Source: Lotus japonicus (lineage: Eukaryota > Streptophyta > Magnoliopsida > Fabales > Fabaceae). Taken from it: a stretch of DNA of 64,000 nucleotides. Where the stretch lies: positions 19,978,150 to 20,042,149 of the forward strand of contig NC_080042.1 of assembly GCF_012489685.1 (NCBI RefSeq). Reading direction: 5' to 3'. Each line of letters begins with the position of its first letter. Position 1 is the stretch's first letter. The notes below the pieces were generated by a model. That model made no database searches. It saw only the letters and a list, made by a program, of their open reading frames with translations, and was not told the DNA's origin. The position numbers and the translations under genes were made by a program. Below, one piece after another: positions 1 through 64,000 of the stretch.

Positions 1-1053
1 CTAAGTTTCTGTTCAGTCCCTGTAATTGAAAAGAATTTTCCAAAAATTACTCGGGAAAATGAAATCTCAAGTGGAGACAATAGTGCAAGGAAAGCCATAT
101 AACCTCATAATTTCCTGCGCAAATATTGTTGCAACCTCACTAGCAGTGTATGGATGACTCATCTCAAAGGAAGAAAATGAGCCTAATGATGGTGTCCTTC
201 CCCTTTGACGTTGGTAAAGCCCCTCACAAAATCCATAGATATCCAAATAGAAGTAGGAACTTGTAAAGGTTGCAGCAGGCCAGCAGGGGACGGAGTGGCA
301 TACTTGTTCCTTTGGCACACATCACAACCAACCACAAACTCCTTAATAAGTATTTTCATGTCCTCCCAATAAACTACATTGGCTACATTGGCAATCCTCT
401 AAAATGCTTGAAAATAACCTGAATGTCCTCCCATGAGTGGAAAATGAAAATTCTTTCAAGATAATGAGAATTCTTGTAGAAGCCTTGGGTAATATCACAA
501 TGTAGTTTTAGAATAATTTATGATCCCTTAAAACATTTATGAGAAGTTGGATTCACTAACAAATCCTGAATAATGCTCTTCAATTTTTCATCTTGTTGGA
601 CCGATCTTGCCACTCTTCGAAATTCTGCATTTTTAAAATGGAAATGGAAGAATAACAGCTCGTTCTTGACGTGGTATCAAATGCTGAATTATCCTTCCCA
701 GGTTTGTACTATACTTCAAAATCATAGCTGGACAGTGTAGTAATCCCCAATCTGTAATCTGTATGGAATTTCAAACTTTTTTCGTCAGTCGTCCTAGCAA
801 TGAAATGAGTGAAAATGCTTTCATTTTTTGATTGCTTTTACCACTGCCATCAATTATCTCTCATAAGCTGGCTTCCTTTGTTTCCTTTTTGATAAGGTGG
901 AACTCTGAAAAGCTAGAGGTCTCCTTTCTTGCAACAAGATAACACCTAAACCAGTCCCTAAAAAATTTGGAATTGCCATTTTAGGAAGCAGGCAAAGTAT
1001 TGAAACATCATCAAGTTTTTCGTAGAAGTCCTTCTGTTTCATTTTCTAAAATT
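1..1053 (-). mobile_element. Decayed Ty3/gypsy pol fragment (RNase H then integrase)
   Basis: The minus strand from about 1040 to 840 reads like a gypsy RNase H region, with a GxGxGVxLxQExRPLAF pattern followed by LSKRKQRKPAYER. The stretch from about 320 to 67 reads like the zinc-binding and catalytic-core parts of a gypsy integrase (WPAATFTSSYFYLDIYGFCEGL, then SHPYTASEVATIFAQEIMRL). The order RNase H then integrase is that of Ty3/gypsy pol. Frameshifts and stops break it throughout, and no LTR was found next to it. The RNase H part is duplicated in block B near 35.7-35.9 kb, so this insertion is older than the duplication. Confidence 0.75.
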
Positions 1054-1253
1054 TGATGAATGAAGTACATAGCGTTTATTGGTGTTTTATATTCCCACTG
1101 TCCCACATAGAATAAACTCATTCCATTAAAGATTGTGACAAATGCCTTCTTTGGCACTGCAAAGATTCCTATGGATTATAACCGACATAATGCAAGTTCA
1201 ATACACAAAGTGCGCCTATTTTGAGGAGAAAACCAGTACGACCTCTTTTATAA

Positions 1254-2021
1254 GGGGAAAACTTAGATGCAGCTCATGTACTGTTATTACTGTTCTCCAA
1301 CCAAAATATAACACTTTGACATTTTTTCCATGTCATCATCCTTAATCATCTTTCCCCTTTCCCCTTCACCTATGCGCCCCTTTTCCCCTTAACTTCTGCG
1401 CACAGGAATTTTAATTTGATGGAGAAAAACCCATGTTTATGGAGCTGGTGATACAATTTCACCAGTTGTAGTGACAATTGCCATTATTTGAGGATCCACC
1501 CTCTATATCCCGCTGCAGCAAAGCTAATCTTAGTTTTCATGGAGCTAGATTTTTCATGTGCACTCCCAAAGTAAATACCTAATTTTGTGGATGTGCCTTC
1601 TCCTCACTGTTCTAATCTCCAGTGTCCCGTTATTGGTCATGTATGGGTGTGGGAGTTGAGTAATTTTGAGAACCATGAACTGAGGTTGGGTGTAGAGATT
1701 TGTACAAACGAGTCATGGTGGTGCGGTTTAAAGAGACGGAACAACCGAAGGTGGGTGGTGGTGGTTGTCTCATCATGGGGTGATGGATGGTTGCGAGAAT
1801 CACATAGAAGTATGAGAGGACTGGAGAGCAGAGCCATGATCAGTTATGGTAACCAAATGGAGAACAGAGTCATGGTGGTCTGGGGTGAGAGAGACCGGAA
1901 CAGCAGAGCGTGAGAACGAGGGAAAAAGAGTTGGTGTGACATGGAAAAAATGTCCAAGTGTTATATTTTGGTTGGAGAACAGTAATAACAGTACATAAGG
2001 TACTGCACCTAAGTTTTGCCC
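1254..2021. mobile_element. Mutator-like non-autonomous element (768 bp, long TIRs)
   Basis: The ends are inverted repeats of about 85 bp, opening GGGGAAAACTTAG and closing with the complement of GGGCAAAACTTAG. They are flanked by the 9-bp direct repeat cttttataa (1245-1253 and 2022-2030), the usual Mutator TSD length. Block B has one uninterrupted cttttataa at 36460-36468, which is the empty site. The roughly 600-bp interior between the TIRs has no recognisable protein and no transposase. The two overlapping ORFs inside (1587-1913 plus, 1637-1837 minus) look like chance. A captured host fragment is possible but was not identified. Confidence 0.85.
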
Positions 2022-2227
2022 CTTTTATAAAACCTTAACATAAGGAGTCTAACCTATGAAAAATCTAATAATTAAGTTCCAAGTAGAAATAAATAGCGAA
2101 AAGTAATGGAAAAATAAATTTCATAGTAACAAAAAATATCACAAAATCATTTTGATTGCAAACAAAAAATGTTGACAACAGTTAACTCCTAGTGCAAAGT
2201 TGTCTAGATCCTCATACAAAGTCCGCC

Positions 2228-5196
2228 TCAACCTTCATTCAGGTTCAAGCCTTCCAAATCACCATTTGATGGAATCTGCAAGAAACCAAATATATATTAA
2301 ATATTTAAGAGACATAACTATATAGTAAAAGACTACACATAAGATATCACAATTTATTTCTTAAAGAAAGCGGTAGTCTATTATATATTTAACAAGTAAT
2401 TTCCTCTTATGTATAACCAAAACATTCCCGTCAAAAAAATAAAATAAAATAACCAAAACATTAGACAATGCACCAGCATGGTAATTCAATGTTAAATTAA
2501 ATCTTTATGAAAAGTAAAGTAATATGATACAAAATAAATTTATACCCGGAATTGAAAACTTTCTATTGTAGCTCTTAATAGAGGGTCTCCAACTATCAAC
2601 CTTAGCTCCTTTACAAAATCACCACGGGAAATCAGTTGTGCCTAATTTAGAATAGTTTATATATTAGATGCATTATATCAATAAAGATCTATATATGGGA
2701 AAGAATGGGAGCTATTGTACATACCTTGTAGAATTCATAATGTGCATTTATAAGACTTATATCACTAGGAGTAACCTTGTCAGTGATAGCAGCTATAAGC
2801 ATTGAAAAAGGCAGCCAAGAAGATTTCGGAATTTTTTGGATGCTAACAATCCCATTTGATGCTATTCCCTAATATATTCCATAACAAAAGAAGTTCTTCA
2901 TATAGGCACTAAAGATAATAAAAATGATTTAAAAACATAAGACAATTATAAAAAGCTCAAAGTCCCTACAAGTTGTGCATGAACACATGAATATGTTTAT
3001 CAAAAAACCTCACATGAAGCACTAAAGGAAACAAGATGAGTTAGTAAAACAATGGTGACTTGAAGATGTACCCAATCACATAAAAAGATTATTACATGAT
3101 CATATCCCTTAAAATTGGCATCATATTTGTTTGTTCAACCTAGAAATTCTTCCACAAGATAGACATATTAAGATAACCCCCTTTGACTTTTTAAGATAGA
3201 AAAACCACGTCATCTTTCTCACCAAGATAAACTAAAGCTAAGGAAATGATATTTAAAGTACAAGGTGAAAAGGTGAAAGCATTCTTACATAAAAACAACA
3301 ATTAAAAAATTGGTATCAATATTATCTTTTATAAAGAAAAAACTTAGATAAACATAAGATGCAAAACTCATATATATGAAGTAACTTACATTATCCACTA
3401 TAGAGGGTGATTGTAACAAGCCACCAGAACCATGACTAGATGAATTGACCCCAAAAGAATTAGCCCTATAAACATTATTCTCTCCCACATTTCCACAAAA
3501 ATGGCCTGTAAGAAAACATCATATATATATTGGTGATAGAGAAGAAAACTTTTCTTGAAAGGAATAGTACTAAATATTTTAGCAATAAAAATGGTTGTTT
3601 GGTTGTTTCATTAAACCAGAGTGTTATCAATATGTTGAATATAAGAGAGCCCATATACAAGGAGATAACAATTTATCGATGGAGCCTTGTTTCCTAAGAC
3701 CAGTTTTTAGAACTATTTTATCCAAAATGGAAACAATGAATCATAAATACCAGCTATTTTGTCTTTGATCAACCCATTGATAATTAATAATATAAATGCA
3801 CAAACTATTTCTTCTAGGAAATCATATGTTAATAACATGTCATTGCAAACGCACATAGAAAGGGAACAATGTATAATACCTTCAAGATCACCGGAGACCT
3901 TAAAACTAACAACAAATTCAGGGTAGATGTGGGTGTTTATATTCACATTCCATACTGTGTAGTTTCTTGGACATTGAATGTCATCCACCCCATTATCATA
4001 TTTAAAGTTGTTGGGTTGAAACTGACCATTGTTGGTGCTCGTGCTAGTGCAAGGTTGAAGAAGCTCCATCTTCCCCATTATTACACGACAAAGGACCAAG
4101 TGTCGAACACCATTTTCATCAGTATCATAATAGCGAGCACTATAAATATGGAACAAAAATTAGTATTAGTTTACAAAAGATCATGTTATTTTAAAAAATT
4201 GATCATATAAAAACTAACCTGGCATAAGGGCAAGTAACAGCTGCAAGATGAACACCAATTCCGTATGAGCATTTGGTTGCACGTAGTGGACAATGCCCAA
4301 GCCCATACTCCATCATTTTAGATAATTCTCCTTTATTAAAAGGAAGCCAAGCATATCGAACATTAGCATCCCCATGTAATTCTTTTATAATCTTAGCTTG
4401 CATCCGGAATAGCTCAAATCGCGCAGGCATTGATGAACCTGAGCAGCGGTATGTCTCAACTATCTCAAAATCAGTACTGCCAAAACTACTCATTCCATTA
4501 CGAAACAACTCTTGTACATAATGTAGATCTATTTTTTCATGTACACATTCAGCACAAGAAGCAAAAAGTAACTCTTGATTTTTCTCAAAAGCTTCACCAA
4601 CATAGTCACAATCCATTTTATTTTTCCTATTTCCAACTTTCACTCGAGTATACTTAACTAAAGCATTGGGCTCCCCAAACTCACTCAAGTTGGATTCAGT
4701 AACCCCCTTCACTTTGATTTGAATGTATAATTTCATACCCTCATATTTGCATAAATTATAGGATTCTTCATCCGAAGTAGCATATACTTCAGGGAAAAAG
4801 CATTTGCCTTCCTCATCAATCCAAGCAATGGGTTGTTGGAGACTAGTTCTCAAGTCCACCTGACACGTGTAAAAAATCTAGCATAAGATCTTGGTCATTT
4901 AACTTTATTTCCACAATTGCCTTTTTCATTTCAAAATCTTTGTTAACCAAGTCAACAACATATTCTGGGTATTCCAACCATTCACCATTATTGTAGCACA
5001 TCATACTCTCAAGTCTTCCACTTCTCTTATAGTTTAAATAATACCTAAGATAGGATTTTCGACTCAAGTTTTTGACATCGCTACTTGGTGTTATTGCAAA
5101 AGGTGGTTGTTGAAATATCGTTGGTCGCAAAGCTCCCTTAAGATGTGCAGCACATTGGGTAGCTGGACTTTTCTTCAGTGCAGTTTTAGCTTCCAT
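2228..5196 (-). pseudogene. SRO1-like: RCD1/SRO1-like gene, block A copy (frameshifted)
   Basis: This resembles plant RCD1/SRO proteins, which are nuclear regulators with an inactive PARP-like fold that bind transcription factors through the RST domain. Six coding exons fit GT-AG splicing: 5196-4219, 4139-3880, 3505-3390, 2868-2725, 2641-2546 and 2275-2228 (stop). An N-terminal region is followed by a WWE domain (about residues 50-145), a PARP-like domain (about 245-430, with SGSSMPARFELF, GDANVRYAWL, YGIGVHLAAVTCPYA, DENGVRHLVLCRVIMGKM and THIYPEFVVSFK) and an RST domain ([33 protein letters not shown]). The phases of all joins agree and the length would be about 547 residues, close to the family norm. 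Compared with block B, two bases are missing at 4866/4867, inside the WWE region, and this breaks the frame. A sequencing error or a live gene cannot be excluded without reads. Confidence 0.85.
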
Positions 5197-7140
5197 TTAT
5201 GTGTACTAGATTGATATCTATAAACACATACAATTATAAAATGTCAGGCGCAACAATCAAATAGAACCGTAGACCTAGAGAAGGTTAAAGAACATTGTGG
5301 CAGTGATGGTGAATTCAAAGAGATCGAGAATATTTTATAGTCCCTAGATACTTAAACTTTTTAGAACATTGGACTAATATATATGATCATGTATAAAGTT
5401 GACACTATAGGTAAGACCGTAAGAGGATTTAATTAATAAAATAATTTCTTGTATCACAAACCGAGTAATCTGAAGCATTTACACTGACAAAATATTTCAA
5501 AAGCACATCTCAAAAACAATTTGATAAAACAAAATTTACAACTTGTAAAATAAACAAACTGATGAGTATTCAATATCATGCCATTAGTATGTTAGCTTTA
5601 AATTTTAAAGACTTAAATAAGAAGAATTTCAATCAAAATTAAAAGATAATGTCATTTAATTTCATTTTTAGTAAATTTCGTGCATCAAACATTTTTAACT
5701 ATTTAATACTATTTGGTCTTCATGAGGCCAAATATAACAAAACCCCAAGAAAATACAAGTTGGAGGATATGAAAAATTGATAACACCAAAGACATATATA
5801 CAGTATATTTCTTAACTGATTGTTTGTTTGTGCAGAATAATAAGGGAGGAAAAGAGAGGGAGAGAAACCGATCGAAAAATTAGTTTCTTCCATTTGTTTG
5901 AGTAGCGTAACCCACCAATTTTTTTCGTCCCTAACATGAAAAGAAAATTGCTTGAGAAAGCAAATTTTTTTAAAACAAATATGCCCTTAATTATTTCAGT
6001 CTACGTGAACACTTATTTTGACTGGTATTAAAATGATGAAAGTTATTATATATCTATCGATTTCCCCATTTCTTCACCCTTTTCCATCCAAGCTAGATCC
6101 AACCAAGAAAACAGAAGTAAAGCTCTCAAATTTCTTTCTTTCCTTTTCTATCTAACTAGATCATATAAAAAAATTTCTTCCTTTCTTTTCTTTCTTATAA
6201 TTTCGCAATTAATGTTTCAAAAACAAAAAAATAATAATAATAATAATACAGGTCTATATATAGTTAGTTCTTTTGAGCCTTATTATTACTAGATTAGATT
6301 TCATGAGAAGAACAAATCCAAACAAGAAAAAAAAACCCAAATATATAGTTGTTTAATTGCAATTTTAGAAAAGACTTAATTGCAGTTTTGCTCCCTCATC
6401 ACACTCACAAATTTACGGTTATTTTCATGAAAAATAAAGAATAATTTACCCTTTCTATCATCATTGAAAATAAAGGCCAAGGAAAACTGAATTTTTTTCT
6501 CAAGTAGTTCAGTTAATGCTTGTATCTAAAGATTGAAGCACCAACGACACAATTCAAGCATAAGAAAAAATATTAAAAAATTTGATAAACTAGAGAAAGG
6601 GCACTAAATTGTCAAAAAATACACAAGAAGAAACCAGCAGTATTGTTGGTGTTCACTCTATACAAGTCGTGCCCAAAAACAGGTACACTCATTATAATGG
6701 AATTTTTTTTTTGAAAAAAATAAGTTTTGTATAGTTTAATAAACCAGGTTTTTTTTGAACGTTAATAAACAAGGTTGTATCAATAACCGAACTGATCCAA
6801 ACTACACTATGATAATCAACCCCGACCAAATGATGAAAAAAAAGAAAAAATGGGTTCAAATTCAGAGAACAACATAAAATGACCTCTATATATTGAAATC
6901 AATCTCTAACTAGACAAATAAAACAAACATTAAAGTTTTGCAAAACATAAGAAGTCACTCAAATTTCGAATGAGAAATGCATGGAATGAAAAAAAACTAA
7001 AGAGAGAAGGCTTAAAACTCTACCTGCCTCAAAGCACAGAATACAACCCACAGAATGAACCTAATAAAACCTTTACCGCTGATTATCTCTCTTTTACTAA
7101 ATGCTTTAAAATGTGTGTCGAATAAGAGGGTAGAGAGCCC
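5197..7140 (-). other. SRO copy A 5' UTR and long leader intron
   Basis: A non-coding first exon probably ends at 7024, where the minus strand reads GAGGCAG followed by the donor GTAGAG. The same exon and donor exist in block B (near 41.74 kb). The intron would run to an acceptor just upstream of the ATG at 5196, with candidate AG sites near 5207 and 5222. RCD1-type genes commonly have a leader intron. About 1.24 kb of this intron (roughly 5694-6936) is missing from block B. No other gene is visible in the stretch. It holds AT-rich sequence and a short ATA microsatellite near 6229-6248. Confidence 0.55.
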
Positions 7141-7148
7141 TATTTATA
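7141..7148 (-). promoter_or_regulatory. TATA box of SRO copy A
   Basis: The minus strand reads TATAAATAGGG about 115 bases upstream of the predicted leader-exon donor. The same box sits in the same position in block B (41855-41866). A run of about fourteen G lies just upstream (7157-7170). Confidence 0.6.
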
Positions 7149-7400
7149 CAAAAAATGGGGGGGGGGGGGGGATATGGTAGAATTTGGTGGATATGGAAGC
7201 AACGAGACTACAAAGTAAGATGGTTGATGGCGGGTTTTTTTCCCCTCTATGGCTCTGCTAGTCTTCCCCTTTATCACTTTTCCAAGAAAACCTAACCCTA
7301 TGCGAAATCATCACATGGAGTTTGATGTAGTTACCATGAACTTCAATAACATACATCACACCTTTTTTTTGTGAGGGAAATAACATACATCACACCTTAA

Positions 7401-8826
7401 CACTCTGTTTGTTTTAATGGAAAAGTGCAGAAAGGAATAAGGCTGGAAAGGAAAAGGAAAGGAAAAAGGAATCTTTGTCTATTTGGAACAGGCTGGAAAA
7501 GGAAAGGGAGATGAAATTGGATGGTGAATAGTACCAAATTATTTTCCGCGCATCTTTGCCGTGAAAACGAAAAAGGGAACGTCATTTTGTTAAAAAGACA
7601 ATAAAAGCCTTTAAATTTTATGCAACACATCACTTGCCACTGAAGAATTAGAGCTATGACTCTCTCCTATTGTATTATCCATATGCAGCTTTTACTACTT
7701 ATTCAATATTGTCGGTGTTATTCAATTATTTAATCCTAATAAATAAGTCATCATAAATAATTAACGTTATCAAATGTCCTATTAAACCATATGTTATATC
7801 TATAATGCAAACCGTTTAAAAAAAAACGCAACCAATGTTTTATTTAATCATAATTTAAATTTGTATATAAACAACAATAGTTTAATAATTTAATTTTTTT
7901 TATCAAAGAAACAATTATTAAATTTTAAAAAGTTAAAATTTTTTGATAATCAGTTAAAAAAGTTATATATATATATATATAAACTACAAACAAGAGGATA
8001 AAGTTGTCATTGCATAACATACTCATTCTCATTTTTCTTACTTTTCCATCTATTATCCTTTCCTTTTCACACAATCCAAACAACTTCAAAATCCTTTCAT
8101 TTTAACTTCCTTCTACCTTCTTTCCTTTCATTTTCATTCCTCCTATTTTCACTTTACATCCAAACAGAGCGAGCTTGAACAATTTCATTTTTTTTTCTTA
8201 AAATGGAACAATTAGTTAAATTTTTTTTATAAACAAATTAGTTACAAAGTTAAATTCTATATTAAGTACTTTTATGATCTACTATATATTATTATGTCGA
8301 TGATTTATATTCTAAAATAGTATTATATTTAAAAGGAATCTTTGTCTGTTTGGAAAAGGCTGGAAAAGGAAAGGGAGATGAAATTGGATGGTGAATAGAA
8401 CCGAATTATTTTATGCGCATCTTTGTCGTGAAAACGAAAAAGGGAACATCATTTTGTTAAAAAGAAAATAAAAGCCTTTAAATTTTTTGCAACACGTCAC
8501 TGACCACAGAATAATTGGAGCTATGACTCTCTCTCATAGTATTATCCATATGCTGCTTTTACTACTTATTCAATATTGTCGGTGTTATTCAATTATTTAA
8601 TCCTAATAAATAATTCATCATAAACAATTAACGTTATCAAATGTCCTATTAAACCATATGTTATATCTATAATGCAAACGGTTTTAAAAAAAAAAATAGC
8701 GCAACCAATGTTTTATTTAATCATAATTTAAATTTGTATATAAACAATAATAGTTTAATAATTTAATTTTTTTATCAAAGAAATAATTATTAAATTTTAA
8801 AAGGTTACATTTTTTTATAATCAGTT

Positions 8827-8872
<46 letters not shown>

Positions 8873-9036
8873 CAAACAAGAGGATAAAGTTGTCATTGCA
8901 TAACATACTCATTTTCATTTTTCTTACTTTTCCATCTATTATCCTTCCTTTTCACACAATCCAAACAACTTCAAAATCCTTTCATTTTCCTTTCATTTTC
9001 ATTCCTCTTATTTTCACTTCATATCCAAACAGAGCA
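7401..9036. mobile_element. MITE-like element, internally tandem-duplicated
   Basis: The ends are short inverted repeats (CTCTGTTTG at 7402-7410; CAAACAGAG at 8161-8169 and again at 9027-9035), with a purine-rich left side and a pyrimidine-rich right side. TAA lies outside both outer ends (7398-7400 and 9037-9039), which would fit a Tourist/PIF-Harbinger type, but the TSD call is weak. The body plus its right flank has been duplicated in tandem with a period of about 867 bp (about 7468-8334 and 8335-9207). Each copy has its own AT dinucleotide run (7967-7980, 8833-8868). Block B near 43.09 kb lacks the whole element. No transposase is present. Confidence 0.55.
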
Positions 9037-9621
9037 TAAGAGCTTGAACAATTTCATAATTTTTTTTCTTAAAATGGAACAAGTAGTTAAAAAAAAAAAA
9101 TTTAAACAAATTAGTTACAAAGTTAAATTCTATATTAAGTTTTTTTATGATCTAATATATATTATTATGTTGATGATTTATATTCTCGATTAGTATTATC
9201 TTTAAAATGGATATCTATATAATATACTAAATGAATGTTTTTTTCTAGAAGGTTTTGCCACGTGTCACCCCCATATCATCCTAATAAAAAACATACAAAT
9301 TTTATTTTTCAATATTAATATGCATTAAAAAACAAATTTTGTTTTTTTAACTTTGAAATACATATTTAAAAAAAAAAACAAATCCGTGCAACAAAGAAAA
9401 GAATATATACAAAAGTGCAATATTTGTGAATATTTTCTATTTTTAATCAACATGCACAACAGGTACCTTATCATGGATGGGTAGTCAAGACTATAAAAAG
9501 GGAAGCAAAAACCCTTCAAACCTATTTGGGAATAGTTCACCCAAAACAAGAATCACCCTATAAATCTTGTAGTCCAAATTTCTCCATGATCGTTTTTTCT
9601 AATGAGGGTCAAAAACCTTTG

Positions 9622-9705
9622 TTTAACGTCACATTATCAGAGTCACAAGCATCTGGCACCTTCGTTTAACGTCACATTATCAGAGTCACAAGCATCTGAC
9701 AGTCA
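9622..9705. repeat. Two tandem copies of a 42-bp unit
   Basis: A unit beginning gtttaacgtcacattatc and ending near caagcatctg occurs twice in a row at 9622 and 9664, nearly identical. It lies inside the Helitron. Confidence 0.8.
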
Positions 9706-10592
9706 ATTGGTACTGATTATTTATCGTCATTTATTTTAATGATACAAATTCGTTATACTTATTAGTTATTCACTATTTTTATGCCTCCTACACATACAAT
9801 TCCAAAACAAATTGCCCAAAATTATTTTTCTAATACAACTATTTTAGTTCAACTAAGAGATCAAGTCAGTACTTAACATACATGCAAAGTCTTGAAGGGT
9901 TGTAAGGGAAAGGAGAGCCTGGAGTTTGGATCAGGGTGGAAAGAGTTTTGCACATCGAATGACGTCCGTGAAGGGGATATATGTTGTTTCAAGTTTCAAC
10001 ATATAAAATCAAATATTGTTGATGTATCTATAGTCTATCAAGTGGTTTAGGATTTCGAGCAGTGTTTACATTTGGTTTGTTTTGTTTTAGGTTGGTTTTA
10101 ATCCACTACTCTATTGAACTATTCAATATGAATTTTAATTTTTAAGAAAATTGTATATTATGCTACATTAATTTAGTTCTTATAAATTTCTTTCTTTCTT
10201 TTTTCATACTTACCTCATTTGAATGCTAAAGCTTTCTAATTAGCTAGAACATGACATACCTTAAAAAAAGGGTAGAACATGACATGAAAAGGTCAATAAG
10301 TAAAAAAAACGGAACAACCTAATTGTAAGTTAAAATTTTCAAATTTACTTCAAAATGTTATCATGATCGAACATAACAACAATAATTTTTTTTGGTAAAC
10401 ACATAACAACAATAATGATATAGAAAAAGGAATCAAACAATATTTGTTCAAATTTATTTGATCACGTTCCAAAATTCAAGTTTGGTGGACCATGTGGTGG
10501 TTAAATTTTGAAGTTTGCAAAATTTAATGATATTTATTAAAAAAATAAAATTTATATCTTTCTAATTTCAAAAAAATAAAATTTATTGTTTC

Positions 10593-10878
10593 TTTTTTTT
10601 GATAACAAAAAGAAATTTATTAGATAGAGGCCAAACCAACAAAGGCCTAAATGTCCCCATGCCAAAACACACCTAGAGATTGAGCCTCATTAAAACCTTC
10701 AAAAGAAAAATCCAAAGAGAAAAAACCAATGAAAAAAAAAGAGTACTACAATCACTAGATAGGCAAGGGAACAAACCAATATTCAAGAGGAACAACTCAT
10801 CTCTTTACAACAAAACCTGCACTCATGCACTAACCTTCCTAAATCAAACCGTATATAATAAACAAGCACCCGTAGGCC
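10593..10878 (-). mobile_element. 5'-truncated LINE 3' tail (286 bp)
   Basis: A T-run at the left is the poly(A) of a minus-strand insertion. It is flanked by the perfect 16-bp repeat taaaatttattgtttc (10577-10592 and 10879-10894). The reverse complement carries the block GTACTC then T-rich sequence then GGTTTTAATGAGGCTC, common to plant L1 3' ends and shared with LINE-C (27.83-27.90 kb). It inserted into the Helitron, so it is younger than it. Confidence 0.85.
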
Positions 10879-12648
10879 TAAAATTTATTGTTTCTTTTTT
10901 ATGATTAGTTTTATAAAAATAATATTATTTAATCAAATTTGAACTGCCAATTTGATACGTTCAAAAATCATCTACTTGAGATCTTGGATGTAGAAAACAT
11001 AAAAATTTTTGTATGCACCTATTTTTATTAAACCTATCTACAACTATTAAAAAAGAATTTTTAGAATATTTGCTTAATCTTTAACAAAATCAATCTCGGT
11101 TGGAATCGATAAAAAAGTCAAATTTAAAAAAAAAACTAATTTCATTTAATTACATGGCGTAATATAGTTTAGATTGAGAATTAAAATTAAATGAAATTCG
11201 TTTACTTGCTCTTATAATTTATCTTTTAGTTTTTATATCCAAGTGTGGTCTTTGATTTAGACGGGATATTAGAAGTGTCGAATGCCACATATTTCTAAGT
11301 CTTGATTTAGACTGAGTTGAGTCCAAAGCAGTTTAGGTAGTACTTCTTAGTTCTTACTTTTTAAATATTTAAATTTTAGGTATCCAACAATAGATAACAT
11401 GAGCAAATCACACAAGTGGATTGGACACCACATTTTTGGATGTATGAGAGATCTTTCACTTATAAAGTGCTAAACACTCCTCTAATCATCCAATGTGAAA
11501 CTTTCTCAAACATAATATTTTCCAAATATTACAAAGTAATTAAAAATATAATTTTTTTGATAAATTACAAAATAGTTAGAGTAAAAAGTTACATAAAATA
11601 TTCATGTTTAAAAAAATATATATCTGTATTTCATTTTTTATTTAATTCTGTATTTAAAATATTAATTTCTAACTTTTTGATTATTTATGATGTATTTTTG
11701 TTTCTTCTTTGATATGTTTTCAAATAGAATCCCAAGTTAAGGTACATAAAAATTTGAAATAAAGTGGGCCATGCTCCTATTTAATTAAATTAGATAATAG
11801 TAACTGTTAGAATATTTGTTGAGTTAAAAAAAACTTTTAGAATATTTGTTTAATCTTTAACAAAATCCATCTCGGGTGGAATCAATAAAAAAACAAAATT
11901 TTCTTTAAAAATAGGAAACGAATTTCATTTAATTACATGGCGTTTAAATTTGGTTATTTCCTATTTAAATCAATTTGTCAATCTATTTTGTTTTGAACTA
12001 CCAATTTGATTGTTCTTTTTTTAACAGTATTCCATTTAGTCAATAATCTTTAATTAATGCAATGATTTTACAAATTAACTTAAGTACCTTCCTACCTACT
12101 TCATAATTATGAACAAAGGTTCTAGAACGATTTGTGAGGGACCTGGAAGCTACCCTCAACGCTGAGTTGCAGAACATGAAGCCATTTCTGATTTTTGAGT
12201 TTTTTTTTGGTTCAAAAAATTTATGAGCTTTAACTGAACCCTAACTGAAGGGAAAACCTGCCAGTATTCTTTTTTTATTGGGCTGACCCAGAGAAAAATG
12301 GGAAAGGAGCCCAATCTTATTTGGTATTGAGGTTAAACTTCAAATATACTGCACTGTTTTGCCACTCTCCGGCCCTTCATTCTTCATTCACCCGGTGTTA
12401 GAATTCAAGTGTGGGTAAAAATCTTTTAAAAAGTCACACATTGACCGAAAATGTGAATGTTGAATAATTTATAAGTGAAATGTGAGTGTCGAATAATATA
12501 TAAGTGAAATGACTAAGTGAAGCTGCCGATGGCAGCCAAGACGGCTTCAACGCCGCGGCCCATGGTAGGAAGAGAGAAAGAGGTTCTTACGGGATGAGAG
12601 AGGAATGATTGAGTGTAAGAATAGAATGGAAGGTGGGTGAGTGATTTT

Positions 12649-12824
12649 TCGTGGAATGTGTGTGGTGGGAAAGAAGATTTGACTAGTCAACATAATTATA
12701 ATAAGATTTAAAGTTTAAAAGTTGACTAAAATTAATTCGTGGAATGTGTGTGGCGGGAAAGAAGATTTGACAAGTCAACATAATTATAATAAGATTTAAA
12801 ATTTAAAAGTTGACTAAAATTAAT
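12649..12824. repeat. Two tandem copies of an 88-bp unit
   Basis: The unit starts tcgtggaatgtgtgtgg and ends near gactaaaattaatt. Copies at 12649 and 12737 differ at only a few positions. They lie near the 3' end of the Helitron. Confidence 0.85.
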
Positions 12825-13098
12825 TTTTAAAATTTTGAAAAAAAATCAATTATATCATAATTAAATAAGAAAAAAGGTGATGGTAGATTAAAACACATTG
12901 TACTTCTTAAAAAAAAAACCACAATGTTGAAAACATATATAGTTAAAAAAATTATTAAGATGTATTTACTAAAAGGTAAAAAAAAATAGTGTCACACAAC
13001 ATTTAGATTTACAATTTTATTAAACAAAAGTCACCCGTACGTGCAGGGCACGGAATATGATAAAAGTCACTCGTGCCTTGCACGGGTGATTCTGCTAG

Positions 13099-13123
13099 TT
13101 TTTTTTTGTTACAAGAGGAAAAT
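13099..13123 (-). mobile_element. 25-nt oligo-T insertion with 10-bp TSD
   Basis: A nine-T run plus 16 nt is flanked by the perfect repeat attctgctag (13089-13098 and 13124-13133). The flanked sequence is the Helitron 3' terminus, so the true terminal CTAG was duplicated. It looks like an extremely 5'-truncated product of LINE-type target-primed insertion. Confidence 0.6.
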
Positions 13124-13133
13124 ATTCTGCTAG

Positions 13134-13670
13134 TTTATATACTAAAAGAGTCAAATTTATATTAACGTTCTAGGAAACAAATATTTGAAATCATATTTGA
13201 TATGGTAAACAAGTGAGAGTCAAATTAATTTTAACATTTTAGAAAAGGGCATATCTGAATTCATATTTAATTTGGTACTACATTTAATATTTTTCAGTAA
13301 TGCAATATTTCTATATTTAAACTCATAATTTTAATTTCATGAGGTCAAACTAATAATACAAGGATAATATTTTAATACAAAATCTAATTTTGAATAAATA
13401 ACATAAAAAAATTCTTCCAACCCTTGTTTGCATAAATTTTAAAACTTTACAGCTTGTAAAGTTTCATATTTAATTTTCTCATAAATAATTTTTCTTAAAA
13501 ATGAACATTTAGTTAAAAATAAACTATATTCTATTTTAAATAATTTTATGATTATATAGATTACTCCCTTCAAAAATGATTATATATATTACTATACCAT
13601 TAATTATTTTTTTTATTGATCATGAAAATTTTACATTTTTTCCTTTAAAGTGGATATTTGTATATTTAAA
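13134..13670. repeat. AT-rich host tail with a degenerate repeat theme
   Basis: No gene is visible. The sequence repeats loosely a theme of the type agtcaaatt, a run ending in cattctagaaa, then gaattcatatttaatttggta and aatatttt. The same theme occurs at 28.02-28.34, 43.40-44.02, 63.01-63.12 and 63.65-63.76 kb. It aligns with block B at 43.56-44.02 kb. Confidence 0.6.
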
Positions 13671-13719
13671 ATTAATATTTTATCTTTTTTTTTTTGAGTA
13701 AAAGTTTTGGCATTTAATT

Positions 13720-16700
13720 AATCCAAGAAAGTAGCATCTACAAACAAGGCATGTGCAACCACAGGTGGAGGATCATGCCACCAAACATGAAAAGGAAAAT
13801 CACAAGCTATAGCAGCCAATTCATGTGCCACTCCATTGGCCTATCTACGAGCATGACTGAAACGTATTATAGGAAATAGAGAAATTAAAGTCTTGCAATC
13901 CACTATCACTGCTTCTATTTCTGGTGGACAAGAATGGGTCTTTAAGGCATGTACTATCGGTAATGAATCAGATTCTATCACCACATTTTCCATTTCCATT
14001 TCAGCAGCCATTTGAAGACCCCAGCGAACCGCATAAGCTTCAGCCAAGAGAGAGTCCAGTCGATTATGTTCCAATTTTGTAGCTGCCGTCATAAACTCAC
14101 CTCTTCCTGATCTAGCAACCAGACCAAAACCAGTAGAACTACTTCCAGTCCAACCAGCATCAACATTTAGCTTTATAACTCCTTGCGGTGGTGCTTCCCA
14201 TCTAACATCCCTTGGCTGATCATCAATTATCACTCCTCGTCGTTCCTGCGCCTCCAACCACTCAAAGTGCTTCTCCAAGGATAAACGTATTGACATTCCA
14301 GGATCAGATACAAGTAAGCCTTATTACGTGCCCTCCAAATAACATGAAGTACCTGTATAACAGCAGCAACCCAATGTTCATCATTTTGACGAAATCCCTG
14401 TTTCAGCCATTCATTAAATTCCATAACAACAGAATCAGAGTGTAGGCCTAGTGGATGAGCAAACCAAGCAGCTCGTGCCCAATTACAGTGCAGAAAAAGA
14501 TGGGTGAGATTTTCTTCCACTTGTTGTTGGCAAAGCAAACACTCTTGTTGAACCTGCAATCCTTTTTTCGCCAGATTAGCTCTACAAGCCAAGGTGTTTG
14601 TTACAGCCTTGTATGCAAAATGCTTGAATTTGTTAGGGACTTTAGCTGACCAGAGTGCTTTCCATGAGAATTGAGAAGTGACAGAGGGACCTGCTAGGCT
14701 GCCACATTACTCTCCTTCTTTTGCTGTAAATGAATATACGTTGATCTGACTGAGAATTCCCCAAATCCGCTCCACCTCCAGAAGGCTCTGTCTCGTCTTT
14801 CTTCCCAACTCAGCGGAATAAGCTTGATCTTCAATGCTTCCTCATGGGTAAAAATTCGGTCTATTAGTAGCCCATCCCATCTTCTGCCCTCTGGTAAAAT
14901 AAGTGAAGATACTAAAGCATTTTGAGGGAGTATGGATTGAGGAGAACGGACAGTACAATCCCCACAACCAGGGAGCCATGAATCATGCCAAATTCTAATG
15001 TCTTGTCCATTTCCAACTCTCCATTTCAAGCCACCCCGTACAGTTCTAAGGGTTTCCCAAACGCTCCTCCAAGAATAGCTAGGCTGATAGCCAATTTGTG
15101 CATTTAGTATAGAGGTCCTTGGGAAATATCTTGCTTTCCATACCCTGTACAATAGTGAGTTCTCAGCCGAAAATAGCCTCCATGCTTGTTTGGTTAATAG
15201 CGCATGATTGAAATCCACTAAGTCCCGGAAGCCCATCCCACCTTTATTTTTCGGCTTACATAAATGCTTCCAACTGATCCAATGAATTTTACGTTCATCC
15301 CGCTGCTGTCCCCACCAAAAACTAGCCATGGAACCCTCAATTTTGTGGCAGATTCCCTCCAGAATTTTAAAGCAACTCATGACATAGGTAGGAATAGATT
15401 GGGCTACTGATTTGAGAAGAACTTCTTTACCTGCCTTAGACAAAGTTTTCCCCTTCCAATCTTGTAGTTTTCGCCACACACGTTCTTGGACTCGTGCAAA
15501 GATTGTTTTCTTGGATCTTCCAATAACTGTAGGCAAACCAAGGTACTTATCATAGACCTCCACAGCCTTTACCCCCATCCTTTCTTGGATCATAACCATA
15601 CTGGTGCTTATCACATTTCGGCTAAAAGAAATTTCAGACTTGTCCATGTTAACCAACTGACCTGAAGCTTGCTCATACAGTTTTATGACCTTTAAGATAC
15701 AATCTGCCCCCTCCATAGTTGCTTTACCAAAAATCAAACTGTCATTAGCAAAGAAGAGATGACTAATCAATGGCGCCCCCCTTGCTATTTTCACACCATG
15801 AAGCGAATTACTTCTCACTTGCTCAGACAATAAACTAGAGAAAACTTCTGCACATAAAATGAAGAGGTAAGGGGAAAGAGGATCTCCCTGTCTAAGACCT
15901 CTATGAGGGGAGAAGAAAGGGGCATGTTCTCCATTAATCAAAGGTGCATAAGTAACCGAAGATACACATCTAATAATAAGTTGTGTAAAGCCAAGCGGGA
16001 ATCCCATAGCTAGTAAGACCTGATGTAAAAAATCTCACTCAATGCGATCATAAGCCTTTGCCATATCCAATTTGAGTGCCATGTACCCTTTTTTACCCTT
16101 CTTCTTTTTCTTCATATAATGGAATGCTTCAAACCCCACTAAGGCATTATCAGTTATGAGCCTCCCCGGAATAAAAGCACTTTGACATTCATCAACCACA
16201 GAATCAAGCATAAACTTCATACGGTTAGCAATACACTTGGTGACAATTTTCATGATCACATTACATAAACTGATGGGCCTAAATTCCTTGGGTCCTTCCG
16301 GAGTTTTAACCTTTGGAATCAAGCAAATAAAAGTCTGATTAATACCTGCAGGATCTTCCCCATCATTTAAAATTGCCAAGACCTTGTTAGTGACCTCATC
16401 TCCCACAATTCTCCAATATTTTTGATAAAATAGGGCAGGAAAACCATCTGGTCCCGATGCTTTTAATGGATGCATTTGTTGGAGAGCTTCCACAATATCT
16501 TCTCTTGTGAAAGGGTGTTGTAACTCTTGCACCATGATTGGAGAAAGTTTAGCCCGTAAAGCACTACAAGCTTCTTGTACTCTACTTGGTTGTTCTGATT
16601 GAAATAAGCCCATAAAGTAGTCCCTTCCCATTATCATTCCGCAATCTCTTAATTGTATTTCTCTTCTTTCTTTGATTTGCTTTCCCATGAAAAAATTTTG

Positions 16701-17275
16701 TATTATGATCCCCATCTTTAAGCCATAAAGCCCTTGATCTTTGACGCCAATACAATTCCTCCTTCTCTAAGAGTTCTGCAAGTTCTTTGCCAATTTCACG
16801 CTTCCGTTCATAATTTTCAGGAGTTTCTGGCCATGTCTGAGCCTTTTCCATCTTCTTCTCTAGTATCACAATTTCCTTCTTAAAATTTCCTTTTTGGTTG
16901 CTCAACTGTGAACATAATTCCCGGGCAGCCTGCATTTTACTAGTGAGATCATTACCTGCTTCCGACCAAGAACCCCGTAAATGAAATGCTAAATCAGAAT
17001 CACGTGTCAAGTGCTCTTCAAATCTAAAAATTCTTTCCTTGCGTCTTTTACTTTCTATTTCCTGTGAGCTTGAATGGATCAAAAGGGGTGAGTGATCAGA
17101 AGTATACTGTAACAAGTGACGGACTTGAGAAGCACCCAACACATCAAGATAGTTCTGAGTAGCCATGCACCTGTCCAAGCGTTGTTTAATGCTTGCTGCA
17201 CCTTCTCTTCCATTCGACCAGGTGTAAGGATAATTACCAATAAAGCCCAGATCCAGTAAATCACATGACCAGAGA
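13720..17275 (-). pseudogene. LINE-A ORF2, C-terminal part (RT, zf-RVT, RNase H), broken
   Basis: Reading down from 17275, the frames cover the end of the endonuclease (SDHSPLLI), the linker, the reverse transcriptase (KASGPDGFPALFYQKYW, FRPISLCNV, LDMAKAYDRIE, GLRQGDPLSPYLF, then FAND where FADD is usual), the zinc-knuckle zf-RVT region (LFLHCNWARAAW) and an RNase H (KLNVDAGW, LLAEAYAVRWGL, IESDS, GVAHELAA). The frame changes several times: segments 17178-16582, 16715-16035, 16007-14694, 14592-14230 and 14296-13841. There is a TGG to TGA type stop near 16035 and another stop in the RNase H near 13842. The altered FADD motif alone would probably abolish polymerase activity. Confidence 0.85.
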
Positions 17276-17280
17276 CAATT

Positions 17281-17569
17281 TATTAGAAGATGCTACAAAT
17301 TTCTAGAAGTTACTATATGATACCATTGTAAAACTAGAAAAGTCTAGACTATGTGATATCATGTAAAATCTAGAAGCTCTCTAGATTGTACTAATTATAA
17401 AGAATGTTTATGATGAGCCTATAAATAGGCCATGAACCATTGTAATTGATCATCAACAATCAATACAATTTCTTCCTAAGTTAACCGACTTGTGCCACTA
17501 TCTTTCCTATATACCTTGGCCTCCAACAACATAATTATATTCTTTCAACTACTACTTCAATTACTAACA
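17281..17569 (+). repeat. copia 5' LTR
   Basis: The 289-bp LTR has a TATAAATA box at 17420-17427 and ends CTAACA. It is identical by eye to the 3' LTR at 21695-21983. Confidence 0.95.
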
Positions 17570-17571
17570 AG

Positions 17572-17583
17572 TGGTACCAGAGC
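17572..17583 (+). promoter_or_regulatory. copia primer binding site (initiator tRNA-Met type)
   Basis: TGGTACCAGAGC lies two bases after the 5' LTR. It differs by one base from the common TGGTATCAGAGC, which pairs with the 3' end of initiator tRNA-Met. Confidence 0.85.
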
Positions 17584-17701
17584 TACGTTCGATCATACAT
17601 TGGGCGTAGTTATATTACCTCCCTACTATTTCAAAACTACCCCACCTACTACTAAAAATTTCCCTTGCACTTATAACCCACTTCCATAATTTTTCTAAGC
17701 T

Positions 17702-20700
17702 ATGGCCAACGCCTCCCAACCTTCATCTATCACTGTCCCTATTTTCAATGGGGAAAACTATGATTATTGGAGTGCAAAAATGAAGACATATTTTTGCTTC
17801 CAAGACTGTTGGGATGTCGTAGAAGAAGGATATACTGCTCCTGCAGATACTTCAGCTCTCACTGCGGCACAAAAGAAAGAGCTGAAGGAGAATAAGCTCA
17901 AAGATTCAAAGGCGTTATTCATTTTGCAACAGGCAGTGACCGACGCAATTTTTCCAAGAATATTGGGTTCTAAAAGTGCAAAAGAGGCTTGGGATAAGTT
18001 AAAGGAGGAGTTCCAAGGTAGCGACAAGGTACGTGCCATCAAACTACAGACTCTAAGACGAGATTTTGAATTATTGAAGATGAAAGAGTCTGAAACTGTT
18101 AAAGACTACTATTCTAGAATTAAAGAAATAGTAAATCAAATGAGAGCCTTTGGGGAAGATATTCTTGACAAGAAAATTGTAGAGAAAATTCTAATTACTG
18201 TTCCCCGAAAATATGACTCAATCGTGACAACGATTGAGCAGACCAAAGATCTGTCTACTCTATCAGTGACAGAACTAATGGGCTCTCTTGAAGCATATGA
18301 GCAAAGATTGTGTAGGCATGATGAAGATACACTTGAAAATGCCTTCCAATCAAAGCTCAAATTTCGATCTCAAAATAAAGGAGATGGAGGAAGAAGGAAC
18401 TATGGAGAAAGTTCTAGAAAAAGAGAAAGTTCTAGAAATTTCTCCAAGAGCAATCCAAATAAATATCCTCCATGCAGCATATGCAAAAGGCTAGGTCATG
18501 CAGAAGTAGATTGTCGATACCGTAATAGGCCACAATGCAACTACTGCAAGATGTTTGGGCACGTCGAGAAATATTGTCGCAATAAAAATAGGCATCAAGC
18601 CAACCTTGCAGAAGAGGAAGAACAAGATCAGTATCTTCTCTATGCCACTCAAGACTCAGTCGAAGAAAAAGGAGGAAGCTGGTATTTGGATAGCGGTTGC
18701 AGCAATCATATGGCCAAGGATGAGAGTATCTTCAAAAATATTGACGACTCTGTCAAAGTGAAAGTTCGTATGGGAAATGACACCGTGGTGGAGTCAAAAG
18801 GTAAAGGCACTGTCATGGTGGAGACGAAGAAAGGTACGAGACTCATCAGCGATGTTTTACTAGTTCCTAACCTAAAGGAGAATCTCTTAAGCATTGGCCA
18901 AATGATAGAAAGAGGCTACGCTCTTCACTTTGAAGGAGATGCATGCCGGATCTATGATAAGAATGATAAAAGGGTTGAGATAGCCAAAGTGAAGATGCAA
19001 AAGAGCAACCGAAGCTTCCCGTTAAATTTTAAATATGTAACTAACATTGCCATGAAGGTGCAAGTTGACGATTCATGGCTTTGGCATCGAAGATTTGGCC
19101 ACTTCAACATACATGCCCTGAAGCTGCTATATCATAAGAAGATGATGAGAGAACTTCCATATTTAAAGGAGAGCAATGAAGCCTGCGAAGGATGTCTCCT
19201 CGGAAAGCAACACAGAGTGTCGTTCTCAACAGGAAAGGCATGGAGAGCAAAACACGTGTTGGAATTGATACATACAGACGTATGTGGACCGATGAGGACG
19301 CCATCACATGACAACAACAGGTATTTCATCCTCTTCACTGATGACTTCTCTAGAATGACATGGGTCTATTTCCTAAAAGCAAAATCAGAAGTTTTTGGGG
19401 TATTCAAAAAGTTCAAGGCCCTTGTCGAGAAACAAAGTGGAAAACATATAAAAGTACTTAGAAGTGATCGTGGAAAGGAGTATACATCCCGCGAGTTTGA
19501 CAAATTCTGCGAGGATGAAGGCATAGAAAGACAACTTACAGTCGCATATACTCCACAACAAAATGGTGTGTCGGAAAGAAAGAATCGCACAGTTATGGAG
19601 ATGGCTAGATCGATGCTCAAGGAGAAGAGAATGCCTAACACCTTTTGGGCAGAAGCAGTCTACACGGCTGTCTATATACTCAACAGATGTCCAACAAACG
19701 CAGTACAAAATAAAACTCCAATTGAAGCTTGGAGCGGCAAGAAGCCATCGGCAAAGCACCTAAGAGTCTTTGGATCTATATGCTACATTCATGTGCCAGA
19801 TGTAAAGAGGCACAAACTAGAAGACAAGACTGTACGAGGTATCTTCCTCGGGTATAGCACAAAGTCTAAAGGCTACAGGGTCTACAACCTACAGACAAAG
19901 AAGCTTATGATCAGTCGAGATGTTGAAGTCGACGAGAATGCTGCCTGGAATTGGGATGAAGAAAAAGTGGAGAAGAACATCCCCGTACTAAAGCATCTAC
20001 CTCACGAAGAAGAAGGTGAAGAAGCAGCAGAAAACCCAGGTGAGCCTCCTTCACCTCCACAACAACCACAAGAAGAAATTTCTTCACCTGAATCTACTCC
20101 TATACGAGTAAGATCATTGGCAGACATATATGAAACCTGCAACTTGGCCATACTTGAGCCTGAAAGCTTTGAAGCTGCATCAAAGCAAGAAGTATGGGTC
20201 AAGGCAATGGAAGAAGAAATAAAGATGATTGAGAAAAACAACACATGGGAGTTAGTAGATTGCCCACATGGAAAAGACATCATTGGGGTTAAGTGGGTCT
20301 ACAAGACAAAGCTCAACCCTAATGGCACTATACAGAAGCACAAGGCGAGGCTAGTAGTGAAGGGTTACTCACAACAACCTGGCATCGACTATAATGTGAC
20401 ATTTGCACCAGTAGCTCGTCTTGATACGATAAGAGCTCTAATAGCTCTTGCAGCACAAAAAGGTTGGAGCATCCATCAACTAGATGTCAAATCAGCCTTC
20501 CTCAACGGTGTACTCGAAGAAGAGATCTATGTGGAGCAACCACAAGGGTTCGTGTGCAAAGGAAATGAAAGCAAAGTGCTAAGACTTAGAAAAGCTCTCT
20601 ATGGCTTGAAGCAAGCTCCTCGAGCATGGTATAGTCGGATTGATCAGTACTTCATCGATCGAGGATTCAGGAGGAGCAAGAGTGAGCCTACACTATACAT

Positions 20701-21700
20701 CAAGACTCAAGGTCAGCATACTCTCCTACTCTCCTTGTACGTAGATGATCTTATCTACACAGGAAATAATACGAAGATGATGATGGAGTTCAAAGAAGAC
20801 ATGATGAAGACCTTCGAGATGACCGACCTTGGCTTGATGAGCTACTTCCTCGGTATAGAGGTAAGTCAAAGAAATGATGGGATATTTATCTCACAAAAGA
20901 AATACACGGAAGGCTTACTCAAGAAGTTCAAGATGTATGACTGCAAGCCTGTAAGTACGCCACTCGTGACAAATGAGAAACTACAGAAGGATGATGGAGC
21001 ACCAGAAGCTGATGCATCGCGCTACAGGAGTCTAATTGGAAGTCTTCTATATCTGACGGCTACACGGCCAGACATTATGTATGCTACAAGTCTACTATCA
21101 AGATTCATGCAAAGCCCAAGTCAGATTCACTTTGGAGCAGGAAAAAGAATTCTAAGATACTTACAAGGCACAAAGGAGTTTGGCATTTGGTACACTACCA
21201 CATCCAACTTAAGATTGCTCGGCTACACCGACAGTGATTGGGCAGGTTCGGTTGATGACATGAAGAGCACTTCTGGCTATGCTTTCTCACTTGGATCAAG
21301 AATATTTTCTTGGGCATCTAAGAAGCAAGCTACAGTAGCACAATCAACAGCTGAAGCAGAGTACATGGCAGCTGCTGAGGCAACGAGTCAAGCAATATGG
21401 CTACGGAGAATACTCGAAGATATGGGAGAAAAACAAGATGGACCTACTACCATCAACTGCGACAACAAATCAACAATCGCAATGGCGAAGAATCCAGTGC
21501 ATCACAGCAGAACAAAGCACATAGCAATTAAATATCACTTCATCAGAGAAGCAGAGACAACTAAAGAGATCCAGCTTGAGTATTGCAAGACCGAAGAGCA
21601 AGTTGCAGACATATTCACAAAGGCATTACCGAGACCAAGATTTGAAGAGCTACGCACTATGCTTGGAGTTAAAGAAATTTGCAGCAAGGAGGAGTATTAG
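17702..21700 (+). CDS. copia gag-pol polyprotein (1332 aa)
   Basis: This single open frame encodes the polyprotein of a Ty1/copia element. Gag occupies about residues 1-300 and has two CCHC knuckles starting at C258 and C279, which bind RNA. The aspartic protease has DSG at 330. The integrase has its HHCC zinc site (H462, H467, C495 onward) and a DD35E triad at D526, D589 and E625. Reverse transcriptase has YVDD at 1013-1016, and RNase H starts its catalytic set near D1177 (TDSDWAG). The order protease, integrase, RT, RNase H defines copia. The stop TAG lies in the first bases of the 3' LTR. All visible catalytic residues are kept and no frameshift is seen. Two adjacent knuckles are not in every copia lineage; I do not assign the lineage. 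Confidence 0.97.
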   Translation: MANASQPSSITVPIFNGENYDYWSAKMKTYFCFQDCWDVVEEGYTAPADTSALTAAQKKELKENKLKDSKALFILQQAVTDAIFPRILGSKSAKEAWDKLKEEFQGSDKVRAIKLQTLRRDFELLKMKESETVKDYYSRIKEIVNQMRAFGEDILDKKIVEKILITVPRKYDSIVTTIEQTKDLSTLSVTELMGSLEAYEQRLCRHDEDTLENAFQSKLKFRSQNKGDGGRRNYGESSRKRESSRNFSKSNPNKYPPCSICKRLGHAEVDCRYRNRPQCNYCKMFGHVEKYCRNKNRHQANLAEEEEQDQYLLYATQDSVEEKGGSWYLDSGCSNHMAKDESIFKNIDDSVKVKVRMGNDTVVESKGKGTVMVETKKGTRLISDVLLVPNLKENLLSIGQMIERGYALHFEGDACRIYDKNDKRVEIAKVKMQKSNRSFPLNFKYVTNIAMKVQVDDSWLWHRRFGHFNIHALKLLYHKKMMRELPYLKESNEACEGCLLGKQHRVSFSTGKAWRAKHVLELIHTDVCGPMRTPSHDNNRYFILFTDDFSRMTWVYFLKAKSEVFGVFKKFKALVEKQSGKHIKVLRSDRGKEYTSREFDKFCEDEGIERQLTVAYTPQQNGVSERKNRTVMEMARSMLKEKRMPNTFWAEAVYTAVYILNRCPTNAVQNKTPIEAWSGKKPSAKHLRVFGSICYIHVPDVKRHKLEDKTVRGIFLGYSTKSKGYRVYNLQTKKLMISRDVEVDENAAWNWDEEKVEKNIPVLKHLPHEEEGEEAAENPGEPPSPPQQPQEEISSPESTPIRVRSLADIYETCNLAILEPESFEAASKQEVWVKAMEEEIKMIEKNNTWELVDCPHGKDIIGVKWVYKTKLNPNGTIQKHKARLVVKGYSQQPGIDYNVTFAPVARLDTIRALIALAAQKGWSIHQLDVKSAFLNGVLEEEIYVEQPQGFVCKGNESKVLRLRKALYGLKQAPRAWYSRIDQYFIDRGFRRSKSEPTLYIKTQGQHTLLLSLYVDDLIYTGNNTKMMMEFKEDMMKTFEMTDLGLMSYFLGIEVSQRNDGIFISQKKYTEGLLKKFKMYDCKPVSTPLVTNEKLQKDDGAPEADASRYRSLIGSLLYLTATRPDIMYATSLLSRFMQSPSQIHFGAGKRILRYLQGTKEFGIWYTTTSNLRLLGYTDSDWAGSVDDMKSTSGYAFSLGSRIFSWASKKQATVAQSTAEAEYMAAAEATSQAIWLRRILEDMGEKQDGPTTINCDNKSTIAMAKNPVHHSRTKHIAIKYHFIREAETTKEIQLEYCKTEEQVADIFTKALPRPRFEELRTMLGVKEICSKEEY
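21683..21694 (+). other. copia polypurine tract
   Basis: A purine-rich run (gcaaggaggag) lies directly before the 3' LTR and within the last codons of gag-pol. It would prime plus-strand DNA synthesis. Confidence 0.75.
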
Positions 21701-21983
21701 AAGATGCTACAAATTTCTAGAAGTTACTATATGATACCATTGTAAAACTAGAAAAGTCTAGACTATGTGATATCATGTAAAATCTAGAAGCTCTCTAGAT
21801 TGTACTAATTATAAAGAATGTTTATGATGAGCCTATAAATAGGCCATGAACCATTGTAATTGATCATCAACAATCAATACAATTTCTTCCTAAGTTAACC
21901 GACTTGTGCCACTATCTTTCCTATATACCTTGGCCTCCAACAACATAATTATATTCTTTCAACTACTACTTCAATTACTAACA
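21695..21983 (+). repeat. copia 3' LTR
   Basis: The 289-bp LTR matches the 5' LTR at every position checked. The TATA box copy is at 21834-21841. Confidence 0.95.
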
Positions 21984-21988
21984 CAATT

Positions 21989-22486
21989 CTTAAATGCATT
22001 CAGTTGATCTACCGTTCGATCGACACCCCCTTTCTTCTCATCATTTGACACAATAGCATTAAAATCTCCGAAGCAAAGCCATAGACCTGTTATCATGACA
22101 CGGATCCGTCACATAAGTGCCCAAGTTTTATATTTATTTTGTTCCTCTGGATGACCATAAAACCCAGTCACACTAACTGTCCTTCCCTCTACATTCCTGC
22201 ACTGACCGTATATATGATTAGGAGAGTAATTTATAAGCACAAAATCAACCTCCTCCTTCCAGAAAACAGCCAAGCTTCCCCCCCTTAATTTTCCTTCCCC
22301 ACGACAATCAACACCAAAGAAAAACTGCATACCAATATGTCTACCAACACTTCCTAATTCTCCTTGCTTTCTTCTTGTTTCAGAAAGAAAAACAAGGTCG
22401 GGATCTTCGAAATTAACAAGCCTTTCAAGAACTCGTTCTGCACGAGGGTTCCCAAGCCCTCGGCAGCTCCAACATAATGTTTTCAT
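21989..22486 (-). pseudogene. LINE-A ORF2, N-terminal endonuclease part
   Basis: The likely start is the ATG at 22486-22484 (MKTLCWSCRGLGNPRAER), a standard plant L1 ORF2 opening. It continues through DLVFLSETR and the endonuclease core to the copia insertion (TSD caatt, 21984-21988). ORF2 starts about 60 bases before the ORF1 stop at 22425, in another frame. The endonuclease is an APE-type enzyme that nicks T-rich target DNA; the rest of it continues beyond the copia element near 17275. Confidence 0.8.
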
Positions 22487-24020
22487 GGCTCTCGGCAGTG
22501 CTGGCCTCCAGCACCGCCGAATCATCTGCTTGAGACATAACAGACTTGTTTCTTTTTCCAACACCATTGAGATTATCTTTATCATCCACTTGAGACTTTG
22601 ATCTTTTTCTACCATCACTGCCTGAATTTTGTCTCCCACCTCTACAAAGTTCTCCTGTACAAGCCACCCTTTTTCTCTGTTTGAGATTTGGTTCTTCCAT
22701 GTCATGACTAGAACTACCGAGACACTCAAGTTTAGATTGTGTTGGAGAGACATAACCCTCATTGGCAGTGTCTAATTGCTCAGTAGAAGCAGCAATCTGA
22801 GCATTATTAATGATCTTCTCTGTGCTTAGTTCATTTAAAATGGGAGGGGACATCACAGCAAGAGTATTGTCTGCCACTTTCTCATGTTGCACCAGTGGAC
22901 TGAACATTTCAACGTGTTTTCCCTTCATGGTATCATCTTCATTCCCAAGACCTACGTTATCTCCTCGCACTTGTTGGTGGATCCCTAGATCAGATAACCC
23001 CAACTCTGAGTCCATGGAATCAGTGTTCATAATTGACTTATTCACTTTATTCTGCATGGTAAAAGAGGCTAATTTTCCCAAAATCTCCGAAGTGAAGACC
23101 CTTTTAACCTGGCCTTGACGATGTGAACTTGATGGGTTTTGGGAATTCTTTTTGTCCATAACTTTCCTCCCCTGCATAGTTGCTCTCAGAAAAGGACCAA
23201 GGTTCCTAGAAGCGTCATAAGTTTCTGGTCCTGCTTGAAGAATTTTATGACAAAATTGATCACTGTGTCCAATAATGCCACAAAAGTAACAGAATTGAGG
23301 GAGTTTTTCGTATTTGAAGTCTACCCAAAACAATCCATCCTTCTGGTTTCCTGTATATATTCCTGGCATCAGTGGTTTCATCACATCAAGTTCTACAAGT
23401 ACCTTAACAATAATTTTCTTATCAGGCAACTCAAAAAGATCCACATCCAAAACTTCGCCCACCGATGCACCAATCTTGGCTCCAATCTTTACCGTACGAC
23501 AATGAAGAGGCAGTCCCCAGAGTTGTATCCAAGTAGAGGCATATTTAAAAACCATATCTGTTGGTTCTAGATGACGGTTCCAGGGTTTGATAAGCAACCA
23601 GGAATTTCGGAAAACCCATGGACTTCCTTGACAAATACGTTTCGCATCATTCTCATCATCCAGTCTGATTAAGTACGTTTTGTCACAGACTTCTTCAAGA
23701 CGGAAACCTTTCGGACTGCACCAAATATTGCTAAGAGCACTGAAAAGTGAGCCCTTGTGAATTGGCATTTCAGTAAGAAATTTCCCTACCAGGCTGTTTT
23801 CATACTCTGCCGCTGCTTCATCTGCATCATCTTCATCAAAAACAACTATCGGAACGTCCTCAGATGAGGGACTTCTTTTTTCATCATCCAAATCCCGTAC
23901 CTCTGAGTCTCCTTGAGAGGAAACCGTCGTCATCCGCACAAAGGCGACAACAATCCCGACTCGGACGACTTGAAATTCACGACACGCGGTTGAAGATTCA
24001 CTATACGAAGTTGCTCCCAA
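22425..24020 (-). CDS. LINE-A ORF1 (DUF4283 plus CCHC zinc knuckle)
   Basis: The 531-codon frame is open. The probable native start is Met30 (23933; MTTVSSQGDSEVRD), because the first 29 codons lie in 5' UTR-like sequence. An acidic N-terminus is followed by a DUF4283 domain (about residues 80-240, with CDKTYLIRLDDEND, GSPWVFRNSWLL and TWIQLWGLPLHC) and one CCHC knuckle (CYFCGIIGHSDQFC). A long hydrophilic tail has basic patches near its end (KQRKR, GRKRSKSQ). Proteins of this type bind LINE RNA and form the ribonucleoprotein used in retrotransposition. The frame is intact although ORF2 is not. Confidence 0.85.
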   Translation of the reverse strand: MGATSYSESSTACREFQVVRVGIVVAFVRMTTVSSQGDSEVRDLDDEKRSPSSEDVPIVVFDEDDADEAAAEYENSLVGKFLTEMPIHKGSLFSALSNIWCSPKGFRLEEVCDKTYLIRLDDENDAKRICQGSPWVFRNSWLLIKPWNRHLEPTDMVFKYASTWIQLWGLPLHCRTVKIGAKIGASVGEVLDVDLFELPDKKIIVKVLVELDVMKPLMPGIYTGNQKDGLFWVDFKYEKLPQFCYFCGIIGHSDQFCHKILQAGPETYDASRNLGPFLRATMQGRKVMDKKNSQNPSSSHRQGQVKRVFTSEILGKLASFTMQNKVNKSIMNTDSMDSELGLSDLGIHQQVRGDNVGLGNEDDTMKGKHVEMFSPLVQHEKVADNTLAVMSPPILNELSTEKIINNAQIAASTEQLDTANEGYVSPTQSKLECLGSSSHDMEEPNLKQRKRVACTGELCRGGRQNSGSDGRKRSKSQVDDKDNLNGVGKRNKSVMSQADDSAVLEASTAESHENIMLELPRAWEPSCRTSS

Positions 24021-24205
24021 TAGGAAACCCTAGCAGAGAGTCATAACCGTCGTAAGGAGTTTGCAGTTTGTAGTTATTAATATTTTATCTTAGACATATC
24101 AATAATCATATAATTTTTTATTAATTATAATAACTCAAAAAAAATTCTGTCAAGTGTATATTTGTATATATATCAATCTAATATAAGGTTGCAGGGGATC
24201 TAGGA

Positions 24206-27200
24206 ATGGGGAGCCCCACTGGCTCTGCTAGGAATGGGGGTGTTCGGGATCAAAGACAGAGTGAGAGTTGTGCGTTTACAGTCTTTGTCGATGGCGTGTC
24301 TGACAATGTAACATATTATGAATTCAGAAACGTGTTCGCACGGTTTGGCGCATTGCATGGGGTGTTCTTGCAGAGGAGGAAGAAGCCTGAGAGAAGCTGT
24401 CGGTTTGGTTTCATTAGATTCAAGTATGACCAGGACGCATGCGAGGCTATTCGATGCCTAGATGGGGCATGGCTTCTGGAATCCTATTTGGTCGTGAAGA
24501 AGGCGCGCTATGATCATATGTGCAGGGGTTACGACAAGAAACTCAAGGTTTGGAGGCAGAATCAGGTGGATGTGGAGCAATTTGTGAGGCAGCAACCAGT
24601 TAAAAAAGTGTGGCGGGAGAAGGTTCAAATGCGAGTAGATCAAGATGTGATTTTCCGCACAACGGATGAGGACCAGAAGAGGTTAGAAACTTGGGCGGAG
24701 GCATCTTTAGATGAGTTGTATACTATTGGCGTTTTACAAGAGTTCCTCAATATGAATGGCCTCGGGTCAGTGAGAGTGAAGCCCTTAGGGGCAAAGGAGG
24801 TGCTGTTACAATTCCAAAATAGAGATGAGATGATGGATATTATACGAGATGGGTTTTTACTGCAAAAATTTCAGGCAGTACACCTTGCACGATGACCACT
24901 CGTTATAGAAATCATGCAACATGGTTCAAGGTTAGGAATGTGCCAGTATATGCATGGAGTTATGAGTTCTTTGAGTCACTTGCTTGTTCTTTCGGGCGTC
25001 TAGTTTGTTTGGATGGCCCGACCTCGGTTGGTGATCGGTATGATGTGGCCCGAATGCTGATTGATACGTCTGTTCCGGTATCATCTGTTCGTGAAATAAA
25101 AGTCCTGCTAGATGGGGTGTTGGTTAAGGTCACGGTTGAGCCAGATCAAATATCAAGTGTTTACTCGGGTATTGGATTACGTTCGAGGAGGATCAAGGCA
25201 GTATCTTTGTCGTCAGATGAGTCGGAAATTGGGGAGGAAGGGATCAACGTGGAGGAGCATGGTGTTTCGCCAGTGGTAACGGAAAAAAAAAAACGGTCAT
25301 GCACGTTGAAGATGAGATGGGTGAAACGCTGCAACATTTATTGGATGCTGGTTATTCTTGGGAGGAATTAAAGGATTTTCCAGGTTTGAAAAATTGGGAC
25401 TTAATGAAATATGAGGAAGCTGGTTTTGCGGATTATTTTCAGGGTCAAGCTTCAAAAATTGAAAATTGTGATTCACGTTTGGTGCAATTTAGTGGGGAGG
25501 CGGTTTCTGGTGATTGCAAATCAAGGGGAATATGCATTTTTAACCAAGGAATGACTAGTGTGGAGACTATTCAGAAATTAAATGTGTTTAATAACCCAGT
25601 AGGCTTAATTACAACTTTGGTCCCCGACGTTTACCAATGCCACGATTTTGGTCCCCCACCTAATTTAATTATATAGATGGTCCCCGACGTTGTAGGCTGC
25701 GTGCAACGTTAGTCCTACCGTTTATTTCTTAATGGAGGAGGCTTACGTGGACGTCTAGTTGGAGAGAAAAAGGAGATCTGAGGAGAGAGGGGAGCACGTG
25801 AGTATCACGTGAACCTTATATGAACCCATTATACCCAAATCTGAAACCCTAGGGATCTAAATCGCGTTACCTTCTTCGTTCCAGGGAGGTCAGGGGTTTG
25901 GGTATAATGGGTTCAGATAAGGGTCACGTGATACTCACGTGCTTCCCTCTCTCCTCATACCTCCTTTCTCTCTCCAACTGGACGTCCACGTAAGCCTCCT
26001 CCATTAAGAAATAAACGGTAGGACTAACGTTGCACACGGCCTACAACGTCGAGGACCATCCATGTAATTAAATTAGGTGGGGGACCAAAATCGTGGCATT
26101 GGTAAACGTCGGGGACCAAAGTTGCAATTAAGCCTAACCCAGTATTTATGCCCTCTTAGTTATCAGATTCTAATTTGGGTGAAAATAATGGTTATTGGGC
26201 CATGGGTGAGACAACCCGTTTGAAGGGTGAGAATGAGTCACAGGAAATTAGTGGGAGCTTGGGTCTTGGAGCGGGTCGGGTAACAGAGCGGGTTGTGGGG
26301 CAGAGTGTATTGGTACATGGGGTAAATCCAACGCGGAAAACAGAAAAGAAAGCAAGGACAGTAACCTTCGACGAAAACATCCAGAAATTATTTTTTTCTC
26401 CAGAAACGAGCAAACCGTCTCTGGCCGGTGAGGGCTCTTCAGATGCGACTCCAGTGGCTTTGTCTGCGGCAAGCAAAGAAGGTTCTTCTGACACCAAACG
26501 TGGGAGAGGGTGTCCCAAGGGCAGTAGAAATAATAAGTTTGAGCCAGTTTCACTGGTGATAGGAGCAGAGTCTGATAATGGAATCTTATCAAATGCTATG
26601 ATGCCGGTTTCAAATGTTTGGAGAAGATGTGAAGGAGGCGTAACTGATTCTGATCATAAAAACACGAGGAGTGAGGTAAAGAGTGTGGGTCAATGTGGAG
26701 GGGGAAAGTTGGTTCAGAAGGTGTGACAAGGATGGCTTGGCTGCTGAAAAAATCTTTCAATGGCCCAAGAATGTCTGTGCGTGATATTAAGGCTTTGGCA
26801 AGGACCATTAAGCCTAAGGGACTATCTGTAAAGATATTGTCTCAGGCAAACAATGTTGTTGATGGTCTTGCAAAAAAAAATGTTGTTGATGGTGGGACAG
26901 CGACAATTAATTGTTTTGCAGAGGAGGAGGGGCCATTCTATGAGCATCAAACCTACATTCAGTCCTCTGAGATTGCAAAAACTGAGTTCTCTGATGACGC
27001 AATTTTAGCAGCGGTGAAACAAAGGAGAGGGGGTTATAAAGGAAGGTTTTCCAGAAGCAATCGAGGTAGAAAGGTAGGGGGCAAAGCAAAAGCAAAACGA
27101 GGCAGACCAAAGGGGAGTAAGAATAAACCAAAAATACTGCGAGAGGAGGAAGAGAATTCTGTTTGGTCAGATGAAAAATCAGAGGATGAGAGCATAGCAT

Positions 27201-27322
27201 CGAGAGCTAGACAGACGTGGAAATTGGCGAAGCATTTGGGGGTCGTGTATGATGGTGCCGAGGAGGAGATAATCAGAAGGTTGGAGAATCAGATCAGAGA
27301 AAATCATCCCAACCTGCACTAA
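24206..27322 (+). pseudogene. LINE-C ORF1 (RRM, DUF4283-like, two AT-hooks), broken
   Basis: The start ATG at 24206 opens an RRM (about residues 22-100: AFTVFVDGVSDNVTYYEF, RFGFIRFKYDQDACEAIR). A central domain follows (LGSVRVKPLGAKEVLLQF, then PVYAWSYEFFESLACSFGRLVCLDGP) that is colinear with LINE-B ORF1. The C-terminal part has an AT-hook-like RGRGCPKGSRNN (near 26.51 kb), a canonical AT-hook KRGRPKGSKNK (near 27.1 kb) and the ending TWKLAKHLGVVYDGAEEE. Frames break near 24890, at an A-run near 25284, at the MITE (25602-26134) and near 26720. The RRM would bind element RNA, and the AT-hooks suggest contact with AT-rich DNA (inference). Confidence 0.85.
25602..26134. mobile_element. Mutator-like MITE (533 bp, TIRs over 200 bp)
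   Basis: Long inverted repeats open with GGCTTAATTACAACTTTGG and close with its near complement. The two halves are almost fully complementary around a short centre near 25.86 kb. The 10-bp TSD taacccagta is at 25592-25601 and 26135-26144. Mutator elements normally make 9-bp duplications, so the extra base is slightly odd. No ORF of interest is present. The element interrupts ORF1 of LINE-C. Confidence 0.9.
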
Positions 27323-28025
27323 CATAGTTTAGTCTTGGAATGAATTTCAGCATGGATGTTGGATTGATTACAGCTTGTTTGGGAGGGTTGGTATGAGTGC
27401 TGAATATATGTGTGAGTTATTGTGTGTTGGGCTTTGGCTGAGCTGGTAGGAATAATGCAGGTAAATGGAAGAGCTGTGGTGACATGAGTTATTTTGTCAT
27501 GGTGGGCTATATGCAAATGGTTAATATTGGGTTGGTATGAGTGCTTTATGTTAATATTGTGAATGTGAGGTGTTTTGGCAGATGGTGGAACTGTGAGCTG
27601 ATGAGGAGGAATCGTGGGATGGAGATTCTTTTGGGCTTGGCTCAATGAGATGGCTCTTGGTACTTTTGGTCTTGGAGATAATCCCGTATGGTAGAATGAG
27701 ATACTTATTGGCTTTTTGGGAGTCTATTTTCCGGTTATGTTTAGAATGTAATGGTGTGGTCTGGCAAGGTGGCATGTTTTAAGCTACTTATGATTTTGGT
27801 GTGTTTTGTTTGTAATTTACTAAGAGTATGGTGTACTCTTTTTCCTTCACTAGGTTTTTATCTCTTTTGAGTTTTTCCTAATAAGGTTTTAATGAGGCTC
27901 ATACTCTAATAATATAGGTATTGGTTGGTTTGTATATTTACCTTCTTGAGCATGTTGTTCTCATGAAGAATTCATTTCAATAAAATATCTTTTCTGCTGT
28001 AAAAAAAAAGTGTATATTTGTATAT

Positions 28026-28336
28026 TAAAAGACCCAAATTCATATTTACATCCTAGAAAATTTATATTTAAATTCATATTTATTTTGGAAAGAAATTTAA
28101 TATTTATAATTATACATAATGACGTTTTTGTTATGGTTTAACTGGGTTTGGTTTGGCATTCCCCTTATTAATGAGAGGGGTGTTCTCTTGTTGTGTTATA
28201 TTCCAATAATATTTTCAGCTTTCAAAATAAATTATACATAACGATTATTTATATTTTTGAATTTGGAGTCAATATTTTATACATTTAAATAGTCAAATTC
28301 ATATAATCATTTAAGGAAACTTCATATGTGAATTCA
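28026..28336. repeat. AT-rich host tail after LINE-C
   Basis: No gene is seen. The sequence aligns with block B at 63.66-63.81 kb up to the phrase gagaggggtgttctct. It shows the same degenerate repeat theme as 13.1-13.7 kb. Confidence 0.6.
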
Positions 28337-28345
28337 TATTTAATT

Positions 28346-29719
28346 GGCTTAAACATGTTTTTGGTCCCTAACCTTTACCATATGCTTGGTTTTCATCTCT
28401 CCGGAGCTCTGGGTCAACGTCGGAGCTTCGGTGGCCTATATGGCAATGCCACATGGTATTAATGAGGCAAAGTGTTATTTTTATTTATTTATTTTAAAAA
28501 AAGGAAATTAACTCAGTAATTAAAAAACCCTTAACTCAGTTTCAAAAAAAAACCATTAACTTACTAATTAAAAATCTCAATTAACCTAAACTAATCCCTC
28601 ACTACTAATTAACACTCATTCACCACCAACTACCTCATCAACAATTTCAACTTCTCCCCTGAAAACCTCTCCACTCGAGTTTCTCTCGACAACTCAGACT
28701 CGACTCAACAGCCCACAGTTTCTCTCCTCCGATCCCAACACCGCCATTCTTTCCAAATTCAACTTCCTTCTCTCAAAGGGTGCTTCATGTTCTGATCTTG
28801 TGCAAATCGTCACCAGGAACCCCTTTGTTTTGCACCTGGGTTTGGAGACTAACATGACCACTCGTGAGATATCCATGGTGCATGCGGGCATCTGAGGAGA
28901 AAATTCAGGCCATGATGGAGTTTTTGGTCAACCGCATGGGTTGGGACTTTCTGGTGCTTGCCAAAACCCCAATACTGCTTCTGCTGAGTTTGGAGAACAA
29001 TTGGAAGATCATGTGTTGCCTAATTTGGACTGGTGGGATTCCATAATGAAGGTTGGATCTGAGATGCCGGTGGAAATCTGGATTTGAGATGCATGTGAAA
29101 ACCCAGATCTGGGTTGGATTTGGGTTTCAATGAGTGCCCCTCTACATCTCGTTCTCTCCTCCTCTCCTCCTCCTTGTCCTTTCAGTCGCACCCTTTGTAT
29201 AACCACTGATGGCTTCACAGTGGCTCCGGCCATGGTGGTAAGTGTTTGAATAAAAGGTTGGATTTGGGGGAATGGGTTGTTTAAAGTTGCGATTTTGAGG
29301 AAGAATCAGTGGTGAAGATGGGGTGGAGATGGTGTTGGGGTTGCTAGGGTTGGGATGGAATGTCTGTAAACAATTTCTGGGCTTGGGATGAGGATAAAGG
29401 AGAAGAAGACGAGGAAGGATGATGGTGTTGATGATGATGAAGAAGAAATCTGGGTGAGGGTTTTAATTAATTAAAAAAGAGGTTAATTAGTGGGAGTTAA
29501 TTTCCTATTTTTTTTTTAAATAAAAATAACAACTGACCTCATTAATCCCATGTGGCATTGCCACATGGGCCACCGGAGCTCCGGCGTTGACCTAGAGCTC
29601 CGGAGGGGTGAAAACCAAACCTTTTGGCAAAGGTTAGGGACTAAAACCCACCTTTGCTCCGGCGAGGGACGAAAACCAAGCATATGATAAAGATTAGGGA
29701 CCAAAAACTTATTTAAGCC
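28346..29719. mobile_element. Pack-MULE-like element (1374 bp) with mTERF fragments
   Basis: The 9-bp TSD tatttaatt (28337-28345 and 29720-29728) flanks inverted ends that open GGCTTAAACATGTTTTTGG and close with TTATTTAAGCC. The TIR similarity extends over about 200 bp, including the motif around ggcaatgccacat on both sides. No transposase is visible. The interior (about 28.68-29.45 kb) is less AT-rich than its surroundings and contains mTERF-derived coding fragments, so this has the make-up of a Pack-MULE. Confidence 0.85.
28728..28998 (+). pseudogene. mTERF-like: Captured mTERF gene fragments
   Basis: The frame from 28728 to 28853 reads SDPNTAILSKFNFLLSKGA then CSDLVQIVTRNPFVLHLGLE, the helical repeat pattern of plant mTERF proteins, which act in organelle gene expression. 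A second piece from about 28867 to 28998 reads PWCMRASEEKIQAMMEFLV, MGWDF and KTPILLLLSLEN, a later part of the same protein. A large middle portion is missing and the frame changes between the pieces. The fragment is inside the MULE TIRs and cannot make an mTERF protein. A chimeric transcript is possible. Confidence 0.8.
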
Positions 29720-29758
29720 TATTTAATTTGATAAAAAAATAATATCTGTTCTTCTACA

Positions 29759-29970
29759 TTTTTTTTTGACAACAAAAAAGATTTATATATATAAATGAAA
29801 GGAAATGCGCTTCAAAACAGCACACCCAAGAAAGTTCAAAAACTGAAACACAACCAAAACAGCACACTAAACCCCCAACCTGGCCAAAGGATGATCTTTG
29901 AAAATGAGTCTGATTAAAACCTTTCTAAGAAAAATTCAATGAGATAAAAACTTAGATAAGGAAAAAGAGT
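29759..29970 (-). mobile_element. LINE 3' tail fragment
   Basis: A T-run at 29759-29768 is a minus-strand poly(A). The reverse complement carries GTACTC, a T-rich stretch and AAAGGTTTTAATCAGACTC, the degenerate form of the LINE 3' block seen in LINE-C and at 10.6 kb. The 5' limit and TSD were not found. Confidence 0.6.
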
Positions 29971-30057
29971 ACCCAAAAATTTCAAAGAGGGCACTAAAAA
30001 TACAATTACCCCCCTCTCTTGTACGAATACATATCTTACTTAGCTGCTTTGTCACAG

Positions 30058-31224
30058 TAAATTTCCTCTTTCAATCATATTGGTTGGTGTTGGAGATGGA
30101 CCTTGGGACATGATGAGAGAGTTTGATGATAATATCCCCTCTCGGGCCTTTGATAATTTCCAGGTAAGAAGATGCATACAAAATATTGAGTACTTTTTAA
30201 AATGTTCTAAATAATTGGAATTCATCCACTGATTTATTGTGGGGTTCTCTTTGTGCTTCTTTAGTTTGTAAATTTCACGGAAATTATGTCAAAGAACATC
30301 CCTACTTCACGAAAAGAAGCAGCATTTGCTCTTTCAGCATTGATGGAAATTCCTTCTCAATATAAAGCAGCAATCGAGCTTAATCTACTGGGGTAAATTT
30401 GTGATTCTTTACCTTCGGTATCATCCTTTTTTTAGAAAAAAATTCGAGTTCTTCTTGAGACAATTTTGGTTGCTGATTGTGCTTACTGCTTATTACTCTC
30501 AAACAGCTCCTCCGGCTCCAAGTTCTGCTTATGATAATCAGGTACGACCTGCAAAATTTTTATAATAGAAGTGTGTCATGTTCTTAATCATGTCTTTTAG
30601 GAAAATTCTTGGGTTTATGTGAATATATGTTATTTTTTCTTGTTCCTATCTAGCTTTTTTCAGCATTTCCTTCACATGCCTCAGTTAAGAAATTAGATTA
30701 GCTGTGTAACAAGCCAGCTACTTGGCCAAATGAGGATAGAGTCATGGCATCAATTACCTACTGCTAAATCTTGTTGCTTAGTTTCGTGGTCTTTTGCCGT
30801 TTTATATCTATAATTTAATGACTGAATAGTTGTCATAAATCCAGGTTGTAGTTTCATTATTTTAGTGTCTTGTTGCTTGCTGTGCATTTTGTATGTCTAA
30901 TGTGGGGACTGAATTTGAAATGATTCTTGTTATTAATTTATTATAGAAGATTGGCGTACTTTACAATTAAACTTAATTGGTCTTGTGCAGCTTTGCCCTA
31001 TATGTTTGACAAATTCAAAAGACATGGCTTTCGGATGTGGGCATCAGGTAAAAACAATATTTTCAATTCTTTCCAATTTTCTTGATGTGGACCTTAAGAT
31101 AAGGAGAGTGCTTATGATATCTTTGTTTATGTTTACATGACAGACATGTTGTGAGTGTGGACAAGATCTTCAGTCGTGTCCCATCTGTAGGAGCCCCATT
31201 AACACAAGAATAAAGCTTTACTAA
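30058..31224 (+). pseudogene. RGLG-like: RGLG-type RING E3 ubiquitin ligase, 3' part only
   Basis: Exons fit 30058-30163 ([20 protein letters not shown], then [16 protein letters not shown]), 30265-30392 (FVNFTEIMSKN, EAAFALSALMEIPSQYK), an uncertain short exon near 30507-30541, 30991-31047 (LCPICLTNSKDMAFGCGHQ) and 31144-31224 (TCCECGQDLQSCPICRSP, stop at 31222). This is the end of the copine/vWA domain and a complete C3HC4 RING of the RGLG family, which attach ubiquitin in plant hormone and stress signalling. The first half is absent; the region upstream is a LINE tail and a MULE. The proline-rich linker between the domains is short or lost and the middle exon does not hold the frame, so this is probably a truncated gene. 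Introns show it is not a retrocopy. Sequence to about 31.6 kb resembles its 3' UTR. Confidence 0.85.
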
Positions 31225-31639
31225 GCGGGTTCTTTCCTTGGGGAGTAATTAATTTGTACGGTGTTGGCGAAAATTCTTTAAATTATTTTATCTGGTTCAT
31301 ATAACATTTGATCAAATCTCTGTTTCTACAAATGAAAAGATGTACCTACAGCATGTAATCATTCCATGATTTTTTTTTTCTTTTCCTCATTGCTTTTGGT
31401 TCATGACTGTAACGATTTGAAGAGTTACAGGCCTAGTGTGGTGTTTGTACAGTGTAAATGGATTATTTTGGTTTGATTTGTATTAATGAAAGCTTAGAGC
31501 TGACTTCCCAATAGAAGGAAGGGCGTGTTGTCCCAAAAACAATTAGGTGTAGTCTATAGATGCTTGTTTGATTAATGATGATTCCCTTCTTTTCTTGTTG
31601 AAATTTGAAAATTGAAATTTTTTTTTAGAACAATCTTTG

Positions 31640-32084
31640 CACCTTTGATAAGAACTAGGTAAAGCTGAATGTGAATTTTATTGAAACACTCTGGAAATTC
31701 CCTCCTTTTATCTAACTTGGAAATTCCCTCCTTTTATCTAACTGCTAATATGGGACTGGGCAATCTTCCCAGTAGGTTACAACTAACAACTGACACACTA
31801 ACACCTATTCAGGAGAGTTATAATTCTCTGCAGCTCTCTTAGGCTTCCTTCAGTAGACCTTCCTGCATCCTAGCTACTGATTCCCAACTGTTCTAATAGC
31901 AACTGTACCAACACCTTAACATCCCCTAATAGTAGTTGGCCACACCAACAATTTCTGATCTTCATTGAACCTAAGGTAGTGGGTGAGGCTGTTAGTCCCC
32001 ACCACCTTCTTTAAAAGAAAAATATGAAAGACTGGATGGACCTTGGTAGAAGGTGATTCCAGTCTATAGGTCACTTCCTCTCAT
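31640..32084 (-). mobile_element. Ty3/gypsy (Tekay/Del-like) fragment: integrase C-terminus and partial LTR
   Basis: Reading down the minus strand from 32084, the frame gives KVHPVFHIFLLKKVVG and LLVWPTTI, the familiar C-terminal tail of a gypsy integrase. A polypurine stretch (about 31930-31922) and a TGTTAAGG start of an LTR at 31921 follow. The LTR part ends undefined near 31.64 kb and has a 27-bp tandem repeat (about 31689-31746). At 32085 the fragment abuts a different gypsy element. Confidence 0.65.
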
Positions 32085-33943
32085 GTTACCAAAGATGGGA
32101 TCAGACAGCATAAAGTCGACAGGAGTAGGTTGCTGGTTTGGAGGAGAACTCTCTTTCTCGTCAGCGTTCAGATGGCTGACGGTAGGAGAACAGAGGCGAG
32201 GAGAAGGTGAGATGGCAGGAGCTTGATCCTCGTCGTTACAGACCATTTCGTGGATTGGGGAGGCTCTGGGTGAGCTTACCTCAGCTTGTCGGGATGTATG
32301 GTCAGAAGGGGATGTTGTTTGAGTGGGATCAGAAGCGGCGTTCCCGGAGGCACCTTGACCAATAGGAGTCTCCTTGAGAAAAGGCGAGGGTTCCACCCCG
32401 CCCTGGGGATTTGGTTCGTCCTCGCCCACCACGCCATGGCGAGGAACGAATGACATGTCGGTTTTGACCCCTTTGGCTTTCTTCTTTTTCTTTTTTAGCA
32501 GAGGGATAGCGATTATAGTTCCTCCGTCCGTGCCAAGATCAGCCTCTTTGGATTTGTGGGATTCTCCCACTAGGGAAGGGAGAGCCTTGTTGGTAGAGCC
32601 CGGCGCCGACTCGTCAGTCTCAGGAGGAATGACAGCGTCAGGCGTTGGCTCGCTGGACCAGGAGCTGCAATGTGTGGCGTTGCTCCGCCGGCCTCAGGAG
32701 AGGCAGTGTTGACTGTGGATCCTGGCGCAGGCTCAACCGATGTGGACCCTCGTACCTGTTTCTTTGGGGAAGGGACGGTGGTCTCGGTGTCAGCATCCAC
32801 AACAGTGCGTTTTCTCTTACTTCCGCTAGTATTGAAGACGGGAGGAAACTCGAAAGTTTTGGCGGCCAGGGCACGCTCCAGTTCGACTTTAGTGAAATTT
32901 ATTCCTCCCAGGAATGAGTCAAGGGTGTTCTTGCGAGCGGCCTCGAGCAATTGGGAGCACTCAAGGACCGAAAGCCCAGAAAGAAAGCTAAGGACGATTT
33001 TATTTTCATCACTCAGCAACGCGTCTGAAGGCAGCGGAACAGCGCGGGGGCTCTTGGTCCAGTAGAAGGGAAACATGGCAGTCCCGTCCCGAAGGGTGAA
33101 AGCTTCTGGATAAGTGGGATGCACGATTATGCGGAAGTATCGGCGCCCAGGCCCCATCTTGACGTTGCTCTTGTAGGGGTGAAGACGCTGGCGGCATGTG
33201 CATGATTTCAGGGAAACCCACCCTGGGGTTTTGGTTTTAAAAGTTTTCGGCTCCACAGCGTAGAAGTAAAAGAAGTGGGCGGTTTTTGGTTCAAGGCCAA
33301 TGACATCGCAGAGAATCTCAAAACAACGAATGAAGGCCCAGGCGTTCTGATGGAGTTGGAAGGGGGCCACATTGATTTCCCTCATAACTTGGCGAAGGAA
33401 GGAGGAGAAGGGCAGTTTGATTCCCAGGTCGAGGAATAGATATTCGTAGACATAAAAGAAGTGGGGTCTCTCCACGCCATGGTCAACCGCACGGTGCTGC
33501 TAGGGCCGGCGAATTGTTGGGCACCTCCCGGTGACAAGAACATCTTCGAGAGATTTCTCGTAACAAAGCCCACCAGCCTGGCGGGCCATCTCAGTGACAG
33601 ACTCATCGGAGGACAATTCAGAGGTTTGACAAATGGTCTTTTGAACGGGGGTTTTATCTGCGGACTCTGGAAGGGTGGCAAACACCCTGCGCCAGAAGGC
33701 GGTGATTCCCCCCTCGCCCAGGGGAAGTCCTCCGGAGGGAGGAAGGTCAACTGAAGGCGGAGGTACAGGAGCCGTGCTTCGGGATCGAGAAGATTTTTTA
33801 GTACGGCGTGGGGAAGTGAGTAGCGGTTGGGAAATCGTGTCCCATCGTGGTAAGATGAAATGATTACACTGGGAGAACATGACGCGATTTTTGGGGAATG
33901 GGAACGGCACAATAAGTGAAAAGTTGCAACCGCTGAAGTTCAT
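32064..33943 (-). pseudogene. Antisense ORF of the Tat-like element (putative gypsy-type Transposase_28-like domain)
   Basis: The central frame 33475-32570 reads FFYVYEYLFLDLGIKLPFSSF, APFQLHQNAWAFIRCFEILC and GWVSLKSC, which resembles the plant family annotated as 'putative gypsy type transposon'. A proline/serine-rich N-terminal part (33943-33500) is in the same frame but separated by one TAG stop near 33500. The lysine- and serine-rich C-terminal part (32570-32064) is in another frame, with the shift near 32.64 kb. The molecular role of this protein family is unknown to me. Confidence 0.6.
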
Positions 33944-34620
33944 TGGTTTAAATTCAAATTGGTAGGCTTTATTGTGGTTTGAAGGGACATATCAGAGATA
34001 GCGGTTAAGATTTTGTAGATTCGTTGGACTTTGTGTTATTCTAATGCGTTACATGTGGCTTACACGCGTCAATCCATCATGGTCCACGGCGATCACTGCT
34101 GGAGCGGGGCGAGGGATCCGAGCGCTGTCGCCACGAGCCAACTTGTGGACTCGTGGGATCGAAGGAACTCGTTAGGAAAATCAAAGAATTAGTCTTAGGC
34201 TCTAGTTATCAAGCCATGTTGGCAATTGTTTTAAGTCATTAGACCTCGGCATTAGGTAGCTTACTCATGATCGTCGCCTTGTGTTTCTTCTTAAAAGACA
34301 CACTCAACTCTCATGCTTTGAGCTCGGTGTCTTGTGGACTGGGCGAGACCCTAGGGTCCCTCGCCCAGGCGCGCCAGCCCAGGGCGACATACAAGCCAGG
34401 AAATTGGGCCTTCTCCCGGGAGGCCCAACCGGCCCATTAGGAGAAATTAAGGGCGCCGAGCCCAACCCCCGAATCTATAAATAGGAGACGATTACCAATT
34501 GTAAAGGACTCTTAGCTCATTTGAGAAATAAAAGCTTGAAATTCAGTTACTTTTTCTCTCTAAGCGGTTACGCTCTAAAATCTCTCTAGATTCTCACATC
34601 ACAATCCTCTCACTACGGGT
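32085..34620 (+). mobile_element. Tat-like Ty3/gypsy 3' fragment (antisense ORF plus LTR)
   Basis: A plus-strand LTR-like sequence lies at about 34.2-34.62 kb with a CTATAAATAGGAGACG promoter and AAATAAAAGCTTG, but the only protein-coding signal upstream is on the minus strand. Tat-lineage elements are known to carry an extra ORF antisense to pol between pol and the 3' LTR, and this layout fits. The local sequence is more GC-rich than its surroundings. The 5' part (gag-pol) is missing. The LTR start and TSD are not resolved. Confidence 0.6.
34300..34620 (+). repeat. LTR-like sequence of the Tat-like element (limits approximate)
   Basis: A GC-rich U3-like part is followed by TATAAATAGGAG near 34475, an AATAAAAGCTTG signal near 34530 and a T/C-rich end. 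The neighbouring sequence after 34.62 kb becomes AT-rich. Confidence 0.5.
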
Positions 34621-35620
34621 ACCGTACCTCATCTCTATGTTCTTGGATTGAACAGAAATAGATAAAGGCAGGAAATGTAATTTGAAAGTGAGAAAGGAAA
34701 TAAATTTAATGACAAACGTAAAAACATAATGAAGTAATTGAGGGAATAAGAAGAGGGGAAGAAGAAGATGAAGAGCTGGGTTTGACGAAAACAAAAACAA
34801 ACAAAATACCATTACATAAATGAATCAAGAAAAAAAGCTAAAGTAGCATATATTCACTAAATTTGAATGGACTTGTATGTACAATATTACATTATACAAT
34901 AAACGTGTAATTCAAATTTTATAATTTCCTTTAACATGAGACAGAGTATATGTTTTGGATTGTTCTTACATAACGGCCTGAAAATTTGCTCTGCCCAGCC
35001 GAAATCTTTTCAGAGGTAGCTCCTCAAAAAAATTGAATTCCTCCAACACCTTTTTGCCAATCCTATTTTCAGAGGTTAAAAAAATGTTTTCAACCTTTCA
35101 TATTTCAAGAGACATTCAACGCACATGATATATCACATGAAACTTTTCTTTCTTAAATCAATCGTTATGAGTGAATATTAAAGGGGGAGAAAAAATCGAT
35201 TTTAACATTATAGACAATATTTTAGAAAATAGAATCTAGACTTCACCAGTGCATAAGTAGTTTGAAACCATGATCTGGTAATCATCACTTGCAATTGAAA
35301 AAGCACTCAACTTATTAATAGTTAACGGAAAAAATTCAGATTTAACAGGTCGATTGAATGAAAAATAGGGAAGAATACCGAGAATGATTGACCGGAGAGC
35401 AAGAGAGGCTGAGAGTTGTGGAAATCAAATGATGGAGAGAGATTCAAATTATGGAGAGAGAAATGATGAATTAGAGTCTTAAATAGACTTTTTAAGAGAT
35501 TATTATTCAAAAGGCTTTCAATAATGAACCTCCATACAAAACTCAAATGAAAATGAGCTGGTAATATTTTGGTCCAAATCTATATGAGGGTGACATTTGT
35601 CAGCCAAAGAGGGGCGTTGG
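34621..35620. other. Unassigned AT-rich stretch
   Basis: No gene, LTR or inverted repeat was recognised. The few short ORFs are low-complexity Phe/Leu/Ser frames with no family resemblance. Confidence 0.5.
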
Positions 35621-35627
35621 GTAAGAG

Positions 35628-36459
35628 TTATTCTTGGAGTGACAAATTAGCTAAGTGAGGCTCACAATGTTCCTCTTTTCTAAAGTATATAGATTTGTCA
35701 GAATAAAATGAGTGATTGCTTTTACCACTGCCATCAATTACCTCTCCTAAGCTGGCTTCCGATGTTTCCGTTTTGATAAGGTGGAAATCCGAAAAGTTAG
35801 AGGTCTCCCTTCTTGCAACAAGACAACACCTAAACCACTCCTTGAAAAAAATTGGAATTGTCAATTTAGGAAGCAGGCAAAGTATTGAAATAGAGCATTG
35901 CTATTTGTCCCGAATAAATTTTCAACGAAACTCAGGAATAGAGTTTATGGCCAATCACACAAAAGGGAACTTACACGTAGTCATTGGAGTGAGAAGGAAT
36001 TTTTTTTTGAAATACATGGCCATGTGGATTCGTCAATTTCGTTTCAGGACATAAAGCATTCGAATGAGATTTTTCGTAGAAGTCCTTCTGTTTCATTTTC
36101 TAAAATTTGATATTGAAAATTGCAAGGTGTTTTATATGCCCACATAGAATATTCCATTGAAGAATGTGACCAATGCCTTTTTGGCACTGCAGAGATTCTT
36201 ATTAGTGGCTTTCATATGAGTAATGATACATACACACCTCACTTTTTCTTTCATCACATTTCCACCTATTTTTCTTTGCATTTCCTGCAAATCATATCAT
36301 TCATTTCTCTCTCATTTCTACATAATCTCCCAAGGTGGAAGTGAAATTGGTATGTTAAGTAAACATTATTCTATTCATATGAGTTATATGGATTATAACA
36401 GACATAATACAAGTTCAATACAAAGTGCGCCTACTTTGAAGAGAAAGCCACTCCGACCT
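35628..36459 (-). mobile_element. Decayed Ty3/gypsy pol fragment, block B copy
   Basis: The minus strand near 35.72-35.90 kb matches the RNase H remnant at 840-1040, frameshifted (LTIPIFFKEWFRC in one frame). The non-coding part after it matches 1040-1253. A stretch of about 190 bp (about 36200-36388) present here is absent in block A, and the direct repeat ttcatatgagt lies at its edges (near 36214 and 36378). Confidence 0.65.
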
Positions 36460-36581
36460 CTTTTATAAAACACTGACATAAGGAGTCTAACCTATGAGTT
36501 GAGATAAAAAAAAATATCTAATGAAGTTCCAAGTAGAAATAAATTGCGAAAAGTAATGGAAAAATAAAATTTCATAGTAAC

Positions 36582-36934
36582 TATTAGAAATTGGAAGACC
36601 TATACTCAACCACAAAAGCTAGCTCAAGAGTTGAGGTTTGCATTACCCTTATAAAGATTATCCATGCTCTATCTCTAGCCAATGTGTGACATCTAACACA
36701 CCCCCTCACGTCCAGAACTGAACAACCTGGAACGTGGGATTAACAACAACGGGTGACCCAATTATGGGAGGTCTCCACAACAAACAACAAATGGATCTAG
36801 GATAGGCTCCGATACCATATTAGAAATTGGGAGGTCTATATTCAACCACAAAAGCTAGCTCAAGAGTTGAAGTTTGCACTACCCTTATAAAGACTATCTA
36901 TGCTCTATCTCTAGCCAATGCGAGACTTCTAACA
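36582..36934 (-). mobile_element. TRIM element (353 bp, two 117-bp LTRs)
   Basis: Two direct repeats of 117 bp (36582-36698 and 36818-36934) read TGTTAGAA to TCTAATA on the minus strand. Right next to one of them is a minus-strand PBS TGGTATCGGAGCC (36805-36817). The TSD gtaac is at 36577-36581 and 36935-36939. The element has no coding capacity, as is usual for terminal-repeat retrotransposons in miniature. It lies just past the SRO stop codon in block B and is absent from block A near 2.12 kb, where a single gtaac remains. Confidence 0.92.
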
Positions 36935-37051
36935 GTAACAAAAAAAAATATCACAACATCATTTTGATTGCAAAGAAAAAATGTTGACAACAGTTAACTC
37001 CTAGTGCAAAGTTCTCATGATCCTCATACAAAGTCCGGCTCAACCTTCATT

Positions 37052-40000
37052 CTAGTCTGAGCCTTCCAAATCACCATTTGATGGTATCTGCAAGAAATCA
37101 AATATTAAATATTTAAGAGATATAACCATATAGTAAAAGACTACACATAAGATATCACAATTTATTTCTTAAAGAAAGTTGTAGTCTATTATATTTAACA
37201 AGTAATTTCCTCTTATGTATAACCACAACATAAGACAATGCACCAGCATAATAATTTAATGTTAAATTAATCTTTATGAAAAGTAAAGTAATATAATACA
37301 AAATAAATACATACCCGGAATTGAAAACTTTCTATTGTAGCTCTTAATAGAGTATCTCCAACTATTAACCTTAACCCCTTTACAAAATCACCACGAGAAA
37401 TCTGTTGTGCCTAATTTAGAATAGTTTATATATTAGACGCATTATATCAGTAAAGATATACGGGAAAGGATCGGAGCTATTGTACATACCTTGTAGAATT
37501 CATAATGTGCATTTATAAGACTTATGTCACTAGGAGAAACCTTGTCAGTGATAGCCGTTATAAGCATTGGAAAAGGCAACCAAGGAGATTTTGGAATTTT
37601 TTGAGTGTTGACAATCCCATTCGAAATTATTCCCTAATATATTCCACAATAAAAGAAGTTCATATAGACACTTAAATCAAAAGATTAAAAAAAAAAAGTG
37701 ATTTAAAACCATATATAAGACAATTATAAAAAGCTCAAAGTCCCTACAAGTTGTGCATGAACACACATGAATATGTTTATCAAACAAACTCACATAAAGG
37801 AAACAAGATTAGTTAGTAAGACAATGGTGACTTGAAGATGCACTCAATTACAGAAAAAAATTATTACATGATCATATCCCTTAAAATTGGCATTATATTT
37901 GTTGGTTCAACCTAAAAATTATTCCGTAAAATAGACATATCAAGATAACCCCTTTTAACTTTGTAAGAATAGAAAAACCACGTCATCTTTCTCACCAAGA
38001 TAAATTAAAACTAAGGAAATGATATTTAAAGTACAAGGTGAAAAGGTGAAAGCATTCTTACATGAAAACAACAATTAAAAAATTGGTTTCAATATTGTCT
38101 TTTACATAGAAAACTTAGATAAACATAAGATGCAAAACTCATATGAAGTAACTTACATTGTCCACTATAGAGGCTGATTGTAACAAGTCACCAAAACCAT
38201 GACTATATGAATTGACCCCAAAAGAATTGGCCCTAGAAAGATTATTCTCTCCCACATTTCCACAAAAATGACCTGTAAGAAAAACATCATATATTGGTGA
38301 TAGAGAAGAAAACTTTTCTTGAAAGGAATAGTACTGCTATACATTTTAGAAATAAAAATGGTTGGTTGGTTGTTTCATTGAACTATAGTAAAGTTATCAA
38401 TATGTTGAATGTAAGAGAGCCCATATACAAGGAGATAACAATTTATCAATGAAGCCATGTTTCCTAAGACCAGTTTTTAGAACTTTTTCATCCAAAATGG
38501 AAATAATGAATCATAAATACCAACTATTTTGCCTTTGATCAACCCATTGAGTACTAATTATATAAATGCACAAATTATTTCTTCTAGGAAATTATATATT
38601 AATAACATATGTCATTTGCAAACGCACATAAAAAATAATAAGGGAACAATGTATATTACCTTCAAGATGACCGAAGACCTTGAAACTAACAACAAATTCA
38701 GGGTAGATGTGGGTGTTTATATGCACATTCCATACTGTGTAGGTTCTTGGACATTGAATGTCATCCACCCCATTATCATATTTGAAGCTGTTGGGTTGAA
38801 ACTGACCATTGTAAGTGCCAGTGCTAGTGCAAGGACGAAGAGGCTCCATCTTCCCCATTATTAAACGACAAAGGACCAAGTGTCGAACACCATTTTCATC
38901 AGTATCACAATAACGAGCACTATAAATATGGAACAAAACTTATTATAATTAGTATATAAAAGTTGTTATTTTTAAAAATTGATCATATGAAAACTAACCT
39001 GGCATAAGGGCAAGTCATAGCTGCAAGATGAACACCAATTCCGTATGTGCATTTGGTTGCACGTAGTGGACAACGCCCAAGCCCATACTCCATCATTGTA
39101 GATAATTCTCTTTTATTTAAAGGAAGCCAAGCATATCGAACATTAGCATCCCCATGGAATTCTTTTATAATCTTAGCTTGCATCCAGAATAGCTCAAATC
39201 GTGCATGCATTGATTGAAGGTATGAAAAACGGTAGAAAGGGGGGGTTTGAATAACGTTTTCAGAACAAAACTTCCACCTTAAAGATTTTGACAAATCTTT
39301 CGAGAACTTAAGTGCTAAAGATAAGAGATAGAAAAACACACAAGGATTTTATCCTGGTTCACTTGATAAATCACTCAAGCTACTCCAGTCCACCCGTTAA
39401 GGTGATTTCTTCCTTCTTAGAATGAAGGCAATCCACTAATCAGGTAAGAGTTACAACTGCACTTGAAACCTACAAGTGACTAACAATTACACTGACTTAG
39501 CTCACACTAAGATTCACTCTCTTAGTCTTCTCTAGGATCCGATCAACCTTGATCTCCTAAAGGAACTAAACAAACTGTTTATCAAAGAATTGTTTACAAG
39601 AGATTTGCTTCTAAAAAGCTAATAGTAAACACAATGAATTTCAGATGAAAGAAGGCTTAGAATATTTTGAATATGTCTTGCGCGTATATGTGTTTCTTTC
39701 TTGCCGCTTCTTTCAATCTTCAGCCTCTATATATACTCCAAGGATTAGGGTTGAGCGTTGCATGGGAAATGCTACCGTTGGAGGGCTGTTCTGGAAAATC
39801 CAGCTTCTGCTGTGGCTGAGAACGTTAGGTAGGTCGTCAGGAAGGTACACTTGCTTTTGTACTTGGATAGCGACTTGACCTTTTAACCTAGGAGACTTCT
39901 GATCAGGGGAATACTTCATATTGGAACTTGTAAGCCGGTTGATCAGAGTCAGAGGGAAAGCACAGATCCTCTGACCATTGTATCTTCTGATTCTGAACTC

Positions 40001-41192
40001 AGAGGGAAGAACATGGCCTTCAGAGTTTCTTGCTTCTGGACTTCAGAGTTTCCACTATTCAGCTTCTGGATCTTCAGAGTCTTCTACACCATCAGAACAT
40101 CTGAACCTTCAGTGTTTCTTGGTTATCAGAACTTCTGGATCTTCAGAGCTTCTAGCGACTGAGTCCACATCAGAGTTTGTATAGCTTCAGAACTTCTGAA
40201 GCTTTTCCACTGTTCATACTGAACATGGTGAATGCGAAAGCGTTGCTTGGGTTACCCTTTATACACAGTGCTTCTGATTTGTGTGAGATTGAGTTGAGGT
40301 CAGAGCCTGTAAATAGCACACTCAGAAAAACACGTTAGAGTACCACAATTGTTCATATCAAAAGGTTAACTTGTAATCATCAAAACATAGAGTTGTACTA
40401 CTAGATCAAAACTTGATCTTACATTGATGAACCTGAGCAACGGTATGTCTCAACTATCTCAAAATCAGTACTGCCAAAACTACTCATTCCATTACGAAAT
40501 AACTCTTGTACATAATGTAGATCTAATTTTCCATGTACACATTCAGCATAAGAAGCAAAAAGCAACTCTTGATTTTTCTCAAAAGCTTCACCAGCATATT
40601 CACAATCCATTTTGTTTTTCCTCTTTCCAACTTTCACTTGAGTATACTTAACTAAAGCATTGGGCTCCCGAAACTCACTCAAGTTTGATTTAGTAACCCC
40701 CTTCACTTTGATTTGAATGTGTGATTTCATACCCTCATGTTTGCATAAATTATAGGATTCTTCATCCGAAGTAGCATATACTTCAGGGAAAAAGCATTTG
40801 CCTTCCTCATCAATCCAAGCAATGGGTTGTTGGAGACTAGTTCTCAAGTCCACCTGACACATGTGTAAGAAATCTAGCATAAGATCATGGTCATTTAACC
40901 TTATTTCTACAACTGCCTTTTTCATTTCAAAATCTTTGTTAGCCAAGTCAACAACATCTTTAGGATATTCCAACCATTCACCATTATTGTAGCACATCAA
41001 GCTTTCAAGTCTTCCACTTTTCTTATAGTTTAAATAATACCTAAGATAGGATTGTCGAATCAAGTTTTTGACATCGCTACTTCTTGATATTGCAAAATGT
41101 GGTTGTTGACATATCGTTGGTCGCAAAGCTCCCTTAAGATGTGCAACACATTGGGTGGCTGGACTTTTCTTCAGTGTAGTTCTAGCTTCCAT
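37052..41192 (-). pseudogene. SRO1-like: RCD1/SRO1-like gene, block B copy (interrupted)
   Basis: Exon order and limits mirror block A: exon 1 at 41192-38999 with a 1209-bp solo LTR inserted (980 coding bases once it and one TSD copy are excluded), exon 2 38919-38660, exon 3 38273-38157, exon 4 37633-37490, exon 5 37410-37315 and exon 6 37087-37052. The WWE region is intact here where block A has a 2-base deletion (HMCQVDL present). The lesions are the solo LTR in the PARP-like domain after CSGSSM, one extra A in an A-run near 38220 that shifts exon 3, and a TAG at 37052-37054 that ends the protein four residues early. The leader exon and TATA box are conserved, so transcription may persist. 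Confidence 0.88.
39215..40423. mobile_element. Solo LTR (1209 bp) in SRO exon 1
   Basis: The insert starts TGAAGGTATG and ends TCTTACA (TG...CA). The 5-bp TSD ttgat is at 39210-39214 and 40424-40428. Block A shows the uninterrupted ttgat site in the same codon context. There is no coding region, and TATATATA occurs near 39.73 kb. These are the marks of a solo LTR left by LTR-LTR recombination. The sequence style recalls large gypsy LTRs of legumes (impression). Confidence 0.9.
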
Positions 41193-41854
41193 TTATGTGT
41201 ACTAGATGGATATCTATAAACACATTCAAATATAAAATTTCAGGCGCAACAATCAAATAGAACCGTAGACCTAGAGAAGGTTAAAGAACATTGTGGCAGC
41301 GATGGTGAATACAAAGAGATCGAGAATATTTTATGGTCCCTAAATGTTTAAAACTTTTTAGAACAATGGACTAATATATATGATCATGTATAAAGTTGAC
41401 ATTATAGGTAAGAGGATTTAATTAATAAAATAATTTCTTGTATCACAAACCTGAATAGCTCAAAGCATTTACACATACGAAATATTTCAAAAGCACATCT
41501 CAAAACGATTTGATAAAACATAATGTATAACTTGTAAAATAAACAAACTGAGTATTCAATATCATCCCTTAGTATGTTAGCTTTAAATTTTAAAGACTTG
41601 AATATGAAAAATTTCAATCAAAAAGATAATGTCATTTCATTTTGAGGAACTTTCGCGCATCAAACATTTGCAAAACACAAATTTCGAATGAGAAATGCAT
41701 GGAATGAAAAAAAAAACTAAGAGTGAAGGCTTAAAACTCTACCTGAACTCGAAGCACAAAATACAACCCACAGATGAACCTAGTAAAACCTTTACCGCTG
41801 ATTTTCTCTCTTTTACTAAATGCTTTAAAATGTGTGTCGAATCAGGGGGAGGGA
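41193..41854 (-). other. SRO copy B leader intron and 5' UTR exon
   Basis: The leader-exon donor on the minus strand reads TTCAG|GTAGAG near 41742, in the same place as in block A. The intron is only about 0.5 kb because about 1.24 kb found in block A is absent. No other gene is visible. Confidence 0.5.
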
Positions 41855-42950
41855 CCCCTATTTATACAAAAACGAAATTAAGGGGGGATATGGTAGAATT
41901 TGGTGGAAATGGAAGCAACGAGACCATAAAGTAAGATGGTTGATGGCAGTGGTGGAACTAGAAAAAATAATATGAGGGGGCTAAAATAAAATATGAAACA
42001 TAAATATAAAGTTTTTCTTATTAGGAATGAACTCAAATATATACAAAAGTTAATGACTAAACTAAATTATATACTTACTTGAAAATTTATTATAAGTTAT
42101 ATTAATAATGTTGGAAATTTTCTAGTTCATTTTTCACAAATGTTTCTCTTGAAAAAACATATAAATTTGTCAAAATGGAAGTATTATTAAAAAACCTTCT
42201 AAGAAAGTTTTGAACCACCGAGAAATATTTTAATTCTTGAACTAATTAATTTTATAAAAGTTATTAAGTAATAATAAGTGAATTTACATAGTAGCAAAAA
42301 AAATAAGTTTGTCAAAATGGCATATTAATCAAAAAATTGACTTAGGGAGGGACCCCTATTTATACATAAAAGAAATTAAGGGGGGATAATGTAGAATTTG
42401 GTGGATATGGAAGCAACGAGACCATAAAGTAAGATGGTTGATGGCAGTGACGGAACTAGAAAAAATAATATGAGCGGGCTAAAATAAAATATGAAACATA
42501 AATATAAAGTTTTTCTTATTAGGAATGAACTCAAATATACACAAAAGTTAATGACTAAACTAAATTATATACTTATTGATAATTTATTATAAGTTATATT
42601 AATAATGTTGGAAATTTTCTTTCTAAAAATAATGTTGGAAATTTGCTAGTTCATTTTTTAAACATGTTTCTCTTGAAAAAAAAAAAAATTGTCAAAATGG
42701 AAGTATTATTAAAAAACCTTCTAAGAGAGTTTTGAACCGCCAAGAAATATTTTAATTCTTGAACTAATTAATTGTATAAAAGTTATTAAGTAATAATAAC
42801 TAAATTTACATAATAGCAGAAAAAATAAGTTTGTCAAAATGGCATATTAATCAAAAAATGACTTAGGGAGGAACCCCTATTTATACAAAAAAGAAATTAA
42901 GGGTGGATATGTTAGCAACGAGACCATAAAGTAAGATGGTTGATGGCTTG
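41850..42950. repeat. Tandem amplification of the SRO copy B promoter (about 2.2 units of 0.5 kb)
   Basis: Units begin at about 41850, 42346 and 42868. Each opens with gggacccctatttatac (or gaacccc in the third) and contains gatatggtagaatttggtgg and agcaacgagaccataaagt. The first two also contain about 430 bp starting ggaactagaaaaaataatatg that block A lacks; the third unit is short. Block A has a single unit (7137-7230). Confidence 0.85.
41855..41866 (-). promoter_or_regulatory. TATA box of SRO copy B
   Basis: The minus strand reads TATAAATAGGGG. Two further copies at 42353-42364 and 42874-42885 lie in tandem repeats upstream. Confidence 0.6.
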
Positions 42951-43214
42951 ATGGAGGGTCTTTTTCCCCTCTATGGCTTTGCTAGTCTTCCCCTTTAGCA
43001 CTTTTCTAAGAAAAACTAACCCTATGCGAATTCATCACATGGAGTTTGATGTAGTTACCATGAACTTCAATAACATACATCACACCTTTACCGCTTGAAA
43101 AATTTCATAAATAAATTTTTTTCTTAAAATATTAATGAAAAAATTAGTTAAAAACTTAAATTCTATATTTAGTACTTTTATGACCTACTATATATTATTA
43201 TGTCAATGATTTAT
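42951..43214. other. Block B flank matching 7.23-7.39 and 8.19-8.30 kb
   Basis: No gene is present. It joins directly what block A has on either side of the MITE-like element, so it represents the empty site (near 43.09 kb). Confidence 0.65.
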
Positions 43215-43227
43215 ATTCTTAATTATT

Positions 43228-43359
43228 AATTTTTTTTTTTGAAAATGAAATGAATATTATTAAATAATTGGTTGAGCCAAAATGAACTCAAGGCAAGAGC
43301 AAAGTACAATCTGAACAAGAATGGTTCCTGAAAAACCTAAGTGCATAAAAGTGCACAAA
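43228..43359 (-). mobile_element. 5'-truncated LINE tail (132 bp)
   Basis: A T-run opens the insert, and the 13-bp TSD attcttaattatt is at 43215-43227 and 43360-43372. It was inserted in block B only. Confidence 0.8.
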
Positions 43360-43372
43360 ATTCTTAATTATT

Positions 43373-44018
43373 GTTATTATCATAACTCTATATTTTTCTA
43401 ATTTAAAATGGATATTTACATACTAATTAAAAGAGTCAAATTCATAATAACGTTCTATGAAAAAAAAATTGAAATCAAATTTAATTTGGTAACAAATTTA
43501 ATATTTGTACTTATAAATATGAATATTTTAATTTTAAAGTGAATATTTTATATTTTAAAAGAATCAAGTTAATTTTAATTAACTTTTAGCAAAGGGCATA
43601 TTTGAATTCATATTTAATTTGGTACCATATTTAATATTTTTCGGTAATACACAATATTTCTATATTGGTTTTGACAGACACAATATTTCTATATTTAAAA
43701 TCATAATTTTAATTTCATGGTCAAACTAATAATACAAGGATAATATTTTAATACGAAAACTAATTTTGAATAAATAACATAAAAAAATCTTCTAACCCAT
43801 GTTTGCATAATTTTTAAGACTTTATAGCGTGTAAAGTTCCATATTTAATTTTTTCATATATCTTCTTAAAAAATGAACATTAAGTTAAAAATAAACTATA
43901 TTCCAATTTAAATATATTTATGATTATATATATTATTCCCTTAAAAAATAATTATATATATTATTATTATACCTTTAATGATTTTTTTATTGATCATGAA
44001 AATTTTATATTTTTTCTT
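43373..44018. repeat. AT-rich host tail, block B
   Basis: No gene is seen. It aligns with 13.14-13.66 kb and repeats the theme of gaattcatatttaatttggta phrases. Confidence 0.6.
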
Positions 44019-44102
44019 TTAAAGTTGATATTTATTTTTTTTTCTAAAATGAAACTTTATTGAATGAAACAGTGAGATATGGGAACATCCCTCCCATTTA
44101 AG

Positions 44103-47100
44103 CTAAAAATTGGTCTCAGTGAAAGACCAAATTACATCAGATCTGCCACATCCTTGTTTAGCCCAAAAATCAGCTACTCCATTACCCTCCCTTAGAATGT
44201 GTTGTATTCCCACACAAGATACCAATTCCCACAGATAATCAATCTGATTAAAAATCTGCTGTAACTTCCATGGTCTCCTATGACTATTTAAAGTCCACCC
44301 TATTGCTAACGTAGAATCACTTTCAATAAGAACCTGATGACAGTTAAAATGATGACAGAACAGTAGAGCATGTAGGATAGCCTGTACCTCCGCCTCATAA
44401 GCCCACAAAATACCAGTTGACATGGAGAAATAACCCAAAATGTTGCCATTTGAATTATGCAACACCCCTCCAATCCCACTAACTCCTGGGCTACCTTTAG
44501 CAGCCCCGTCCACATTAAATTTTAAAACCCCATATGGTGGGGGTGTCCAAACCACATTACCTCGCGGTACCTGATTTTTATGCAGCTTCACAAATTCAAA
44601 ACCTGCTACAAATTGCTCCAACGAGTATGCAAAATCATCCCTATTACCTTTCACCCACCAATATACACGAGCAAGCATTATATCCCAAACATTTTCCACA
44701 CAGAAGAGTTTTTGGGAGAAGATAACAGCGTTTCTTTCAAGCCAGCATGACCAGAATAACGCAAACGGTATCAGTGACCATACATGTTTATCGGTTTTAA
44801 ATCCCAGCACCTCCCAGCATTGTAACAAGGATGGTATGGTCCCCGGCAGTACCCATGCGATACCTTCCCGTTGTAATACTCTATGCCACAAGGATGCCAC
44901 CACATTGCAATGTAGAAAAAGATGACTTGTGGATTCCAAATCCTCGGCACACAATGCACACATCGCTCCCTCCTCCAAATGAACACCTCTCGCTACCAAA
45001 TTTGCCTTGGTTGCAATTCGATTGCTCTGAACTTGCCAAGCGAACAAGGCAACCTTTGCTGGTAGCCAATTAACCACTGTCCCTGGTATTTTCCAAACAG
45101 CATGATTACAGTGTTTTTCCTCCACCAGCTTTGTCAACGCCTTTACTGAGAAAAAACCCAATTTGTCACCCTTCCAGAGCACAGAATCATCATTGGATTT
45201 TGATGGAACCAAAGCATTAATTCGCTGTAAAAACTATTATATTGTTGGTGCTCCCAACCCAGGAAATCACGACGAAAGTCCAGCGCCCAAACCCACTTGC
45301 CCCCAACAATTGTTCCAACATCACTAATCAGCGCTTGTTTGTCATTGGAGAGGGCAAAAACACGAGGATATTCAGTTTGCAAAGCCCCGTCGGAGCACCA
45401 AGGATCTGCCCAAAATCGGACTCTTGTTCCATTACCCACCTTACACATCAACCCCTCGCCGAATAGCATAGCCTCTTGAGTTTGACCCTTAAAGATTTTC
45501 AATATATCAGCAGCTAATATTGAACACTCACTCTGTTTGATATCTTCCACTTTGAGTAACACCATTCTTTCTTCCAAGCCATATTTGGTACAAATCACAT
45601 GTCGCCATAACGCATCTGGTTCTCTACCAAAACGCCATATCCACTTCAATAGCAATGCTTTATTTTTACTCGCTAAATAGCCAACGCCTAAGCCCCCAAA
45701 GCTCTTCCCTTTGCATACATCCTCCCAAGCCACCCATGCTATTTTCCTCTTACCTTCAACCCCACCCCATAGGAATCCTCTCATGATCTTCTCAAAGCTC
45801 CTCACCACTCCAATTGGAGCTAAAAAATTTGCCATATGGTACAAAGGAATGGAGTTTAAAGCTGCTTTCAGTAGTACAAGCTTACCACTCAAAGATAAAT
45901 GTTTTGAGTTCCAGGATCCCAATTTCTTCTTCATTTTGGCCTCCACAGAATTCCAGAAGTTTATTCTTCTCGGATTGCCACCTAACGGGCACCCCAAATA
46001 CATTACAGGCAAATTTCCCACACTGAAATTGAGCAAATCAGCTGCCTGGGACATCAAATCAGCTTCCTTATTCACCCCAATGAGTTCTGATTTTGAAAAG
46101 CTCAACTTCAGACCTGAAACAAAAAGATAGGCTTCCAAAACCCATGCAATCCTTTCCAATTGCATGAAATCATTCTCACAAAAAATCAACACATCATCCG
46201 CAAATTGCAAATGATTCAAATACAAGTCTCCCCCCAAACAAACCCCACAAGGATCAGCATCTTCCACAATTTGATTTAACATGACAGACAGACCATTTGC
46301 ACAGATATTAAATAACAGAGGCGACAACGGATCCCCCTGTCTCAGCCCTTTTTGAATCTCAAAAAACTCTGAGGGCGATCCATTAATTAGAACCGCCAAT
46401 GAAGCTGTAGTCACACACGCCTAAATCCATCTCACCCAACGCTCCCCAAACTCCATTTCCCTCATTAAATTAAATAAGAAATCCCATTCTACTTTATCGT
46501 AAGCTTTAGCGAGATCAAGTTTCAATAGCAGTCCACCCCCAACCCTCCGTTGCAACGTATGGACAACTTCATTGGCAATGAGGATGCAATCTGAAATCTG
46601 CCTCCCCTTTGTAAAAGCAAACTGATTAGCGGATAACAAATCTGGTAGTACCATAGCCAATCTGTTCGCTAACACCTTAGATAACAACTTATAGATACTG
46701 CCAATTAAGCTAATTGGCCTGTAATCAGCTATTGAGCGCTGTTGCATACCCTTTGGAATTAGAGAAATGAATGTCGAGTTCAGCCCTTTCACAATCTTAC
46801 CTGTGCGATAAAAATCAGAAAAGAATGAAACTAGATCACCCTTAATTGTTTCCCAGAATTCTCTGTAAAAAGCCAAAGTAAAACCATCAGGTCCTGGCGA
46901 TTTATTTCCCTCACAACCTTTGACTGCATCCCATATTTCAGCTTCTGAAAAATCTGATTCAAGAAACAGTGCCATTGCTGGAGACACCTTTTTCAATCCT
47001 CTATTACGGAGAACTGGTCTTGCACACGCCTCTTGTTGAAAGAAAGTCTGAAAATGCTGTTTAATAGCTTCCTTTATCTCATTAGGATCCTCCAGCACTC

Positions 47101-48265
47101 TGCCTCCAAACTCCAACTGACTCAAGTTCTTCTTAGCCATCTTGACTTTGCATACCTTATGGAAATAACGAGAATTTCGGTCTCCCTCTTTCATCCAACG
47201 CAGCCTTGATTTAGCAAGCCAAGTTCGTTCTTCCACTCGATATTCCTTCCATAAATCCTCTAAAATAACCAACCTGTCTCTCCTCAAGTTCTCAGACACT
47301 CCCTCATTTTCCATCCGCTGCATAATGCCATTCAATGATTCCTCTAAAATCTTTATTTTCTCCACACCCCAGGAACCTTTCTTTTTTCTCCACTCTCTAA
47401 TTTTCACCCTTAGTCCCTTTAACTTGGACTGTAATACAAAGCCAGACCAGCCCTCAACTATAGCTGAATCCCACCAGTCCCGCACAAGCTCCTGGAAACC
47501 ATCCTCCAATACCCAGTGATTGAAATAATAAAATGGCTTTGGTCCAAAATCTTTTGACCCAAAAGAGATTGAGACCGCACGATGATCAGAGCAGCTCCAA
47601 TCCAACACTGTCTGTGTGACATTAGTACATAGCATCATGAAATCCTCCGATACAAACCATCTGTCCAGTCTGCTCCAGATGCCATTGTTGCGCGAGGAGA
47701 ACCAAGTGAATTGTGAATTCTGAAGAGGGAAATCCAGCAGTCCTGCCTCACCCACAAACTCCTTAAACTCACGATCCCCCACTCCCAATCCTGCCTCATT
47801 TTTCCTCTCCCCATCCTTTAAAATTGTGTTATAGTCACCCCCTAGAATCATACCCCCAATATGACCTTGCATTTCCTCCAACAATTCTGCATACATCAGT
47901 CTTCGATTTTCCCCTGTATGAGCCCCGTATATATTCCCCACCAACAAAATTTCAGCTATACCTGGGTACTTAACAAATAAAAGTATGTACCTTCTCTCAC
48001 ACCTCAACCCCACAACCTCCAAGGAACCTAATCTCCACAATGTTGCTAACCCTCCTGATGTCCCTGATGCTGGTACGGTCACAAGACCCATATGTAAGGT
48101 CTTGGCCATATCCTCCAAATTGTGTTGTCTCTGAGCATCAAGCTTTGTTTCTTGAAACAGCAGCACCGTTGGCTTTAGTTTAGACACTGCATGCTTCACC
48201 ACCCTCCTCTTCCCTGAGCCACATAATCCCCTCACATTCCATGTGACCCACACCCCCAACTCCAT
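44103..48265 (-). pseudogene. LINE-B ORF2 (endonuclease, reverse transcriptase, RNase H), nearly intact
   Basis: The frame opens at 48265 (MELGVWVTWNVRGLCG). The endonuclease keeps its hallmark residues (WNVRG, FQETK, GGDYNTIL, SRLDRWF, SDHRAV). The RT has SPGPDGF, YRPISLIGS, KLDLAKAYDKVEWDF, KGLRQGDPLSPLLF and FADD (46193-46204), followed by zf-RVT (HLFLHCN) and an RNase H (KFNVDGAAKG, EAEVQAIL, IESDS, REGNGVADFWA). There are only two lesions: a TAG stop at about 46421 where the family has a lysine codon, and a frameshift near 45.2 kb before the zf-RVT part. ORF2 begins at the ORF1 stop. Confidence 0.9.
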
Positions 48266-49016
48266 TAATTAGGTACAGATGGATGATTAGAAGCAATTTG
48301 TGCCTCCAATCCCTCAATCATAAGCTCCTCTGATCCCTGATACACCAAACCCAACTCTTTTCCAAGAATCCAGGTTTTCTGAGCACGTGTTAGCATGCGT
48401 TGCTCCCCCTTTGCTTCTGCACGCCAAGATGAAGTTCCCTTTCTGCGCACCTGCTTATTTTTGCTCCCACGAGGACGCCCTCTACCCCTTCTCGCCGTTG
48501 TTTCAGCTTCCTTGGTCTGCCTCTTTTTCTCGTTACAGGCACAGCATCATCGATCTCTGTTTGTGATATATCATCAAAGAGAGATCCCTCAAAATCATTC
48601 GGTCCTCCAGCTTGTTGACCCATCTCTAGTAGGGCCAAATCAGATTCATTCAATGTGTTATTGTTGGCAATAAGTTGCGGCCCACACAAACGTTTTTGAG
48701 ATTCAAACAAAGAACCCATAACCGCTGGTCCATGGGAGAAAACCCGTGTGGGCCCTTTGGACAAAACTAATACATCTCCCTTATTATTTGAAATCTGTAA
48801 CTGTCCATTTAATAATTCCAAAGACCACTCCTGATCATTTGCCCACAATCTCTCCCCCCCCATCAAAGTTTGACCACCCGTTATGGCATTCAGATTCCTT
48901 AATTCCTCTGCGTTTTGATGCTGTGTTTGGATTGACCATTGCAAAGATTGCTGAATCAGCCGTTCTTTTTCAAACAAAATCAGCGACTGATTTCTATCCC
49001 CCAATTCCGCCTCGTC
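48265..49016 (-). pseudogene. LINE-B ORF1, C-terminal part (two AT-hooks)
   Basis: This continues the ORF1 that starts at 62958, after the gypsy insertion. Removing the gypsy element with one TSD copy keeps the frame (NQGN, DEAELGDRNQSL). It holds the AT-hooks KRGRPRKLK (near 48.52 kb) and GRGRPRGSKNK (near 48.47 kb), which are in different frames, so one frameshift lies between them. It ends with TRAQKTWILGKELGLVYQG, like LINE-C. Confidence 0.85.
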
Positions 49017-50302
49017 GTTTCTGTAAGACCCAAGATTTTAAGCTTAGGATCAGTGGAAGAGATTTCCATTTACGATTAGGGTTGATGTATTGTGAAGGGA
49101 AACCTGAACTAGAGTTTACCAAATGAAATAAATTTATGAAGGAGAAAGTTCAGGAAAAGTCAAAGGATTACATCATGATCGATAAAAGTTATAGTACGAT
49201 CGTTATACGCTTAACCTAGGTCAGAAACCCTAGTATATAGCTAATTTTCACTTTTAGGCACGATGGAAGTTAATTCCAAAAATCTTCAGAGAAATGTTAG
49301 AACTTCTCTTTTTCCATATATCAAAATCGTTTCGAGGCGAAACTCTAGGATCTACGAACGTCCGTGTAACACCCCGATTTCGGTGGCGTCACTTTAGTAA
49401 CCAAAATAAACTTAATGCGGAAAAACGTGAATATTTTTTTTTTCGATAATAACTAAGACAAGACTGAATTAAATAAAACCCAACAATAACAATAATCAGA
49501 ACTAATATACAATATATAAACAGCCCCCGCTGTAGTAGTAACCTCGTCACGAGTAAACCTCCAGTGACGGAAAGAAAAGTGTAACGCCCGAAGGCAAAAG
49601 GTACAATCCACAAGAAAGGTCAAGTGTCCGCAACACCATCCCTCAAAACTGAGAATAAGCTGGCCCATCGGCCTGAAGCAAGACCTCCTAAGTCCAACCA
49701 ACTCTCTGTGATTCTCGTAAAGAACCACACAAAAAGCTATAGGTGGGAAACTACCCTGTCCCCAAAGAAAACAAATGATGTTCAGAGCTAAGACTCTACT
49801 CCTACACTAATCCCATCTCGAGGAGCTCACACTAACACTCATTCCTACATGCTAGCGTGATCGTCGTCCGAATTTGAAATCCAGAACGACCTAGTCTATG
49901 TACACCATCCGTCCTCCTCTCGCTACCGCGATACGCTCCAGTTCCCGCATCTCAACCCTAGTTCCTCCCGAAGGATGAACCATCATGAATCAGCCCGCCA
50001 AAGACATCTGACAAAGGGCGTTTGTTCGCCAAAGCACACACAGAAGACGCGAGGGTCAACTCCAAAGAATTATGTAAATAATAGCACCAATAGATATAAA
50101 TAAGATAATAGCCACTTAGGCTTATAACTAGGGATAACATCCTAGGGTTGCATATTTCCACAAAGAATATAACGACTGTAAATCACAGTTAACATGCATC
50201 AAGTAGAACTAACAAGTATCAAACACACTCATCAACTATGTCAGTATGCATGTTGCATGAAATGATATGCAGGTTAACCCAGTCAACCAATATGCAATCC
50301 GG

Positions 50303-50536
50303 AACGGATGGACATCAAACGGATCAATCCTAGCACCAGCAACGGTGGGACCATTTCTGCCCGCGTGCCTCTTACACCAAACAAAGGTATGGACAACAAC
50401 GAGTCAATCCTAGCACCAGCAACGGTGGGACCATTTCCGCTCGCGTGCCTCTGGGATGGACATCAACGGGTCAATCCTAGCACCAGCAACAGTGGGACCA
50501 TTTCTGCCCGCGTGTCTCTTACACCACACAAAGGTA
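50303..50536. repeat. Three tandem units of about 75-85 bp
   Basis: Each unit contains tcaatcctagcaccagcaac and a following ggtgggaccatttc(t/c)gc, with starts near 50320, 50403 and 50469. The array is inside the left arm. Confidence 0.75.
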
Positions 50537-50867
50537 GTCAGATCAGCCGTAACCCGTAGGTCTGCCATTTCGGTCTGCTACAAGAGACGTTTACAAACGC
50601 TCTTTCACGGAAATCCGGGTCTTATGACCATTTTGGAATCCGACGAGGTCCAGAGTACGTCCTGTGTTAATACCCCATTAATGTTGCATGAATGCAGGAT
50701 GATTAGTCAACCAACGTCTCCGATCTCACTCGACACGTCGCCACGTGTTCTAGGTAAATTAAAGTTTCTAAAAGCTTACCCTAAGGTAAAGTCGATTCTG
50801 CGACAAAATACAATAATCATAAAATGAGTGCAACCACTCACGATGACTCTTCGGGTCATCAATGCTC

Positions 50868-51118
50868 TCACGAAGTCTCACGCTTCAGTGAAGTTTCATG
50901 CTCTCACAAGGTCTCACGCCTCAGTGGAGTTCCATGCTTTCCACAAGGTCTCACGCCTCAGTGGAGTATCCCGCATTCACAAGGTCTCACGCCTCAGTGA
51001 AGCTTCATGCTGTTCACGAGGTCTCACGCCTCAGTGAAGGTCCATGCTTTCCACAAGGTCTCACGCCTCAGTGGAGTATCACGCATTCACAAGGTCTCAC
51101 GCCTCAGTGAAGCTTCTC
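50868..51118. repeat. About seven tandem units of 36-39 bp
   Basis: Units of the form caaggtctcacgcctcagtg plus a variable part repeat across this stretch. They belong to the inverted LTR. Units alternate between two variable tails (ccatgctttcc and gcattca types). Confidence 0.8.
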
Positions 51119-54021
51119 GGCTCATCCCTTGGATGGCTAACAAACTGCTCAACGAGCGAAGGAGTACCAACATACTCAGAACTTACCAAACTCCTCAACA
51201 CTTGGATCCGACGACACTCCTCGTTTTTCCAAAACTATGACTTGACTTCCAATGCCTTCCTTCGAGGTTGTTATCATTACTTAAAGATTTTGAGGTTATT
51301 TAAGGTCTTATGAATTTTCTTTATAAAATAGATTCCATTTCGTCTTATCGCAAGTCTTATACATTTGCAGGATCTCCCAATCCCAAGTCGCTTCCAGAGG
51401 ATGTCTCGATCCACTAAACAAAATTAAGGTTCTGAACCTCGTTCGTCCTATCAAACTTTCTCAAAACTCTCAAAATAAAATCGGCATGACCTGCCCGCTA
51501 TTCTCACCATTCAGAATCTCAGATTCCAGTACAGAGCATATTTAAATCATCACAATCAACAACATGTCATATATCAATAAATCGCATCATAAACACTTAG
51601 CACTTAGCATATAAAGCATGCACCACACATCCTAGATTACCCACATAGCACAAAGCATGTAAGACAATCTCAAAAACATTCAGTAGATGAATCATCTACA
51701 TTGTCAGCCGAAGCCTCAGAAAACATTTTCCAATCACACACAATTCCAGTGCATAAACAGTAAACAATGTCGAAACATCGACCCTAAGCATTAACTAGAG
51801 ATTCAGTGAGAAGCCCTCACCTGCAGATTCTCCAGGATTATCTTCTAACTCTTCCTCACAAGCAAAGCGTTGCTCCTCAGGAAATTCCTCAAAAGTTCCT
51901 TTAAAGCAAAGTCACAGAAATACTATCAGAATCTATCGAAAACTAAGCTATCGATACTGACTAAGGTTACTCGAAGTAATCTATACTCTAAGGTACGATA
52001 ATCTAGCGCGAAAAGACAAGTTTTCGGAAAAGGAAATTTTCCTCCTCCCCCCTAATAGGGCTCGGCCACTTTGTGCAATTAGGAGACTCGATTTTTCTTC
52101 GATCAAACTTGGTTCCTATACTATCATTAGCCGTAACTAAGGGTATTCTGGACTCGGAAAAATTATCGGATCAAAAACTGTCGCAGGGGTATTTTGGTCA
52201 TGATTTTTAACTTAGAAATTTCAAAACTGAAATCCCAAAAACCAAATTTTGCAGGGACGTCACCAACGGCGTTTATGACAACTAATCCTACTAGCACTAA
52301 GCTAAGGCGATAGTTTTCAGCCTAAAGGTTGAAGCTTTACCTCAAAAACCCCAAAAATGGGTATTTTAGGCTAAAATTGATTCCGGCGGAATTCCGGCGA
52401 CATAACGGAAAATCTAATCCGGCAGAAGTGATCTTGGGCACATAAAGAAGAGGTTTAGAATCAGAAATGAAAGATTCAGGATAGTTTTCCATAGCTTTTC
52501 TGTAGAGTTTTCTGAGCGGATAGTTTATGGGTTTTTGCAAAACTATCCAGAATCTTTCATTTCTGATTCTAAACCTCTTCTATATGTGCCCAAGATCACT
52601 TCTTCCGGGTTAAATTTTCCGTTATGTCGCCGGAATTCCGCCGGAATCAATTTTAGCCTTAAATACCCATTTTTGGAGTTTTTGAGGTAAAGCTTCAACC
52701 TTTAGGCTAAAAACTATCGCCTTAGCTTAGTGTTAGTAGGATTAGTTGTCATAAACGTCGTTAGTAACGTCCCTGCAAAATTTGGTTTTTGGGATTTCAG
52801 TTTTGAAATTTCTAAGTTAAAAATCATGACCAAAATACCCCTGCAACAGTTTTTGATCCGATAATTTTTCCGAGTTCAGAATACCCTTAGTTACGGCTAA
52901 TGAAAGCATAGGAACCAAGTTTGATCGAAGAAAAATCGAGCCCCACAATTGTGAAAAGTGGCCGAGCCCTATAGAGGAGGAGGGGGAAAATTCCTTTTCC
53001 GAAAACTTGTCCTTTCGCGCTAGATTATCGTACCTCGGAGTATGAACTACTTCGTGTAACCTTAGTGAGCATTGATAGCTTAGTTTCCGATAGATTTTGA
53101 TAGAATTCTGTGGTTTTACTTTAAAACTTCTTTTGAAGAATATCCTGAAGATCAAGGAGCTCATTGTGAAGGAACGTTTGAGGAGAACGCTAGAATAACT
53201 AGAGGTAAGGGCAACTTACCTTGCTAGTTAATGCTTTAGGTGTCGATGAATTCGACTTGATTTATTGTTTATGCACTTGTTTGTGTTTGACTGGTAAAAT
53301 GTTTTCTGAGGCTTCGGCTGACAATGTAGATGATTCATCTACTGAATGTTTTTGAGAGTGAATTACATGCTATTGTGCTATGTGGGTAATCTAGGATGTG
53401 TGGTGCATGCTTTATACGCTAAGTGTTAAGTGTTTATGATGAGATTTATGGATATATGACATGTTGTTGATTGTGATGATTTAAATATGCTTTGCGCTAG
53501 AAACTGAGATTCTGAATGGTGAGGATAGCGGGCAGGTCATGCCGATTTTATTTTGAGAGTTTTGGAGGAAGTTTGATAGGACGAATGAGATTAGGGCCTT
53601 GTTATGATGTGTATGGATCGAGACATTCTCTGGAGTCATTTGGGGATTTGGAGATCCCGAGAACTTATAGGATTTGCGATAAGACTAAAAGGATATTATT
53701 TTGAAAAGAAAACTTATAAGACATTAAACAACCTCTAAATCTTTAAGTAATGGCGTTAACCTCGAAAGGAAGCTTTGGATGCAAATCTTAGTTGTGGAAA
53801 ACGAGAAGAGTCGTCGGATCCAAGTGTTGAGAAAGTTGAGAAGTTTTGAGTATGTTGATACTCTTGTGCTGTGGGAGCAGTTATGTTGTTGGGCTATCCG
53901 AGGGATAAGCCGGGAGACTGATAGTTTTCGAGTATGTCGATACTCTTTGCTCGCTGAGCAGTTTTTGACCATCGGATGGAGATGAGTCGGATGATTCGAG
54001 GAATCATCATGAGTTAAGTTT

Positions 54022-54358
54022 ATACCTTCGGGTACAGTTTATGCCTTCGGGTACAGTTTATGCCTTCGGGTACAGTTTATGCCTTCGGGTACAGTTTATG
54101 GCTTCGGGTACAGTTTATGCCTTGGGGTACAGTTTATGCCTTCGGGTACAGTTTATGCCTTCGGGTACAGTTTATACCTTCGGGTACAGTTTATCCCTTC
54201 GGGTACAGTTTATGCCTTCGGGTACAGTTTATACCTTCGGGTACAGTTTATGCCTTCGGGTACAGTTTATACCTTCGGGTACAGTTTATGCCTTCGGGTA
54301 CAGTTTATGCCTTCGGGTACTGTTTATACCTTCGGGTACAGTTTATACCTTCGGGTAA
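54022..54358. repeat. 19-bp tandem array, 5' LTR (about 17-18 units)
   Basis: The unit is tatgccttcgggtacagtt, with variants such as tatacc, tatggc, tatccc and cttggg. The 19-bp length is not a multiple of three, so the array stays open in all three plus frames. It is shared in position, but not in unit order, with the 3' LTR array. Confidence 0.95.
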
Positions 54359-55390
54359 TTCGGACATCGACGGGGGATATGATCGACCGTGAGGTTAGGA
54401 TCGACCTGTTGATTGTCGGGCATAGCGGAGGGAAAAGTCGACCCGCAGGGTTAGGACTGATCCGGCTATGTCAAGGTTGTAAGTGACACTCGGGGTTTAT
54501 GGTCGACACAATGCCAGTGTTAGGACCGACTCAAACGTGCCCAGCCTACTCTTTCTGGAACCGTCGAGAGTGACGTTGCATTGACATATCATGCACTCTA
54601 ATTGTATCGTTATATGTTTTGATGAGTTGATGTTGATAAACATCGTTATGTGTTTTGATGAGTAGATGTTGATAGATATCGTTATGTGCTTTGATGATGG
54701 AATTGTACTAGAGTGTTGATAACATGCTATGTTTAAACCTTAGGGTAGACAATGCAGAACTTATATGTATATAGACAACATATATATATATACCCCTTAT
54801 ACTTTATCTGGTGTCTTGTATTTTCTATCCTATATTCCGTAAGTTGACCCTTGCACGTGCTACCTGTGTTTGGGGGGCTATGTATGCCCTTTTTGTCAGA
54901 TGCCGTCGATGGATTCTTTCGTGATTCTTCGTCATTCGGGGAAGACCCGGAGCGAAATGACTACCGCTGAGCCTTCGACGTGGACCCGGACTTCATGCAT
55001 GACCAGATGAGAGTCGATGATGGAAGTATAGGGGATGGGTGTTTAGAGTCTACTAAGGTTGGGTGTTAGTGTCATAGCTCTGACTTATTCTTATTTTTGG
55101 AGGGCTTGTGTTGCTGACACTTGACCTATCATTTTGGGGATTGTACATTTTGCCTACGGGCGTTACACTTTTCTACTTTCCGTCACTGGAGGTTACTCGT
55201 GACGAGGTCGCTACTTACAGCGGGGAATGTTATATGTATTGTGTATTAGTTCTGTTACCTTTCGCATTTGGGTTTTATTCAATTCAGTCTTGTCTTAGTT
55301 ATTATTATAAAAAAAAAATATTTACGTTTTTCCGCATTAAGTTTATTTTGGTTACTAAAGTGACGCCACCGAAATCGGGGTGTTACATTG

Positions 55391-55402
55391 TGGTATCAGA
55401 GC
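55391..55402 (+). promoter_or_regulatory. gypsy primer binding site
   Basis: TGGTATCAGAGC follows the 5' LTR after three bases (ttg) and pairs with the 3' end of initiator tRNA-Met. Confidence 0.85.
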
Positions 55403-55601
55403 ACGGTCGAGTCTTTCGGGAGTTGTTGGGGAATAGGTCTTCTGTGCTAGGTTGTGTGACTCTGCAAAGAGTAAAAAAATTGATTGTCTGCAAGCGATTT
55501 TTCGCTTAGAATTGATTGAAGTTATTGCTTAATCATATTGTATAGTCATGCTAGATGCTATCTTATGATGAGTACTAACTGTTTGCTTAACTTAACAGAA
55601 C

Positions 55602-56795
55602 ATGGTGAACTCTAACCAACTTGCTGAGATGGTGGCCACTTTGGTCCAAGCAATGACTGTACAGACGAATGACAATGCACATAGGCGTGCTACTGAGGAT
55701 ACACGTGAGCTACACCGGCTTCAGAGAGAAGCAGCCCTGGACCAGAACAGGGGATTGAATGATTTCAGAAGACAGAATCCACCCAAGTTCACGGGTGGGA
55801 CCGACCCGGACAAGGCGGATCTCTGGATCCAAGAGATTGAGAAGATTTTTGAAGTACTACAGACTAGTGAAGGGGCCAAGGTGGGCCTGGCAACTTATCT
55901 GCTGCTGGGCGACGCTGAGTACTGGTGGAAGGGTACCAGAGGAATTATGAGGGCTAACCACGAAGAGGTGAATTGGAACTCCTTTCGTACTGCGTTTCTA
56001 GAGAAGTACTTTCCAACTAGCGCTCGAGACGAGCGGGAGGCACAATTTCTGACCCTGGGTCAAGGGAGCATGACCGTACCTGAGTATGCTTCCAAGCTGG
56101 AATCATTGGCTAAGCACTTCCAGTTTTTCAACAACCATGTTGATGAACGCTACATGTGTAAGCGGTTTCTGAATGGGCTGAGAGCAGACATCGAAGATTC
56201 AGTGAGGCCTTTGGGGATTATACGATTTCAAGCTTTGGTGGAGAAGGCCACAGAGGTGGAGCTGATGAAAAATAGAAGGATGAATGGAGCTGGAACTGGG
56301 GGACCGATGAGGTCGAGTTCCCAAGACAATCTTGGAAAAGGAAGGTTTCAGATGAAGAAGCCTTATCAGCGCCCTATGGGGGAAGGTTATACCCTAGGGC
56401 AGTACAAACCGATGACCCTTGCTACTGGAGGTGCAAGGCATCAAGTCGGCAACACGGATGTGACATGTTTCAGGTGTGGGAAGACTGGACATTTTGCTGA
56501 CAAGTGCCCAGTGACTGGACCAAGATGCTTTAATTGCAACCGAGTGGGACATCGAGCTGTGGATTGTAAGGCGCCCAAGAAGGAGCCATCTGTTCACACT
56601 GCAAGGGGAAAGCGCCTCACTACTAGAGGAAGAGTTTATATCATGGACGGAGGAGGATCGAAGAAGTTAGCCAGAGGAGAGCGCAAGAACGACGGTAACC
56701 TTCTAACCATTCTTTCTCATTTCAGTATAATATATTCCATTACTCTCGTAGCGTGTGCAAACACACCTAACTTACTTATACTGTCTAAGCTTTGA
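55602..56795 (+). CDS. gypsy Gag protein (397 aa)
   Basis: The N-terminal part carries a Retrotrans_gag domain (about residues 65-215: FRRQNPPKFTGGTDPDKAD, WWKGTRG, WNSFRTAFLEKYFP, LGQGSMTVPEYASKLESLA, RFLNGLRADI). Two CCHC knuckles follow (CFRCGKTGHFADKC, CFNCNRVGHRAVDC). The last 60 residues do not resemble gag-pol; the frame runs into unrelated sequence where the protease should begin. The element therefore encodes a capsid-like Gag but no enzymes. Confidence 0.93.
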   Translation: MVNSNQLAEMVATLVQAMTVQTNDNAHRRATEDTRELHRLQREAALDQNRGLNDFRRQNPPKFTGGTDPDKADLWIQEIEKIFEVLQTSEGAKVGLATYLLLGDAEYWWKGTRGIMRANHEEVNWNSFRTAFLEKYFPTSARDEREAQFLTLGQGSMTVPEYASKLESLAKHFQFFNNHVDERYMCKRFLNGLRADIEDSVRPLGIIRFQALVEKATEVELMKNRRMNGAGTGGPMRSSSQDNLGKGRFQMKKPYQRPMGEGYTLGQYKPMTLATGGARHQVGNTDVTCFRCGKTGHFADKCPVTGPRCFNCNRVGHRAVDCKAPKKEPSVHTARGKRLTTRGRVYIMDGGGSKKLARGERKNDGNLLTILSHFSIIYSITLVACANTPNLLILSKL

Positions 56796-57919
56796 CCTTA
56801 TAGTTATTACGCCTATTAATACCTTATTTGACCGTAGCTCGTATTTTAGCTATAGAAGTTATACGAGGTTTAGAATGACACGCTAAGCTTAGAAAGTAGT
56901 CTTCTACCGATACGTTTAAAAGGAAGCTAGAAGCTGAAGAATGAATCTCATAGAGATTTCTTATGGATAGTATACGTATGATGTCGAGGGCGTGTAGTTC
57001 CGTAGCGGAATCGTTGAGGATTTGAGGTCAGGATATTTGTGACTATTGGATGATAGGAACTCATTGACTGTTCCAGTGGGTTTTTCTAAATTTCACCTTC
57101 GATGTATTAGGCTTGATCAACTTAATATTGAGGGGGTGATATTCGGAATCAGAGCTGGCTATGGACTTTGATAGAAGGATTGGTAAGATTAACTTGATTG
57201 GATCGAGAATTAGTCGAGCTGGGGGGAAAAAGTTCGCATTAAGTATAAGTTCTCTTGCGAAGGAGATATAGTTTGAAGAAATGGATATTCATTTAGGAAG
57301 CATTGAAGAATTAACGGACATTAGAGGTCCAAACTTGGTGAAGGTTCAGGTTTTAAGTCTATGAATTGTTGTCTCAAGTTTCTAGGACTCGAAGTTGGTT
57401 CGAATTTGATAGAGAGATTAAGAAGTTGATTGACGAGATGGTGATCAGGTTACAGAAAAGGGAAGTGTTAGTATTAAGATGAACACTTGAGGTTGTCATA
57501 TTTGGACAAGTTGCTTAAAGTCTAAGAGTGAATGAAACTTGTTATGGATTTCGGTGATACAAGCTAGAGATTAGCGAGTGAATTTTGCTAAGTGGAATGA
57601 GAATCTTAGGGTAAAGATTGACTTCAGAAGCTGGAGATCATATTCGAGTAAGAGTTTTAGTGGTGTCATCATTGACGATTGTAGTTAAACCTCGGCAAGT
57701 TGAAAGATGTTATGTCTGTTGAGACGCCGTCGAACCAGCATTGGGGCTAGAAGAGTGAAACAATCGAAGAGAAAGCAGAGTGTTTTAGTGAAAATTATTT
57801 GGAATAAAGACACGGACGGTGTTATGTGGGAGTTAGAGGAAAAGATCAAGGAATAATATCCAGAACTATTACTGACCCTTAAGTTTCGAGGACGAAACTT
57901 TCTTTTTGGAGGGTAGTAA
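56796..57919 (+). other. Residual internal region without recognisable pol
   Basis: No protease, RT or integrase motif was found. A few phrases with gypsy-pol flavour remain around 57.28-57.55 kb, but they are in broken frames. The end contains a purine-rich tract (ggagggtagtaa) before the 3' LTR. Confidence 0.6.
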
Positions 57920-60900
57920 TGTAAGACCCAAGATTTTAAGCTTAGGATCAGTGGAAGAGATTTCCATTTACGATTAGGGTTGATGTATTGTGAAGGGAAA
58001 CCTGAACTAGAGTTTACCAAATGAAATAAATTTATGAAGGAGAAAGTTCAGGAAAAGTCAAAGGATTACATCATGATCGATAAAAGTTATAGTACGATCG
58101 TTATACGCTTAACCTAGGTCAGAAACCCTAGTATATAGCTAATTTTCACTTTTAGGCACGATGGAAGTTAATTCCAAAAATCTTCAGAGAAATGTTAGAA
58201 CTTCTCTTTTTCCATATATCAAAATCGTTTCGAGGCGAAACTCTAGGATCTACGAACGTCCGATTCCAATCATCGGAAGTTTGCCGAAACCGAATACCTG
58301 GTATTTCAAAACCCTAGAATTTCTCGACGATGAAGACTTTTTCTATTCAGAGCTTCAAATGATTATTCTACACGCGTACACCCATTTCTCTTGATGATTT
58401 CAATCTTTCTTCCGAAGGAAGTTTTCCATTCCGACATTCGATGCAAAAAGCAACTTATCGGGTAAAATAGTTTTATACCGACTATGCTTTAGTTGCCAAA
58501 AATACAAAGAGACCTCATTTTAGTTTTGGAATTCTTTCGCCAAAACATATCTACTAATTCACGGAGTATGACGCCGGAAAAATTAGATTCGCAAAACTTT
58601 CATTTTCCCGCGAATTTCCAACTTTTATATATAGCAAAGAAAGGAAGAAAAACTCAAATTTTCCTCCATTTTCTTCATCAAGGCCGCGAGTTCTACAAGG
58701 GAGGGAGAAGAGAAGATTTTCTTCATCGTTTGCTTGATCGTCGATCAATCAATTGCTACTTCAAGGCTTCGAGGTATAGTCGCTAATCCTTACCTCTGAT
58801 CGCTTTTTCCATAGCTTTTCTGTAGAGTTTTCTGAGCGGATAGTTTATGGGTTTTTGCAAAACTATCCTGAATCTTTCATTTCTGATTCTAAACCTCTTC
58901 TATATGTGCCCAAGATCACTTCTGCCGGGTTAAATTTTCCGTTATGTCGCCGGAATTCCGCCGGAATCAATTTTAGCCTTAAATACCCATTTTTGGAGTT
59001 TTTGAGGTAAAGCTTCAACCTTTAGGCTAAAACATATCGCCTTAGCTTAGTGTTAGTAGGATTAGTTGTCATAAACGTCGTTAGTAACGTCCCTGCAAAA
59101 TTTGGTTTTTGGGATTTCAGTTTTGAAATTTCTAAGTTAAAAATCATGACCAAAATACCCCTGCGACAGTTTTTGATCCGATAATTTTTCCGAGTTCAGA
59201 ATACCCTTAGTTACGGCTAATGAAAGCATAGGAACCAAGTTTGATCGAAGAAAAATTGAGCCCCACAATTGTGAAAAGTGGCCGAGCCCTATAGAGGAGG
59301 AGGGGGAAAATTCCTTTTCCGAAAACTTGTCCTTTCGCGCTAGATTATCGTACCTCGGAGTATGAACTACTTCGTGTAACCTTAGTGAGCATTGATAGCT
59401 TAGTTTCCGATAGATTTTGATAGAATTATGTGGTTTTACTTTAAAGGTTCTTTTGAAGAATTTCCTGAAGATCAAGGAGCTCATTGTGAAGGAACGTTTG
59501 AGGAGAACGCTGGAATAACTAGAGGTAAGGGCAACTTACCTTGCTAGTTAATGCTTTAGGTGTCGATGAATTCGACTAGATTTATTGTTTATGCACTTGT
59601 TTGTGTTTGACTGGTAAAATGTTTTCTGAGGCTTCGGCTGACAATGTAGATGATTCATCTACTGAATGTTTTTGAGAGTGAATTACATGCTATTGTGCTA
59701 TGTGGGTAATCTAGGATGTGTGGTGCATGCTTTATACGCTAAGTGTTAAGTGTTTATGATGAGATTTATGGATATATGACATGTTGTTGATTGTGATGAT
59801 TTAAATATGCTTTGCGCTAGAAACTGAGATTCTGAATGGTGAGGATAGCGGGCAGGTCATGCCGATTTTATTTTGAGAGTTTTGGAGGAAGTTTGATAGG
59901 ACGAATGAGATTAGGGCCTTGTTATGATGTGTATGGATCGAGACATTCTCTGGAGTCATTTGGGGATTTGGAGATCCCGAGAACTTATAGGATTTGCGAT
60001 AAGACTAAAAGGATATTATTTTGAAAAGAAAACTCATAAGACATTAAACAACCTCTAAATCTTTAAGTAATGGCGTTAACCTCGAAAGGAAGCTTTGGAT
60101 GCAAATCTTAGTTGTGGAAAATGAGAAGTGTCGTCGGATCCAAGTGTTGAGAAAGTTGAGAAGTTTTGAGTATGTTGATACTCTTGTGCTGTGGGAGCAG
60201 TTATGTCGTTGGGCTATCCGAGGGATAAGCCGGGAGACTGATAGTTTTCGAGTATGTCGATACTCTTTGCTCGCTGAGCAGTTTTTGACCATCGGATGGA
60301 GATGAGTCGGATGATTCGAGGAATCATCATGAGTTAAGTGTATACCTTCGGGTACAGTTTATGCCTTCGGGTACAGTTTATGCCTTCGGGTACAGTTTAT
60401 GCCTTCGGGTACAGTTTATGCCTTCGGGTACAGTTTATACCTTCGGGTACAGTTTATGCCTTCGGGTACAGTTTATGCCTTCAGGTACAGTTTATGCCTT
60501 CGGGTACAGTTTATGCCTTCGGGTACAGTTTATACCTTCGGGTACAGTTTATGCCTTCGGGTACAGTTTATGCCTTCGGGTACAGTTTATGCCTTCGGGT
60601 ACAGTTTATACCTTCGGGTACAGTTTATGCCTTCGGGTACAGTTTATGCCTTCGGGTACAGTTTATACCTTCGGGTAATTCGGACATCGACGGGGGATAT
60701 GATCGACCGTGAGGTTAGGATCGACCTGTTGATTGTCGGGCATAGCGGAGGGAAAAGTCGACCCGCAGGGTTAGGACTGATCCGGCTATGTCAAGGTTGT
60801 AAGTGACACTCGGGGGTTATGGTCGACACAATGCCAGTGTTAGGACCGACTCAAACGTGCCCAACCTACTCTTTCTGGAACCGTCGAGAGTGACGTTTCA

Positions 60901-61707
60901 TTGACATATCATGCACTCTAATTGTATCGTTATATGTTTTGATGAGTTGATGTTGATAAACATCGTTATGTGTTTTGATGAGTAGATGTTGATAGATATC
61001 GTTATGTGCTTTGATGATGGAATTGTACTAGAGTGTTGATAACATGCTATGTTTAAACCTTAGGGTAGACAATGCAGAACTTATATGTATATAGACAACA
61101 TATATATATATACCCCTTATACTTTATCTGGTGTCTTGTATTCTCTATCCTATATTCCGTAAGTTGACCCTTGCACGTGCTACCTGTGTTTGGGGGGCTA
61201 TGTATGCCCTTTTTGTCAGATGCCGTCGATGGATTCTTTCGTGATTCTTCGTCATTCGGGGAAGACCCGGAGCGAAATGACTACCGCTGAGCCTTCGACG
61301 TGGACCCGGACTTCATGCATGACCAGATGAGAGTCGATGATGGAAGTATAGGGGATGAGTGTTTAGAGTCTACTAAGGTTGGGTGTTAGTGTCATAGCTC
61401 TGACTTATTCTTATTTTTGGAGGGCTTGTGTTGCTGACACTTGACCTATCATTTTGGGGATTGTACATTTTGCCTACGGGCGTTACACTTTTCTACTTTC
61501 CGTCACTGGAGGTTACTCGTGACGAGGTCGCTACTTACAGCGGGGAATGTTATATGTATTGTGTATTAGTTCTGTTACCTTTCGCATTTGGGTTTTATTC
61601 AATTCAGTCTTGTCTTAGTTATTATTATAAAAAAAAAATATTTACGTTTTTCCGCATTAAGTTTATTTTGGTTACTAAAGTGACGCCACCGAAATCGGGG
61701 TGTTACA
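57920..61707 (+). repeat. gypsy 3' LTR (3788 bp)
   Basis: The complete LTR runs from TGTAAGACCC to GTGTTACA. A TATATATA box is at 58626-58633. It contains a 19-bp array at 60340-60678. Short spurious ORFs occur in it. Confidence 0.93.
60340..60678. repeat. 19-bp tandem array, 3' LTR (about 18 units)
   Basis: The same unit as in the 5' LTR, with a different distribution of variant units, for example one ttcagg variant near 60481. The two arrays have evolved separately since insertion or underwent unequal exchange. Confidence 0.95.
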
Positions 61708-61712
61708 GTTTC

Positions 61713-62958
61713 CTTGATTGCGCCACGTGTCTTCTAACTCGTCAGGTTTGTTCACCCTCTCACCGGCGTTTCTGGTCACCGTTCCTCCGCCGTGCCCAGT
61801 GTTGGACAAATCATCAGTATTTGAAACATCTTCTGGATCCATATTTCGCTGAGAAATGTCTTCCTCATCTCCGTTCTCCCAAGTGTTCGTTTCCTTTGAG
61901 TCCAATGATGAATTATCAACAGGATTTTCAGCATGAGCCTCCTCCCTTTTACAATCATGAGCGAGTGAAGTTTCCCGTTCGATAATAATCGAGCTGACCC
62001 CGGATTCGAACTGTATTGTTACTTCTCGAGGGTTGAATACCGGTACCGTCGTCTCCACCAATATTCTTGCATAATCCAAGTGTTCTTTTCTTTCTGTAGG
62101 ACCATCCATACATACGTACCTTCCAAAAGTAGTTGCCACCATATCAAAAAAATCACCATTCCAGGCACACATCGGTACCTTCCATAGTCTCACCCACACC
62201 AAGTGTGATGTAGCACACCATAACTCTGGTGTCAAAGAGATTCCTTCAAAGCGATCCTCAAAAAAACCCCTCGCTTCCTTTAAAAAATCTTTATCCTCTT
62301 CGGATTGAAATTCTAATAACACTTCCTTCGCCCCCATGGGTTTGATGTTAAAGCTTGTTAAACCATTTCTAATAAAAATCTCCTGCAAGCTTTCTATGGA
62401 CTGTAAACCATGCATCGATGCCCCCGCGCACCGTTTGAGCCATTCTTTATCTATATTGGACGTCGTGTATGAAAGGCTCCCATCTCCTTGAAGTTTTTCT
62501 GTCAAGGCACCTGTAGCTTTCACCTTTGGTTTCCAAATTTTTTGTTGATGCGATTTATCGATCTTCCTAGTCTCTGAGGGTCTCCATATACGTTGTGCTT
62601 CGCCTTGACGAGGTACTCTTTGATACTTGGCTTTCTTTACCTCCAGGAACGCCCCATCCAACCGTAATCCATTGAACTTTCGGATTGCAATCCAAGCTTC
62701 CTCATCAGTGTTGTAACGTACAAAACCAACTCTGAAACGCCTTCCCACCCTTCTCTGCCTTTGGACGAAAATTTCACGCAGATGTCCAGCTTTAGAAAAT
62801 ATGTTTTCCACTTTCCTCCTTGAAATCCTATCACCCAAGCCATCAATGAAAACGGAGAAGGATAATGTTTGTCTCCGATCATTGGTTTGCATTTGTCTTC
62901 CATTCCGTGGCCAGTGATCCTGCCGGACATCGCCTGCCCTAGCAGAGCGTGAAAACAT
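61713..62958 (-). pseudogene. LINE-B ORF1, N-terminal part (RRM), split by gypsy insertion
   Basis: The ATG at 62958 opens an ORF with an RRM at about residues 30-110 (SFSVFIDGLGDRISRRKV, RVGFVRYNTDEEAWIAIR, FLEVKKAKY). A central region follows (NIKPMGAKEVLLEFQSE, VWVRLWKVPMCAWNGDFFDM, TTFGRYVCMDGP) that matches LINE-C. An acidic linker follows up to the gypsy TSD gtttc (61708-61712). The frame is uninterrupted to that point. ORF1 probably binds element RNA as the RNP coat. Confidence 0.88.
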
Positions 62959-63027
62959 TATTCAATCCATCAAAAATTATTATTAATATATGTATATAAA
63001 AACTGTCAAATTAAAGTTGATATTTAT

Positions 63028-63122
63028 ATATTTTAAAATCATATTAAAATTTATGTTAATTTATATTCGAGTTCATATTTAATTTGTTAACGTAATTAAT
63101 ATTCTATCTTATAAATATCAAT
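63028..63122. repeat. AT-rich host tail between LINE-B and the dUTPase retrocopy
   Basis: It contains the LINE-A empty site (attaatattctatct, near 63.09-63.10 kb) followed by caataatcatataa as in block A after 24.09 kb. Confidence 0.65.
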
Positions 63123-63132
63123 AATCATATAA

Positions 63133-63591
63133 TTTTTTTTTACATAAAAAGGGAGCATAATGCCAATGATGAGGATGAGAACACAAGACTTAAGATTAAA
63201 CCCAAGTTTATTGCATAGAAAAAAGAGAGACAAAATCACCAAAACCCATTCTTCTTGTACATGCCAGTAATCTAATCCTAAAATGCAATAAATCATGTAG
63301 CATAATCATAGTTAGAGAATTAAAAATTAAACCCCAGTTGATCCAAAACCACCTTCACCTCTGACAGTATCATCCAAATCCTCAACTTCAGCAACCTCAA
63401 GCGTCACGATCTTCTCCATAATCATCTGAGCAACCTATCCCCCTTCTTCACTTCAAAATCAACATCTGAGAAATTGAACAATATCACCCCAACCGGACCC
63501 CTGTAAACGACGTCGATCACTCCGGCACCAACATCAATCGAATGCTTCCAAGCCAACCCGATCGCGGTGCGATATGAGCATAGGTTTTTCC
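63133..63591 (-). pseudogene. dUTPase-like: Processed dUTPase retrocopy, 5'-truncated
   Basis: The minus strand encodes the C-terminal half of a plant dUTP pyrophosphatase: [48 protein letters not shown] and [21 protein letters not shown]. The stop is at 63329-63327. No introns are present, a poly(A) lies at 63142-63133, and the TSD aatcatataa is at 63123-63132 and 63592-63601. Two single-base deletions break the frame (after APRSG and after KKGDR). A functional enzyme hydrolyses dUTP to keep uracil out of DNA; this copy cannot. LINE machinery probably made it. Confidence 0.9.
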
Positions 63592-63601
63592 AATCATATA
63601 A

Positions 63602-63821
63602 ATTTTTTATTAATTAGAATAACTCAAAAAAAAATATTCTGTCAAGTGTATATTTGTATATTAAAAGACCCTTATTCATATTTACATATTAGAAAATTTA
63701 TATTTAAATTCATATTTTTGGAAAGAAATTTAATATTTTTAATTTTACATAATGATATTTTTGTTATGTTTTAACAGGATTTCGTTTGACATTCCCCTTA
63801 TTTATGAGAGGGGTGTTCTCT
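63602..63821. repeat. Block B AT-rich tail with LINE-C empty site
   Basis: The phrase gtgtatatttgtatat occurs once here (near 63.65 kb), in the same context as the two TSD copies that flank LINE-C in block A. No gene is present. Confidence 0.7.
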
Positions 63822-64000
63822 TTTTTTTTTGGTAACATGGAGGGGCTAGGCCCCGAAAGCGAAAACAACGCTAAGCTACACGGAGTTGGCTTCCCGCAAA
63901 ACCTGTTGGAATTGAATCTCCACATGAGGTGGGATAGCACTACGAATAGCATCAACCATCTCCCGGTACGGACTAACCAATCGCAATGATGATAATATTT
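63822..64000 (-). mobile_element. LINE 3' end, continuing beyond the window
   Basis: The T-run near 63822-63830 is a minus-strand poly(A). Next to it the minus strand reads AIRSAIPPHVEIQFQQVLREAN, the end of a LINE RNase H (the LREAN motif is typical). The 5' part lies outside the window. Confidence 0.7.

Follow-up and report, generated by a model that had tools for sequence, protein, structure and literature searches.

The window analysed here, the whole stretch of 64,000 nucleotides of Lotus japonicus at C2:19978150-20042149, raises the question whether its two halves descend from one ancestral segment and whether the insertions that now separate them can be placed in order. The earlier note, made from the letters alone, had claimed that two blocks, A and B, share a backbone in the same order, that nearly every insertion is private to one block, and that the paralogue retains the pre-insertion site of eight elements, which would give a relative insertion history within a single window. 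A self-comparison had been named there as the check. Self-BLAST of the whole window yielded a collinear same-strand chain of matches linking 829-28192 with 35713-63825, and in ten aligned pieces 4631 of 5028 bases were identical (K2P 0.0837 +/- 0.0043). Both the diagonal and the common order of the backbone were thereby confirmed. In a plus-strand search, real B gave 20 matches to A (best 3028 bits), reversed B none (one control), and none of 20 first-order Markov resamplings of B produced a match. Chance likeness of two AT-rich halves was rejected because these controls were empty.

The homology begins at 829/35713 and fades just beyond 28192/63825, on the B side after a LINE fragment, and it was not continued in the 20-kb flanks of the blocks. 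When six backbone pieces of A were searched (piece 2019-2130 was not used), no third copy appeared in the 120 kb to each side of the window, the AT-rich repeat apart, and an array of three or more tandem copies was rejected on this result. A degenerate AT repeat, 71-82% alike, also occurs right of the window. AT-rich pieces alone were for this reason rejected as evidence of homology, and the match at 28008-28192 (90%) counts chiefly together with its TSD. The genome searched comprised 553.7 Mb in 65 contigs; in the published MG-20 assembly, repeats make up 357 Mb of 544 Mb (PMC7290416).

Table 1. Features of the window with their positions, strands and the sites that polarise them.
Feature	Position	Strand	Remarks
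Block A (backbone and insertions)	829..28192	+	collinear with block B; faint homology on to ~28250
Block B (backbone and insertions)	35713..63825	+	collinear with block A; faint homology on to ~64040
MULE-type element, private to A	1254..2021	.	TSD CTTTTATAA; empty site B 36460-36468
RCD1/SRO-like gene, copy A	3713..5196	-	frame broken by 2-base deletion; WWE_5 1.7e-16 and 3.5e-8 on two halves
A-only DNA, 1262 bp	5695..6956	+	first ~215 bp at other RCD1-like loci; deleted from B
Minute 5'-truncated LINE-type tail, private to A	7365..7378	-	14 bp; 20-bp TSD; exact empty site B 43069-43088
MITE-like element, private to A	about 7402..8171	.	probable 3-bp TSD TAA, by eye; empty site B ~43.09 kb
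Tandem duplication in A, ~870 bp	7464-8334 / 8331-9207		K2P 0.065; most of MITE-like element and its right flank
Helitron, private to A	9214..13098	+	TC...hairpin...CTAG, between A and T, by eye; empty site B 43414/43415
Minute LINE-type tail at Helitron 3' end	13102..13124	-	23 bp; 12-bp TSD
LINE-A, private to A	13687..24075	-	16-bp TSD; copia-interrupted; empty site B 63095-63110 (1 mismatch)
Copia-type element in LINE-A	17281..21983	+	289-bp LTRs, 0 differences; TSD CAATT
LINE-C, private to A	24170..28007	+	18-bp TSD, poly-A; empty site B 63644-63661 (exact)
MULE-type foldback element in LINE-C	25602..26135	.	TSD AACCCAGTA
MULE-type element, spacer	28346..29719	.	9-bp TSD TATTTAATT; mTERF fragment inside (PF02536 8.2e-6)
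Gypsy-type element fragment, spacer	30019..34657	-	30019-32078 has 91-99.8% relative at window -2982..-461
TRIM, private to B	36582..36934	.	117-bp LTRs; TSD GTAAC; empty site A 2126-2130
RCD1/SRO-like gene, copy B	38592..41192	-	exon split by solo LTR; WWE_5 4.8e-32
Solo LTR, private to B	39215..40423	.	TSD TTGAT; inside RCD1-like exon; empty site A 4430-4434
Tandem duplication in B	41847..42947	+	~600-bp unit
LINE 3' fragment, private to B	43228..43359	-	13-bp TSD; empty site A 9182-9194 (similar, not identical)
LINE-B, private to B	44036..63010	-	17-bp TSD; gypsy-interrupted; empty site A 13645-13661 (2 mismatches)
Gypsy-type element in LINE-B	49022..61707	+	TSD GTTTC; unequal LTRs 49022-55387 and 57920-61707
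Processed dUTPase pseudogene, private to B	63133..63591	-	TSD AATCATATAA; exact empty site A 24104-24113
LINE-type fragment, private to B	63822..63990	-	no TSD; ~16 target bases lost

The shared backbone totals about 5 kb and is split by private insertions, which at 8% divergence already add up to some 41 kb and make up about 72% of A and about 75% of B. All eight pre-insertion sites named in the earlier note were found in the paralogue. Six of them have clear TSDs, with one copy at the empty site and two at the filled site (MULE, TRIM, solo LTR, LINE-A, LINE-B and LINE-C), and their lengths are typical of the class: the MULE has 9 bp, the TRIM and the solo LTR have 5 bp each, and 16-18 bp are seen at the three LINEs, which we infer from their coordinates to be those of the earlier note. 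Helitrons begin with 5' TC, end with a 3' hairpin and CTRR, insert between A and T and produce no TSD. The Helitron of block A, inspected by eye, has these ends, the hairpin and the insertion between A and T, and lacks a TSD. The site of the MITE-like element is the weakest of the eight, and the limits of this element are not sharp. The TRIM combines short LTRs and a 5-bp TSD with many short copies in the genome (40 of 2106 candidates scored), as expected of this class, and the solo LTR has a relative at 75333-76618, right of the window. The processed pseudogene matches the dUTPase domain PF00692 in two pieces (2.9e-11 and 8.5e-7). It had not been listed before, nor had the LINE fragments and tails, the tandem duplications and the nested copia, gypsy and MULE-type elements. 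No element class was given to two stretches that occur in B alone, towards its left end (35891-36069 and 36203-36386). The reciprocal empty sites show that each private insertion is younger than the duplication.

A private insertion was confirmed at these eight sites, but it does not account for the extra 1.26 kb of A. This DNA is present in A and absent from B, and it has no TSD. In the genome search its part from 5695 to ~6049 matched other RCD1-like loci, and beyond ~6049 only A itself and three 37-38-base pieces were matched. A third paralogue (L041, on C3) aligns to A unbroken through 5569-5910 (69%) and thus spans the point where B departs. The start of the A-only DNA is therefore ancestral, an insertion in A was rejected, and B lost DNA upstream of its gene. 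The rest of the 1262 bp is probably ancestral as well. Comparison of two copies can thus take a deletion for an insertion, and a third copy decides.

The gene in question is RCD1/SRO-like and is broken in both blocks. L041 has neither the 2-base deletion of A nor the solo LTR of B, and its sequence is uninterrupted at the solo-LTR site; the frameshift is thus private to A and the solo LTR private to B. The WWE domain that characterises SRO/RCD1 proteins was detected. A PARP-like core and an RST domain are also expected of this family; the downstream frame of copy A (3713-4159) gave no Pfam match. A relative in L. japonicus (P0012) carries PF12174, which we take to be the RST domain, and relatives bear the name RCD1-like in L. 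japonicus records. Over 253 codons the two copies differ by dS 0.090 and dN 0.050 (ratio 0.55, one pairwise value with no significance test).

A DNA search of the genome placed the family at no fewer than 37 merged loci, A and B included, on all six chromosomes and with many of them clustered. This count uses 64 of 67 matches (all 40 candidates scored), three 37-38-base matches outside the gene being omitted and matches within 3 kb being merged. The protein search gave 48 matches (43 of 43 candidates scored) and likewise 37 merged loci; one locus is unique to each search, the protein-only one lying on C1 and being just 26% alike. The other loci are 66-82% alike in the matched pieces, 31 of the 35 sit in open frames no shorter than 270 codons, and 23 of these 31 have no stop inside the matches. 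Among the 20 neighbour distances below 100 kb, 12 are 16.9-29.2 kb. The SRO family has been described as small, poplar having nine genes and potato six (PMC9961671, PMC9657690). The likeness to that family lies in the WWE domain, whereas here at least 37 loci, many clustered, were found and both copies in the window are broken. Among the papers listed in the literature search, judged by title and start of abstract, none dealt with an RCD1-like expansion in Lotus, and in PMC2848248 a word search met neither Lotus nor Medicago nor soybean. For students of SRO proteins, the large and clustered RCD1-like family of Lotus may be of interest.

The LINEs serve as hosts for younger elements. LINE-A, LINE-B and LINE-C each have a poly-A end and a TSD within the 10-20 bp of L1-type elements. 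The RVT_1 domain is present in LINE-A and LINE-B; in LINE-C the domain search detected no reverse transcriptase domain, and this element has an ORF1-like frame with an RRM and a DUF4283 match below its cut-off. The element in LINE-A was classed as copia from a single long pol frame read by eye. A relative of LINE-C (L038 on C5, 94-97% alike) lacks the foldback element but also ~186 bp of its right flank, so that it does not offer a clean empty site. Nesting places LINE-A before the copia, LINE-B before the gypsy, LINE-C before its MULE-type insert, the Helitron before the LINE tail in its end, and the MITE-like insertion before the tandem duplication of A. Of the relative history that had been proposed, the part that stands is that the insertions post-date the duplication and that these five nested pairs are ordered; insertions at separate sites are not ordered among themselves.

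Plant substitution rates are 6e-9 to 1.3e-8 per site and year. At these rates the duplication would be ~3-7 million years old. The gypsy LTRs have 34 differences in 3246 aligned bases, compared with 8% in the backbone, which places the gypsy at about 0.4-0.9 million years and the copia younger still. The TRIM LTRs show 11 differences in 117 bp (9 transitions; K 0.102), which at face value would make them older than the duplication itself (K 0.084), though within error. This age conflicts with the empty site of the TRIM, likely because of the small sample and the faster change of methylated DNA. The pre-insertion sites probably survive because the divergence of the backbone is still low, a reading that calls for no special preserving mechanism.

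Taken together, the window is very probably the product of a nearby direct duplication followed by private insertions, a deletion in B, nesting of younger elements and separate lesions of the two gene copies. A segment with one RCD1/SRO-like gene and its AT-rich flank was duplicated nearby in direct orientation. Block A then gained the MULE, the MITE, the Helitron and two LINEs, and block B the TRIM, the LTR element that is now a solo LTR, a LINE and the dUTPase retrocopy, as the TSDs and reciprocal empty sites show. B also lost 1.26 kb upstream of its gene. The younger copia and gypsy, judged by their nesting and near-identical LTRs, landed inside LINEs, and each gene copy was broken by its own lesion. 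Part of this evidence would equally be expected if A and B were two haplotypes of one locus misplaced end to end in the assembly, since haplotypes would likewise show reciprocal presence and absence of insertions, and one gypsy-type family does have stretches left of both blocks. Such an artefact is nevertheless very unlikely: the backbone divergence (K2P 0.084) far exceeds what is, to our knowledge, usual within a species, the 20-kb flanks are not repeats of each other apart from the gypsy family and the AT-rich and MULE-type repeats, and the blocks are joined within one 95.6-Mb contig.

The 7.5-kb spacer between the blocks consists largely, but not wholly, of recognisable elements, and a search of the 120 kb on each side gave no relative for 34.66-35.71 kb. 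Gypsy-type stretches lie to the left of both blocks; in three matched pieces they are 99.8, 98.6 and 90.9% alike, and the sequence immediately left of block A differs from that left of B. Unequal exchange between these stretches was rejected as the origin of the duplication, since two of the three pieces are far above the identity of the backbone and the adjoining left sequences differ.

It would also be conceivable that the insertions are older than the duplication and that one copy later lost them by precise excision or deletion. MULE-type and MITE elements are capable of excision, and B does have the 1.26-kb deletion; LINE, LTR, TRIM and Helitron insertions, however, are not known to leave their sites precisely. 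The checked empty sites hold a single copy of the TSD, and L041 is empty at the solo-LTR site too, which leaves this order of events very improbable. Were the backbone segment a transposable element in its own right, or a gene fragment carried along by such an element, this would agree with the presence of the RCD1-like gene on all six chromosomes. Against this, the likeness among the loci is limited to the range given above and most of them keep long open frames, common termini or a TSD around A and B were not noticed, and the recurring neighbour distances are as from local gene duplication. Mobility of the segment thus has very little probability, and the nearby direct duplication with subsequent private insertions is retained.

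The kind of evidence used here is established, and the process is an ordinary one in the history of plant genomes. RESites (Related to Empty Sites), a method of Le et al., have been applied in Medicago truncatula (PMC2213677). As there, paralogous loci without the element reveal the pre-insertion site and prove the insertion. Here, by comparison, a single pair of neighbouring segments gives the polarity of many element classes, in both directions and partly with the help of a third paralogue. Nested LTR retrotransposons of plants (PMC6911290) resemble the present case in that young LTR elements lie in older retroelements, the hosts here being LINEs. What gives the locus its value is how many element classes could be polarised both ways in a single window, together with the correction by a third copy. 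It is also a small and easily checked illustration of the speed at which two plant segments cease to resemble each other.

The LINE-type events in the backbone are unevenly distributed. Eight of nine recognised events lie in the AT-rich fifth (1388 bp, 79% AT; measured on A and including two pieces with weak or no homology to B, 28193-28345 and 29729-29758), four of these eight within ~170 bp. Six of the eight have a TSD, the two without being 63822-63990 and an undelimited poly-T-headed stretch from ~29759; the tail at the end of the Helitron is not among the events counted. In the remaining 5626 bp around the gene (68% AT) none was found by eye and a single candidate by a mechanical scan, which is not sensitive, as it missed one of two tails known by eye. 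This candidate is a minute tail at ~6751-6761 with a 15-bp direct repeat (one mismatch), in the A-only piece. The naive probability is 2e-6 for eight of eight (1e-5 without the A-only piece) and ~2e-5 for at least eight of nine, for a division into left and right parts that was chosen after the events had been seen.

The AT-rich flank of the RCD1-like gene might conceivably be a recurrent landing strip for LINE-type (target-primed) insertion, and LINE-C might belong to an ORF1-only, HAL1-like family of plant LINEs, but this remains a rather doubtful proposal. To explain the clustering it would be enough that the endonuclease prefers AT-rich targets or that selection acts around the gene. Among the matches listed in the literature search there was no relevant paper on ORF1-only plant LINEs. 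If the landing-strip reading were true, LINEs would accumulate in duplicate segments in parallel and at almost identical positions. The minute-tail scan also returned a few low-complexity or AT-only repeat pairs, left uncounted, on both sides of the backbone.

The RCD1/SRO-like gene, of which each block carries one broken copy, belongs to a family with at least 37 loci across the six chromosomes (C1-C6) of the Lotus japonicus genome, as found by DNA and protein searches. This number is unusually large compared with the small size given in family descriptions. At 31 of the 35 other loci (block A and B copies excluded) the open frame reaches 270 codons or more, and 12 of the 20 neighbour distances below 100 kb fall between 16.9 and 29.2 kb.

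The DNA to the left of both blocks contains one gypsy-type family, at -2982 to -461 (negative positions lie left of the window) for block A and at 30019-32078 for block B. The two stretches match in three pieces, which are 99.8, 98.6, and 90.9% alike. Next to block A, the gypsy-type stretch is followed by an integrase-like fragment, identified by eye from its motif. For the approximately 1 kb left of block B (34658-35712), which is relevant to the mode of origin of the A/B duplication, no relative was found within 120 kb on either side. Both B-only stretches lack a clear TSD and represent either insertions in B or deletions in A.

Features in and between the two blocks
Feature	Position	Remarks
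LINE-C	24170-28007	ORF1-like region, poly-A tail, 18-bp TSD
MULE-type element	28346-29719	9-bp TSD; mTERF gene fragment inside
Two B-only stretches	35891-36069, 36203-36386	near left end of block B
Gypsy-type element	49022-61707	LTRs 6366 vs 3788 bp, very unequal
dUTPase processed pseudogene	63133-63591	

The LTRs of the gypsy-type element in block B match over the initial 343 bp (100%) and the final 2903 bp (98.8%). A 3.1-kb sequence in the 5' LTR stands where the 3' LTR has 542 bp; it largely repeats the 3' portion of the LTR itself, in inverted orientation and with ~85% identity. This inequality perhaps reflects antisense nesting of a related element and subsequent partial deletion.

The dUTPase pseudogene was evidently mobilised by LINE machinery. 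The ORF1-like region of LINE-C contains an RRM and a DUF4283 match of 24.6 bits, under the cut-off of 27.2, and an RT domain was not detectable in LINE-C. In its relative L038 on C5, the ~1.5 kb covered by the analysis likewise passes from ORF1 to the 3' region with no RT. The two may represent a HAL1-like, ORF1-only family.

The MULE-type element resembles a Pack-MULE in its captive gene fragment, and relatives of its ends are located at about -16.0 and -14.5 kb.
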